Shown here piece after piece: positions 1-49,733 of a stretch of 49,733 nt of DNA. The notes under the pieces are model-generated. The model worked only from the letters and a program-made list of their open reading frames with translations. It ran no database searches and had not been told where the DNA came from. The translations under genes and the position numbers were made by a program. Source of the stretch: Bacteroidaceae bacterium (GTDB lineage: Bacteria; Bacteroidota; Bacteroidia; Bacteroidales; Bacteroidaceae); the NCBI GenBank assembly GCA_017961145.1, contig JAGCXU010000139.1:1-49733 (forward strand). Direction: 5' to 3'. Numbering within the stretch: the first letter of the stretch is position 1; each line of letters opens with the position of its first letter.

Positions 1-2
1 AA

Positions 3-1028
3 GAGATTGAGCCTTATGGATTGAAATACATCGAGATAGGTAATGAGGAAAACCTCGGCAGTTCAGCTCGACGCGACTACGAACATTATGTTGAGCGATA
101 TCTCGTTCTTTATGAAGCCATTCATGCTGTCTATCCGGAACTTAAATTCATAAATGCGGCTTGGTGGAGGCCGAATGAAGTAGAGACAATGAAGTATGTC
201 TTCCTCTCCCTCGACGGCAAATGTGACTTCTGGGACTATCATCCTTGGACAGAAACACCGCAACAAGCAAAAGACATTGAAGCAGAGATAAAGCGGATGC
301 AAGAGTTTTTCTTGCAATGGAACCCGCAGACAACCATGCGATGTGCCATCTTGGAAGAGAATGGCAACACGCATGATATGGCTCGGGCACTGGCTCATGC
401 AGTCATGCTCAACGTGGTTCGTCGCTCTGCAGGCTTTGTTCCTCTCGATAGCCCAGCCAATGCTTTGCAGCCTTATAAGCAGAATGATAACGGTTGGGAT
501 CAGGGACAAATCTTCTTTTCACCGTCTCAAGTTTGGATGCAACCCCCGTTCTATGCCCAGCAAATGGCGGCGACGAACCATCAGCCTCTGCTCGTGGAAA
601 GCTCCTGTACCACGAATAATAACCTCGATTATACAGCCACACGAAACGAAGCAGGCGACACCATCGTCCTGCATATTGTAAATTATGGAACGACAACCAG
701 AGGCTTAGTACTCAATCTCACAGGATTCGGTGAAATTGACAGCATAAATTCTTACTCGCTTAGCGGAGCCCTGAACGGAGAAAACACTCCAGAAAGGCCT
801 ACGCGTTTTGTTCCAGTTGAGTCAACATTAACGCCAGGAGGAAGACTTATCCTTAAAGCCAATAGCTATAATGTCTTTGTAATAGCAGCGTCCAATACAG
901 GTACAGGAATGCAGAAAGCTGTTACTTATGCAGAGCCAAACGAAGGTATTTATGATCTGAACGGCAGACTTATGCAAGACAAACCACAAGGAATATACAT
1001 CCAGAACGGCAATAAATGGCTGAGATAG
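3..1028 (+). CDS. Alpha-L-arabinofuranosidase, GH51 family (5'-truncated)
   Basis: Secreted-type GH51 enzyme that would release terminal alpha-L-arabinofuranose from arabinan or arabinoxylan. The frame is open from base 3, before any good start, so only the C-terminal part is present; the N-terminus lies outside the window. Seen: the motif EIGNEEN near the start, carrying the likely acid/base Glu of clan GH-A, and LEENG about 100 residues later, matching the nucleophile region. A beta-sandwich tail follows. The last ~25 residues (YDLNGRLMQ...GIYIQNGNK) are the same sorting-like tail seen on four other proteins here. It sits 34 bp ahead of the next gene with no terminator, so it is probably the upstream member of a four-gene operon. 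Family call is from motif memory and context. Confidence 0.85.
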   Translation, partial: EIEPYGLKYIEIGNEENLGSSARRDYEHYVERYLVLYEAIHAVYPELKFINAAWWRPNEVETMKYVFLSLDGKCDFWDYHPWTETPQQAKDIEAEIKRMQEFFLQWNPQTTMRCAILEENGNTHDMARALAHAVMLNVVRRSAGFVPLDSPANALQPYKQNDNGWDQGQIFFSPSQVWMQPPFYAQQMAATNHQPLLVESSCTTNNNLDYTATRNEAGDTIVLHIVNYGTTTRGLVLNLTGFGEIDSINSYSLSGALNGENTPERPTRFVPVESTLTPGGRLILKANSYNVFVIAASNTGTGMQKAVTYAEPNEGIYDLNGRLMQDKPQGIYIQNGNKWLR

Positions 1029-1062
1029 AATAAACTTTCAACCACCTAAATACATAATCAAT

Positions 1063-4000
1063 ATGAAAACAAAACTTTACGTCCTTTTGCTTCTGTCTGT
1101 CATAAGTGTTAGAGGCTGGGCAGAGGAAGAAATGTCAGTTAGAGATTCTTTGTTCAATCTGGCAGAAACGGCTTCAATAAATGAGCCTTTGGACATGACA
1201 CTTCTCATCGTTAACCCCAATTACGACGGTGATAGTCGCGAAGGTTGGGAAGGAACTAGTGCGACACAAGTTTCTTGGGGCACTTGGGAGAACTGGAATC
1301 ATCCTTTCGACCATTGGCAGAATCTAGGCTCTGACCTTCCTAATGGCGTATATGAGCTTAATGCTTCTGCATTGCACAGAGTCGGAAATTATTGGGATTC
1401 ATGGTATGCTTCTGGCAGTCTTGCTGACCAGAGTCTCCGTACATCTGTTCTTTACGGCAAGAGTGGAAACATCGACCTCTATGCTCCTGTTATGGACTTG
1501 GCTTCTTGTTCTACTGTCGAACCCGCTTCTGAATACGGTACAGCCCAGCTTGCAAATGGTACATACATTCCCGACAACCCTGAATCATTCTATTTCTACA
1601 CTATGGGTGGCTATTATAATGAGAATAGTACCTATATTGTTGTAACAGATGGAAACCTCACTATCGGCTTCCGTGATCTTAATTATATCGAGAGTCAATG
1701 GAGCATTGTCGACAACTGGAAACTATACTATTTAGGTAAAGAGGATGAAGCATACGAACTTATTAAAGAACAGCAAGCGGAACTGATACAGGACCTGTCA
1801 ACATTATTTGCTAAGACAACAATAATAACAGAATATAATGAAGCTGTTGCTAACTTCAAGAGTGCCACTACACCGGAAGATATTCTTTCCTGTTATGCCA
1901 TAATGGACTCACTTCGTCTCGCCTTAAAAGCAAATGCTGAGGCATATGCTCAGTACAAGGCCCGACATGATGAGTTAGTGGAACTGATGTATGAAAATGA
2001 GATTTATGGTGAATACAGGGATATCTTGGAGGCGTATTTGACAGAATATGAGGAGGCCAGTGAAACCTATCCAAGAGGAACATTTGACTATATCATTGAA
2101 AACAAGCAATTGTCTACAGAAGAAGTTCTGGAGGAAATGGCTTTCATGGAGTCTCTCTATACCACTGCTGTTGAGAATGGTATCGGAAATGGCACCAACA
2201 TAACCTATATGATAAAGAACGCTGATTTCAACCAGCCAAACTTTGAAGGTTGGGAGTGGTCGCGTACAAATAGTGGTAACTTCTACTCTCGAACTGGTGG
2301 TAAGGGCGATAACTGGCAGTTATATTCTGATATGTGGCTTGGCGAAGCATGGAACTGCTCTTTTGATTTCCACCAAACCATCGAGAACGAACTGCCCGAT
2401 GGTATCTACGAGTTAGATTTTTATGGCCTTTATCGTCCAGGACAGAATAAATATTTCCCTGCTGAGAAGTTGCCTATAGAAGTTTATATGAATGATTATA
2501 CCACAACTGTTCAACACATTATTAGCGATGGAGTGCATCAGGCAGATGCGCGGAATCATGAGAATTGCTGGATAGATAATGTGGGCAATTGGCCACAAGA
2601 TGACTATAGTGAAGAATATGGTTATATGCCTAATAGCAGCCATGGTGCATCGATTGCTTTCAATGGAGGCCGATACAAGCAAAAAGCTTATGCTATTGTT
2701 ACAGATGGAAAGTTGACACTAGGCATGCGACACACTCGCAAACCTTATTACAACGAGGACTGGTGCGTTTGGGCAGATTTCCAACTCATCTTCCGTGCTC
2801 ATAGCGAAGAAGCTATGGATGGCATGCTGGAGAACATGGAAGCTCGTGCAGCTATGCTTTCAGCCATGACCGAAACATATTTCTATAAAGGACATATCGA
2901 CTTGCTGAACAATACAATTAACGCAGCTAAGGCTTCAGATAACAATGAAGAAAAGTTCTCAATGCTATCAAACATCAACGACTATATTAACAATGTATAT
3001 AAAGGCATTGAGTACTATGATACGTTAATTACAGCCGTGGAGTACATGTCGGATATAGTATTCTCGGGCAATCCCACTGTTTCGGAAGAAAGATATAATG
3101 AATTAGAAGACCTCTATAACGAATATTGGAATAACATTTATGAGGGCAATTATTCTGATGAAGAAGCACTGGACATTGCAAAGAACATTTATAAGTTGCC
3201 CGAACTTGATGCTATCTATTGCTATGGCGATATGGTTGATGGTGATTGGAACCAGCTTTGCTTGTTATATCCGCTTTCCCGTCAGGAGAATGGTCACTTT
3301 GCAGGCAGAATATCGCTTCAAGACAGGAGTGAAGGGTGGGGCGGACGCGCCAGCATCTACTTCGTCTATCAGGGGCAGAGCTTCGGTCGCGAGGCAGGTA
3401 GCCTCGACCGTTTCTTTACGCCCGCTCATTATTCTAAGAAGATGGGTCTGCTCAGCAACAGGGACGACGATTGCTTCAACACAACAGGTGGCGACTTTGA
3501 TGTAGATATTGACCTCGAGAACATGACAATCGAGATGCATCCCGTAGGAGAGTTCCCATGGCCTGCTAATGTTTATCTGGCAGGCACACTGCCCACTGGA
3601 CATTGGCAGCGCAATGATGCATGCCCGCTGGCACATCTCGGTAATGGCATTTACGAAGGCATTGCGACCCTTGAGGACTTCGATAATGGCAGGGCAGGCG
3701 TCACGCTCTTTGCATGCCGCGACCCATATGACTGGAACCATGCACGCTATGGAAATGCAGGATATACAAATGACGCCGTGAAGGACGTTATCTATGATGA
3801 CTTGAATCGTTATAGAGGTGACACAAAGTGGCTTATCCCCGTGGGCGAATACTGCATCAGTTTCGACATGAACCGCGAGAGAATTATCTTCTGTGATCCT
3901 AATGTTTCTGGTGCTGATGGTATCGGTAACGCTGATGGAACTATATCTCTTAACGGAAAAGTTAAGGTATATACTTTAGATGGCATACTTGTATATGAAG

Positions 4001-4083
4001 GAGAAGGAGCCTCATTCCGTCCGCAAACGAAAACTGTATATATCGTTAAATCTGCTGATGGCAGTAAGAAAAAAGCATATTGA
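1063..4083 (+). CDS. Large secreted multidomain protein, probable carbohydrate-binding
   Basis: 1006 residues with a clear signal peptide (MKTKLYVLLLLSVISVRGWA). No catalytic motif was recognised. Two related jelly-roll-like modules are visible, at about 45-225 and 383-578. Each starts with an 'NPNY/NADF...GW.W' strand, has 'LP(N/D)GxYEL' in the middle and ends in 'VTDGxLTxGxR...W...DxxxL'. Helical linkers lie at about 228-375 and 580-715. Residues 735-945 resemble the beta-sandwich of SusE/SusF-like starch-binding proteins (weak, by eye). The C-terminus (VKVYTLDGILVYEG...) is a variant sorting tail. The same module recurs in the next gene and at the end of the GH27 protein at 44.6 kb, so a substrate-binding role on the cell surface is inferred, not shown. 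Confidence 0.8.
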   Translation: MKTKLYVLLLLSVISVRGWAEEEMSVRDSLFNLAETASINEPLDMTLLIVNPNYDGDSREGWEGTSATQVSWGTWENWNHPFDHWQNLGSDLPNGVYELNASALHRVGNYWDSWYASGSLADQSLRTSVLYGKSGNIDLYAPVMDLASCSTVEPASEYGTAQLANGTYIPDNPESFYFYTMGGYYNENSTYIVVTDGNLTIGFRDLNYIESQWSIVDNWKLYYLGKEDEAYELIKEQQAELIQDLSTLFAKTTIITEYNEAVANFKSATTPEDILSCYAIMDSLRLALKANAEAYAQYKARHDELVELMYENEIYGEYRDILEAYLTEYEEASETYPRGTFDYIIENKQLSTEEVLEEMAFMESLYTTAVENGIGNGTNITYMIKNADFNQPNFEGWEWSRTNSGNFYSRTGGKGDNWQLYSDMWLGEAWNCSFDFHQTIENELPDGIYELDFYGLYRPGQNKYFPAEKLPIEVYMNDYTTTVQHIISDGVHQADARNHENCWIDNVGNWPQDDYSEEYGYMPNSSHGASIAFNGGRYKQKAYAIVTDGKLTLGMRHTRKPYYNEDWCVWADFQLIFRAHSEEAMDGMLENMEARAAMLSAMTETYFYKGHIDLLNNTINAAKASDNNEEKFSMLSNINDYINNVYKGIEYYDTLITAVEYMSDIVFSGNPTVSEERYNELEDLYNEYWNNIYEGNYSDEEALDIAKNIYKLPELDAIYCYGDMVDGDWNQLCLLYPLSRQENGHFAGRISLQDRSEGWGGRASIYFVYQGQSFGREAGSLDRFFTPAHYSKKMGLLSNRDDDCFNTTGGDFDVDIDLENMTIEMHPVGEFPWPANVYLAGTLPTGHWQRNDACPLAHLGNGIYEGIATLEDFDNGRAGVTLFACRDPYDWNHARYGNAGYTNDAVKDVIYDDLNRYRGDTKWLIPVGEYCISFDMNRERIIFCDPNVSGADGIGNADGTISLNGKVKVYTLDGILVYEGEGASFRPQTKTVYIVKSADGSKKKAY

Positions 4084-4118
4084 ACTATTATTAATTCATA
4101 ATCAAATATAACTTAAGT

Positions 4119-6650
4119 ATGAAAAAGACATTAATAACAGGATTGCTGATGGGATTAGCTTTCTCGACATTGTATGCAGAGAATGAGATTCCTGAAGGTG
4201 ATTACTTTATTAGAAACAATGCTACAGGAATGTTCCTGAAGGCCGGGCACGATTGGGGTGTAATGGCTGCAATAGGCAAGCACGGCAAACGCTTCACCTA
4301 CGAGAAGGTGGGTGACGAGTACAAGTTGAACACTAACCTCTCGGGCGACAACATGAACGAGCACTGGTTCCGTGGCGACTGCTGGATTGATAATGGCGGT
4401 ACACCCCTGCAAATCAGTTGGGTCGATGAAGCGAGCCATCTTGCCCGCATCAAGAACATCGAGAACAACCAAGAGCTTTGCCAAAACTTCCCATGGGAGA
4501 CAGACAGAGGTCGTTTCTCGGACAACTACAACGACTGGAACGGCCAGAATCGCGACTATGTGTTCCTTTGGCAGATTCTGACCAAAGAAGATTTGCTTGC
4601 AGAACTTACTGCTCCCTCTCTCTTTAATACCTTCCCAAAAGATGCAACTTTCATGATAGAGTGCTGGGACTTCCCTCGTCACGACGACGGACCAGCCACT
4701 TTGTGGGAAGGACTATTCGAAGAAGGGCAGACACCCCGCGACATTCTAGACTGGGGAAGCAACAGAAGTAACTATGTCGGTCAAAAGCAGGGCGTTGCAG
4801 ACTATGACATCCACCAGAGCCTATCTGGGCTGCCGAATGGAATCTATCAGCTTCGTGCCCAAGGCTTCTATAAGGCAGGAGCAAGCGAAGGTGTTGTAGC
4901 AAAGTTATATGCCGGCAACGCAGAGACACCTCTGAAGAGTATAGCAGACGGGAGTGCTCCTTCTAATTGTGAAGGTGCGGGTAACGCCTTCAACAACGGC
5001 GAATACAAAAATGCCGTAACGGTTGAGGTGACCGATGGTACGCTTCGAATCGGCATCAAGGCCAGTGGCGCAGATGCAAATGCTTGGTGCGTCTTCGACA
5101 ACTTCGAGCTGTATTATTATGGGGCGGAAACGACCATCGATGATGTGGAAGCTGATGCACCAGTTGTTCCCAACGGCACTTATCTCCTTCGCAATGCGGA
5201 AACAGGCACCTACATCTCGCAGGGCTTCGACTGGGGCACGCAGCTTGCAGCCAATGCTTTCAATGGTCTGAACATCATGACCACCTATCAGGGGAATGGC
5301 CTATACACCTTAGATAGTCAGGTATTTGAAAATTCGAGCAGCCATTTCCTCGGCACTGGTGGCTATGTTGATGGCGGCGCCACTAACTTTATCATTCGCG
5401 AGGTAACGGAAGGTCGATACTTCATCGGAGCTGATAACCTGGAGGGTAGGGTACTTCAGGACAATGCTGACGGACGTTCTGGCTTGCAGTTCATCCCTCT
5501 GCTCTCTTCTCCCGAGATTGGTCAGTGGGAACTTGTCACTCCTGAGGTGATTAAAGCCGAGATGGCAGAAGCTTCTGCAACTACTCCCGTGAATGCCACG
5601 CCACTTGTTAAAGGCTCCAATTTTGGTCGTCACGACAAGATGGTTGAGACATGGAAGGGCAACTTCACTGTAGAGAATCAGGGCGACAATCATCCCAATT
5701 ATGTAGGTCAAAGCAGCGATGCCAATGTCGATGTTTATCAAATCCTGACCGACATACCCAATGGCCAGTATGAAGTGCAAGCGCAAGCGTTCACGAAGAA
5801 TGCTGCCGGTGTTATTTATGCCAACGAAGCAGAAGCAGAGGTTCCTGTCATTACCGATGAGGTAGGCGATACCAGAGCTGCCGCCGAGGCCTTCAATGCT
5901 GGCAGTTATAGTGTTTCTCTGAAGGTTTGGGTTTCCGATGGCACACTTCGTCTTGGTGTTCGTTCCGCGAAGAATGCAGAGTCTCCTTGGTGCGTGTTCG
6001 ACAACTTTGTCCTTACCTATTACGGAACAGACCTTGTTCTTGAAGATGGCAAGGCTATGCCCGAAATCAAAGCAGACATGGAGGTAGCAAGTGTTAGCTA
6101 TGACCGCAATGTCGAAGCTGACCGAATGATTAGCTTTATTCTTCCTGTATCTGTTCCTGCCGAAAACCTTAATGGCACAGCGTATGAGTTGAGTTCCGTA
6201 AAAGGTGAAGTATTAATCTTTACTGCTGTGACAGGATCTACGGCGGCAAACAAGCCTTATATTTTAGTTCCATCTGCCGATGACAAAATGCTGAAAGATA
6301 TGACAGAAACCTTGCTTCCTGCAACTCCTGCTTCTCTTTCTGTAATGATGAGTGGCGTTGAATTCTTTGGCACTTACACAACACAAACCGTCAGTGGCGT
6401 CTATGGACTTTCTGATGGCAAGTTTGTTGGTGCTAATACTGGTACTTTGAACCCTTATCGTGCAGCAATAAGTGTTGACTCTAGCGTCAAGGTATATGTC
6501 ATCTCTTTGGACGATAATGCAACAGGAATATCCTCTCCAGAATTTTCCATAGATGATAAGAACTATAGAGTTTATAATCTTTCAGGTCAGCTTCTGCAAA
6601 AGATTCAGAAAGGTATCAACATAATTAATGGCAAGAAAATCATCAAGTAA
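4119..6650 (+). CDS. Secreted protein with duplicated trefoil-like plus jelly-roll modules
   Basis: 843 residues; signal peptide 1-20 (MKKTLITGLLMGLAFSTLYA). The body is an internal duplication. A trefoil-like segment at 24-152 (IPEGDYFIRNNATGMFL) is followed by a jelly-roll-like segment at about 168-335, and the pair recurs at 349-470 (VPNGTYLLRNAETGTYI) and 492-637. Both jelly-rolls end in nearly the same string, WCVFDNFxLxYYG. Residues 655-795 form a further beta-rich region, and the tail (VYNLSGQLLQ...GINIINGKK) matches the other secreted proteins here. It starts 35 bp after the previous gene, with no terminator between, so they are likely co-transcribed. No catalytic residues were recognised; glycan binding is the most likely role (inference). 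Confidence 0.8.
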   Translation: MKKTLITGLLMGLAFSTLYAENEIPEGDYFIRNNATGMFLKAGHDWGVMAAIGKHGKRFTYEKVGDEYKLNTNLSGDNMNEHWFRGDCWIDNGGTPLQISWVDEASHLARIKNIENNQELCQNFPWETDRGRFSDNYNDWNGQNRDYVFLWQILTKEDLLAELTAPSLFNTFPKDATFMIECWDFPRHDDGPATLWEGLFEEGQTPRDILDWGSNRSNYVGQKQGVADYDIHQSLSGLPNGIYQLRAQGFYKAGASEGVVAKLYAGNAETPLKSIADGSAPSNCEGAGNAFNNGEYKNAVTVEVTDGTLRIGIKASGADANAWCVFDNFELYYYGAETTIDDVEADAPVVPNGTYLLRNAETGTYISQGFDWGTQLAANAFNGLNIMTTYQGNGLYTLDSQVFENSSSHFLGTGGYVDGGATNFIIREVTEGRYFIGADNLEGRVLQDNADGRSGLQFIPLLSSPEIGQWELVTPEVIKAEMAEASATTPVNATPLVKGSNFGRHDKMVETWKGNFTVENQGDNHPNYVGQSSDANVDVYQILTDIPNGQYEVQAQAFTKNAAGVIYANEAEAEVPVITDEVGDTRAAAEAFNAGSYSVSLKVWVSDGTLRLGVRSAKNAESPWCVFDNFVLTYYGTDLVLEDGKAMPEIKADMEVASVSYDRNVEADRMISFILPVSVPAENLNGTAYELSSVKGEVLIFTAVTGSTAANKPYILVPSADDKMLKDMTETLLPATPASLSVMMSGVEFFGTYTTQTVSGVYGLSDGKFVGANTGTLNPYRAAISVDSSVKVYVISLDDNATGISSPEFSIDDKNYRVYNLSGQLLQKIQKGINIINGKKIIK

Positions 6651-6651
6651 C

Positions 6652-6819
6652 ATGAGTAAGAGTTTATATATTGCTCCAGCCTTGACCATAGAGCAGGCAG
6701 AGCCCATCAGCTTTATTGCCTTATCTTTAGATACGAGCAAAGTGGAATGGAAAGACGACGTTGACCTCGAAACGAAAGAAGTTTCAGGTGGCGATAATGC
6801 TTGGAACGAAATTTGGTGA
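6652..6819 (+). CDS. Small conserved-type protein of unknown function (55 aa)
   Basis: Starts one base after the stop of the preceding gene and ends just before a strong terminator, so it is probably translated from the same mRNA. The product begins MSKSLYIAPALTIEQAEPI, continues with a small hydrophobic stretch (SFIALSL) and ends in an acidic, Trp-containing tail (GGDNAWNEIW). Small proteins with an N-terminal 'YIAPxxxxxE' pattern and a Gly/Asp/Trp-rich end occur next to secreted-protein genes in Prevotella and Bacteroides (from memory); their function is unknown to me. An in-frame upstream ATG at 6628 overlaps the previous gene and is less likely as start. Nothing here identifies it as a bacteriocin or signal peptide. 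Confidence 0.65.
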   Translation: MSKSLYIAPALTIEQAEPISFIALSLDTSKVEWKDDVDLETKEVSGGDNAWNEIW

Positions 6820-6830
6820 CCTTTGATTGT

Positions 6831-6860
6831 GCAGACGTGCCTTGGTGCGTCTGCTTTTTT
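6831..6860 (+). terminator. Rho-independent terminator after the GH51 operon
   Basis: A perfect 7-bp stem GCAGACG / CGTCTGC with a 10-base loop is followed directly by six T. It closes the transcript of the four preceding genes and separates them from the GH127 gene. Confidence 0.85.
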
Positions 6861-6907
6861 CTTCTTATCTTTATTCACTACTAATTATCAAATGTTAAAT
6901 TATTTTG

Positions 6908-6915
6908 TATCTTTG
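6908..6915 (+). promoter_or_regulatory. TAnnTTTG promoter box of the GH127 gene
   Basis: TATCTTTG 24 bases before the ATG at 6940 and just after the terminator of the upstream operon. It matches the Bacteroidetes -7 consensus TAnnTTTG. No convincing TTTG -33 element was seen at the usual spacing. Confidence 0.65.
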
Positions 6916-6939
6916 CAATAAGAAATAGCAAAATATCCT

Positions 6940-9912
6940 ATGACAAGTAAGTTTTTGGCGAGTATTTGCCTGTTTTGCTTTTGCAGTAGTGCGATGGCGA
7001 TGGGTGAGATAAAGCAGGTGCCGTTTACTGATGTACAGGTGAACGACCAGTTTTGGAAGCAGCGTTTGGATGTAATGCGCAATACAACTATTCGCTATGC
7101 CTTCCAAAAAGTGTCGGATGCTGGGCAGATTCGTAACTTCGAGTATGCAGGCATGATTGTGAGCGGACAGAAACAAGTTGGTGATTTGACATTCCAGTCA
7201 GGTCAGCCCTACGACGATGCCGAGGTGTATAAGGTGCTGGAAGGTGCTTCGTATGTACTGACAACACAAGCCAACGCAAGCCTCGAGGAGTATTGTGATG
7301 GCGTTATTGATAAGATATGTTCTGCTCAAGAGCCTGATGGTTACCTCCAGACTAACTTCACGATTCACAATCCCTTGCATCCGTGGTATAATGGCGAGAA
7401 GTGGAAAAGCGATTGGAACCTTTCGCACGAGACGTTCAATGTGGGTGAACTCGTGGAAGCAGGCATTGCATACTACATGGCAACAGGCAAGGACAAGTTG
7501 CTCAATTGTGCAAAAAGAGCTGCCGACAACATGTTGGATGTCTTCAACGAAGATGGTATCAAGATGGCTCCAGGTCATGCTGTGGTCGAGATGGCTTTAG
7601 TGCGCCTTTATGAATTGACGCGAGAGGAACGTTACCTGCAGGGTTGCAAGTTCTTCCTCGATTGCAGAGGCATCCGCAAGTTCGACCCAAATAGCTATGA
7701 CCAGCGTGTTAATGGCAAGTATTGGCAAGACCATTTGCCTGCCATTGAGCAACGAACTGCCGAGGGACATGCTGTTCGCGCAATGTACTTCTACAGTGGT
7801 ATGGCCGATTGGGTGCGTTATAGTGGAGACCAAGCTTATGAAACGGCTGTTACTGCGATATGGAACAATATTGCGAGCAAGAAGTTTTACATCACTGGTG
7901 GCTTTGGTGCTCGCGATAATAACGAGTCTTTCGGTGAGGATTACGAGTTGCCTAATGCATCGGCTTATTGCGAGACCTGTGCTTCCGTTGCTGGCAGTAT
8001 GTTCAATTTGCGAATGTTCCGTTTGCATGGAGAGGGAAAATATATCGATATGCTGGAACGTGCATTATATAATACTGTCTTGGATGGTTACGGCATAGCA
8101 GGCAAGACCTTCTACTATCCGAATCGTCTGTCTTCGAGTGAAAGAGGTGACCCAAGATCTGAATGGTTTGGCACGAGTTGTTGCCCCACTAACCTCTGCC
8201 GCCTTATTCCTTCGGTGCCTGGATATATTTACGCGACAGACGACGATGCTCTCTACTGGAACTTATTTGTTGCTAGCACGGCAAAGGCGACTGTTGGAGA
8301 CGCTGCGTTTGGCATAACTGTCACAGGATCTTATCCTTACAAAGGGGATATGAAGTTAACATTTAATAGTGTTGAAGGTGATGCGACTGGCAAAAAGTTG
8401 AAAGTTCGCATCCCTGGTTGGGCAGTAAATAAGCCTGTGGAGAGCGACCTCTACTCATATACGAATCCGACTACAACACCTGTCGTCATCAAGGTGAATG
8501 GCGAGGAAGTTGACTATACAGTTCAGGATGGTTTTGCCATCTTGCAAAAAGATTGGCAAGTAGATGATTATGTGGAAATCTCGCTTCCGATGGATATCCA
8601 TCAGGTCGTTTCGAACGAGAATCTGAAGAGTAACGAAGGGTTGCGTGCTTATGAGCGTGGGCCATTGGTGTATTGTGCAGAAGGCATAGATAATGGTGGC
8701 AAACTCAATAACTTGTACATCGAAGATGGTGCGACAGGAACTTCTGCCGTTGCTCCATCTTCTTTGACATCCCTCTTCAAAGGCGGCATTCAGAGGCTTC
8801 GAATGAATGGTATGTCTTGCAGTTTGAATGGTGAAGATGTTGTGACGACCAGCAAAGTCATCTCTCTTCTCCCTTATTTTGCCAGAGCCCATCGTGCTGC
8901 ATCACCTATGCTTGTATGGATACCGACGGATGCAAGCAAGATGGAACGTCCGATTGACTTCTTTGACGAAGTGAAGATTTGCAATAGTGCTAGCGAATCT
9001 GCCCACAACTTGCAGGGCCAGAACATGAATACAGGACCAGATCTTGGATGGCGTGATGCTTATGGAGGCTGGATTAGTTACGACCTAAAGGTTGACTCTG
9101 GGCGTCCTATGGATTTCATTACGAAGCAATGGGGCAGTGATGGAGGCAATCGCAAGTACGACATCTATTGCGATGGAACAGTCTTCTCCTACGACGAACT
9201 CAATAACTTCATGCCAGGTGAGTACTACTATATGCGTCATCCCATTCCCTTCGAACTGACGAAAGGCAAGGAGAAAGTGACGATAAAGATGCAGGCTATT
9301 AACTCTCAGAATACCGTTGGAGGCGTCTTTGGCATATATACTGCTTTGTCTGAGGAAGTGCCAGAAGAAACTTCGCCAGTTGATTATTTCTGGACAACAC
9401 AATCATCTTCAAGAACCAGCCATCGCTATACAAGCAATGGAGGTCGTGGCACTTTCAGAGGCAGGACCTGGCTCGACGGTTCAGGCACAACCGGCCAGAA
9501 GTGGACGATGAAGGTAAACAAGACGAACCGCAATTATCTGATGCTTCTGTATTGGGGCGATGAAGGTGATGTGCGCAACTTCAACATTCTTTGTGATGGC
9601 GTTCTGGTTGGTTCGGAAAGCCTCTATCACAACGATCCTGGACGCTTCATCATGCGTTGTTATCCGATTCCGGAAGAAGCTACGAGCGGAAAGGAAACCG
9701 TTCAAATACACCTTACTTCTCCAACAGGAACTAGGACTGGTGGTTTCTACTACGCCTATATGATGTCGTCGAATGAAGATGCGACAGGAGTTCGCGTTCC
9801 GAAATCTCTTGAAAAAGGAAAGGATTGGGGGATCTTCAATCTTCAAGGAATACGCCTTCAAGAGCCACAATCGGGCATCTGTATTGTTGATGGAAAAAAG
9901 ATAGCGTATTAA
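6940..9912 (+). CDS. Beta-L-arabinofuranosidase, GH127 family, secreted
   Basis: 990 residues; signal peptide 1-20 (…CFCSSAMA). Residues ~25-660 match the GH127 (former DUF1680) fold: QVNDQFWKQRLD near the N-terminus, then YCETCAS at 343-349 and SCCPTN at 413-418. E345, C347, C414 and C415 correspond to the Glu and three Cys that bind zinc and include the Cys nucleophile in the characterised family member HypBA1. The enzyme removes beta-L-arabinofuranose, as found on extensin and some pectic side chains. Two related beta-domains follow (about 700-802 and 840-943), then the shared C-terminal tail (FNLQGIRLQ...GICIVDGKK). It has its own promoter. Its stop codon lies inside the first unit of a 22-bp repeat array. 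Confidence 0.93.
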   Translation: MTSKFLASICLFCFCSSAMAMGEIKQVPFTDVQVNDQFWKQRLDVMRNTTIRYAFQKVSDAGQIRNFEYAGMIVSGQKQVGDLTFQSGQPYDDAEVYKVLEGASYVLTTQANASLEEYCDGVIDKICSAQEPDGYLQTNFTIHNPLHPWYNGEKWKSDWNLSHETFNVGELVEAGIAYYMATGKDKLLNCAKRAADNMLDVFNEDGIKMAPGHAVVEMALVRLYELTREERYLQGCKFFLDCRGIRKFDPNSYDQRVNGKYWQDHLPAIEQRTAEGHAVRAMYFYSGMADWVRYSGDQAYETAVTAIWNNIASKKFYITGGFGARDNNESFGEDYELPNASAYCETCASVAGSMFNLRMFRLHGEGKYIDMLERALYNTVLDGYGIAGKTFYYPNRLSSSERGDPRSEWFGTSCCPTNLCRLIPSVPGYIYATDDDALYWNLFVASTAKATVGDAAFGITVTGSYPYKGDMKLTFNSVEGDATGKKLKVRIPGWAVNKPVESDLYSYTNPTTTPVVIKVNGEEVDYTVQDGFAILQKDWQVDDYVEISLPMDIHQVVSNENLKSNEGLRAYERGPLVYCAEGIDNGGKLNNLYIEDGATGTSAVAPSSLTSLFKGGIQRLRMNGMSCSLNGEDVVTTSKVISLLPYFARAHRAASPMLVWIPTDASKMERPIDFFDEVKICNSASESAHNLQGQNMNTGPDLGWRDAYGGWISYDLKVDSGRPMDFITKQWGSDGGNRKYDIYCDGTVFSYDELNNFMPGEYYYMRHPIPFELTKGKEKVTIKMQAINSQNTVGGVFGIYTALSEEVPEETSPVDYFWTTQSSSRTSHRYTSNGGRGTFRGRTWLDGSGTTGQKWTMKVNKTNRNYLMLLYWGDEGDVRNFNILCDGVLVGSESLYHNDPGRFIMRCYPIPEEATSGKETVQIHLTSPTGTRTGGFYYAYMMSSNEDATGVRVPKSLEKGKDWGIFNLQGIRLQEPQSGICIVDGKKIAY

Positions 9913-10014
9913 GTTTGCCAACGACGCACGTTAAGTTTGCAATCGTGGCACGTTATGTTTGCAATCATAACACTTTACGTTTGCAATTTAACCACGCCTA
10001 GTTTCGCAACGAGG
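9905..10014 (+). repeat. 22-bp repeat array A (5 units)
   Basis: Five consecutive 22-base units start at 9905, 9927, 9949, 9971 and 9993. Units 2-4 share CAC(G/T)TTA(A/T/C)GTTTGCAA, and each is close to a palindrome centred on TTGCAA. There are no spacers. Unit 1 covers the last two sense codons and the TAA of the GH127 gene. The array lies between convergent genes, just before a bidirectional terminator. Confidence 0.85.
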
Positions 10015-10021
10015 TTAACAT

Positions 10022-10063
10022 AAAAAAGGCTCCCTTCACATTTCGGAAGAGAGCCTTTCGTTT
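10022..10063. terminator. Bidirectional terminator between GH127 and the galactose operon
   Basis: AAGGCTC with inner CTT pairs with GGAA...GAGCCTT across an 8-base loop. On the minus strand the stem is followed by TTTTTT, ending the galM-to-symporter operon. On the plus strand it is followed by a weaker TTTCGTTT. Confidence 0.8.
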
Positions 10064-10069
10064 AATCGT

Positions 10070-11761
10070 TTACCAGAAGTAGATGTAGAATGCTAAGGTA
10101 ATGCAGACAATAATGACGGTATGGATAACATCCCAGCGGTTCCAGCTTGCTCGTGTGACTGCAATTTGCTCTGGAGTAGAGGTGCCGAACACAAGTCCCT
10201 GAATCTTCTTCTCATCGGGAGCCTTGGTAATAAGGGAAACAACGATGATAACTAAGCTGCAGAATACAAGCATCGCACCGCAGAAGAACAGCCAGTTGAA
10301 GTCGTAGAACACAGCCTTGAACCACGAGTCGGCAGCATCAGTAGCATTACTGTAATACACCTTTGCACCAAGACGCGTCAATCCTATGATAATGCCAGAG
10401 AGCAAGCCCCACATGCCACCTTTGGCAGAAGCACGTTTCCAAGTTATGCCCAACAAGAATGCTGCAGCAATTCCAGGAGCAAGTACTGACTGAACGTCCT
10501 GCAGATAGTTGTAAAGCACATTGCCTACACTTCGCATGATGGGAATCCATAAGATGCCGAGAATCACGATGACGACGGTTGCTATCTGACCGATGCGAAC
10601 CAAACTCTTCTCGGAAGTCTGGGGCTTCAGGCGCTTCCAGAAGTCAATCGTGAAGAGCATAGCCGAAGAGTTGAACAGCGAAGCAAGCGAAGACATCAAG
10701 GCAGCAAGAATACCGCAAACCACCAGTCCTTTTACGCCAGCAGGCAATATCTTAGCCACAAGGGTAGGGAAGGCTGCATCGGCATTTGGTGTTCCGTCTG
10801 GCAACAAAGGCAGGAATACAGGACCAGCCCCAAGACTCTTCTGATGCAGAGCCAAAGCAATCATTCCCGGAATCAGGAACAAGAACACAGGCAACAGCTT
10901 CAGATAAGCTCCAAAGATGGTACCACGGCGACTCTCCCTCTCGTTCTTGCCCGATAAGACACGCTGCACGATATACTGGTCAGTACACCAATACCAGAAG
11001 CCAATGACGGAGGAACCAATCAAGACGCCCAACCACGGATACTGCGGGTCGTGAAGGTCGCGCATCAGGTCGTTCATGTCATCGCCATATATATTGACTG
11101 ATTTCAGTTCTGTTATAGCCATCATGTCGTCCCAGCCGCCAAGAGCCTTCAGGCCGAGCACCAGTATGATGGCCGAGCCAAGCAGCAAGATGGGGGTTTG
11201 AAGCACGGAAGTATAAAGCACGGACTTCATGCCTCCCAAGATGGTATAAAGGGCTGTGATGAGCACAAGGCCAATGGCTGCAATCCAGAAGAAGTCGATA
11301 CCCCATAATTCCTTGATGCCGAAAACCTGCTGGAAGACAAGTCCGCCAGCATAAACCGTTACGGCTACTTTTGTCAACACATAACTGATAAGCGATATAA
11401 CGCTCAAGATGGTTCGACTTTGTGTGTTGTAACGACGTTCGAGGAACTCGGGCATAGTGTAAACCATTGAACGTGAGTAGAATGGCACAAATACCCATCC
11501 AAGTATCAATATCATCCATCCCTGAATCTCCCAATGCGCCATAGCCATACCAGAGGAAGCTCCTGCACCAGCCAGTCCTATGAGATGTTCCGAACCGATG
11601 TTCGAGGCGAAGATGCTTGCACCAATGGCTATCCATGTTGCATCCTTACCGCCTAGAAAATAGTCTGCCGAGTTGTTGTTCTTCTGCGAAACAACCCAAA
11701 TCACTATGCCAATCAGCGCACAACAGAAAACGCCAATGACAATCCAGTCTAATAATGCCAT
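10070..11761 (-). CDS. Sodium/solute symporter (SSS family), probable galactose-type
   Basis: 563 residues, almost entirely hydrophobic, with about 14 membrane segments by eye. Typical SSS features are seen: an N-terminal helix, then SADYFLGGKDATWIAIGAS, ASNIGSEHLIGLAGAG, a QGW segment, and YTILGGMKSVLYTSVLQ. These resemble the Na+/galactose symporter vSGLT group. It is the last gene of an operon with galM, an MFS sugar transporter and galK, so sodium-driven uptake of galactose (or arabinose or glucose) is the natural reading; the substrate is inferred from context. A 12-bp stem-loop sits 20 bases upstream of its ATG, and a terminator follows its stop. Confidence 0.85.
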   Translation of the reverse strand: MALLDWIVIGVFCCALIGIVIWVVSQKNNNSADYFLGGKDATWIAIGASIFASNIGSEHLIGLAGAGASSGMAMAHWEIQGWMILILGWVFVPFYSRSMVYTMPEFLERRYNTQSRTILSVISLISYVLTKVAVTVYAGGLVFQQVFGIKELWGIDFFWIAAIGLVLITALYTILGGMKSVLYTSVLQTPILLLGSAIILVLGLKALGGWDDMMAITELKSVNIYGDDMNDLMRDLHDPQYPWLGVLIGSSVIGFWYWCTDQYIVQRVLSGKNERESRRGTIFGAYLKLLPVFLFLIPGMIALALHQKSLGAGPVFLPLLPDGTPNADAAFPTLVAKILPAGVKGLVVCGILAALMSSLASLFNSSAMLFTIDFWKRLKPQTSEKSLVRIGQIATVVIVILGILWIPIMRSVGNVLYNYLQDVQSVLAPGIAAAFLLGITWKRASAKGGMWGLLSGIIIGLTRLGAKVYYSNATDAADSWFKAVFYDFNWLFFCGAMLVFCSLVIIVVSLITKAPDEKKIQGLVFGTSTPEQIAVTRASWNRWDVIHTVIIVCITLAFYIYFW

Positions 11762-11780
11762 GTTATTTTACCATTAAAGA

Positions 11781-11807
11781 GGAGCCCCAGACTATGTCCA
11801 GGACTCC
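11781..11807 (-). other. Intercistronic stem-loop between galK and the symporter gene
   Basis: Read on the minus strand, 12 bases (11807-11796) pair with 11792-11781 at every position, including three or four G-U pairs, around a 3-base AUA loop. No T-run follows directly, so it looks more like an RNA stability, processing or attenuation element than a full terminator. It ends 20 bases before the symporter ATG. Confidence 0.65.
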
Positions 11808-11830
11808 AATAGTTTAAGGAAATTGTGTGA

Positions 11831-12991
11831 TTAGCAAAGTTTGCGAGAGCCGTCGCCAATGACTACGTCAATAACGATAGGCTTCTTGCCGTACTTCTTT
11901 TGGAACTTCTCGACAACAACCTTCTTGAAGTTGGCTGCCAGTTCGTCTGCAACAAGATTGATGGTGCAGCCACCAAAGCCGCCACCCATGATGCGAGAAC
12001 CGGTAACGCCTTCTTCCTTTGCAACTTCATTGAGGAAGTCGAGCTCTTCGCAGCTTACCTCATACTCCTTCGACAGGCCGTAGTGCGTTTCGTACATCAT
12101 CTTGCCAACAGTCTCGTAGTCGTCTTTCTGGAGAGCATCGCAGACGGCAAGCACGCGGAATACCTCACCAATGACATAGCGAGCACGCTTGTACTCGTCT
12201 TCTGTGATTTGGCTCTTCACTTCCTCGAGCATATCATAGTTTGCATCGCGAAGGCTCTTTACCTCTGGATGAATCTTGCCGATGACTTCAGCAACATGTT
12301 CACATTGGAGACGACGTTCGTTGTAGGGAGAGCCCTTCAGTTCGTGCTTCACGCAACTGTTGACGAGGATGAGCTGATAACCTTTCGGATTCCAGGGGAA
12401 GTACTCATATTCGCCACTACGGCAATCGAGACGAAGCAAAGCTCCCTTCTTGCCGAGCACACTGATAGCTTGGTCCATGATGCCGCAGTTCACACCTACA
12501 AACTTGTGTTCTGTGCGCTGACCAACCTTAGCGAGTTCCATCTTCTCTATCTTGTTGTCGCCAAACAAATCGTTAAGAGCGAAAGCATAGGTGCTCTCGA
12601 GAGCAGCACTTGAACTCATGCCTGCGCCAAGGGGAACATCGCCAGCAAAAGCTGTATTGAAGCCTTCTACGGGAACTCCAAGAGCCATCATCTCGCGGCA
12701 AACGCCAAAAATGTAGCGAGCCCAAGTTGCGCTGGGACCTTTCTCGTCGTCGAGAGAGAACTCTGTATAGTCCTTGAGGTCAATAGAATAGGCGCGAACG
12801 TTACGAGTGCCGTTTGGCTTAATCTCAGCAATGATGCCTTGTTCTACTGCTCCAGGGAATACGAAGCCATTATTGTAGTCAGTATGTTCGCCAATAAGAT
12901 TGATGCGACCAGGAGAAGCATATACGGAACCAGTTGTGCCGTCGAAGTGCTTGATGAAACGACTTCTTACGTCGTCGATAGTTAATCTCAT
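11831..12991 (-). CDS. galK: Galactokinase
   Basis: 386 residues, the usual galactokinase length. It phosphorylates alpha-D-galactose to galactose-1-phosphate, the first committed step of the Leloir pathway, in the cytoplasm. Seen: the galactokinase signature GRINLIGEHTDYNNG near residue 28, the GHMP ATP-binding loop PLGAGMSSSAALE near 120, the CGIMDQ segment, and the C-terminal GHMP motif GSRIMGGGFGGCTINL. It lies 21 bp after the MFS transporter gene and 69 bp before the symporter gene, all on one strand. No galT or galE is in the window, so the rest of the pathway must lie elsewhere. Confidence 0.95.
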   Translation of the reverse strand: MRLTIDDVRSRFIKHFDGTTGSVYASPGRINLIGEHTDYNNGFVFPGAVEQGIIAEIKPNGTRNVRAYSIDLKDYTEFSLDDEKGPSATWARYIFGVCREMMALGVPVEGFNTAFAGDVPLGAGMSSSAALESTYAFALNDLFGDNKIEKMELAKVGQRTEHKFVGVNCGIMDQAISVLGKKGALLRLDCRSGEYEYFPWNPKGYQLILVNSCVKHELKGSPYNERRLQCEHVAEVIGKIHPEVKSLRDANYDMLEEVKSQITEDEYKRARYVIGEVFRVLAVCDALQKDDYETVGKMMYETHYGLSKEYEVSCEELDFLNEVAKEEGVTGSRIMGGGFGGCTINLVADELAANFKKVVVEKFQKKYGKKPIVIDVVIGDGSRKLC

Positions 12992-13012
12992 AATGTTATA
13001 AAAGTTTAAGTG

Positions 13013-14302
13013 TTAATCAACTTTGATATCCTTGTTCACGTTCTTGCAGCCAATCAAGCTGTAGTAGAGCATGTAAACGAGCATTGCAATAACAAGCCAG
13101 TAGCTGTTCATGTAGCCGGCTCCTTCTGCAATCTTTTCCTGAATCCAAGGCATTACACCACCACCGACGACAAGCATCATGAAGATACCGGAAGCCTGCT
13201 CAGTGTACTTGCCCAGACCTTCTACTGCCATATTGAAGATGCAACCCCACATGATGCTGGTGCACATACCGCAAAGAACAAGGAACAGACAGCTCAGAGG
13301 AACCTGGAACATAGCGAAACCGTCGGCTGCACTATAGCCAGGCATGCTGATTGTAGTTGTCTTGGGAATAGAGATGGCGATGAGAATCAAGATGATAGCA
13401 ATAGAACTCATGGTAATCATCTGTGCACGGCTGCTAACCTTGCCAGAAACCAATGTGCTGCTGAAACGACCTACCATCATAAGCAACCAGTAGATGGCAG
13501 CAATTGCACCACCGATGGCTGCACCATTCACTGCAATGCCAGCACCTTTCTCGGTAGCATCGGAGAGGTAGAAGATAACCTGAGCAGGAATACCAATCTC
13601 GATACCTACATAGAAGAAGATGGCAATGGCGCCAAGCACGAAGTGGCGGAAGTTCCAAGCACTGTGCTCATAAACCTTTGTGTTGCGCTCCTGAGCGGGT
13701 TCGGGAATGCTGAGACTTGCAATGATAATGAATGCGAGGCCGAATACTGCCATTGCGATGAAGAGTAGAGGAGAAACGTCGGACATAGCAGTCTTGTCGG
13801 TCACAGTACCTACGAGAGCACCAACAAGCAGGGGAGTAAGTGTGCCGGTCAAAGAGTTCAGCGTACCGCCAGTCTGAATGAGCTGGTTACCTTTGTTGCC
13901 ACCACCGCCAAGCATGTTCAGCATTGGGTTTACAACGGTGTTGAGCATACAAACGCAGAAACCGCAAACGAATGCGCCCAGCAGATAAACGTAAATGGCA
14001 GAACCTTGCAGGAACTCGAAACTGGAGAGGTACTGGATGCAGATACCAATAAAACCTACTGCAAGGGCAGCGAGGGTAGTCTTCTTGTAACCAATCTTGA
14101 GGAGCATCTTGCCTGCGGGAATACCCATGAACAGATAGGCAAGGAAGTTCATCAGGTTGCCGGTCATACCTGCCCATTCATACTGGTTTTTCCAGATGGT
14201 ACCGAACGGAGCGGCCATGTTGGTTACGAAACTAATCATCGCGAAGATGAAACACATCGTGATAATAGCAACAATATTGCTATTCGATTTTGTTTGTGAC
14301 AT
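13013..14302 (-). CDS. MFS glucose/galactose transporter, GluP/FucP type
   Basis: 429 residues with about 12 membrane helices. The N-terminal part (FVTNMAAPFG), the central NPMLNMLGGGGNKGNQLIQTGGTLNSLTG region and the overall layout match the FucP/GluP branch of the major facilitator superfamily. These are proton/sugar symporters for glucose, galactose or fucose. It sits between galM (54 bp upstream) and galK (21 bp downstream) in the same operon. This pairing of galM, GluP-like transporter and galK is common in Bacteroidales (from memory), which supports galactose or glucose as substrate. Exact specificity cannot be read from the sequence. Confidence 0.88.
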   Translation of the reverse strand: MSQTKSNSNIVAIITMCFIFAMISFVTNMAAPFGTIWKNQYEWAGMTGNLMNFLAYLFMGIPAGKMLLKIGYKKTTLAALAVGFIGICIQYLSSFEFLQGSAIYVYLLGAFVCGFCVCMLNTVVNPMLNMLGGGGNKGNQLIQTGGTLNSLTGTLTPLLVGALVGTVTDKTAMSDVSPLLFIAMAVFGLAFIIIASLSIPEPAQERNTKVYEHSAWNFRHFVLGAIAIFFYVGIEIGIPAQVIFYLSDATEKGAGIAVNGAAIGGAIAAIYWLLMMVGRFSSTLVSGKVSSRAQMITMSSIAIILILIAISIPKTTTISMPGYSAADGFAMFQVPLSCLFLVLCGMCTSIMWGCIFNMAVEGLGKYTEQASGIFMMLVVGGGVMPWIQEKIAEGAGYMNSYWLVIAMLVYMLYYSLIGCKNVNKDIKVD

Positions 14303-14356
14303 AATGATTTAGATTTAATTTATAATGATTAATTAATTTATCAAATATGTGTGTTC

Positions 14357-15436
14357 TTACTCTATGCCGAATTTGTAGATTGTTTTCTGCCTGTAGATTT
14401 CTCCTGCTTTGAGAATACAACTGGGGAAGTAAGCGCGGTTGGGAGAGTCGGGGAAGTGTTGTGCTTCGAAGCAGAGAGCAGAGTACTTGGGATAGGTTGC
14501 TCCCTGATTGCCTGTGAAGCCACTATGCCAGTTGCTTGAATAGAACTGAACGCCTGGCTCTGTAGTCCACATTTCCATCTTTCTGCCGCTAATAGGTTCA
14601 ACGCACTTCACTGCATACGACAATTCTCCTGGCTCGCGTTTGTTCAGCACGAAGCAATGGTCGTAGCCTGTGCCGTTCACGATTTGCTGATTGCTTGTGT
14701 CGCCAATGCGTTCGCCTACTGTATGAGGTGTGCGGAAATCGAACGGAGTGCCTTCTACTTTCAGGATTTCGCCTGTTGGGATACTTGTTTCATCGATGGG
14801 AATGAAGAAATCCGCGTTGATGGTTAGGATGTTGTTCAGAGCCTCGGGAGTCGGATTAGCGATACCGGCAAGGGAGAAGAAGCCGTGACTGGTCATGTTG
14901 ACGGGCGTCTTCTTGTTCGTTGTGCCGCGATAATCAATGATGAGTTCGTCGTCTTCCGTAAGGCTATACTTCACGTTCATGTGCAGTTCGCCGGGGAAGC
15001 CTTCCTCGTAATAAGCACTGATGTAACGGAGCACCAGCTCGTGTTCGTTAATCTGTTCTGCATCCCAAACGCGTGCATGGAAGCCAGTTGGTCCGCCGTG
15101 CAGATGGTTGGGACCGTTGTTGATGGCAAGACTATAGTCTTTGCCGTTCATCGTGAAATGTCCCTTAGCGATACGGTTGCCGTAGCGACCGACAAGTGTA
15201 GAAAGGAAAGGTTCGGGACTGTTGATCATGTTCTGAATAGAGTCATGTCCCTGAATAACATTGGCCATCTTGCCTTCCTTGTCAGGAACCATGATGGCCA
15301 TTATAGCACCTCCGTAATTGGTGATGCAAACTTCCATACCGTTGCTGTTCGTCAGAGTGTAGAGATCGGTTTCCTTACCTTGTACGACAACTTGGAAGTT
15401 TTCTCTCTTGAGTCCGGAAATAAGTACCTTGTCCAT
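14357..15436 (-). CDS. galM: Aldose 1-epimerase (galactose mutarotase)
   Basis: 359 residues. It interconverts the alpha and beta anomers of galactose and glucose so that galactokinase receives its alpha substrate. Seen: the N-terminal ITNYGGAIMAIMVPDKEGK, GRYGNRIAKGHF, the NGPNHLHGG segment with the catalytic His, the NMTSHGFFSLAG region, and EPGVQFYSSNW near the C-terminus with the likely catalytic Glu region around it. No signal peptide is visible, so it is probably cytoplasmic. It is the first gene of the galactose operon, and a good TTTG-N19-TATATTTG promoter lies upstream at 15475-15505. Confidence 0.95.
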   Translation of the reverse strand: MDKVLISGLKRENFQVVVQGKETDLYTLTNSNGMEVCITNYGGAIMAIMVPDKEGKMANVIQGHDSIQNMINSPEPFLSTLVGRYGNRIAKGHFTMNGKDYSLAINNGPNHLHGGPTGFHARVWDAEQINEHELVLRYISAYYEEGFPGELHMNVKYSLTEDDELIIDYRGTTNKKTPVNMTSHGFFSLAGIANPTPEALNNILTINADFFIPIDETSIPTGEILKVEGTPFDFRTPHTVGERIGDTSNQQIVNGTGYDHCFVLNKREPGELSYAVKCVEPISGRKMEMWTTEPGVQFYSSNWHSGFTGNQGATYPKYSALCFEAQHFPDSPNRAYFPSCILKAGEIYRQKTIYKFGIE

Positions 15437-15474
15437 AGGCGTATAAATTGTAGTTAAAATTACATTTTTCCTTG

Positions 15475-15505
15475 CAAATATAGCAAAAAAAACAATTGCT
15501 TCAAA
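15475..15505 (-). promoter_or_regulatory. Promoter of the galM operon
   Basis: On the minus strand TATATTTG (15482-15475) is preceded at exactly 19 bp by TTTG (15505-15502), matching the Bacteroidetes -33/-7 pattern. The expected start site gives a leader of about 33 bases before the galM ATG. Confidence 0.75.
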
Positions 15506-15596
15506 GAGAAACAGGAAAAACTTACATCCTTGCCTATGAAAAGATGTTAAAGAGCATATAAAATAAATATGGTGGTCCGAGGCAGCAAGGCATCCT

Positions 15597-15666
15597 TAAA
15601 ACCTCACGAGTTATTGGCTAATGGCTATTTGGAGCTCCAAACTTGTTCCATTAGAGTGAGCTTTTA
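15597..15666. other. Nested long hairpin upstream of galM
   Basis: Three nested pairings are visible. Outer: TAAAACCTCAC (15597-15607) with GTGAGCTTTTA (15656-15666), 10 of 11 paired. Middle: CTAATGG (15618-15624) with CCATTAG (15648-15654), perfect. Inner: the 14-base palindrome TTTGGAGCTCCAAA (15628-15641). It could be a structured RNA, a terminator for the cysC operon, or a miniature element. Confidence 0.6.
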
Positions 15667-15686
15667 TCCTTTTTCAAAGGCATTGA

Positions 15687-15774
15687 GCTGTTATAATGCC
15701 CAATTTAACGTGCCTAAATCGCAAACGTAACGTACCATGTTGGTGAATATCACACGTTATGTTTTTGATGTAAA
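15687..15774 (-). repeat. 22-bp repeat array B (4 degenerate units)
   Basis: Four units in register start at 15687, 15709, 15731 and 15753. They are easier to read on the minus strand, as TACGTTACGTTTGCGATTTA followed by CACGTTAAATTGGGCATTAT. Compared with arrays A and D the units are diverged, but the 22-base spacing is intact. Confidence 0.65.
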
Positions 15775-15899
15775 GGCAGTTTGGGTGATTGTCTGGTTGT
15801 GAGTACCAGGCGTTTTGTCCTATTTGGGACAGAATTACCTTTTGTGTCAATCGTTACTGGTATGCCTGACAAAACAACAAAAGCAACAAAGGTAACTTG

Positions 15900-16499
15900 T
15901 CAATTTGAGTCACATACCAACTCGACTACGGCCTCCACTTCTTCCTGGAGTGTCATCTGGCTTGTGTCGAGGCTGAGGTCGGGATGTGTGGGGGCTTCGA
16001 AGGGTGCGCTAATGCCTGTGAAGTCCTTCACTTCTCCGCGACGGGCACGGGCATAGAGGCCTTTTACATCGCGGCGCTCGCACTCGCTGAGGGGTGTGGC
16101 AATATAGACCTCGCGGAAGTCATTCTCGCCAATAATCTCGCGAGCCATTTCTCTCAGTTCCGTTGTGGGAGAGACGAAGCAGGCGATGGTGACGATGCCT
16201 GTGTCGACGAAGAGCTTGCCTATCTCTGCAATGCGACGGATGTTTTCGCGCCTGTCCTCTTCCGAGAAACCAAGGTTCGAGTTGATGCCGGCACGAATGT
16301 TATCTCCGTCGAGAATGCGACAAAGGATGCCACGCTTGTGTAGTTCGCGCTCCACACCAATTGCAACAGTGCTCTTGCCGCTACCGCTCAAGCCTGTCAT
16401 CCAAATCATGATGCCCCGTTGATGTAGCAGTTGCTCTTTGTCCTGACGCGAAAGCATCTTGTCGAAGATAGGATAGATGGTATCTATTTTAGAGTTCAT
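15900..16499 (-). CDS. cysC: Adenylylsulfate (APS) kinase
   Basis: 199 residues. It phosphorylates APS to PAPS, the activated sulfate used for assimilation or sulfotransfer. Seen: the Walker A loop GLSGSGKST near residue 36, the LDGDNIRAGINSNLGFSEEDRRENIRR segment, FVSPTTELREMAR, and the DVKGLYARARRGEVKDFTGI region, all typical of CysC. It is the last gene of the operon tex - radA - SLC13 permease - cysC. Its ATG lies in a 14-base tandem duplication, and no Shine-Dalgarno sequence is visible. The usual partners cysD and cysN (sulfate adenylyltransferase) are not adjacent. Confidence 0.93.
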   Translation of the reverse strand: MNSKIDTIYPIFDKMLSRQDKEQLLHQRGIMIWMTGLSGSGKSTVAIGVERELHKRGILCRILDGDNIRAGINSNLGFSEEDRRENIRRIAEIGKLFVDTGIVTIACFVSPTTELREMAREIIGENDFREVYIATPLSECERRDVKGLYARARRGEVKDFTGISAPFEAPTHPDLSLDTSQMTLQEEVEAVVELVCDSN

Positions 16500-16522
16500 A
16501 GTTAATAGTTCATAGTTAATAG
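16495..16522. repeat. Exact 14-base tandem duplication at the cysC start
   Basis: TTCATAGTTAATAG occurs twice in tandem (16495-16508 and 16509-16522) and fills the gap between the SLC13 stop and the cysC ATG. The duplication creates a second, out-of-frame ATG 14 bases upstream. Confidence 0.85.
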
Positions 16523-16523
16523 T

Positions 16524-18083
16524 TTAGCGGATGGGCCATATCATTGGAATCACAAATACGCTGATGACGAAGACGATGATATTGAGGGGCAGGCCAACTT
16601 TGACGTAATCCGTGAATCGATAGCCGCCGATACCTTGCACAAGCAGATTCGTCTGATAGCCAATCGGTGTGCTAAAGGCTGCGCTGGCGGCCACACAGAT
16701 GCAGATGAAGAAAGGCATCGGGTCGACTCCCAACTTCTCTGCTACGGCTAGTGCCAGGGGGAAGGAGAGGGCGGCTGCTGCGTTGTTCGTGATGAGTTCG
16801 GTGAAGAGATTTGTGATGATGAACAGGATGGCCAGCATCGCGTAAGGACCATGCTCCGTCTGACCGATGATGTCGGCACAGGCAATGATGATATCTGCAA
16901 TCTGGTCGGCAAATCCCGAGTTTTGCATGCCTTTCGAGATGGCAAAGGCACAGGCTATTGTGACGAGCACATCCCAACTGATGTATTTGCTATACCTCCT
17001 CGGATTGAATATCTTTGCCCAAGCCATGATGACGGTCGTCACACAAACAAAAAAGAACATGTCGAACTTGAACCCAGGCACGGCTTCCCTGACGAAAGGC
17101 AACTCGCCAACGGTGGCTCCGACTATCATCAGGACTAGCAGAACGAGGGCAAGATAGCGCTTCTTGTGGTCGAGGGGCTGATTGTCTGCATCATAGCTGG
17201 AGATGAGGAACGAGGTCGTTTCCTGATAGGTTTGCACAAACTTCTCGTCGGCATCGAGCAGCAGGGCATCGTGGTTTTGCATGGGCATGTTCATCCAGTC
17301 ACCGCTAAGCAGCGTACCTCCTCGGCGGATGCTCCGAACGGTTGCCCCATACTGGCGGTAGAAGTCGAACTCGCGAAGTGTCTTTCCCAATCCGTTGAAA
17401 CGGCTTCGCAGCACTATTTCCACGCGATGAACGCCTTCGGCCTTCTCGTCGTCCTCTGTTTCGCTTTCGCGCGAGTCGGGCAGCAGATAATGGCTATAGA
17501 AAATGAGGTAGCAAAGTCCGACCAGACAGATGATGATGCCAACCTTACCCAACTCAAACATACTCATTCCCTCCCTGCCGGATTCTTGAATGAGGCCGTC
17601 CACAACGAGGTTGGTGCTCGTGCCAATCAGGGTGCAAATGCCACCAAGAACTGTGGCATAACTCAGAGGAATGAGGAACTTTGTGTGCGACAGGCCGACC
17701 TTCCGCGCCCAATTCTTGATGATGGGAGCAAAGATGACAACTACTGGCGTATTGTTCAAGAAGGCGGAGAGCGCTGCTATGGTTGGAAGCAGTTTTGCAT
17801 TTGCTTTTGTTACCGTCGTCTGCTTTTGAGGCAAAAGGTTCAAAATGATGCGCTCCAGAATGCCACTTCTTCTTACGCCTTCGCTGACGAGGAAGAGCAG
17901 AGCAACGGTTATCATTCCCTTGTTCGAGAAGCCTTCCAAGCACTCCTTCGGTTGCAAAATTCCTGCACAAAGCATCATGACTACGCAACTGAACAGGATG
18001 AGTCCAGGCTTCAATCTGTCTGCTATGAGTGCCCACACCATGAACACCAAGCAAAAGGCTACAAATAATACACTAAATTCCAT
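16524..18083 (-). CDS. SLC13/DASS-type permease, probable sulfate transporter
   Basis: 519 residues with two halves of membrane helices, each holding a hairpin motif. The first contains SAFLNNTPVVVIFAPI and IGTSTNLVVDG; the second ITNLFTELITNNAAAALSFP and SAAFSTPIGYQTNLLV. A soluble stretch between them (about 205-300) carries TrkA-C-like sequence (VEIVLRSRFNGLGKTLREF). This is the layout of SLC13-like anion permeases. Followed by cysC 24 bp later, sulfate import is the likely role (inference). Its ATG shares one base with the stop of radA. Confidence 0.85.
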   Translation of the reverse strand: MEFSVLFVAFCLVFMVWALIADRLKPGLILFSCVVMMLCAGILQPKECLEGFSNKGMITVALLFLVSEGVRRSGILERIILNLLPQKQTTVTKANAKLLPTIAALSAFLNNTPVVVIFAPIIKNWARKVGLSHTKFLIPLSYATVLGGICTLIGTSTNLVVDGLIQESGREGMSMFELGKVGIIICLVGLCYLIFYSHYLLPDSRESETEDDEKAEGVHRVEIVLRSRFNGLGKTLREFDFYRQYGATVRSIRRGGTLLSGDWMNMPMQNHDALLLDADEKFVQTYQETTSFLISSYDADNQPLDHKKRYLALVLLVLMIVGATVGELPFVREAVPGFKFDMFFFVCVTTVIMAWAKIFNPRRYSKYISWDVLVTIACAFAISKGMQNSGFADQIADIIIACADIIGQTEHGPYAMLAILFIITNLFTELITNNAAAALSFPLALAVAEKLGVDPMPFFICICVAASAAFSTPIGYQTNLLVQGIGGYRFTDYVKVGLPLNIIVFVISVFVIPMIWPIR

Positions 18084-19456
18084 TATCCAAATAATTCTCT
18101 TACAGCTTCTACTACTCTGCGGACTGGCACCAATTCTATTTTATATTGTTTCTTATCGAGGCCATTCATGTTGTGCGATGGGATGAGGATGCGCTTGAAT
18201 CCCAACTTTTGTGCCTCCGCAATTCTCTGTTCTATTCGCGAAACAGGCCTTATCTCTCCGCTCAATCCTACTTCGCCAGCCATGCATACATCGCCTTCGA
18301 TTGGCATATCTCCGTTGCTCGAGAGGACTGCTGCTATTACGCTCAGATCAATTGCGGGGTCGGTTACACGAAGTCCTCCAGCTATGTTCAAGAAGACATC
18401 TTTCTGTGCCAGTTTAAAGCCGACACGTTTTTCGAGGACTGCCAAAAGCATGTTCAGTCGCCTCCCGTCAAAGCCTGTTGTGCTTCTTTGGGCAGTTCCA
18501 TAAGCTGCTGTGCTGACCAAAGCCTGCGTCTCAATAAGGAAAGGTCGCACACCTTCTATTGAACAGGAAATGGCAACGCCTGATAGTCCTTCGCGATTAT
18601 CTGTGAGAAGCAGTTCGCTTGGGTTGCTTACCTGCCGAAGTCCATCATGCCGCATCTCGTAAATACCCAATTCGCTTGTGCTTCCAAAGCGATTCTTCAT
18701 GCTTCGAAGGATACGGTAAAGGTGATGTTGGTCGCCTTCGAACTGCAAGACGACATCAACGATGTGCTCCAAAACCTTTGGTCCTGCAAGCGAGCCTTCC
18801 TTATTAATATGGCCGATTAAAAGTATTGAAACGCCTCTAGACTTGGCATATCTGAGCAAGGCAGCTGCACATTCTCGGATTTGCGCAAGTGAGCCGGCAG
18901 ATGACTCAACTGTCTCGGTCTGAATGGTTTGTATGGAGTCGATGACGACGAGGTCTGGCTGCATCTCTTCGATGTGCTGGAATATCTGCTCGAGCGAAGT
19001 TTCGCAAAGCACGAAGAGCCCTTCATTAACTGGCCCAAGCCTGTCTGCTCTGAGCTTTATTTGCCTTGCACTTTCCTCACCACTAATATAAAGGATGCGT
19101 CTTCCTTGCAATTGCAGGACAGTTTGAAGCGTGAGTGTGCTCTTTCCGATGCCAGGTTCGCCACCAAGAAGAACGAGGCTTCCAGGCACAAGACCTCCGC
19201 CAAGTACACGATTTAACTCGCCATCGCCCATATCGATACGTGGTTCAGCACCTGCCTCAATTGTGTGAAGTTGTTGAGGGGTAGGGTGTTGTAAGGTAGA
19301 TTGACTAACCGATTTGCCCAAAGAAGGCTTGGATGGAGCAGCTATCTTCATTTCTTTCATCGTGCCCCAGCGATTGCAAGCAGGGCATTTGCCCATCCAC
19401 TTCAAGCTTTCTTGTCCGCAATAGTCGCAAACATATACTGTTTTATCTTTTGCCAT
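18083..19456 (-). CDS. radA: DNA repair protein RadA (Sms)
   Basis: 457 residues, full length. RadA is a RecA-like DNA-dependent ATPase and helicase that helps branch migration in recombinational repair. Seen in order: an N-terminal zinc finger with CDYC...CPAC (residues 10-27), a Walker A loop GGEPGIGKST near 98, the RadA-specific KNRFG motif in SMKNRFGSTSELG near 252, and a C-terminal Lon-protease-like domain (GLRVTDPAIDLSVIAAVLSS). It starts 3 bp after the tex stop and overlaps the permease gene by one base, so translation of the operon is tightly coupled. Confidence 0.96.
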   Translation of the reverse strand: MAKDKTVYVCDYCGQESLKWMGKCPACNRWGTMKEMKIAAPSKPSLGKSVSQSTLQHPTPQQLHTIEAGAEPRIDMGDGELNRVLGGGLVPGSLVLLGGEPGIGKSTLTLQTVLQLQGRRILYISGEESARQIKLRADRLGPVNEGLFVLCETSLEQIFQHIEEMQPDLVVIDSIQTIQTETVESSAGSLAQIRECAAALLRYAKSRGVSILLIGHINKEGSLAGPKVLEHIVDVVLQFEGDQHHLYRILRSMKNRFGSTSELGIYEMRHDGLRQVSNPSELLLTDNREGLSGVAISCSIEGVRPFLIETQALVSTAAYGTAQRSTTGFDGRRLNMLLAVLEKRVGFKLAQKDVFLNIAGGLRVTDPAIDLSVIAAVLSSNGDMPIEGDVCMAGEVGLSGEIRPVSRIEQRIAEAQKLGFKRILIPSHNMNGLDKKQYKIELVPVRRVVEAVRELFG

Positions 19457-19459
19457 ACT

Positions 19460-21583
19460 TTATAGTTTCTTCATACTCAATGAGATACGCTCTCTTTGTA
19501 AATCAACTCCTACAACTCGCACCATGACTTGCTGTTGCACTTTAACAACGGTTGTTGGGTCTTTCACATAGTGGTCAGCAAGTTGCGAAACATGCACCAA
19601 ACCCTTGATGTGAACGCCGATGTCGACGAAAGCACCAAAGTTGGTGATGTTCGTCACGATGCCTGGCAGAATCATACCTTCGCGAAGGTCGCCGATTTCG
19701 TGTACTGTCGGGTCGAAAGCGAAGGCTTGAAGTGGCTTTCGTGGGTCGAGACCTGGCTTGTCGAGCTCAGTCATAATGTCGCGAAGGGTAGGGGGTCCTA
19801 CTTCATCACTCACATATTTCTGAACATCTATCTTCTCCCTGAGTTCTTTGTTAGCCATGAGTTCTGCGACAGAACACTTTTGGTCGCGAGCCATTCGCTC
19901 AACCAAGTCGTATCTTTCAGGGTGAACTGCGCTATTGTCTAGCGGCTCGTCTCCACCTTTTATGCGAAGGAAACCTGCCGATTGCTCGAAGGCTTTGGTT
20001 CCAAGTCGCGGTACTTTCAACAACTCTTTCCTCGAGTGGAAAGGACCATTATCACGCCGATAGCGAACGATGTTCTGGGCGAGAGAAGGTCCGAGGCCGC
20101 TCACGTAAGTCAACAACCATTGTGAAGCCGTATTGAGGTTCACGCCAACTCTGTTCACACAAGCAATTACAGTATCTTCGAGACTCTTTCTGAGGGCCGT
20201 TTGATTGACGTCTTTCTGGTATTGTCCCACGCCGATGCTCGACGGATCTATCTTTACGAGCTCTGCAAGAGGGTCCATCAAACGTCGACCTATGCTGACG
20301 GCTCCACGAACGGTCACATCCTCGTTGGGGAACTCTTCACGGGCTATCTCGCTTGCACTATAGATGCTGGCTCCGTCTTCACTCACGCTATAAACTTCCA
20401 CGCCATCTGGAAGGTCAAGATGACGCACGAAATCCTCTGTCTCTCGACCTGCCGTTCCGTTGCCGATACTGATGGCTTGCACGCCATACTTCTCGACGAG
20501 ATTCTGAACGGTCAGCATCGCCTTAACTCGTTCAGCACGAGGGGGATGCGGGAAGATTACGTCGTGATGCAGGAGATTTCCTTCCGCATCAAGACAGACA
20601 ACCTTGCAACCTGTTCGGAAACCTGGGTCAATCGCCATGACACGCTTCTGTCCGAGAGGCGATGCCATGAGCAGTTGTTCCAAATTACTAACGAATACTC
20701 GGATGGCTTCCGCATCTGCTTTTTGCTTCGACGAAGCACCAAACTCGTTCGAGATGCTAGGTTCGAGAAGTCGCTTGTAACCATCCTCGACTGCTTCCAG
20801 CACGGCTCTGCTGCACTCGTTATTGCCTCTGACGAACTGCCTGGCTATTCGTTCCATAGCCGGCTCATCGTCAACACAGATGCTTACACGAAGGATTCCT
20901 TCCGCTTCACCTCTCCGCATAGCCAGCAAACGATGGCTGGAGCAGCGTTTCAAGGGTTCTTGCCAGTCGAAGTAGTCGCGATAATTTTGCCCATCAACGT
21001 CTTTGCCTTTGATAAGTTTGCTCTGAATCTGAGCATGAATGGAGAAGGTCGTTCTCAGGGTTTGTCTTGCACGTTCGTCCTCGCTCACGCGTTCAGCAAT
21101 AATATCTTTTGCCCCTTGCAAAGCATCCTCCTCGCTTAATCCTTCCTTGAATTTGGTATTTCGAATCAACACATGCAAGGGCGTGTTCGGTTGTTTCATG
21201 ATAGCGTCTGCGAGAGGCTCAAGTCCGGCTTCTCGAGCGACTTGAGCACGAGTGCGACGCTTTTGCTTGTAGGGGAGATAGATGTCCTCCAAAGTGGTCG
21301 CATCCCAACAATCCTCAATACGCTTTCGCAGTTCTGGCGTGAGCTTTCCCTGTGCCTCGATGGTCGTGATGATGAACTCTTTGCGGTGTTCAAGCTCGTT
21401 GACATTATCGAGTTCTGCAGCCACCTGAGCGACCTCAACATCCGTCATTCCACCAGTCGCTTCCTTACGATAACGGCTGATAAATGGCACAGTAGCGCCC
21501 TCAAGCAGCAAGTCGACAACTTGTCGCACATACTTCTCCTTTAGGCCAGTTCGCTCGGCAATCAGGTTGTAGTTCATAATCAT
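19460..21583 (-). CDS. tex: Tex-family RNA-binding transcription accessory protein
   Basis: 707 residues. Tex proteins are conserved cytoplasmic nucleic-acid-binding proteins linked to transcription. Seen: the N-terminal helical Tex domain (VPFISRYRKEATGGMTDVEV), a YqgF/RNase H-like domain with AIDPGFRTGCKV and ISIGNGTAGRETE, helix-hairpin-helix repeats (SLAQNIVRYR, GTKAFEQSAGFLRI) and a C-terminal S1 domain (GMILPGIVTNITNFGAFVDIGVHIKGLVHVSQLAD). Start could be 21583 or the second ATG at 21577, which gives MNYNLIAERTG; both are close. A TATCTTTG box lies upstream at 21600-21607. It heads the operon with radA, the permease and cysC. Confidence 0.95.
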   Translation of the reverse strand: MIMNYNLIAERTGLKEKYVRQVVDLLLEGATVPFISRYRKEATGGMTDVEVAQVAAELDNVNELEHRKEFIITTIEAQGKLTPELRKRIEDCWDATTLEDIYLPYKQKRRTRAQVAREAGLEPLADAIMKQPNTPLHVLIRNTKFKEGLSEEDALQGAKDIIAERVSEDERARQTLRTTFSIHAQIQSKLIKGKDVDGQNYRDYFDWQEPLKRCSSHRLLAMRRGEAEGILRVSICVDDEPAMERIARQFVRGNNECSRAVLEAVEDGYKRLLEPSISNEFGASSKQKADAEAIRVFVSNLEQLLMASPLGQKRVMAIDPGFRTGCKVVCLDAEGNLLHHDVIFPHPPRAERVKAMLTVQNLVEKYGVQAISIGNGTAGRETEDFVRHLDLPDGVEVYSVSEDGASIYSASEIAREEFPNEDVTVRGAVSIGRRLMDPLAELVKIDPSSIGVGQYQKDVNQTALRKSLEDTVIACVNRVGVNLNTASQWLLTYVSGLGPSLAQNIVRYRRDNGPFHSRKELLKVPRLGTKAFEQSAGFLRIKGGDEPLDNSAVHPERYDLVERMARDQKCSVAELMANKELREKIDVQKYVSDEVGPPTLRDIMTELDKPGLDPRKPLQAFAFDPTVHEIGDLREGMILPGIVTNITNFGAFVDIGVHIKGLVHVSQLADHYVKDPTTVVKVQQQVMVRVVGVDLQRERISLSMKKL

Positions 21584-21599
21584 TAGTGCTTACAGAATG

Positions 21600-21607
21600 C
21601 AAAGATA
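21600..21607 (-). promoter_or_regulatory. TAnnTTTG box upstream of tex
   Basis: TATCTTTG on the minus strand, 16 bases ahead of the first possible tex ATG. No clear -33 TTTG was seen. Confidence 0.6.
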
Positions 21608-21790
21608 CGAATTTTAATTGATAATTGAATCCTGAACATCGAAAAAAGTTCAATATTTCTTGCAGAATTCCCTCTCGAAATATCGACAAAACCTTTACAA
21701 AACACAATAAGCTATTTCACTCAAAAAGTTGTAAAGTGTCTTTCTTAATGTGGCATTTCATGACTCGGAATGTCAACAATCCAAACATCG

Positions 21791-21900
21791 GCAAGGTAGT
21801 TTGCAATCATAACACGTTACGTTTGCAATCATAACACGTTACGTTTGTCATTTACACTGGCTTTGTAAAGCATAGGAACACGCCTAAATCGCCACTTTTT
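21791..21900 (+). repeat. 22-bp repeat array D (5 units, central pair nearly identical)
   Basis: Units start at 21791, 21813, 21835, 21857 and 21879. The second and third carry CACGTTACGTTTG, and GTTTGCAATCATAA recurs in the first two. The fourth unit is decayed, yet the fifth (CACGCCTAAATCGCC) is back exactly in register and resembles units in arrays A and B. Confidence 0.8.
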
Positions 21901-21953
21901 CTTTACGGATTCATTATCAATAAATTATCTTCTGTTCAAGTAATAATACAATT

Positions 21954-21978
21954 AGAGCCGCAGGAAAACTGCAGCTCT
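21954..21978 (-). terminator. Probable terminator downstream of tRNA-Arg
   Basis: A stem of about 10 bp with one C-A mismatch, AGAGCCGCAG against CTGCAGCTCT around GAAAA. On the minus strand it is followed by TAATTGTATTATT, which is T-rich but not a clean run. Confidence 0.5.
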
Positions 21979-21990
21979 ATTATGTGGAAG

Positions 21991-22064
21991 TGACTCCGGA
22001 GGGATTCTAACCCTCGACCTTCAGAACCGGAATCTGACGCTCTATACAGCTAAGCTACGGAGCC
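21991..22064 (-). tRNA. tRNA-Arg (anticodon CCG)
   Basis: Read on the minus strand, 74 bases fold as a cloverleaf. The 7-bp acceptor stem is GGCTCCG / CGGAGTC with one G-U pair. The anticodon stem TCAGA / TCTGA carries the loop TTCCGGT, so the anticodon is CCG. The T stem is GAGGG / CCCTC with loop TTAGAAT, and the discriminator base is A. CCA is not encoded. It begins 6 bases after the stop of the DUF3127 gene and may be co-transcribed with it. Confidence 0.93.
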
Positions 22065-22070
22065 GGATAG

Positions 22071-22472
22071 TTAGAATGGCAGATCATCTGTTGCACTTGG
22101 AGCCTCGAAGGGAATCGTCGCAGCTGATTCGACTTGAGGGGCAGGAGCAGGCTGAGCAGAAGCTTCAGGAGCAGCAGTCGGAGCAGCAGCAGGAGCGGCC
22201 TGACCTCTGTCGATACGGAAAGCGCGAACATCGTTAAACCAGCGACCATTGTATTCGTGAGCATCAATGTCGAAGCTAACCGTCAGGGTTTCGCCTATCT
22301 GAATGTTGAATGCGGCAAGTCTGTCGGTTCCAAAAACATCGAATACCAACTTGCGAGGATAGTCTCCTGGAACCTCCAAAACATATGATTTAGCCTTCCA
22401 CTCGTTGCCTGTTCTGTTGCTTACTCCACCGCGTTCGTTAAACTCGGCGATAATCTTACCTGTTAATTCCAT
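22071..22472 (-). CDS. DUF3127 protein with SSB-like acidic tail
   Basis: 133 residues. The first ~90 match the Bacteroidetes DUF3127 family: GKIIAEFNERGGVSNRTGNEWKAK, VFDVFGTDRLAAFNIQIGE, and a conserved FDIDAHEYNGRWFNDVRAF. This is consistent with a small OB-like beta-barrel. An Ala/Pro-rich linker follows (about 92-115), and the protein ends in DDLPF, like the C-terminal tip that single-strand DNA-binding proteins use to recruit partners. A DNA-binding role is therefore plausible but not shown. A TATCTTTG box (22502-22509) lies 29 bases upstream, back to back with the dnaN promoter. Confidence 0.85.
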   Translation of the reverse strand: MELTGKIIAEFNERGGVSNRTGNEWKAKSYVLEVPGDYPRKLVFDVFGTDRLAAFNIQIGETLTVSFDIDAHEYNGRWFNDVRAFRIDRGQAAPAAAPTAAPEASAQPAPAPQVESAATIPFEAPSATDDLPF

Positions 22473-22501
22473 ATTGTGTGTTTGTTTAAATAATTTGGCT
22501 G

Positions 22502-22509
22502 CAAAGATA
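22502..22509 (-). promoter_or_regulatory. TAnnTTTG box of the DUF3127 gene
   Basis: TATCTTTG on the minus strand, about 29 bases upstream of the ATG, in the divergent region shared with dnaN. Confidence 0.65.
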
Positions 22510-22523
22510 CAAAGAAAAATGTA

Positions 22524-22551
22524 GAATGAAGAATTAAGAATGAAGAATTAT
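22524..22551. repeat. 14-base tandem repeat in the DUF3127-dnaN divergent region
   Basis: GAATGAAGAATTA occurs twice with a 14-base period (22524 and 22538). It has the same period as the duplication at the cysC start, but a different sequence. Confidence 0.75.
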
Positions 22552-22581
22552 TTGTTTTGAGTGTTTTTTTCTTCTCTTTTC

Positions 22582-22618
22582 TTTGTAATAGCACGAAAAA
22601 AAGCTATCTTTGTCGTGC
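22582..22618 (+). promoter_or_regulatory. dnaN promoter with flanking inverted repeat
   Basis: TTTG (22582-22585), a 19-bp gap and TATCTTTG (22605-22612) match the Bacteroidetes promoter pattern. A perfect 6-bp inverted repeat GCACGA (22591-22596) / TCGTGC (22613-22618) brackets the -7 box, as an operator would. The dnaN ATG is 28 bases further on. Confidence 0.75.
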
Positions 22619-22646
22619 AAAAGTATATACATAACTAATAAATAAT

Positions 22647-23771
22647 ATGAATTTCAAAGTATCTAGCACGGCACTTTATGGCCGTCTGACTGCTGCCAGC
22701 AAGGTGATGGCAAGCAAGAACTCTATGCCTATTCTGGATTGTTTCCTGCTCGATGTTGCTGGTGGCACAATCACCATCACAGCTTCCGATAGCGAAAAGT
22801 ATTTCATCACAACCGTTCCCACTATCGAACAGACTGGCGACGCTCGCTTCTGCATTCCCGCAAAGACTCTTATCGAGTCGATGAAGGAACTGGCTGAGCA
22901 GCCCCTCAACATCGGTTACAACCCTGACACTCAAGAGGTGAAAGTCGTTCACAACTCAGGTTCTTTCGTTGTGATGGCAATGGACGCAGCTCCCTATCCA
23001 ATGGCAAAGACAGTTGGCGACGACGCCACTCGCATCGAGTTGCCAGCCAGCGTTCTGCTCAACGGCATCAATCGCTGCCTCTTCGCAACTGCAAATGATG
23101 AGATTCGTCTCGTCATGAACGGCATCTATGTTGACATCAAACCCGAAAGTATCATCTTCGCCGGAACCGATGGTCGCAAGTTGGTGCGCAATACAAACAA
23201 GACTGTCAAGAGCGGTCTGACGGCAGGCTTCATCCTGCAGAAGAAGGTTTCTGCCATCCTGAAGGCAGTCCTGACGAAAGAAGACGAGAACATCACCATC
23301 GCTTTCGACAACGAGAAAGCAACCATTTCTTCAGCCGACATGGTGATGCACTTCCGTCTCATCGAAGGTCGCTACCCCAACTACAATGCCGTTATCCCTG
23401 AGAACAATCCCTTCTCAGCCCGTGTGGACCGCCAAGCTCTGATAAGTGCTCTGAAGCGCGTCAGCGTCTTCTGCAACCAAAGCAGCGGCCTCGTTAAGCT
23501 CGAACTCGGCAACAACAACATCAAGTTGACCGGTCAGGATAACGAATACGCAACAAGAGCCGAGGAATTCATCCTTTGCGAATATACAAGCAACCCCATC
23601 AGCATTGGCTTCAGCTGCACATTCCTGCTCGAGATAGCAGGCATCTTGGATAGCGAAATGCTCAAGATAGAAGTGGCAGATCCAAGCCGTCCAGGTGTGA
23701 TTCGTCCTGCTGACGATAACCCAGAAGACGAGGTTCTGATGCTGCTTATGCCAATGCGCGTAGAAGATTAA
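22647..23771 (+). CDS. dnaN: DNA polymerase III beta subunit (sliding clamp)
   Basis: 374 residues, the usual length. DnaN forms the ring that tethers replicative polymerase to DNA. Seen: the start MNFKVSSTALYGRLTAASKVMASKNSMPIL, the middle-domain string RLVMNGIYVDIKPESIIFAGTDGRKLV, RLIEGRYPNYNAVIPENN, and the C-terminal segment ending in LLMPMRVED, where the family usually ends in (M/L)PMR(L/V). It is followed 3 bp later by an exonuclease gene of the polymerase epsilon-subunit type. dnaA is not adjacent, so this is not an obvious replication origin. Confidence 0.97.
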   Translation: MNFKVSSTALYGRLTAASKVMASKNSMPILDCFLLDVAGGTITITASDSEKYFITTVPTIEQTGDARFCIPAKTLIESMKELAEQPLNIGYNPDTQEVKVVHNSGSFVVMAMDAAPYPMAKTVGDDATRIELPASVLLNGINRCLFATANDEIRLVMNGIYVDIKPESIIFAGTDGRKLVRNTNKTVKSGLTAGFILQKKVSAILKAVLTKEDENITIAFDNEKATISSADMVMHFRLIEGRYPNYNAVIPENNPFSARVDRQALISALKRVSVFCNQSSGLVKLELGNNNIKLTGQDNEYATRAEEFILCEYTSNPISIGFSCTFLLEIAGILDSEMLKIEVADPSRPGVIRPADDNPEDEVLMLLMPMRVED

Positions 23772-23774
23772 GCA

Positions 23775-24542
23775 ATGAAACTCAAACTCGAGAGGCCAAT
23801 CATCTTCTTCGACCTCGAGACGACAGGCTTGACGATAGGCAAAGACCACATCGTAGAGCTGTGTTACATTCGCCTCGAACCCAATGGAAACGAACGAGCA
23901 GAGACTCTTCGTTTCAATCCTGGCATGCATATTCCGAAGGAGAGCAGCGACATTCATGGCATCACAGACAAAGATGTCAAAGACTGTCCAACCTTTAAGG
24001 AAAAGGCTGAGGAGCTGGCGAAAGTCTTCGAAGGTTGCGACTTGGCTGGCTATAACAGCAACAAGTTCGATGTGCCGATGCTTGCCGAAGAGTTTGCCAT
24101 TTGCGGCATCGATATCCATATTAACGAGAAGAAGTTGGTCGATGTGCAGAATATCTTCCACAAGATGGAACAGCGCACACTCGTGGCAGCCTATAAGTTC
24201 TATTGCGGAAAGAATCTCGAGAATGCTCATAGCGCTTTGGCCGATACACGGGCAACCCTAGAAGTGCTCGAAGCGCAGCTCGACAGATATGAAGACCTGA
24301 AGAATGATGTCTGCTATCTGGCCGATTTCAGTCAGATACAAAAGGGCGTTGATCTTGCCTGTCGATTTGTTTACGACGAGAAAGGTGTCGAGATAATCAA
24401 CTTCGGCAAGTATAAAGGTCAAGCAGTTAAGGATGTCCTCAAGAAAGATCCTAACTACAAGGTTTGGATGTTGCAGGGCGACTTCACAATGAACACGAAA
24501 CAGACTCTCGAACGACTTGCACTCAAATATGCTGGAAAATAA
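23775..24542 (+). CDS. DEDDh 3'-5' exonuclease (DNA polymerase III epsilon-like) with DUF3820-like tail
   Basis: 255 residues. The exonuclease domain (about 8-175) shows all acidic positions of the DEDDh class: FFDLETTG (Asp, Glu), GYNSNKFDVPML (Asp) and HSALADTRAT (His, Asp). It would proofread or trim DNA 3' ends. The C-terminal ~55 residues (INFGKYKGQAVKDVLKKDPNYKVWMLQ) resemble the DUF3820 domain found behind such exonucleases in Bacteroidetes. It starts 3 bp after dnaN and overlaps the coaBC start by 14 bases, so it is co-translated with the clamp, which suits a replication or repair role. Confidence 0.9.
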   Translation: MKLKLERPIIFFDLETTGLTIGKDHIVELCYIRLEPNGNERAETLRFNPGMHIPKESSDIHGITDKDVKDCPTFKEKAEELAKVFEGCDLAGYNSNKFDVPMLAEEFAICGIDIHINEKKLVDVQNIFHKMEQRTLVAAYKFYCGKNLENAHSALADTRATLEVLEAQLDRYEDLKNDVCYLADFSQIQKGVDLACRFVYDEKGVEIINFGKYKGQAVKDVLKKDPNYKVWMLQGDFTMNTKQTLERLALKYAGK

Positions 24543-25725
24543 GAAGATAGTACTTGGCATAACTGGTAGCATCGCTGCCTACAAAGCATGCATTCTTGCC
24601 CGACTTCTCATTAAGAAAGGAGCCGAGGTTCAAGTTGTGATGACTCCTTCAGCAAAGGAATTCATTACTCCTCTTACGCTTGCCACTTTGACGCAAAAGC
24701 CTGTCGTCAGCGAATTCTTTGACCGTCGAGATGGCAGTTGGCATTCTCATGTCAGTCTTGGGCTTTGGGCAGATGCCATGCTTGTCGCACCTGCTTCGGC
24801 AAGCACTATTGGAAAGATGGCGAACGGAATTGCCGACAACATGCTTGTTACGACATACTTGAGCATGAAGGCACCTGTGTTTGTGGCTCCAGCAATGGAC
24901 CTCGACATGTATGCACACCCTTCAACCCAACAAAACCTCAAGAAGTTGGCAAGTTACGGAAATCACATAATTGAACCAGGAACGGGCTTTCTTGCTTCCA
25001 AACTCGAAGGCAAAGGGCGCATGGAAGAACCGGAAAAGATTGTTGAAGCCCTTGAACAATTCTTCGCCAAGCAGCAGAAACTTGCAGGAAAGAAAGTTCT
25101 CATCACAGCTGGCCCCACTTACGAGAAGATTGACCCAGTTCGCTTCATCGGCAATTACAGTAGCGGAAAGATGGGCTTTGCACTAGCTGAGGTTTGTGCT
25201 GAGCAAGGTGCAGAAGTTACGCTTGTAAGCGGTCCTGTCGTGTTGCAGGTGAATCATCCGAACATTCAACGTATAGATGTGGAGAGTGCAAACGAGATGT
25301 ATGAAGTTGCAATTAAGCATTTTCCTAACGCCGATGTTGCCATCCTTTGTGCTGCTGTTGCAGATTTCACGCCGAAATCTACTGCCAACAAGAAAATAAA
25401 GCGGAAGGACGACAGCTTGAAACTTGAGTTGCAACCAACACAAGACATTGCTGCGGCTCTTGGTTCTGTCAAGAAAAAGAAGCAAATGCTTGTGGGTTTT
25501 GCTCTCGAGACAGACAACGAACTGGAGAACGCAAAAGACAAGATGAAGCGTAAGAACTTCGACTTTATAGTCCTGAATAGTCTTCAAGATAAAGGAGCTG
25601 GCTTCCGCGTTGACACAAACAAAGTGACTATCATTGACAACCACAATGGCATAACTGCTTACGACACCAAGTCGAAAAAAGAAGTTGCAAAAGACATCAT
25701 AGAGGCAATATATAATAGGCAATAG
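24529..25725 (+). CDS. coaBC: Bifunctional phosphopantothenoylcysteine decarboxylase / phosphopantothenate-cysteine ligase
   Basis: 398 residues from the ATG at 24529, chosen because MLENKKIVLGITGSIAAYKA is the canonical N-terminus. It catalyses two steps of coenzyme A synthesis. Seen: the CoaC flavoprotein domain (GITGSIAAYK, then SASTIGKMANGIADN with the substrate-binding Asn, and APAMDLDMY), and the CoaB domain beginning KKVLITAGPTYEKIDPVRFIGNYSSGKMG. KIKRKDDSL carries the conserved lysines, and VGFALETD is also present. It overlaps the exonuclease gene by 14 bases. Confidence 0.96.
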   Translation: MLENKKIVLGITGSIAAYKACILARLLIKKGAEVQVVMTPSAKEFITPLTLATLTQKPVVSEFFDRRDGSWHSHVSLGLWADAMLVAPASASTIGKMANGIADNMLVTTYLSMKAPVFVAPAMDLDMYAHPSTQQNLKKLASYGNHIIEPGTGFLASKLEGKGRMEEPEKIVEALEQFFAKQQKLAGKKVLITAGPTYEKIDPVRFIGNYSSGKMGFALAEVCAEQGAEVTLVSGPVVLQVNHPNIQRIDVESANEMYEVAIKHFPNADVAILCAAVADFTPKSTANKKIKRKDDSLKLELQPTQDIAAALGSVKKKKQMLVGFALETDNELENAKDKMKRKNFDFIVLNSLQDKGAGFRVDTNKVTIIDNHNGITAYDTKSKKEVAKDIIEAIYNRQ

Positions 25726-25742
25726 ACGTTATATTATTGGAT

Positions 25743-26663
25743 ATGAGAACACGAACAGTCAAGTTTTTTGTTTTTTATACATTATTTATTATGTATTCCT
25801 GCGCATTTGCTCAAGCACAGGAACTTGATGCTCGTGTAAACATCAATCACACGCAGATTGAGACAACTAGAACAGAAGTCTTTGATGCTTTGCAGTCAAA
25901 GTTGACAGAGTTCCTCAACAATCATAAGTGGACGGAGATACCTTTCCGTGAAAACGAGAAGATACAATGCAACTTCAACATCACGGTCAATAAATACGAC
26001 CAAGATGCGAACTCTTTCGAGTGCACATTGCTTATGAATTGCAGTCGTCCAGTATATGGCAGTTCATACAATACTGTTGCTTATGCTGTGAACGATAAAG
26101 ACTTTACATTTGAATTCAATGAGTTCGACCAGCTTGAGTATCAGGAAAATCAGGTTGATAACAACCTTGTTGCACTTCTTGCTTACTACGCCTATATGAT
26201 AATCGGCATGGATCTCGACACTATGGCTCCCAAAGGCGGTACCGATTGCTTCCATATTGCCGAAGATATTGTGACTGCTGGTGAAAGCATGGGATTCCCT
26301 GGATGGAAGGCTTTTAGCGATAGTGGCAATCGATATGGCTTGTTGAACGACTATATGGATGGGGCGCTGGAATGTATGCGCGAGTTCAACTACATCTATC
26401 ATCGCAAAGGGCTCGACCGAATGGCTGAAGTTCCAGATAGTGCCAGAGCCGTTATTGCTAATGCGCTTGACCTGCTTCATGAAGCTAATACCGCCAAGAA
26501 CTTGACAAAAGTTGCCCAACTCTTTACTGAGTACAAACGCGATGAACTGGTCAACATCTTTGCGAAGAAAGGCACCAACGAAGAAAAAGAAAAGGCATAC
26601 GAGATTCTTTTCGCAATTGATGCTTCGCAGAGCAACACTTGGGAGAAAATAAAAAGCAATTAA
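25743..26663 (+). CDS. porD: PorD-like protein (DUF4835), type IX secretion associated
   Basis: 306 residues with a signal peptide (…YTLFIMYSCAFAQA). ATG at 25743 is preferred over an upstream TTG. The sequence after the signal, QELDARVNINHTQIE...FDALQSKLTEFLNNHKWTE, and later MDLDTMAPKGGTDCFHIAE are hallmarks of DUF4835, called PorD where linked to the type IX secretion system. The protein is periplasmic or outer-membrane-associated by inference. Presence next to coaBC is a conserved Bacteroidetes arrangement (from memory). It matters here because five secreted proteins in the window carry sorting-like tails. Its stop codon overlaps the stop of uvrB by four bases on the opposite strand. Confidence 0.85.
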   Translation: MRTRTVKFFVFYTLFIMYSCAFAQAQELDARVNINHTQIETTRTEVFDALQSKLTEFLNNHKWTEIPFRENEKIQCNFNITVNKYDQDANSFECTLLMNCSRPVYGSSYNTVAYAVNDKDFTFEFNEFDQLEYQENQVDNNLVALLAYYAYMIIGMDLDTMAPKGGTDCFHIAEDIVTAGESMGFPGWKAFSDSGNRYGLLNDYMDGALECMREFNYIYHRKGLDRMAEVPDSARAVIANALDLLHEANTAKNLTKVAQLFTEYKRDELVNIFAKKGTNEEKEKAYEILFAIDASQSNTWEKIKSN

Positions 26664-28666
26664 AGTTCTGCTTGCAGCCTTAGCATTTCGTCGCGAAGTA
26701 TAGCAGCATCTACAAACTCCATCTTCTTGGCAGCTTCTTGCATCTTCTTTTTGAGGCTTGCTATGCGTTGTTTCTTTTGTTCGATGGTTAAGGTTTCTGC
26801 TTCTGCAACTGCAAATACTTCATAATGTGCAGGTTCCACATAAGCTCTTTGTTCTGCCCCTTGACTATATTGAATAAGGTCGCCCATCGTTTGAGCTTTG
26901 CGAATCTGCTGAGGTGTGATGTTGTGTTCGGCATTATAACGCAATTGTTTTTCCCTTCTACGATTCGTTTCGTTGATAGTTGCAGCCATGCTTGGCGTGA
27001 TTGTATCGGCATACATGATTGCTTTTCCATTAACGTTTCGAGCTGCTCGACCAATTGTTTGTGTAAGACTTCTTTGGTTGCGAAGGAAACCTTCCTTGTC
27101 TGCGTCGAGAATTGCGACAAGCGAGACTTCCGGCAAATCGAGGCCTTCACGGAGAAGGTTAACGCCTACAAGAACATCATAAACACCAGAACGAAGCTCA
27201 CCTAAGATTCGAACTCGCTCCAAAGTGTCAACATCGCTATGAATATAAGCAGTTTGAATGCCAGTTCCAAGAAGGTATTCCGTCAATTCTTCTGCCATTC
27301 TCTTGGTTAACGTAACGACCAAAACTCGTTCTTTTCGCTCGATACATTGCTGAATTTCCTCCATCAAATCGTCAACTTGATTTAGGGTGGGGCGCACTTC
27401 AATTGGAGGATCGAGGAGTCCTGTGGGACGTATAACTTGCTCTACGACAATGCCTTCACTCTCCGCAATCTCATAGTCGGCAGGTGTCGCGCTTACGTAA
27501 ATGACTTGATTTGTCATTTCCTGAAACTCCTCGAACTTCAAAGGTCGATTGTCTTTGGCAGCAGGCAAACGGAATCCATAATCGACAAGAGTTGTCTTTC
27601 GTGCTTGGTCACCTCCATACATGGCATGAATCTGAGGCACAGAAACATGGCTTTCGTCGATGACCATAAGGTAGTCTTTTGGGAAGAAGTCGAGCAGACA
27701 ATAAGGTCGAGTACCTGGTTTTCGACCATCGAAATAACGGCTATAATTCTCGATTCCTGCACAATGTCCGAGTTCGCGAATCATTTCGATATCGTATGTG
27801 ACGCGTTCATGCAAGCGTTTTGCCTCGAGTTCTTTGCCTTGGCTCTCAAAGAAAATGACTTGCTCTCGCAGATCTTCCTGAATCTGAACGATGGCTCGCT
27901 CCTGAGCATCCTTAGATGTCATGAAGAGGTTGGCTGGATATATCTTATAGCAATCATAGAGCTGAATGCGCATAAGGAGTTCAGAATCAAGTTCTTCTAT
28001 AGTGTCAATTTCGTCTCCCCAAAAGGTTATGCGAAGCAGGAAATCACTATAAGCGAGGGCAATATCTATTGTATCTCCTTTGACGCGATATTCACCTCGA
28101 CTTGGTGAGATGTCGTTTCGGACATAAAGCAGCTCGTTGAGTTTGCGAAGGAGCTCGTTTCTGTCGAGTTTCTGACCGACATGAAGTTCCAAAAGACTCT
28201 CGTAGAAAGTCGAAGGATTGCCCATTCCGTAGATACACGAAACACTGCTCACCACTATAACATCCGAGCGACCTGAGAGCAGGGCACTTGTCGCGGAAAG
28301 TCTCAACTTGTCGATTTCATCGTTGATAGCCAAGTCTTTCTCGATATATGTGTCAGTCGAAGGCATATAGGCTTCCGGCTGATAGTAGTCGTAGTAGCTG
28401 ACATAGTACTCGACTGCATTATGGGGGAAGAACTGTTTCATCTCGCCATAAAGCTGAGCAGCCAATGTCTTGTTGTGCGACAGAATGAGGGTGGGGCGGC
28501 CAATATTCTTGATGACATTGGCTATGGTAAAGGTCTTTCCACTACCAGTCACACCCAACAAAGTCTGAGCTCGCACACCTTGTTTGATGCCATCCGTCAG
28601 TTGCTGAATCGCTTCTGGCTGGTCGCCTGTAGGGACATACTCGGATATAAGCTCGAAAGAATTCAT
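26660..28666 (-). CDS. uvrB: Excinuclease ABC subunit B
   Basis: 668 residues from the ATG at 28666. The frame is open further upstream, but MNSFELISEYVPTGDQPEAIQQL is the family start and the upstream part covers the promoter and a repeat array. UvrB is the damage-verifying helicase-like subunit of nucleotide excision repair. Seen: Walker A GVTGSGKT, the beta-hairpin region YVSYYDYYQPEAYMPSTDTYIEKD, VIDESHV, SATPADYE, and NLLREGLDLPEVSLVAILDADKEGFLRN. A UvrC-binding UVR motif (KKKMQEAAKKMEFVDAAILRDEM) ends the protein. TACCTTTG lies only four bases before the ATG, suggesting a leaderless mRNA. Confidence 0.97.
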   Translation of the reverse strand: MNSFELISEYVPTGDQPEAIQQLTDGIKQGVRAQTLLGVTGSGKTFTIANVIKNIGRPTLILSHNKTLAAQLYGEMKQFFPHNAVEYYVSYYDYYQPEAYMPSTDTYIEKDLAINDEIDKLRLSATSALLSGRSDVIVVSSVSCIYGMGNPSTFYESLLELHVGQKLDRNELLRKLNELLYVRNDISPSRGEYRVKGDTIDIALAYSDFLLRITFWGDEIDTIEELDSELLMRIQLYDCYKIYPANLFMTSKDAQERAIVQIQEDLREQVIFFESQGKELEAKRLHERVTYDIEMIRELGHCAGIENYSRYFDGRKPGTRPYCLLDFFPKDYLMVIDESHVSVPQIHAMYGGDQARKTTLVDYGFRLPAAKDNRPLKFEEFQEMTNQVIYVSATPADYEIAESEGIVVEQVIRPTGLLDPPIEVRPTLNQVDDLMEEIQQCIERKERVLVVTLTKRMAEELTEYLLGTGIQTAYIHSDVDTLERVRILGELRSGVYDVLVGVNLLREGLDLPEVSLVAILDADKEGFLRNQRSLTQTIGRAARNVNGKAIMYADTITPSMAATINETNRRREKQLRYNAEHNITPQQIRKAQTMGDLIQYSQGAEQRAYVEPAHYEVFAVAEAETLTIEQKKQRIASLKKKMQEAAKKMEFVDAAILRDEMLRLQAEL

Positions 28667-28670
28667 GTTG

Positions 28671-28702
28671 CAAAGGTACAAAAAATGGCGTGAAAAGCCA
28701 AA
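28671..28702 (-). promoter_or_regulatory. uvrB promoter, giving a nearly leaderless transcript
   Basis: On the minus strand TTTG (28702-28699), a 20-bp gap and TACCTTTG (28678-28671) are followed by CAAC and then the uvrB ATG. The expected start site is at or within a few bases of the start codon. Confidence 0.75.
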
Positions 28703-28748
28703 CATTATGGACAAAATTACAATGACTCGAGGAACGATTGAAAAGATG

Positions 28749-28858
28749 GGCAGTGAAGTTGGCAAACATATAGTGCCACGATTGCATTTATATAGTGTTA
28801 CGATTGCAATCATATAGTGTTACGTTTGGCATCATGGCGTGTGATGTTGGGAAACGCA
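28749..28858 (-). repeat. 22-bp repeat array C (5 units)
   Basis: Units in register start at 28749, 28771, 28793, 28815 and 28837. Read on the minus strand the middle three begin CACTATATGATTGCAATCG, CACTATATAAATGCAATCG and CACTATATGTTTGCC. The array lies between the divergent uvrB and 28960 genes. Its minus-strand right flank, CTCGAGTCAT at 28736-28727, matches the flank of array F. Confidence 0.8.
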
Positions 28859-28927
28859 TTCAGAAGCAATTTCAAGCGCTCGAGTATAAAAATGTTTGTT
28901 TGTAATCAGTAATTATTATTTTTTTTG

Positions 28928-28935
28928 TATCTTTG
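28928..28935 (+). promoter_or_regulatory. TAnnTTTG box of the 28960 gene
   Basis: TATCTTTG 24 bases upstream of the ATG. TTTGTTTG is present further upstream (28895-28902), but the spacing is longer than usual. Confidence 0.65.
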
Positions 28936-28959
28936 CAGCAAAATTAAAAAGATTCTACT

Positions 28960-29787
28960 ATGAAAGAAGAGAAGAAAACTGCAAAAAAGAAAGCGACAAA
29001 GAAGGTCGCAAAGAAGCTTGAAAGCATTCTCGACCTGAATTCCAATAACATTTGGGACTTGGACGAGTTCGCAATTGCTGAAGCCTGGGAAAGAGCAAGA
29101 AAAGAGGAGGATTTCAGTATCAGCGAGTTAAAGCTTCTCAACACCATCAGACTTGCTTTCGAGGTGGTACACTATAATCCTGAAGACGAGCGTGAAACTC
29201 AGAAATATGAGAATGGAGGTTGGGCAAAATTGACTCATTGCCACGAAGAAAAGGGCTGTGTGGCTATTCGCAGAAAAGCAATCGAACGCATCACAGACCT
29301 CAGCTACGAGAACATCAGACACATCTCGACAGCTATGCTTCTGGAGCTTATCGACCGCAACTTTGGTGGTGGTTGGGACGCCATTGCCCTTGCCATTCGA
29401 GACATTATCGAGACAGGTTTCGAGATAAGCACAACACAACTTCCTGCTAGTCGCATTCACGCTCCAGGCGGAACTGTGGAGAAGAAGGTGGCACAAGGCT
29501 TCGATGTTCTGGAGATACCTAAAGGAACTTGGATAGAAGCCATCTTCGCAAAGAAGAAAGACCCAGTTGAGAAGATTCACATGGATTTGCCAGAAAGGGA
29601 ATATGATGAAGATGGAAATCCCATTCCACTTCCCGATGATCTGGACAACTCTGACGAAAACGAGGACGATTCCCTCGAAAATGATGATACTTACTTCAGC
29701 AGTCTCACTCCTGAAGCTGACGTAAAAGACCTCGAAGAGGAAGGCCTATCGATAGAAGATGTCAGCGAAAGCGACGAAGAAGAATAG
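28960..29787 (+). CDS. Unrecognised protein with histone-H1-like N-terminus and acidic C-terminus
   Basis: 275 residues; family not recognised. Residues 3-23 are almost only Lys, Ala and Thr (KKTAKKKATKKVAKKLES), as in the tails of bacterial H1-like proteins. A folded middle of about 170 residues follows: WDLDEFAIAEAWERARKEEDFSISELKLLNTIRLAFEV, CHEEKGCVAIRRKAIERI and NFGGGWDAIALAIRDIIETGFE. The last ~65 residues are strongly acidic (DEDGNPIPLPDD...SDENEDD...SESDEEE). There is no signal peptide or membrane segment, so it is cytoplasmic. The promoter is clear, and the stop is one base from the stop of the convergent methyltransferase gene. A nucleic-acid or chromatin role is a guess from composition only. 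Confidence 0.75.
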   Translation: MKEEKKTAKKKATKKVAKKLESILDLNSNNIWDLDEFAIAEAWERARKEEDFSISELKLLNTIRLAFEVVHYNPEDERETQKYENGGWAKLTHCHEEKGCVAIRRKAIERITDLSYENIRHISTAMLLELIDRNFGGGWDAIALAIRDIIETGFEISTTQLPASRIHAPGGTVEKKVAQGFDVLEIPKGTWIEAIFAKKKDPVEKIHMDLPEREYDEDGNPIPLPDDLDNSDENEDDSLENDDTYFSSLTPEADVKDLEEEGLSIEDVSESDEEE

Positions 29788-29788
29788 G

Positions 29789-30538
29789 TTATCTCCTTCT
29801 GAACTCAGCACAAACGATTCCAGTACAAACGGCTACATTTAGGCTTTCAGTCGTGAGGGAGCCTTGCGGATAGTTTGGTACAAAAAGACGATGGTCAACA
29901 AGTTCTGCAACTTGTTGACTGATGCCGTTCCCTTCGTTGCCCATAACTATAATGCCAGACGAGGAAAGTTCTTCCTTATATATATCTGTTCCGTCAAGAA
30001 AAGTTCCGAAGACAGGCATCTTTGCCTCTCGAAGCACATCCGGCAGGTTGCAATAATGCACCTCCACTCTTGCCAAAGCTCCCATACAAGACTGCACACA
30101 TTTGGGATTGTAAACATCTGCCGAACCATCTGAACAAAGGACTTTGTGAATGCCAAACCAGTCTGCAATACGCAAAATTGTGCCCAAATTACCTGGATCT
30201 TGCACGCCATCGAGGGCAATAACAAGTTGGTTTCGAAGCTTCGAAATGTCGAGTTTCTCGTTTGGAATCTGCATAACTGCAAGGACATACTGAGGAGTTC
30301 GAAGCAAACTGGCTCTCGCCAATTCTTCACGACTCACTTCATCCACCTCCTTAACACCCTTCAGAAGTCGCTTGTTCTCGGCCAGCCAATCCTTCGTAGC
30401 TGCGATATAAAGGGGAGTGGAGTAGGGGAGAAGTTCGCCCACAAGCTTAGGTCCTTCAGCCACAAAAGCATTATGCTGCAGCCGATACTTGCGCATCTCC
30501 AACGACTTAATCCATTTAATACGAGCCCTGCTAATCAT
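29789..30538 (-). CDS. SpoU/TrmH-family RNA 2'-O-methyltransferase
   Basis: 249 residues from the ATG at 30538 (MISRARIKWIKSLEMRKYR). A TTG further upstream falls inside the promoter box and is rejected. SPOUT methyltransferases transfer methyl from SAM to ribose in tRNA or rRNA. Seen: the substrate-binding N-terminal domain (LRQHNAFVAEGPKLV-like), then ALDGVQDPGNLGTILRIADWFG, IVMGNEGNGIS and IPNYPQGSLTTESLNVAV-like VPNYPQGSLTTESLNVAV, which are the three conserved motifs around the knotted SAM site. The exact target (23S rRNA or tRNA) cannot be read. Confidence 0.92.
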   Translation of the reverse strand: MISRARIKWIKSLEMRKYRLQHNAFVAEGPKLVGELLPYSTPLYIAATKDWLAENKRLLKGVKEVDEVSREELARASLLRTPQYVLAVMQIPNEKLDISKLRNQLVIALDGVQDPGNLGTILRIADWFGIHKVLCSDGSADVYNPKCVQSCMGALARVEVHYCNLPDVLREAKMPVFGTFLDGTDIYKEELSSSGIIVMGNEGNGISQQVAELVDHRLFVPNYPQGSLTTESLNVAVCTGIVCAEFRRR

Positions 30539-30562
30539 TATTGAGTTGATGTGTTTCAGCTG

Positions 30563-30570
30563 CAAAGTTA
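30563..30570 (-). promoter_or_regulatory. TAnnTTTG box of the RNA methyltransferase gene
   Basis: TAACTTTG on the minus strand, 24 bases before the ATG at 30538, in the divergent region shared with tamL. Confidence 0.65.
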
Positions 30571-30624
30571 TATAATTTGTTTGAATTTTGAATTTCGATT
30601 GGACATATTTTGAATTAATTGTCG

Positions 30625-30632
30625 TATCTTTG
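30625..30632 (+). promoter_or_regulatory. tamL promoter box, giving a nearly leaderless transcript
   Basis: TATCTTTG is followed by TAGC and then the GTG start at 30637. The expected start site is at or next to the start codon, as for uvrB. Confidence 0.7.
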
Positions 30633-30636
30633 TAGC

Positions 30637-32901
30637 GTGAATTTAGCCAAACGACTCATAAAGGCACTTCTTCTGTTGCATTTTCTCATCTTTTTGAGCG
30701 GATGCCACACTTCGCGTTTTATTCCTGAAGATGGTTATTTGCTAACTGGAGCAAGTATAAGCAGCGAAGATAAGCATGTCGGAACTGAAGAACTTCAGGC
30801 CTATATGCCGCAGCGCCCCAATAGTAAGTGGTTTTCTATCTTCAATGTTCCTCTCGGACTTTACAGTCTTTCAGGCAGAGACAGCACTAAGCGTTTCAAT
30901 CGTTTCCTGCGACATCTAGGCGAAGCACCAGTCATATACGATCGCGAACGAACGATTCAGGCTTGCAACAATATGCAACTTGCAGTCCGAAATATGGGCT
31001 ATCTTAATGCCGAAGTGCTTTTGCTCGAGAAAGCGAAGAAAGATAAGATGAAACTGTTCTATCGTATCATTCCTCATGAACTCTATCATATTCACAGTTT
31101 TTCGCTCGATGTTCAAGATGATTCGCTTCGCCAAGTACTTGACAGTCTCGACTATCATCCGTCATTAAGCAATGATATAAACGCTCCCAACAAACCTTAT
31201 AGCATAAATGCTCTCGATGCTGAACGAAGCAAACTGTATGGCTTACTTATAGAGAACGGCTACTATAAGTTTAATAAGGATTACGTTCATTTTCGTGTCG
31301 ACACTACCCTCGGAAATCATCTTGCCGACGTTGAAATGATAGTCAAGCAGGCTCAAGAGAATGCCGACTCTGCCGACCTTTCACATCATCGCTTTCATTT
31401 TGGCGACATAAACTACGAATTCTCCGACGGCAAACCATTCCTTCGTCCGAAAGTTCTTCGAAATGCAACTGCCATTAGTACAGGTGGACTCTATCGCGAA
31501 AGTGACATGCATGAAACTTATGCCCGAATGACTCGACTTAGTGCAGTAATGGCAACGAATGTCACCATCAATCAAAGAGAAGACGATAGCGACCTGTTGG
31601 ATGTAAATGTGTCGCTTACACCAAATAAGCCAAACTCCTTTAGTGCTGAACTTGAAGGTACAAACTCGGCTGGAGACTTTGGTGCGGCAGCCAGTTTGAC
31701 ATATCAAAACAGAAATCTTTTCAAGGGATCGGAACTATTTAATGTGAAACTTCGTGGGGCTTTTGAAGCAATTAAAGGACTGAGTGGGTACGCCGATCAG
31801 AACTTCATAGAGTACAGTATTGAGACAGGCCTAATGTTTCCTGACTTCAAGTTCCCCTTTCTCCGACCATCTTTCCGTCGTAATGCTCAAGCCACAACAG
31901 AGGTAAATCTCGCATTTGACTCGCAAGACAGACCAGAGTTTCATCGTCGAGTCCTGACTGGAGCACTTCGATATCGTTGGGCACGCAAGAGCAGACAGCT
32001 TCAGCATCGCTTCGATCTCCTTAATCTCGACTATGTCTTCATGCCTTGGATAAGCGATACTTTTCGCGACAAATATCTTAGCGACCCACAGAATCGCAAT
32101 GCAATCTTGAAGTATAACTACGAGAACCTTTTCATTATGAACTGGAGCTACCACTTTGCTTATACATCAAGACCTCTTGGAGCTACAGCTTCGAACTACG
32201 GAACAAATGCCTACACTCTTCGACTTGGCCTTGAAACTGCAGGCAACTTCCTTTATGGAATCACCAGCGCAACTCATACACAACAGAATGCAGAAGGGCA
32301 ATATACGCTTTTCAATATTGCCTATGCTCAATATGCGAAATTCGATTTTGCCTTCTGTAAAAGCTTCCTTATCAACAAGAACAATTCCTTGGCACTTCAT
32401 GCAGCATTAGGCATAGCCTATCCTTACGGCAACTCTTATATTTTGCCTTATGAAAAACGATATTTCAGTGGAGGTGCCAATAGCGTTCGAGGCTGGAGTG
32501 TTCGCGAGTTAGGACCTGGAAGTTTTCAAGGTTCAGACGGTCGCATCGATTTCATCAACCAAACTGGTGACATCAAACTCGACTTGAATGTCGAATATCG
32601 AACACATCTATTCTGGAAATTCGACGGGGCAGCCTTCATCGATGCCGGTAATATATGGACAATAAGAGACTATAAAGATCAGCCTGGAGGTCAGTTTAAG
32701 TTCGATGAGTTCTGGAGGCAAATTGCTGTTTCATACGGTCTTGGCCTTCGTCTTAACTTTAACTATTTCATCTTGAGATTCGATGGTGGTATGAAAGCAA
32801 TACATCCTGCCTATACTGATAGTCACAGACATTTCCCAATTATACATCCCAAATTCAAACGCGACTTTACCTTCCATTTCGCAGTAGGAATGCCATTCTA
32901 A
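30637..32901 (+). CDS. tamL: Omp85-family outer-membrane lipoprotein, TamL type
   Basis: 754 residues from a GTG at 30637. That start gives a compact lipoprotein signal (KALLLLHFLIFLSGC) with the lipobox LSGC. POTRA-like periplasmic repeats follow (about 25-310; 'YRIIPHELYHIHSFSLDVQDDSLRQVL' and 'HFGDINYEFSDGKPFLRPKVL'), then a C-terminal 16-strand beta-barrel with the typical PYGNSYILPYEKRYFSGGANSVRGWSVRELGPG motif and a barrel ending in FHFAVGMPF. In Bacteroidetes this lipidated TamA-like protein works with TamB in outer membrane biogenesis. No tamB is adjacent. A TATCTTTG box only four bases upstream supports the chosen start. Confidence 0.9.
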   Translation: MNLAKRLIKALLLLHFLIFLSGCHTSRFIPEDGYLLTGASISSEDKHVGTEELQAYMPQRPNSKWFSIFNVPLGLYSLSGRDSTKRFNRFLRHLGEAPVIYDRERTIQACNNMQLAVRNMGYLNAEVLLLEKAKKDKMKLFYRIIPHELYHIHSFSLDVQDDSLRQVLDSLDYHPSLSNDINAPNKPYSINALDAERSKLYGLLIENGYYKFNKDYVHFRVDTTLGNHLADVEMIVKQAQENADSADLSHHRFHFGDINYEFSDGKPFLRPKVLRNATAISTGGLYRESDMHETYARMTRLSAVMATNVTINQREDDSDLLDVNVSLTPNKPNSFSAELEGTNSAGDFGAAASLTYQNRNLFKGSELFNVKLRGAFEAIKGLSGYADQNFIEYSIETGLMFPDFKFPFLRPSFRRNAQATTEVNLAFDSQDRPEFHRRVLTGALRYRWARKSRQLQHRFDLLNLDYVFMPWISDTFRDKYLSDPQNRNAILKYNYENLFIMNWSYHFAYTSRPLGATASNYGTNAYTLRLGLETAGNFLYGITSATHTQQNAEGQYTLFNIAYAQYAKFDFAFCKSFLINKNNSLALHAALGIAYPYGNSYILPYEKRYFSGGANSVRGWSVRELGPGSFQGSDGRIDFINQTGDIKLDLNVEYRTHLFWKFDGAAFIDAGNIWTIRDYKDQPGGQFKFDEFWRQIAVSYGLGLRLNFNYFILRFDGGMKAIHPAYTDSHRHFPIIHPKFKRDFTFHFAVGMPF

Positions 32902-32904
32902 ACC

Positions 32905-33756
32905 ATGAAACTCTCGATACTGATACCTTCATATAATTACGATTGCAGTCAACTTGTCCATCAATTGCAGGAGCAACTGCCTGAAGAGGCAGAGATAATT
33001 ATAGGCGACGACTGCTCAACAAATCCTATTAATACGCTTTCAGGTTGTCGCATCTTCAGACCTGAACATAATCTTGGTCGTGCTGCAATCCGAAATGCCC
33101 TTGCTCGAGAAGCGAAAGGGGAGTGGTTGCTGTTTATCGATGCTGATGCAGAAGTGCGAAGTTCGACGTTTATCCAAGATTATTTGGATGCAAAGGAAAA
33201 GGCTCAAGTTGTTTGTGGTGGTACAGGAAATCTTCCGAAGTGTCCCTTTCCTGCAGCTAAACTGCGTTACGATTATGAAGTTCAAGCAGAAAAGCGACTA
33301 ACATTATTGCATAGACAAGCTCACCCCTATGCGCAATTCACGACATTTAACTTCTTGATTTTGCGCAGTTTATTTCTCTCAATAGGCTTTGATGAAAGCT
33401 TGAAAGAGTATGGACACGAAGACACATTCTTTGGCTTGGAACTTAAACGAAGAGGCATTTCGATTCTACATATTGATAATAAACTGACGCATTTAGGTCT
33501 TGAACCTGCCGAAGAATATCTTAAGAAAACAGAAACGGCATTAAATTCATTAGCGACAATGGATATCGAACAATTGTATAATGTTCGAGTTTCCACTTTG
33601 GCTTTGCGCCTCAAACGATGGAATTTGCTTGGTTTGGTGCGTTTCTTGTTCAAGATAAGCAAGCCAGTACTACGTGCTAATCTACTAGGAAAGCATCCAC
33701 AACAAATGTTATTTTCCTTTTATAAACTTGGTTACTTTGCGACATTAATACGATAA
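32905..33756 (+). CDS. Family 2 glycosyltransferase
   Basis: 283 residues. Nucleotide-sugar-dependent GT-A enzyme, probably adding a sugar to a surface polysaccharide or lipid carrier; donor and acceptor are unknown. Seen: the N-terminal LSILIPSYNYD, IIIGDDCST, HNLGRAAIRNALAREAKGEWLLFIDADAEV carrying the DxD-type metal site, and the later YGHEDTFFGLELKRRG matching the ED catalytic-base region. There is no long membrane segment. It begins 3 bp after tamL, so the two are probably translated from one mRNA. Confidence 0.9.
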   Translation: MKLSILIPSYNYDCSQLVHQLQEQLPEEAEIIIGDDCSTNPINTLSGCRIFRPEHNLGRAAIRNALAREAKGEWLLFIDADAEVRSSTFIQDYLDAKEKAQVVCGGTGNLPKCPFPAAKLRYDYEVQAEKRLTLLHRQAHPYAQFTTFNFLILRSLFLSIGFDESLKEYGHEDTFFGLELKRRGISILHIDNKLTHLGLEPAEEYLKKTETALNSLATMDIEQLYNVRVSTLALRLKRWNLLGLVRFLFKISKPVLRANLLGKHPQQMLFSFYKLGYFATLIR

Positions 33757-33766
33757 ACATTTAATG

Positions 33767-33788
33767 GGCGTTATGTTTAGTAGCGTTT
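33767..33788 (+). repeat. Possible single diverged 22-bp repeat unit
   Basis: GCGTTATGTTTAGTAGCG lies in the 77-bp gap between the glycosyltransferase and oxidoreductase genes and resembles the left half of the 22-bp units. A lone, degenerate copy could be chance. Confidence 0.3.
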
Positions 33789-33833
33789 ATGACTCTCCTA
33801 TTCCAATATAAGAACAAGTAAATCAAACAAACG

Positions 33834-34808
33834 ATGAAGATATCAATAGCAGGAACAGGTAAAATAGTTGGTGAAGTCTTGCAGATGATTCATGAAGAAT
33901 TTGCTGGCAAGATAGAAGTTACAGGCATTTATTCTCGCGAACATAGCGTGGAACATGCTATTGATCTCTGTCAGGCTTATGCTCAAACAGGCTTTGTCTA
34001 TACCGATTATGAACGTATGCTTCAAGAAGCTGAGGCTGATTACGTTTATATTGCAAATGCGAATCATGTGCATCACGAATATGCCATGAAGGCAATGTTA
34101 GCTGGTAAAAATGTAATTGTTGAAAAGCCAATTGCGGTTGACAGAGTGCAGACAGAGGAACTTATAGATACTGCTATTCAGCGATGTGTCTATTGTTTGC
34201 CAGCATTTTCGTTACTTTATATGCCATTATTTCGACAATTGCAAGAGTTCATTCCACAGCTTGGAACAATCAGGATGATTCATTGCAATTTTGCTCAACG
34301 CAGCAGTCGTTATGACAGATATCTAAATGGCGAACTTACTCCTGTGTTCGATCCTGCGATGGCTGGTGGCACTCTTGCTGACCTGAACGTCTATAACTTG
34401 TGTTTCATGATTGCCTTGTTTGGTCCTCCTCGAACGGTTCGCTACGAATGCAATCGTGGTTACAACGGCATTGACACAAGCGGAACTCTCCTTTGTCACT
34501 ACCCTACTTCGATTGCGACACTAAGTGCTTCGAAGGATTCGAACGGCCTATCTTATGGATGCATTCAGGGCGAGAATGGTTACATTGAAGTTCATGGTTC
34601 TGTTAGTATCCTTGATTCCTTCACGCTTCATCTTAATGGAAAAGAACCAATTACATATAAAAGTGACAGCAGTCGTCATCGTCTCAGTTATGAGTTTCAG
34701 GAGTTTCTGGCTCTCATAGAGAATCGACAGGAGTGTCACATTGTTATACCTTATGTTACGCGAATAATGCAAGAGATTGCAATCGCACAAGAAAGAATGA
34801 TATCATGA
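33834..34808 (+). CDS. Gfo/Idh/MocA-family oxidoreductase
   Basis: 324 residues. NAD(P)-dependent sugar or polyol dehydrogenase family. Seen: an N-terminal Rossmann start KISIAGTGKIVGEVL, YIANANHVHHEYAMKAMLAGKNVIVEKPIAV with the family's conserved EKP, and a C-terminal alpha/beta domain (AGGTLADLNVYNL). The substrate is unknown. Its stop overlaps the sulfatase ATG (ATGA), so the pair is translationally coupled and may act on the same sulfated or modified sugar (inference). Confidence 0.9.
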   Translation: MKISIAGTGKIVGEVLQMIHEEFAGKIEVTGIYSREHSVEHAIDLCQAYAQTGFVYTDYERMLQEAEADYVYIANANHVHHEYAMKAMLAGKNVIVEKPIAVDRVQTEELIDTAIQRCVYCLPAFSLLYMPLFRQLQEFIPQLGTIRMIHCNFAQRSSRYDRYLNGELTPVFDPAMAGGTLADLNVYNLCFMIALFGPPRTVRYECNRGYNGIDTSGTLLCHYPTSIATLSASKDSNGLSYGCIQGENGYIEVHGSVSILDSFTLHLNGKEPITYKSDSSRHRLSYEFQEFLALIENRQECHIVIPYVTRIMQEIAIAQERMIS

Positions 34809-36355
34809 ACAGACTTCCCATATTTCTCCTTGGCAGTTGTGCCTTCAATGCCGCTCATGCTCAGCGATGGAACATCGTTTACATAATGAGCGACGACCAT
34901 TCTTATCAAGCCATTAGTGCTTATGGTCATCAACTTAGCAAGCAAGCTCCAACTCCAAACCTTGACCGTCTTGCTGAACGAGGAATGCTTTTCCGCCGTG
35001 CTTATGTAGAGAACTCGTTAAGCACACCCAGTCGTGCATGCTTGATGACTGGCATGTATAGCCATCAAAGCGGTCAAAGAACGCTTGACTGCCCTATTGA
35101 TGAGAATGCGCCATTCGTTAGTGAATACTTGCAACAAGCAGGTTATCAGACAGGTATGATTGGGAAATGGCATATGCTTTGCGAGCCTAAAGGCTTCGAC
35201 ACTTATCAAGTTCTTCCTGGTCAAGGCGACTATTATGACCCAAGATTCCGCTCGAAGGAGTCAGGTGGCAAGTATGTAGTTGAGAAAGGTTATGCCACAA
35301 ATCTTATCACGGACCACGCCATTCAGTTCCTCGAGGAGCGCGATAGGACGAAACCTTTTGCACTCTTCGTCCATCATAAAGCGCCCCATCGCAACTGGAT
35401 GCCACCTCTCGATATGCTTGAACTTTATGAAGATGTAGAGTTTCCTTTGCCTGAAACTTTCTATGACGACTATTCAACGAGAGGTAGAGCTGCTCATGAG
35501 CAACAGATGAGCATAGCGAAAGACATGGAAATGTGCTACGACCTGAAGGTCACACAGATAAAGCCTGGCATGGGTTATACGCACGAACGAAACGGCAACG
35601 GCTTTCGTAATCAACTTTCTCGCATGTCGACAGAACAAAGGGAAAAGTGGGAATCCGTCTATAACCCTCGTAACGAGGAAATGCTTTCCCAACATCTTAG
35701 CGGAAACGACCTTCTGAAGTGGAAATTTCAACGTTACATTCGCGACTATATGCGCGTCATTCATAGTATAGATGAACAGGTTGGTCGCTTGCTTGATTAC
35801 CTTGAAGCAAACGATTTGATGGATAATACCCTCGTTGTTTACACGAGTGATCAGGGGTTTTATATGGGCGAACATGGATGGTTCGACAAGCGTTTCATGT
35901 ATGAAGAGTCGTTTCGCACTCCCCTACTCGTCTGTGCTCCAGGCATGAAGGGTGGTCAGGAGAGTGACGCTCTCGTTCAAAACATCGACTTTGCACCAAC
36001 CTTCCTCGACATTGCCGATACAGAAAAACCGCAGCAAATGGTTGGAACTTCGTTGCTACCTATCATCTCTCAAGACGGAAAAACACCCAAGAACTGGCGT
36101 AAATATTTGTACTATCACTACTATGATTGTCCTGCAGAACACAATGTGATGCGTCACGATGGCGTTAGCGACGGCCGATATAAGCTCATACACTTCTATG
36201 GAGCGAAGGATTCGTATGACGAACTCTTCGATCTTAAGAAAGATCCGAATGAGCTCCACAACGTCATTTCGGAAAAGAAGTATGCCAAACATCTGGCTCG
36301 TTTGCAGAAGCAATTGGACACTTTCCGCTTTGAACAGAAAGTTGACGAATGGTAA
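34805..36355 (+). CDS. Secreted type I sulfatase (formylglycine, Ser-type)
   Basis: 516 residues from the ATG at 34805, which gives a signal peptide (MNRLPIFLLGSCAFNAAHAQ). Upstream frame sequence overlaps the previous gene and is rejected. Seen: metal-binding MSDDHSYQAISAYG near the mature N-terminus, the active-site motif STPSRACLMTG (S-x-P-x-R, so the formylglycine would come from Ser via an anSME-type maturase), GMIGKWHM, and TSDQGFYMGEHGWFDKR. It removes sulfate esters from glycans in the periplasm; the sugar is unknown. No maturase is in the window. The stop codon falls in the first unit of repeat array E. Confidence 0.93.
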   Translation: MNRLPIFLLGSCAFNAAHAQRWNIVYIMSDDHSYQAISAYGHQLSKQAPTPNLDRLAERGMLFRRAYVENSLSTPSRACLMTGMYSHQSGQRTLDCPIDENAPFVSEYLQQAGYQTGMIGKWHMLCEPKGFDTYQVLPGQGDYYDPRFRSKESGGKYVVEKGYATNLITDHAIQFLEERDRTKPFALFVHHKAPHRNWMPPLDMLELYEDVEFPLPETFYDDYSTRGRAAHEQQMSIAKDMEMCYDLKVTQIKPGMGYTHERNGNGFRNQLSRMSTEQREKWESVYNPRNEEMLSQHLSGNDLLKWKFQRYIRDYMRVIHSIDEQVGRLLDYLEANDLMDNTLVVYTSDQGFYMGEHGWFDKRFMYEESFRTPLLVCAPGMKGGQESDALVQNIDFAPTFLDIADTEKPQQMVGTSLLPIISQDGKTPKNWRKYLYYHYYDCPAEHNVMRHDGVSDGRYKLIHFYGAKDSYDELFDLKKDPNELHNVISEKKYAKHLARLQKQLDTFRFEQKVDEW

Positions 36356-36457
36356 GCTTGAAAACGTGGCACAGTTAAATCGCAAACGTGGCACGTGAAG
36401 TTGCCCAACGTCACGTTTGATGTTTGCAATCATCAAACGTGATGTTTGCAATCATCA
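36348..36457. repeat. 22-bp repeat array E (5 units)
   Basis: Units in register start at 36348, 36370, 36392, 36414 and 36436. The last two carry GATGTTTGCAATCATCA. The first two read better on the minus strand (ACGTTTGCGATTTAACTG), so orientation is mixed, as expected for near-palindromic units. Unit 1 contains the sulfatase TAA. Confidence 0.75.
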
Positions 36458-36484
36458 CTGGAGTCGTTTGAAAGGATAAAAGAA

Positions 36485-36530
36485 AAAGGCAACATTTCCC
36501 TGCTTTCGTGGAAGTGTTGCCTTTGTTTTG
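36485..36530. terminator. Bidirectional terminator between the sulfatase and spt genes
   Basis: A perfect 10-bp stem AAAGGCAACA / TGTTGCCTTT is extended inward by TTTCC / GGAAG, with a 10-base loop. T-rich sequence follows on the plus strand (TTTGTTTTG), and an A-rich flank gives T on the minus strand. Confidence 0.85.
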
Positions 36531-36547
36531 TATCAATATTTGTGGAC

Positions 36548-37732
36548 TTATAAGATTCCCAATTCCTTGAAGACTTTCTTTAGCTTAACGACTGATTCGT
36601 CAACCTGTTCGCGTGTGTGATTTGCCATCAAAGCATAGCGAACGAGCGTGTCTTGTGGGGCACAAGCTGGCGGAATGACAGGATTGATGAAGACGCCTTC
36701 GTTGAAGGCTTTCGCAACTGCCATGAAGGTCTTGTCCGTGTCGCGAACATAGAGAGGTATGATGGGACTTTCCGTGTCGCCAATCTCGAAGCCTTCTTCG
36801 CGGAAACGCTTAAGTGCGTAGTTAGTTACACTCCAAAGTGCTTCCAAACGTTCTGGCTCGTTCTGGATGATATGAAGTGCTTCGCGAGCTGCTGCAGTTG
36901 CGGCTGGGGTGCAACTTGCGCTGAAGATGTAGGTGCGAGCGGTATGGCGAAGCCAGTTGATAACACTGCTATCAGCCGCGATGAAACCGCCGATGGAAGC
37001 CAAACTCTTTGAGAATGTTCCCATGATAAGGTCAACATCATCGGTCAAGCCAAAGTGGTTGCAGACACCTCTGCCCTGCTTGCCGAAGACACCAATGCCG
37101 TGAGCTTCGTCCACCATAATGGCTGCATTGTATTTCTTCTTCAGTTCTACGATTTCAGGAAGCTTGCAAAGGTCGCCTTCCATGCTAAAGACACCATCCA
37201 CAACGATGAGTTTCACGCGATCCGGATCGCACTTTTGGAGCTGCTTTTCCAAGTCCTCCATATCGTTGTGCTTGTATTTCAATTGCGTGGCAAAACTGAG
37301 ACGACGACCATCTACGATGCTCGCATGGTCGCGATCATCACAGATAACGTAGTCATTACGGTCGACAATCTGGCTGATGACACCGCTGTTAACAGTGAAA
37401 CCTGTTGCAAAGCAGAGGGCTTCATCCTTGCCAACAAACTCTGCAAGCTCTTTCTCGAGCTGAACATGAATGTCGAGCGTGCCATTAAGGAAACGGCTTC
37501 CAGCACATCCGCTACCATATTTCTGCATTGCTGCGCAACCTGCATCTATAACACGCTGGTCGCCTGTCAAACCCGTATAGGCATTCGAGCCAAACATCAA
37601 AACACGTCGGCCTTCCATGATAACCTCAGTGCCCTGTTTACCTTCTATCTCGCGGAAGTAAGGGTAAATACCCTGCGCCATGAACTCTTGCGGGAGAGTA
37701 TATTTGGCACATCGTTCTTGTAGTAATCCCAT
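36548..37732 (-). CDS. spt: Serine palmitoyltransferase-like alpha-oxoamine synthase
   Basis: 394 residues. PLP enzyme that condenses serine with an acyl-CoA, the first step of sphingolipid synthesis. Seen: YGSGCAGSRFLNGTLDIHVQLEKEL (residues 72-96), typical of bacterial Spt, IVDEAHGIG (the PLP-contacting Asp near 208), and GTFSKSLASIGG with the PLP-binding Lys near 242. The N-terminus MGLLQERCAKYTLPQEFMAQGIYPYFREIEGKQG matches the Bacteroides enzymes from memory. The alternative reading, glycine C-acetyltransferase (kbl), is less likely. It is divergent from a lipid-kinase-like gene, which supports a sphingolipid role. Confidence 0.88.
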   Translation of the reverse strand: MGLLQERCAKYTLPQEFMAQGIYPYFREIEGKQGTEVIMEGRRVLMFGSNAYTGLTGDQRVIDAGCAAMQKYGSGCAGSRFLNGTLDIHVQLEKELAEFVGKDEALCFATGFTVNSGVISQIVDRNDYVICDDRDHASIVDGRRLSFATQLKYKHNDMEDLEKQLQKCDPDRVKLIVVDGVFSMEGDLCKLPEIVELKKKYNAAIMVDEAHGIGVFGKQGRGVCNHFGLTDDVDLIMGTFSKSLASIGGFIAADSSVINWLRHTARTYIFSASCTPAATAAAREALHIIQNEPERLEALWSVTNYALKRFREEGFEIGDTESPIIPLYVRDTDKTFMAVAKAFNEGVFINPVIPPACAPQDTLVRYALMANHTREQVDESVVKLKKVFKELGIL

Positions 37733-37773
37733 AAATGTATAAAAGCAATCCCTCGAAGGGCCAAATTTTTGTG

Positions 37774-37781
37774 CAAAGGTA
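37774..37781 (-). promoter_or_regulatory. TAnnTTTG box of spt
   Basis: TACCTTTG on the minus strand, 41 bases before the spt ATG. Confidence 0.6.
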
Positions 37782-37877
37782 CTCCTTTTTCTTGAAATAT
37801 TGTTGCTCTTTACCTAAAAAAAATGCATAGTGCGGCTATTTATATAAATAATGTAAGAGAATTGGACATTTTTTCCT

Positions 37878-37885
37878 TATCTTTG
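37878..37885 (+). promoter_or_regulatory. TAnnTTTG box of the lipid-kinase-like gene
   Basis: TATCTTTG only 11 bases before the ATG at 37897, so the leader would be very short. Confidence 0.65.
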
Positions 37886-37896
37886 CAGCGCGAAAT

Positions 37897-38952
37897 ATGG
37901 AGAAAAAGACTAAAATAGTATTCATCGTCAACCCCATTTCGGGTACTTCGGACAAGAGTCACATCATCGATCTTATCCCAGAGTATCTGGATGCACGTCG
38001 TTTCGAATGGACGATTTGCAAGACCGAACACAAAGGTCATGCTGCTGAATTTTCCGGAAAAGCGATAGATGAGGCCGTGGACGTCGTTGTGGCTGTGGGA
38101 GGAGATGGAACGGTTAACGAAGTTGCACGAAGTCTTGTCCATACAAACACAGCACTCGGCATCATTCCTTGTGGCAGCGGAAACGGACTTGCTCGACATC
38201 TCTATATTCCAATGAATCCTGATGGCGCACTCCAAGTTCTCGCGGATTGTCATATCGAACAACTGGATTATGGAATCATCGACCAAACCCCTTTCTTCTG
38301 TACTTGCGGCGTAGGTTTCGATGCATTCATAAGCGATCGGTTTGCCCAAAGCAATCGCAGAGGTCTACTCACCTATATAGAAAACACGCTTAAAGAGGGC
38401 TTGAAGTACAAGCCAGACACCTACGAGATCACTATTGACGGGGAGAAGCAGGTTTACAAGGCTTTTCTAATTGCCTGCGCGAATGCCAGTCAATACGGAA
38501 ACAACGTTTACATCGCCCCTCACGCCAGCATGAGTGATGGGTTGATGGACGTCACACTAATGGAGCCATTTACCCTACTCGAGGCTCCACAAATAGCTAT
38601 TCAGCTCTTTAACAAGACTATAACGACCAACTCGCACATTCGTTCGTTCCGTTGTCAGCATCTACACATCAAACGTTCTGCGCCTGGAGTGATTCATTTC
38701 GATGGCGATCCGAAGGATGCTGGCGAAGAGCTTGATGTAAAACTAGTGCCGAAAGGTATTCGTATGGTTGTCAATACTCGCGAACAGCCCTACCTTCCTC
38801 CCCTACTTCGCGCTTTTGCTGATGTTTATCATGGCGTAAACGAAGAGATTTCCAACTTGGGTGCCGACATTAAGGCCGACTTTAAGGAAGGGCAAAGACG
38901 CATCAGCACAATCAATAAGGAACTGCTTCGCAAGCTAAGGAAGAAGCCTTAA
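37897..38952 (+). CDS. Diacylglycerol/sphingosine kinase-family protein
   Basis: 351 residues. Seen: VFIVNPISGTSDK near the start, then the lipid-kinase loop VVVAVGGDGTVNEVARSL with the GGDGT motif, IIPCGSGNGLARHLYIP, and CGVGFDA; the C-terminal beta-domain contains MSDGLMDVTLMEP and HFDGDPKDA. These define the DAGK/YegS/sphingosine kinase fold, which phosphorylates a lipid hydroxyl with ATP. The start is 164 bp from spt on the other strand. In sphingolipid-making Bacteroidales such an arrangement suggests a sphingoid-base or ceramide substrate, which is inference. Its 3' end overlaps the opposite-strand small gene by 18 bases. Confidence 0.9.
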   Translation: MEKKTKIVFIVNPISGTSDKSHIIDLIPEYLDARRFEWTICKTEHKGHAAEFSGKAIDEAVDVVVAVGGDGTVNEVARSLVHTNTALGIIPCGSGNGLARHLYIPMNPDGALQVLADCHIEQLDYGIIDQTPFFCTCGVGFDAFISDRFAQSNRRGLLTYIENTLKEGLKYKPDTYEITIDGEKQVYKAFLIACANASQYGNNVYIAPHASMSDGLMDVTLMEPFTLLEAPQIAIQLFNKTITTNSHIRSFRCQHLHIKRSAPGVIHFDGDPKDAGEELDVKLVPKGIRMVVNTREQPYLPPLLRAFADVYHGVNEEISNLGADIKADFKEGQRRISTINKELLRKLRKKP

Positions 38953-39135
38953 TTCCTTCTCGAAACTTGCCATAATAGCATCTTTCTGTTCCTGCAACAA
39001 AGGAGGCTCCGTTTGTTCCAAAGCGACTTGCAAAGCTTTGACGGCTTTTGCTTTTGCCTGTTGTTGTCCCATCTTCACACCACTTCGATAAGGTGTGGAT
39101 GGGAGCAGAGCTCGATTAAAGTTTCCGTCGCTCAT
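38935..39135 (-). CDS. Small protein of unknown function downstream of purT (66 aa)
   Basis: Starts 2 bases after the purT stop on the same strand, so it is very likely co-translated. The product MSDGNFNRALLPSTPYRSGV... is followed by a basic, Ala/Gln-rich helix (GQQQAKAKAVKALQVALEQ) and a second predicted helix (EQKDAIMASFEKELRLLP). No domain was recognised. Similar small proteins seem to exist in Bacteroidales (from memory, uncertain). Its 3' end overlaps the end of the lipid-kinase gene tail to tail by 18 bases. Confidence 0.65.
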   Translation of the reverse strand: MSDGNFNRALLPSTPYRSGVKMGQQQAKAKAVKALQVALEQTEPPLLQEQKDAIMASFEKELRLLP

Positions 39136-39137
39136 CT

Positions 39138-40301
39138 TTAACTGACTGTAACTTTGCTTGCCAAAGCCTTACATTTGTCGCGAAGTGCATCTTGAGGGAC
39201 ATCAAAACTGTCCCAACATACCACAACACCCATTCTGCGACCTACATGTGCTTGTGGTTTGCCGAAGATGCGAAGGTCTGTCTTCGACGCTTCACACACT
39301 TTCTCTATGCCTTTATATTGAGGGTTGGCGGTCTCGACAGGTGAGAGAATCACAGCAGAAGCACCTTGACGATAGAGCTCTATCTCAGGAATGGGAAGCG
39401 ATAGGACAGCCCTTGCATGCAGTTCAAACTCGCTAAGATTCTGCGTGCCTGCAAGGGTAACCATTCCCGTATCATGAGGTCGAGGGCTAAGCTCGCTGAA
39501 GATTACACCTCGTTTCTCACTTACGAAGAATTCCACGCCCCAGATGCCAGATCCAGTTAACGCGGCTGTCACCTTCTTGGCCATCGCTTGAGCAGCTGCC
39601 AAATGCTCTGGCTTCATTGCTTTTGGCTGGAAACTTTCGCGATAATCACCACCTATTTGAACGTGTCCGATAGGTGCACAAGTAAGTGTTTCGCCGTTAT
39701 CTTGAGTGACAGTAAGTAGCGTGATTTCATAGTCGAAAGGAATAAATTCCTCGACAATCACTTCCATAATGTCGCCTCGACTGCCTCCACAAGCACAATC
39801 CCAAGCCTTCTCGAGTTCATCTGCACTGTCAACTTTGCTTTGTCCGTGTCCACTACTGCTCATCAAAGGCTTGATGATGCATGGGAAGCCTATGATGGAA
39901 GCGGCTTGCTTCAATTCTTCGAAAGTACTTGCATAACGATATTCTGCTGTTTGCAGCCCTAGTTCTGTGTGTGCAAGCTCACGAATGGCTTTCCTATTCA
40001 TTGTATAATTGACGGCTCTTGCACTGGGAACAACACGAATTCCCTGTTTCTCGAACTCGTAAAGCTTTTCGGTTCTGATGGCTTCTATCTCTGGAACAAT
40101 GATGTCGGGCTTCACTTCGTTAACTGCTGCAACAAGTGCTTCGCCATCGAGCATACTGAAAACTCGGCATTCATCGGCAACTTGCATGGCTGGAGCTCCA
40201 GCATACTTGTCGCAAGCAACAATATATTGACCAAGTCGTTGACAGGCAATCACGAACTCTTTCCCAAGTTCTCCAGAGCCTAAAAGCATTATTTTCTTCA
40301 T
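39138..40301 (-). CDS. purT: Formate-dependent phosphoribosylglycinamide formyltransferase
   Basis: 387 residues, the usual length. ATP-grasp enzyme that formylates GAR with formate in purine synthesis, independent of folate. Seen: an N-terminal Rossmann-like start [38 protein letters not shown], the ATP-grasp string [30 protein letters not shown], and [30 protein letters not shown], all typical of PurT. It lies 34 bp after rarA on the same strand and is followed by a small ORF. Confidence 0.95.
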
Positions 40302-40335
40302 CGTTATATGTGTGGTATTTCTTGATTCTACATGT

Positions 40336-41616
40336 TTATTTCTTCTCGAACCTGTCCTTTCCCCAGCACTTTTCCATTTGTGCTCGAAGTTTGTCTTCAG
40401 CCGGATTGTTTTGAGGATGCCAGAAGCGTTGGTCTTTTAATTCATCGGGGAGGAACTGTTGAAGAACGAAATTGCCTTCATAGTCGTGAGCATATTTGTA
40501 ACCATCGCTGTAACCCAGTTCTTTCATCAAGGCCGTGGGAGCATTTCTGAGATGAAGAGGGACAGGTTGATTGCCAGTTTCCTTGACATTTTGGAGTGCA
40601 TTGTTGATGGCCATATAAGCTGAATTGCTCTTCGGACTTGAGGCGAGATAGACCGTTGCCTCAGCTAAGGGGATGCGACCTTCAGGCCAACCTATCTTCA
40701 TTACTGCGTCGAAAGCGGCATTGGCCAACAGCAGGGCATTTGGATTGGCGAGTCCTATGTCTTCGCTTGCGCTGATAACGAGCCTTCTGGCTATGAAAGC
40801 GGGGTCTTCCCCACCCTCGATCATTCGCGCAAGCCAATAGATTGCAGCATCCGGATCGCTGCCTCTGATGCTCTTGATGAAAGCCGAAATGATGTCATAA
40901 TGCATCTCGCCATCTTTGTCATAAGCAAGCGGGTTCTGTTGCAAACAGTTTGCCACAATCTCATCCGTCACTTCGACATCACCTTCTTTGGGCGCTGATT
41001 CGTAAACCAACTCCAGGATGTTGAGCAGCTTTCTCGCGTCGCCTCCGCTATAACGCATCATCGCGCTTGTTTCTGTGAAACGGAATGCACGCTTCTTTAG
41101 CTCGATATCATGCTCAACTGCATAGTGTGCAAGTTGCATCAAATCGCTTTCTTCGAGCGGCTTTAGCGTGTAAACCTGGCAACGGGAAAGCAGAGGCCGA
41201 ATCACTTCGAAAGAAGGATTCTCCGTTGTCGCCCCAATAAGTGTGACGATTCCTTGTTCCACAGCTCCCAGAAGAGAGTCTTGTTGCGACTTGGAGAAAC
41301 GGTGGATTTCATCGATGAAAAGTATGGGGTTGTTCTGGTTGAAGAACCTTGTTGAACGGGCTTTCTCGATGATATCTCGCACATCCTTCACTCCACTTGT
41401 CACAGCACTAAGTGTAAAGAAAGGCACTTCCAACTTACGCGCTATAATGCTTGCCAGCGTGGTCTTTCCCACTCCAGGAGGTCCCCAGAGGATAAAGCTG
41501 TTGATGTGACCGCTTTCCAACATTTTACGAAGCACAGCACCTGGTCCTACCAAGTGTTGTTGCCCGATATAATTGTCGAGCGTCAACGGACGCATTCTTT
41601 CTGCTAATGGCTGCAT
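40336..41616 (-). CDS. rarA: Replication-associated recombination protein A (AAA ATPase)
   Basis: 426 residues. RarA/MgsA is a clamp-loader-like AAA ATPase acting at stalled replication forks. Seen: [19 protein letters not shown] at the N-terminus, Walker A GPPGVGKT near 45, Walker [11 protein letters not shown], sensor GATTENPSF, arginine finger region LLSRCQVY, and the C-terminal tetramerisation part ([21 protein letters not shown]). A TATATTTG box lies 8 bases upstream of the ATG, so the leader is very short. It heads an operon with purT and a small ORF. Confidence 0.96.
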
Positions 41617-41624
41617 AACGTCTG

Positions 41625-41632
41625 CAAATATA
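41625..41632 (-). promoter_or_regulatory. TAnnTTTG box of rarA
   Basis: TATATTTG on the minus strand, 8 bases before the rarA ATG. Confidence 0.65.
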
Positions 41633-41694
41633 CAAAAAAATATCGAGGAAAAAGAATAATGACTTAAGAAAATGCGTCAACTCACAAAACAACC

Positions 41695-41804
41695 CACAGT
41701 TAAGTTCAAAACATAACACTATACGTTTGCAATCGTAACACTTTATGTTGGCCAACTTAACACTTTACGTTTGCGATTTAACTACGCCATGTTTTCCGTC
41801 TCGA
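41695..41804 (+). repeat. 22-bp repeat array F (5 units)
   Basis: Units in register start at 41695, 41717, 41739, 41761 and 41783. Unit 4 (CACTTTACGTTTGCGATTTA) is almost identical to unit 4 of array A, and the following unit starts (T/C)ACGCC in both. The array sits between divergent promoters and is not next to any stop codon. Confidence 0.85.
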
Positions 41805-41894
41805 CTCGAGTCATCTCAATGACCTATATCAATAAATAATGTACGCGCGAAGAGAATATTGCAAACATATTGTGGTTAAATGAATAATTTTCCG

Positions 41895-41902
41895 TATCTT
41901 TG
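41895..41902 (+). promoter_or_regulatory. TAnnTTTG box of fabD
   Basis: TATCTTTG 35 bases before the fabD ATG. Confidence 0.65.
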
Positions 41903-41937
41903 CAGCCCGAAAGAAGTAAAACAAAACCAAAATAGAC

Positions 41938-42837
41938 ATGAAAGCATTCGTTTTTCCCGGTCAGGGAGCACAGTTTACAGGCATGGGTAAAGAGCTTTAC
42001 GACACTAATCCCAAGGCAAAAGAACTCTTCGAAAAAGCTAACGAGATACTCGGTTTCCGCATCACAGACATTATGTTCGAGGGCGATGCTGAGGAGTTGA
42101 AGCAAACTAAGGTGACCCAACCTGCCGTTTTTCTCCATAGTGTAATTACCGCAATCTGTATGGGCGAGGACTTCAAGCCTGATATGGTGGGCGGTCACAG
42201 CCTTGGTGAGTTCAGCGCTCTCGTAGCTGCAGGAGCACTTTCATTTGAGGATGGCCTGCGTCTTGTCCATGCTCGTGCAATGGCGATGCAGAAGGCTTGC
42301 GAAGCCGCTCCCAGCACTATGGCTGCCATCATCGGCCTTCCTGATGAAACAGTCGAGCAAATCTGCGCCGAAGTGACTGCAGAAAGTAATGGAGTTGTTG
42401 TTCCTGCTAACTACAATTGCCCAGGTCAGTTGGTCATCAGCGGCAATGTCGAGGAGATAAACAAAGCTTGTGAGAAGTTGTCGGCTGCAGGTGCAAAGCG
42501 CGCTCTCGTACTTCCTGTTGGTGGAGCATTCCACAGTCCTCTTATGCAACCTGCTAAGGATGAGCTTCAGGCAGCCATTGAAAAAACTGAGTTCAACACT
42601 CCTTCTTGCCCCATCTATCAGAATGTGGATGCTCAGGCTCACACGGATGCAGCCGAAATCAAGCAGAATCTTATTGCTCAGTTGACAGCCTCTGTTCGCT
42701 GGACTCAAGAGGTTCAAAACATGCTGGCTGCTGGTGCAACCGAGTTCACAGAATGCGGTCCTGGTCGTGCTCTGCAAGGTATGATCACGAAGATTGCAAA
42801 AGGGATCGAAGGCATCACCATCGACGGCATCCAGTAA
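41938..42837 (+). CDS. fabD: Malonyl-CoA:ACP transacylase
   Basis: 299 residues. Transfers malonyl from CoA to acyl carrier protein for fatty acid synthesis. Seen: FVFPGQGAQFTGMGKEL at the N-terminus, the nucleophile elbow GGHSLGEFSALVAAG with the catalytic Ser near 88, the NYNCPGQLVISG region, and GGAFHSPLM with the catalytic His near 200. The length is usual for the family. Other fab genes are not adjacent. The GH13 gene follows after one base, so the two are probably co-transcribed although functionally unrelated. Confidence 0.96.
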   Translation: MKAFVFPGQGAQFTGMGKELYDTNPKAKELFEKANEILGFRITDIMFEGDAEELKQTKVTQPAVFLHSVITAICMGEDFKPDMVGGHSLGEFSALVAAGALSFEDGLRLVHARAMAMQKACEAAPSTMAAIIGLPDETVEQICAEVTAESNGVVVPANYNCPGQLVISGNVEEINKACEKLSAAGAKRALVLPVGGAFHSPLMQPAKDELQAAIEKTEFNTPSCPIYQNVDAQAHTDAAEIKQNLIAQLTASVRWTQEVQNMLAAGATEFTECGPGRALQGMITKIAKGIEGITIDGIQ

Positions 42838-42838
42838 T

Positions 42839-44476
42839 ATGACCATCTATCAGGTCTTTACCCGCCTCTTCGGAAACGATAAGGCTAGCTGCATTCCTTT
42901 CGGAACAAGGCAGGAGAACGGGTGTGGCCTGATGCAAGACTTTACAGCCAAGGCTTTGGAGCAGATCCGAGCACTTGGCTGTACTCATATCTGGTATACA
43001 GGAATCATCGAACATGCTAGCAAAACGGATTATTCTGGCATAGGTATTCCTGTCGATAACCCAGATGTAGTAAAGGGCGAGGCTGGCAGTCCTTATGCAA
43101 TTCGCGACTATTATGATGTTGATCCTGACCTTGCGAAAGACCCTCAAAAGCGCTTACACGAGTTCGAACTTTTGGTAGAGCGGACACACAAGGCGGGTTT
43201 GAAGGTCATCATCGACTTCGTGCCCAATCATGTTGCCCGCCAATATCACTCGGATGCAAAGCCTGAAGGTGTTCGCGATCTTGGTGAAGACGACGACAAA
43301 ACCTGCTCCTTCTCACCCCAAAACAACTTCTATTACCTTCCTGCAGAACAGTTGCATCTCGACAACATCCTGCAGAAAAGTACCTACAAAGAGGCTCCTG
43401 CAAAGGCTACGGGCAATGACAACTTTACTTCTTGGCCATCGAAAAACGATTGGTACGAAACTGTGAAGCTCAACTACGGCATTGATTATCTTGGAGGCAG
43501 GCAAGGTCATTTCTCCCCCACTCCAGATACGTGGCATAAGATGCTGCAGATCCTTCTCTATTGGGCCTCGAAAGGTATCGACGGATTCCGTTGCGATATG
43601 GCTGAGATGGTGCCTGTCGAATTCTGGGAATGGGCGTTGCCTCAGGTAAAAAAGGCTTTCCCAAACATCATCTTCATTGCCGAAGTATACAATCCGAACC
43701 TTTATCGCGACTACATTCATCGAGGGAAATTCGATTATCTCTACGATAAAGTCGGGCTTTACGACACGCTTCTGAATGTTTGTCGAGGTGCAAGCACGCA
43801 CAATATCATAGCCTGTTGGCAAGCGGTTGACGACTTTCGAAGCCAGATGCTCAACTTCCTCGAGAACCACGATGAACAGCGACTTGCAAGCGATTTCCTG
43901 CTTGGTGATGCAAGAAGGGCTTTGCCGGTACTTCTCGTCAGCAGCCTGATGCCCTCCCCATTCATGCTCTATTTCGGGCAGGAACTTGGCGAGCGAGGTA
44001 TGGATGCAGAAGGTTTCAGCGGTCGAGACGGGAGAACCACGATTTTCGACTATTGGAGCGTGCCCACCATTCGACGTTGGCGAAACAAAGGTCGCTTTGA
44101 TGGGAAACTGCTGACGGCAGACGAGTTGTCTCTAAGAGAGACTTATCAAACCATACTGAACCTTCGAGAGCAAGGACTCTATGCAGATGGAGGCTTCTAC
44201 GACCTGATGTATGCGAATCCACATCTCCAGCGACAGTATGCCTTCATCCGTCACAAAGGAAAGAAGTTTGCACTCATCATAGCCAACTTCTCCGATAAAG
44301 AAGAAACGATTTACCTCAATATCCCCAAGCATTTCTTTGAGTTTGCAGGCGTTAAAGAAAAGGAAAAGGTTTCAATGTGTAATGCTCTGGTTAACAATAA
44401 GCTGACCATTTCATTTAATTCTCAAACGCCTATCGAGCTCACGCTCCCTGCCAACTTCGGAATCATCCTGTGTTAA
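42839..44476 (+). CDS. Alpha-amylase family glycosidase (GH13), cytoplasmic
   Basis: 545 residues from the ATG at 42839 (MTIYQVFTRLFGNDK), one base after fabD. Upstream frame sequence lies inside fabD. No signal peptide is present, so it acts in the cytoplasm, probably on malto-oligosaccharides or stored glucan. GH13 conserved regions are seen in order: VIIDFVPNHVAR (I), GFRCDMAEM with the nucleophile Asp (II), IFIAEVYNP with the acid/base Glu (III) and FLENHDEQR with the transition-state Asp (IV). Exact product specificity cannot be read. Its last two codons and TAA lie inside the first unit of repeat array G. Confidence 0.92.
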   Translation: MTIYQVFTRLFGNDKASCIPFGTRQENGCGLMQDFTAKALEQIRALGCTHIWYTGIIEHASKTDYSGIGIPVDNPDVVKGEAGSPYAIRDYYDVDPDLAKDPQKRLHEFELLVERTHKAGLKVIIDFVPNHVARQYHSDAKPEGVRDLGEDDDKTCSFSPQNNFYYLPAEQLHLDNILQKSTYKEAPAKATGNDNFTSWPSKNDWYETVKLNYGIDYLGGRQGHFSPTPDTWHKMLQILLYWASKGIDGFRCDMAEMVPVEFWEWALPQVKKAFPNIIFIAEVYNPNLYRDYIHRGKFDYLYDKVGLYDTLLNVCRGASTHNIIACWQAVDDFRSQMLNFLENHDEQRLASDFLLGDARRALPVLLVSSLMPSPFMLYFGQELGERGMDAEGFSGRDGRTTIFDYWSVPTIRRWRNKGRFDGKLLTADELSLRETYQTILNLREQGLYADGGFYDLMYANPHLQRQYAFIRHKGKKFALIIANFSDKEETIYLNIPKHFFEFAGVKEKEKVSMCNALVNNKLTISFNSQTPIELTLPANFGIILC

Positions 44477-44554
44477 GTTGGCAAACTTCACGTGTGAAAT
44501 TTCCAAATTACACGTGTTAAGTTTGGCATTTTCACGTGTGATGTTTTCAAACCA
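44467..44554 (+). repeat. 22-bp repeat array G (4 units)
   Basis: Units start at 44467, 44489, 44511 and 44533. Units 2-4 all begin CACGTGT(G/T). Unit 1 contains the TAA of the GH13 gene at exactly the offset where unit 3 also has TAA. Confidence 0.8.
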
Positions 44555-44558
44555 CATT

Positions 44559-44575
44559 AGTCTCGACGACTTTTT
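44559..44575 (+). terminator. Weak terminator candidate after the GH13 gene
   Basis: A short 4-bp stem AGTC / GACT is followed by TTTTT. It is too short to be convincing alone, but no better terminator is present before the GH27 promoter. Confidence 0.3.
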
Positions 44576-44587
44576 CCTCTCTTTTTC

Positions 44588-44618
44588 TTTGTTCGGAAAG
44601 GATAAATTGTTAACTTTG
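44588..44618 (+). promoter_or_regulatory. Promoter of the GH27 gene
   Basis: TTTG (44588-44591), a 19-bp gap and TAACTTTG (44611-44618), 20 bases before the ATG. This matches the Bacteroidetes -33/-7 consensus spacing. Confidence 0.75.
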
Positions 44619-44638
44619 TAGGCAAAAATAAACAACAG

Positions 44639-47302
44639 ATGAAACATTTTCTCTTATCTGCAAGCCTATTCCTTGTCCATGCTCTTTGCGTGCATGCACA
44701 AGTCGAGACTCCTACGATGGGATGGAGTTCGTGGAATACTTTTTCGGTGAATATCTCGGAAGACATCATAAAGGGGCAGGCCGATGCGATGGTCTCACAA
44801 GGCTTGAAGGATGCTGGCTACCAATATATCAACATCGACGACGGTTTCCAGTATGGCCGCACGGCACAAGGAAAAGTTCGCATTCACCCGCAGCGTTTCC
44901 CTCATGGACTGAAGGTTGTGAGCGACTACATTCACTCCAAAGGCCTTAAGGCAGGCATCTACAGCGATGCAGGCGATTGTACTTGCGGCAGTATCAGTAA
45001 CGGAGACACGAGAAACACGAATGTCGGTTTCTATGGCTACGAGCAAGTGGATGCCGACTACTACTTCAAAGAGCTTGAGTTCGACTTCATCAAGGTCGAT
45101 TATTGCGGGGGAAACCACGCCGGACTGAACGAGCAGGAACAATACACGGCGATACATAATGCTATTGTTAACACAGGAAAAGATGTGCGCTACAACCTTT
45201 GCCGATGGGCTTATCCAGGTACTTGGTGCCATGACATCTCGACATCTTGGCGAACGACGGGTGATATCTACGACGGTTGGGCGTCCGTGAAGGGCATTCT
45301 TGCCGAGAATCTCTATCTGTCGGCCTATTGCTATGATGGTTGTTACAACGATATGGACATGCTGGAAGTCGGGCGTTCCATGTCGGAAGAAGAGGATAAG
45401 ACGCACTTCGGAATGTGGTGCATCATGTCGAGTCCCCTGCTTATCGGATGCAACATGGCAACCATCAAGGAGCGTCCATTAGCGCTCTTGAAGAACCCGG
45501 AACTCATTGCTCTGAACCAAGACCCGTTAGGTTTGCAAGCTTATGTCGTGCAACATATAGGCGAGACATACGTTCTTGCGAAAGACATACTGCCCCTGCA
45601 CGGCAATACACGAGCGGTGGCGCTCTACAATCCTTCAGATAGAGAGGAAGAGATGTGCATCAGTTTTAGCGAAGTTGACTTGGGAGGTCGGGTGCAAGTG
45701 CGTGATTTGTTTGAGCATCAGGACTTAGGAGAGATGGAAGGTGGCCTGTCTGTCCTCGTTCCACCTCATGCTACGCGTATCTACAAACTGCAGGCTGAAA
45801 CGCGACTGGAACGTTATATCTATGAAGCCGAGACTGCCTTTCTGCACGATTATCAAGAGATATACAACAATCAATCGCTTGGGACGGCCATTTATGAAAC
45901 AAACTCATCGGCTAGCGGTGGCGCCTCAGTAGGCTGGTTGGGCGGAAAGCGTAGCAACTCACTGCTTTGGAAAGATGTCTATGTAATAGAGGAAGCCGAC
46001 TATACGGTGCATTTCAGCGTTGCCTCTAGCGAAACCCGCGCTTTCACCGTCTTGTTGAATGGCGAGGAGGTGGGGACTATTAACGCCATGACCAACGGCT
46101 GGGGCACCTTCAAGGAGTACACTATGACGCTCCACCTCAGTGCAGGTTCCAATACCATCGAGATGTATAACGAAAGCGGATGGATGCCGAATGTGGACTA
46201 TATGAGCCTCGAGAAAGTTGGTGAGAACACCATCAATACCCGCCGATTGGAAGAGATAAGAATGCAGCTTTCAGTCATGGCAAACAACAACCAACTGACC
46301 GACCGCTTGCATCAGGACATAGAAAAACTGCTCCAACGAGCAATGTCAAACTCGCTCTCAAACAGTCAGATAACGTCTCTCATCAGCGAGGTCAAGACCA
46401 TGCAAAACACCATCAGTCAGATCCTGCCACTCCTCGAAGAATACCGATTCTGGAGAGAGTATGCGGAAAAGAACGTGAATGCAAGCCTCGAATCATCTGC
46501 ACTCAACACATTCATCTCGAAGTTAACGAGATGCGACGGCACTCTTTCCAGAGCCAACACACAGAGTCAGGTGGACAGCGCCCTGAGTTCTTTGAAGTCG
46601 GCTATTACGACGTATCTGAAGAACACAAATGCCGTGCCTAAATATGGCGAATATCTCGACATGACGATGTTTGTCGTCAACCCTGACTTCTCTGTGAAAG
46701 AGGGATGGGAAGGCGAGCCAACCTACCGCGATGGATGCGCCGAAGGGTATAACAAAGCGTTCGACATCTACCAGATTCTCTCGAACATGAGGCCAGGAGT
46801 TTACACCGTGATGTGCAATGCTCTGTACAGACCGAAGAGTAACGACGGTGGTGCAGCCTACAGAGCAGGCACGGAGAACATTCAGGCCTACCTTTATGTG
46901 AACGATGAAAAAGTGAAGGTGAAATCGCTTTATTCAGAGGTTTGGCCTGATGCATCACAATATGGTTCGGTAGACAACAGGAATGGCTATCCACACAGCA
47001 TGCGTGCAGCAGGCATTCGCTTTGCCGAGGGATGTTATCAGAACGTGTTGGAGTATACCTTAGATGCAAAGGGAACGCTCAGGTTCGGACTTAAAGCTGA
47101 GACAGGTGGCAACGATAATTGGTGCTGCTTCGACAACTTTGTGCTCTACTACCAAGCAACCCCCGACTTCTACGACGGGATAGAACAGGTGAAATCCTCA
47201 AAGAAAAAGAACGCGAGGACTTATAGTATTCAAGGCTACGAAGTGGATGAAAGCCAGAAAGGCCTCGTTATCCGAAACGGCAAAAAGATACTGAAGAAAT
47301 AA
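44639..47302 (+). CDS. Secreted alpha-galactosidase (GH27) with CBM and jelly-roll modules
   Basis: 887 residues; signal peptide 1-20 (MKHFLLSASLFLVHALCVHA). The GH27 domain (about 22-385) opens with TPTMGWSSWNTF, has INIDDGFQ, the nucleophile region FIKVDYCGG (Asp154) and CYNDMDMLEVG (acid/base Asp240, with Asp238 beside it). It cleaves terminal alpha-galactose from galactomannan or raffinose-type substrates. A CBM35/CBM6-like beta-sandwich lies at about 393-526 (YEAETAFLH...NTIEMYNESGWMPNVDYM). A helical linker (530-660) leads to a jelly-roll module (672-838) closely like those in the 1063 and 4119 genes (WCCFDNFVLYY), then the shared tail (GLVIRNGKKILKK). Confidence 0.93.
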   Translation: MKHFLLSASLFLVHALCVHAQVETPTMGWSSWNTFSVNISEDIIKGQADAMVSQGLKDAGYQYINIDDGFQYGRTAQGKVRIHPQRFPHGLKVVSDYIHSKGLKAGIYSDAGDCTCGSISNGDTRNTNVGFYGYEQVDADYYFKELEFDFIKVDYCGGNHAGLNEQEQYTAIHNAIVNTGKDVRYNLCRWAYPGTWCHDISTSWRTTGDIYDGWASVKGILAENLYLSAYCYDGCYNDMDMLEVGRSMSEEEDKTHFGMWCIMSSPLLIGCNMATIKERPLALLKNPELIALNQDPLGLQAYVVQHIGETYVLAKDILPLHGNTRAVALYNPSDREEEMCISFSEVDLGGRVQVRDLFEHQDLGEMEGGLSVLVPPHATRIYKLQAETRLERYIYEAETAFLHDYQEIYNNQSLGTAIYETNSSASGGASVGWLGGKRSNSLLWKDVYVIEEADYTVHFSVASSETRAFTVLLNGEEVGTINAMTNGWGTFKEYTMTLHLSAGSNTIEMYNESGWMPNVDYMSLEKVGENTINTRRLEEIRMQLSVMANNNQLTDRLHQDIEKLLQRAMSNSLSNSQITSLISEVKTMQNTISQILPLLEEYRFWREYAEKNVNASLESSALNTFISKLTRCDGTLSRANTQSQVDSALSSLKSAITTYLKNTNAVPKYGEYLDMTMFVVNPDFSVKEGWEGEPTYRDGCAEGYNKAFDIYQILSNMRPGVYTVMCNALYRPKSNDGGAAYRAGTENIQAYLYVNDEKVKVKSLYSEVWPDASQYGSVDNRNGYPHSMRAAGIRFAEGCYQNVLEYTLDAKGTLRFGLKAETGGNDNWCCFDNFVLYYQATPDFYDGIEQVKSSKKKNARTYSIQGYEVDESQKGLVIRNGKKILKK

Positions 47303-47307
47303 CGTCA

Positions 47308-47373
47308 CCTGCGAGAATCGAAAACATCACACGTGACGATTGCAAACAGACTCCGTTAAGAACAACAACGCTG
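47308..47373 (-). repeat. 22-bp repeat array H (about 3 units, minus orientation)
   Basis: Units in register start at 47308, 47330 and 47352. On the minus strand it reads TGTTTGCAATCGT then CACGTGTGATGTTTTCG, matching array G. It begins 5 bases after the GH27 stop. Confidence 0.6.
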
Positions 47374-47381
47374 GCTGGATG

Positions 47382-47466
47382 TTTGAAAGAGTTATTTGCA
47401 CCTTTTGTTCAATCGGCATTCTTTCGCCTATCATCTAACGCAAACCTTGCTTTGCTCGGTATGACC
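47382..47466. repeat. Possible dispersed element interrupting the sigma gene
   Basis: The stretch ending CCTTGCTTTGCTCGGTATGACC-like (47445-47466) resembles dispersed 'GTCAT.CCGAGC.AAGC.AGG' repeats that recur between genes in Bacteroidetes (from memory). It replaces the expected downstream part of the sigma factor gene. Not confirmed by a second copy in this window. Confidence 0.4.
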
Positions 47467-47643
47467 ATCCTTATAGCGTACAACTTTGATATGTTCATGG
47501 ACAAGGTCATCAACCACAGCCCTGTCCTCACGAATGATATTCATACAAGTCCCCTCCATCTGGGGATAGTATATTCTATATATTGTATCGAGAGCATCTG
47601 GGTCTTTCTCCTTCGCTCTCTGAATTAAAGTATCTAAATCCAT
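47431..47643 (-). pseudogene. Truncated ECF sigma factor (region 2 only)
   Basis: 70 codons. The N-terminal ~50 residues, MDLDTLIQRAKEKDPDALDT, then IYRIYYPQMEGTCMNIIREDRAVVDDLVHE, look like the start of an extracytoplasmic-function sigma factor (region 2.1-2.2, DDLVH(D/E)). After that the match stops and the frame runs into unrelated, repeat-like sequence and a stop. Region 2.4 and all of region 4 are missing, so it cannot work as a sigma factor. In Bacteroidales such sigma genes often sit beside polysaccharide-utilisation genes, and the GH27 gene is adjacent. The other reading, a short functional fragment, is unlikely. Confidence 0.7.
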
Positions 47644-47827
47644 ACAGCAAATGAGGCCATTATGAATAGCCCCATATATATAGATACATTTTTACAGCTA
47701 AAGACTGCATGGACTGGCAATTATTTCAGTTTTTCCTTGTCGACAAGGGCTATTCTTTGCCTGACTTCGGACCGGAAATTGTTCTAAACCTTTCTTGAAC
47801 TCTCTTGTGTGAATTGATGTGTCCCGG

Positions 47828-48595
47828 TTACTTCGGGGCTTCGCCTTCTGTATAGCTTTCCAGATAGAGTTGCTCGCCATTATAGACGGCATACGTGAAC
47901 TGCGAAATCCAGTCGCCTAGGACGAGGACACGTGTCTGATGAGTCAGTGCAAGGTCGAGTTCGATATGCCGATGACCGAAGATAAAGAAATCAACATCGG
48001 GATGCTCACTTAAGTATTGCTTTGCAAAGATTACCAACGGCTCCTTGTCTTCACCTTGATAAGGAGGTTCGCTTCCATCCGAACTATGCTTTAATCGACT
48101 GTGTTTTGCCCAATTAAGTCCGAAAGGTATTCCAAAGGCGGGATGCAACCAACGGAACAACCATTGACAAGTTTTGTTGTGGAAGATGCTTCGAATGAGT
48201 TTGAACTTCCAATCTCTATCGCCCAGGCCATCGCCATGAGCAAGGTAAAAAGTCTGATCCCCTATGTCGAAAGTGAGGGCGTTGTGATGGAGAATCATTC
48301 CGCATTCCTTCTCTAAGTAGTCGAGACACCATATGTCGTGATTGCCTGTAAAGTAATGCACCTCCACACCCATATCGGTCAACTCGCTAATCTTGCCGAG
48401 GAAACGTGTAAATCCTTTCGGTACAACTGTTTGATATTCAAACCAGAAGTCGAACATATCGCCAAGCATATAGATGGCTCCTGCCTTGTCTTTTATCTCA
48501 TCGAGAAAGCGGACAAGACGTCGTTCCTGCTGTCGACTGTGCTTGACTGCAAGACATCCCAAATGGGCATCACTTATAAAATAAACGTTCTTCAT
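47828..48595 (-). CDS. lpxH: UDP-2,3-diacylglucosamine diphosphatase (LpxH-like)
   Basis: 255 residues from the ATG at 48595 (MKNVYFISDAHLG), chosen because it aligns with the metallophosphatase start and overlaps the previous stop as ATGA. It cleaves UDP-2,3-diacylglucosamine to lipid X in lipid A synthesis at the inner membrane. Seen: the calcineurin-like metal motifs DAHLG, GDMFDFWFE, GNHDIW, HGDGLGDRD and FGHRHIE in order. The insert WKFKLIRSIFHNKTCQWLFRWLHP is typical of LpxH-like proteins. Other lpx genes are not adjacent. Confidence 0.92.
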   Translation of the reverse strand: MKNVYFISDAHLGCLAVKHSRQQERRLVRFLDEIKDKAGAIYMLGDMFDFWFEYQTVVPKGFTRFLGKISELTDMGVEVHYFTGNHDIWCLDYLEKECGMILHHNALTFDIGDQTFYLAHGDGLGDRDWKFKLIRSIFHNKTCQWLFRWLHPAFGIPFGLNWAKHSRLKHSSDGSEPPYQGEDKEPLVIFAKQYLSEHPDVDFFIFGHRHIELDLALTHQTRVLVLGDWISQFTYAVYNGEQLYLESYTEGEAPK

Positions 48596-48891
48596 AGAAA
48601 TCCCAGCTCCATTTTTGCTTCTTCGCTCATCATGTTCTTGTCCCATTCCGGCTCAAAGACAAGGTTGACTTCGACCTTCTCGATGCCTGTGATGGTTTCC
48701 AACTTCTGTCGCACATCCTCAACAATAAAGTCTGCTGCAGGGCAATTGGGAGCCGTAAGCGTCATATCGACACTCAGTACGGTATTGTTCTCGCTGAGTT
48801 CGATGCGATAGATGAGTCCCAGGTCGTATATATTGACAGGTATTTCAGGGTCGAAGACAGTCTTGAGTACCTCAATAACCCGTTCCTGCAT
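48592..48891 (-). CDS. MIP18/DUF59-family iron-sulfur assembly protein
   Basis: 99 residues if it starts at the ATG at 48891 (MQERVIEVLKTVFDPEI); a start at 48909 would add six residues (MNCELE). Seen: FDPEIPVNIYDLGLIYRIEL and the TLTAPNCPAADFIVEDV motif with the conserved Cys, which define the DUF59/SufT-like family used in Fe-S cluster maturation. It ends in an acidic helix. Its stop overlaps the lpxH start (ATGA), so the two are translationally coupled without an obvious pathway link. Confidence 0.88.
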   Translation of the reverse strand: MQERVIEVLKTVFDPEIPVNIYDLGLIYRIELSENNTVLSVDMTLTAPNCPAADFIVEDVRQKLETITGIEKVEVNLVFEPEWDKNMMSEEAKMELGFL

Positions 48892-48896
48892 TTCTA

Positions 48897-48937
48897 ATTC
48901 ACAATTCATAATCCTAAATCCTAAATCTCTAATCCGT
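48897..48937. repeat. AT-rich short direct repeats between radC and the DUF59 gene
   Basis: AATTCACAATTCATAATCC is followed by CTAAATC repeated with slight change (TCCTAAATCCTAAATCTC). It is simple-sequence-like and fills the 46-bp gap; it also makes the start codon of the DUF59 gene ambiguous. Confidence 0.6.
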
Positions 48938-49618
48938 TTACAACTTTCCGTTATCTTGATAACTGTAATAGTCGTCACCAGCAAAGATGATGTGATCCAT
49001 AAAGCGAATGCCTACAGCCTGACAGGCTTCTGAGGCTTTCTTCGTCAGATTATCGTCTTCTCGGCTTGGGGTAGTTCTGCCGCTTGGATGGTTGTGGCAG
49101 AGTACTACGGCAACTGCTTGACCGAGAATTGCTTCCCTCAAGAGGCAACGAACATCGACCGAAGCACCTGCTATTCCACCTCGGCTAAGCAAGGTCGAGC
49201 CCTTGACTCCCATTCCTTGATCGAGCAGAAGAAGGTGACATTCCTCTATCGGCAAGTCCTGCATTTTGTGTTTGAAGAACTCGAAAGCATCGGCAGAACT
49301 GCTGATGTGCATACGCTTCGGCAGGTTCTCTTTCAGACGTTGGTTGGCCAGTTGGCAGGCAGCCACTATTGTCACAGCCTTTGCTTCACCGATACCCTCA
49401 TAGCGCATCAACTCCTGGACGGACGCTTTGGCAAGCGACATCAGGCTATCTCCATAGTCAGCAAGGATGGTTCGCATGATATCCACAGCCGACTTGCCTG
49501 GCACACCGCTTCCTATAAGGATTGCTAGCAGCTCGGCTTTGCTGAGAGAACTTGCTCCATTCGCAAGCAATCTTTCGCGAGGACGGTCTTCAGGAGCCCA
49601 ATTCTTGATGCCTTTCAT
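48938..49618 (-). CDS. radC: RadC-family JAB-domain protein
   Basis: 226 residues from the ATG at 49618 (MKGIKNWAPEDRPRERLLANG), the family start; the frame is open further upstream but that part lies in repeat sequence. Seen: an N-terminal helix-hairpin-helix region (YEGIGEAKAVTIVAACQL) and the JAB/MPN+ metal motif with ECHLLLLD and LCHNHPSGRTTPSREDDNLT (His-x-His-Pro and a distal Asp). The cellular role of RadC is uncertain; the old DNA-repair assignment is not well supported. It heads the run radC - DUF59 - lpxH. Confidence 0.95.
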   Translation of the reverse strand: MKGIKNWAPEDRPRERLLANGASSLSKAELLAILIGSGVPGKSAVDIMRTILADYGDSLMSLAKASVQELMRYEGIGEAKAVTIVAACQLANQRLKENLPKRMHISSSADAFEFFKHKMQDLPIEECHLLLLDQGMGVKGSTLLSRGGIAGASVDVRCLLREAILGQAVAVVLCHNHPSGRTTPSREDDNLTKKASEACQAVGIRFMDHIIFAGDDYYSYQDNGKL

Positions 49619-49630
49619 CGTTAAATATCT

Positions 49631-49658
49631 GTTGTCGGTAGTCCGTTGTCTGTTGTCC
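49631..49658. repeat. Short GTTGTC-rich repeat upstream of radC
   Basis: GTTGTC recurs three times within 28 bases (GTTGTCGGTAGTCC, then GTTGTC, then TGTTGTCC). It looks like the simple intergenic repeats often seen in Bacteroidales and carries no recognised function. Confidence 0.55.
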
Positions 49659-49733
49659 TTATTTGTAGAAATTATCTTTAAACGCCTGCAGTTCCTCGTT
49701 TCGGCCGCAAACACACCTCAGCCACCAGGCACG
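49659..49733 (-). CDS. 3' end of an unidentified gene (partial)
   Basis: On the minus strand the frame is open from the window edge and ends at TAA (49661-49659), giving RAWWLRCVCGRNEELQAFKD plus five more residues. It stops 40 bases before the radC ATG, which fits an upstream gene in the same direction. Too short to identify. Confidence 0.4.
   Translation of the reverse strand, partial: RAWWLRCVCGRNEELQAFKDNFYK

What the first reader, a model, noticed from the sequence alone, without database searches (positions are those of the whole stretch)
9905..47373. Family of intergenic 22-bp tandem arrays of near-palindromic units in strict register
At least eight intergenic sites (A 9905-10014, B 15687-15774, C 28749-28858, D 21791-21900, E 36348-36457, F 41695-41804, G 44467-44554, H 47308-47373) carry 3-5 head-to-tail units of exactly 22 bases. 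The best units contain a 20-base imperfect dyad, GTTAYGWTTGCAAWCRTAAC, plus two linking bases. Sequence drifts strongly between units, yet the 22-base register holds even across decayed units (for example array D unit 4). That suggests selection on spacing of about two helical turns, as for proteins binding one face of DNA. There are no spacers, no cas genes and no coding potential. One array per ~6 kb would mean hundreds per genome. Candidate roles: nucleoid or chromosome-organising sites, cooperative repressor sites, or a REP-like non-autonomous element.
Basis: partly seen in the sequence, partly recalled or inferred. Interest (0 to 1): 0.8.

Follow-up and report, generated by a model that had tools for sequence, protein, structure and literature searches.

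The report
Species-specific 22-bp intergenic palindrome arrays
Gut Bacteroidaceae genomes carry short repeat arrays between genes whose 22-letter spacing recurs from species to species while the repeated sequence itself differs, which looks like landing platforms for an unknown DNA-binding protein.

Summary
Sites A-G are clear; H is a two-unit remnant. The host genome holds 212 near-consensus units against 1 control match; in the 247 kb sampled, neighbouring units lie 22 bp or a multiple apart. This sequence ("type I") is abundant in 9 of 41 same-genus genomes and nearly absent from the other 32 (0-9 matches). Yet many other species carry 22-bp arrays of different, often palindromic units: nine genus genomes gave 83 arrays at period 22 and at most 9 at any other period from 17 to 27. 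Arrays sit between genes, closer to 3' than 5' ends, mostly with 3-5 dyads and sharp ends. Upstream of tex, 12 of 23 genomes compared have an array; three are near shuffled background against the rest. Symmetric positions do not co-vary, the host assembly lacks a REP-type transposase, and no 3-9 bp target duplication or phage/plasmid copy was seen. Best reading: platforms for a dimeric DNA-binding protein, two helical turns per dimer, at transcription-unit boundaries (BIME-like), with lineage-specific sequence. The protein is unidentified. A selfish MITE-like minisatellite (BrickBuilt-like) is the main rival. Eight literature searches found no description of these arrays.

The parts
9905..10014 (.). 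Array A, between convergent genes; dyads at 9908, 9930, 9952, 9974 plus a terminal variant half-unit (ACGCCTAGTTT); the TAA stop codon of the upstream gene lies in the first half-site
15687..15774 (.). Array B, between co-directional genes (adenylylsulphate kinase and aldose epimerase); dyads at 15690, 15712, weaker at 15734, 15756
21791..21900 (.). Array D, between a tRNA gene and tex; dyads at 21794, 21816, 21838; units at 21860 and 21882 do not match. Syntenic site that carries arrays in relatives
28749..28858 (.). Array C, between divergent genes (uvrB and the ORF at 28960+); dyads at 28753, 28775 (weak), 28797, 28819, 28841. The listed uvrB ORF starts inside C; its real start is probably downstream (inference). 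Orthologous array in L069 with closely matching flanks
36348..36457 (.). Array E, between convergent genes; dyads at 36351 and 36373 (weak), 36395, 36417, 36439; begins at the stop codon of the upstream gene; an array of other sequence stands at the same stop codon in L066
41695..41804 (.). Array F, between divergent genes; dyads at 41720, 41742, 41764
44467..44554 (.). Array G, between co-directional genes; dyads at 44472, 44494, 44516, 44538; a half-site supplies the TAA stop codon of the upstream gene
47308..47373 (.). Array H, remnant between convergent genes: two weak dyads (47311, 47333)

Best explanation
Each array is a platform of about four contiguous binding sites for a dimeric, probably oligomerising DNA-binding protein. 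One 22-bp unit is two half-sites facing each other (two helical turns, dyad centres 11 bp apart), so dimers line up on one face of the helix. The platforms stand at transcription-unit boundaries, often close behind stop codons, and probably work as bidirectional insulators or chromatin/topology sites, as proposed for BIMEs. Spacing and, at the sites examined, position are kept; the half-site sequence drifts and is homogenised across a genome, so each lineage has its own dialect, presumably tracked by its binding protein. Shown: arrays, register, dyads, ends, placement, lineage-specific sequence, persistence at two syntenic sites. Inferred: that a protein exists, binds cooperatively, acts at boundaries and co-evolves.
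For: Register: 32 of 32 successive pairs at multiples of 22 with a pattern not taken from lag detection. Period 22 recurs with unrelated sequences: 53 places at lag 22 in 80 tex loci, 12 at 21, 5 at 23, 0-5 at other lags from 10 to 40; 83 arrays in nine genus genomes. Dyads beat 95% of column shuffles in 74 of 130 arrays (about 6.5 expected), and 71 of the 74 centre between bases. Symmetric positions vary independently, as dimer half-sites should. Narrow size: of 33 G000 arrays with at least two dyads, 10 have 3, 11 have 4, 7 have 5. Sharp ends, one variant half-unit beyond the last dyad. Placement: 51 of 159 intergenic gaps of 60 bp or more hold an array; median 27 bp to 3' ends, 104 bp to 5' ends; 15 arrays for 27 convergent gaps, 29 for 93 co-directional, 8 for 39 divergent. 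Same site, other sequence: L056, L065 and L084 score 6.5-8.8 against the other tex-upstream arrays, shuffled mean 7.6; L066 has a GC-rich 22/44-bp array at the stop codon where the window has array E.
Against: No binding protein was found. HU-HIG counts (2-21 in 21 genomes) do not track arrays. The linker is almost always AC or GT (95 of 97 in G000, 25 of 25 in G162, 29 of 38 in G158), an asymmetry that a plain symmetric dimer does not explain. 56 of 130 arrays show no significant dyad. Conservation of array interiors is mixed: in 7 aligned pairs arrays were less conserved than surroundings in 2 (window/L069 69% against 82%, L057/L058 67% against 84%), about equal in 2, more conserved in 3. 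Gaps inside arrays: none in 3 of 7 pairs, 23 in the other 4 (gap to substitution ratio 0.13 in arrays, 0.26 outside, summed over all 7).
Confidence: 0.5

Rival explanations
1. A selfish, MITE-like minisatellite: a short non-autonomous element of tandem 22-bp units with mirrored ends, moved by a transposase acting in trans, tolerated between genes, with different families amplified in different lineages.
For: Mirrored variant end half-sites; A-B-B-A dyad order in 3 of 7 G163 arrays; several unit families in one genome (G162, G110, L065); BrickBuilt in Porphyromonas gingivalis is an intergenic 23-nt minisatellite inside a MITE (PMC4596501).
Against: No 3-9 bp target-duplication signal (2-bp not tested), no near-identical copies (best 88% over 60 bp or more, median 65%, 465 pairs), no match in IMG/VR for three type patterns, none in plasmids for array A or phages for array F. 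Does not explain why unrelated families share 22 bp.
Confidence: 0.3
2. Plain local minisatellites: replication slippage and gene conversion between tandem units make and homogenise them, without function.
For: Signs of within-array homogenisation: window D holds two identical units where L069 has two different ones; position 3/18 agrees along arrays.
Against: One period across unrelated sequences, few two-dyad arrays (2 of 33), similarity between arrays at different loci of one genome (60.5% of 641 same-genome pairs score 10 or more, against 15.1% of 4,964 different-genome different-site pairs and 0.1% of 800 shuffles).
Confidence: 0.1
3. REP/BIME elements spread by a RAYT (Y1) transposase, or RNA hairpins such as terminators or mRNA stabilisers.
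For: Intergenic, palindromic, high copy, bias to 3' ends and away from divergent gaps, as reported for REPs (PMC3733652).
Against: No PF01797 match in the host assembly, though 45 of 60 genomes in that search have one; no complementary changes at dyads; no Rfam match at the arrays at gathering threshold; some arrays lie between divergent genes (C, F).
Confidence: 0.07

Closest known systems
BIME/REP elements (PMC2817692 and PMC3733652, passages read)
   Same: High-copy, intergenic imperfect palindromes in clusters, regularly spaced; proposed chromosome-organisation and termination roles
   Different: REPs are 20-40 bp with GTAG or CGTC tags, often with a RAYT; PMC2817692 reports preserved pairing in variant REPs, suggesting complementary mutations. 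Here a 22-bp head-to-tail period, no complementary changes, no Y1 match in the host assembly
BrickBuilt MITE minisatellite of Porphyromonas gingivalis (PMC4596501, part 1 of 9 and passages read)
   Same: Same order (recalled); intergenic head-to-tail units of about two helical turns (23 nt); mirrored ends
   Different: 19 loci with 1 to 22.8 repeats, leader and tail with TIRs resembling IS ends; here about 200 loci, mostly 3-5 dyads, the end is one variant half-unit, and the period is shared by unrelated families
Plasmid iterons and partition centromeres (recalled)
   Same: Tandem sites about two helical turns apart, bound cooperatively
   Different: Usually one locus per replicon; here about 200 chromosomal loci, and no plasmid match for array A

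Membership tests
REP/BIME with RAYT | Cognate Y1 (RAYT) transposase in the genome | tested here: not met
   0 matches to PF01797 in G000 (86% complete, so absence is not final); 45 of 60 genomes searched match
REP/BIME with RAYT | Stem pairing preserved by complementary changes | tested here: not met
   Matches at symmetric pairs do not exceed shuffled values in G000 except position 3/18, which agrees across both dyads
REP/BIME with RAYT | Extragenic and high copy | tested here: met
MITE (BrickBuilt-like) | Terminal inverted repeats | tested here: inconclusive
   Mirrored variant end half-units; no matching IS was sought
MITE (BrickBuilt-like) | Target-site duplication | tested here: inconclusive
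   Lengths 3-9 over 25 offsets: best mean match 0.40 (G000, 33 arrays), 0.40 (G158, 13), 0.50 (G162, 10); at most 2 exact among the top five settings; no shuffle run, 2-bp not tested
MITE (BrickBuilt-like) | Recently copied, near-identical elements | tested here: not met
   Best of 465 pairs 88% in the 247-kb sample
CRISPR | Unique spacers between repeats | tested here: not met
   Units are contiguous; cas genes were not searched for
Structured RNA family | Match to a described family | tested here: not met
   The only gathering-threshold match in the window is a tRNA at 21991-22064
Binding array of a nucleoid-type protein | A protein that binds it | not testable with these tools
   No binder identified; HU-HIG counts do not track arrays

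The most novel reading that the evidence does not exclude
A bacterial counterpart of the satellite/satellite-binding-protein pair: a clade-wide chromosomal binding-array system in which spacing (22 bp), size (about four dimers) and genomic positions are inherited while the recognition sequence is repeatedly replaced genome-wide, implying a DNA-binding protein that changes specificity between sister species together with about 200 arrays.
Probability: 0.3. Interest if true: 0.92.

Novelty: new variant of a known kind. Interest (0 to 1): 0.76.

Why it matters
Intergenic repeats are usually defined by sequence. Here the shared property is a period (22 bp) and, at the sites examined, a place, so sequence searches miss the class: the host's unit is at control level in 150 family genomes, yet 6 of the 8 same-genus genomes among them show at least one lag-22 place in samples of 35-60 kb. 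It suggests an undescribed chromosome-organising or insulating system in gut Bacteroidaceae, and a tractable case of DNA sites and their binder changing together.

Tried and rejected
REP/RAYT: the host assembly has no PF01797 match. RNA hairpins: no covariation, no Rfam match at arrays. Phage or plasmid origin: no match in IMG/VR for three patterns, in plasmids for array A or in phages for array F; the other arrays were not tried there. HU-HIG proteins as binder: counts do not track arrays. Target-site duplication of 3-9 bp: no signal. A CCCCAG end motif near arrays: 4 against 0.56 expected in G158, but 2 against 1.28 in G000, 1 against 0.42 in G162, 0 against 0.31 in G155, so not general. Indel constraint in orthologous arrays: suggestive only. 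My notebook gives the linker as AC or GT in 97 of 97; one search corrects this to 95 of 97.

Literature: eight searches listed no paper that I recognised as describing these arrays; one search returned no paper at all. Seen of single papers: PMC4596501 part 1 of 9 and passages; PMC5771137 passages; PMC6749651 part 1 of 5 and a term search without a match for 22 bp, Bacteroid, Prevotella or helical; PMC2817692 and PMC3733652 passages; the rest as listings. The library held is open-licence PubMed Central only, no preprints.

Full report
Observation. The eight sites are present at the stated coordinates. A matrix trained on other parts of the genome and one relative scores A-G strongly in 22-bp register and H weakly; no position of the reversed window reaches any of the eight three-unit scores. 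Tandem Repeats Finder lists period 22 at A, C, D, F and G. In the whole 2.61-Mb assembly (window = contig C41) the unit occurs 212 times with up to two mismatches, against 1 control. Successive units lie 22, 44 or 66 bp apart in 32 of 32 cases. In the matrix scan, whose training units came from lag-22 regions, 78 of 78 spacings between 11 and 70 bp are 22 or 44 in G000, 32 of 32 in G158, 22 of 22 in G162 and 12 of 13 in G155, where the control is high (10 against 23 hits). D units 4-5 do not match the unit.

Distribution of the sequence. 150 family genomes, 8 of them same-genus, hold 0-4 matches, like the control; 60 phylum genomes hold 0-5, control 0-7. A two-unit sequence model over 41 same-genus genomes gives 239 matches in the host, 266 in G158, 165 in G162, 148 in G155, 142 in G302, 136 in G291, 131 in G294, 95 in G301, 73 in G169 (62% complete), and 0-9 in the other 32. 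Many places are listed on both strands, strict filters were used and only 150 candidates per genome are shown as scored, so these are relative figures, not locus counts; the model was built from G000, G158 and G162.

The period outlives the sequence. Self-similarity at every lag from 10 to 80, with no unit sequence assumed, in 80 named loci around tex (1.417 Mb): 53 places at lag 22 in 31 of the 80 loci, 30 at 44, 14 at 42, 13 at 66, 12 at 21, at most 5 at each other lag. Lag-22 places per 100 kb: 12.1 window, 7.5 loci with tex at least 84% identical, 1.9 at 68-77%, 2.4 at 61-66%, 2.5 same-genus stretches, 1.5 other genera of the family (5 places), 0.64 order (2), 0.3 class/phylum (1). So the signal is strong in the near clade and thin beyond the family. 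Of eight same-genus genomes sampled blindly, two (G095, G124) showed no lag-22 place. In nine genus genomes the lag test finds 83 arrays at lag 22 (G000 29, G155 6, G158 11, G162 11, G163 7, G165 6, G153 2, G110 4, G010 7) against 9 at lag 21 and 7 at lag 18, the next highest between 17 and 27. These nine were partly chosen after arrays had been seen in them, and some G155, G158 and G162 contigs are also loci. Units include GTTACGTTTGCAATCATAAC (host), GTGTGAAGTTTGCAAAATCGAC (G155), GCTTCATCGCGATGAAGC and GCACATACATGTATGTGC (G163), CTGAGACGGCCGTCTCAG (G165). One array of the G163 kind (TGCATTTACATGTACGTGCAAT) and one of an AGTACCACC kind also occur in the host (L208, L205).

Anatomy. Dyad symmetry beats 95% of column shuffles in 74 of 130 arrays; in 71 of 74 the centre lies between bases. 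An exact period with a dyad has a second dyad 11 bp away, so a unit is two opposed half-sites. Symmetric positions do not co-vary in G000, except position 3/18, which agrees across both dyads and so looks like array-wide homogenisation; in G158 (fewer units) positions at distance 4 and 5 from the linker dyad also exceed shuffles at p 0.011 and 0.019. The linker is AC or GT in 95 of 97 (G000). Sizes are narrow: of 33 G000 arrays with at least two dyads, 2 have 2, 10 have 3, 11 have 4, 7 have 5, 3 have more (8 single hits left out). Beyond the last dyad there is one in-register half-unit of variant sequence (for example GCCATGTTTT in the host, TGGGGTTGTTT in G158), then information drops to background.

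Place. 1 of 29 host arrays lies more than 60% inside a predicted gene, though 91% of the sample is coding (own simple gene caller). In G000, G158 and G162 together, 51 of 159 gaps of 60 bp or more hold an array; the 52 arrays are 15 convergent, 29 co-directional, 8 divergent, for 27, 93 and 39 such gaps. Median distance is 27 bp to 3' ends and 104 bp to 5' ends. Of 29 gene 3' ends near arrays, 8 have their TAA stop at the same position of a half-site. At array E the protein end (VDEW) is the same in L066, so there the array did not truncate the gene.

Turnover at fixed places. Of 23 genomes compared (22 loci with tex at least 84% identical, plus the window), 12 have a detected array within 420 bp upstream of tex; L056, L065 and L084 score 6.5-8.8 against the others (shuffled mean 7.6), the other nine mostly 9-12 among themselves. 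In L066 the stop codon beside which the window has array E is followed by four GC-rich 22-bp units with a 44-bp alternation (lag 44 identity 0.79, lag 22 0.57; 0 of 5,000 shuffles as high). Between the window and L069 the flanks of array C match closely while units 2 and 3 differ at many positions. Over seven aligned tex-upstream pairs the picture is mixed: arrays are less conserved than surroundings in 2, about equal in 2, more conserved in 3. Same-genome pairs of arrays are more alike than same-site pairs from different genomes: 60.5% of 641 against 30.3% of 66, 15.1% of 4,964 otherwise, 0.1% of 800 shuffles (same-genome pairs are mostly G000).

Mechanism. Independent half-sites, dyads on one helix face, narrow size, sharp ends and kept positions fit a multi-dimer protein platform; the 3'-end and convergent bias fits a boundary role like that proposed for BIMEs (PMC2817692 passages). 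The protein, its cooperativity and the boundary role are inferred. Against a mobile element: no 3-9 bp duplication signal and no near-identical pairs, no phage or plasmid match for what was tried. For it: mirrored ends, several families per genome, and the BrickBuilt precedent (PMC4596501). RAYT-driven REP is disfavoured.

Limits. MAG data, host 86% complete; host sample enriched for arrays (33 of 212 pattern sites in 9.4% of the genome); own gene caller; arrays below the lag threshold are missed, as the L066 one was; nothing tested at the bench.

Noticed in passing
L127:3009-21829: Five lag-22 arrays in one 22-kb locus of a distant Bacteroidales MAG, of several sequences (for example AACGCCGCGACCCTGAAAAGGA).
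   Followed up: no
L065:15780-15992; L125:15739-15911: A 22-bp array directly followed by a 21-bp array of another sequence; 21- and 23-bp arrays are a minority class in the clade.
   Followed up: no
L232:8900-8991, L232:16355-16445, L233:19419-19514 (genome G163): Arrays with dyad order A-B-B-A: two different palindromes in one array, same 22-bp register.
   Followed up: partly
L110: Record titled Roseburia sp. NALB_7823_13 carries a tex gene 64% identical to this Bacteroidaceae one: probably a mislabelled or contaminated MAG contig.
   Followed up: no
window 21991-22064 (-): tRNA gene between dnaN and array D; the order tRNA - array - tex recurs in L061, and L063 has the tRNA-like stretch without an array.
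   Followed up: no
window 16493-16524 and 22514-22550: Short heptamer-type tandem repeats (AGTTAAT, GAAGAAT), not part of the 22-bp arrays.
   Followed up: no
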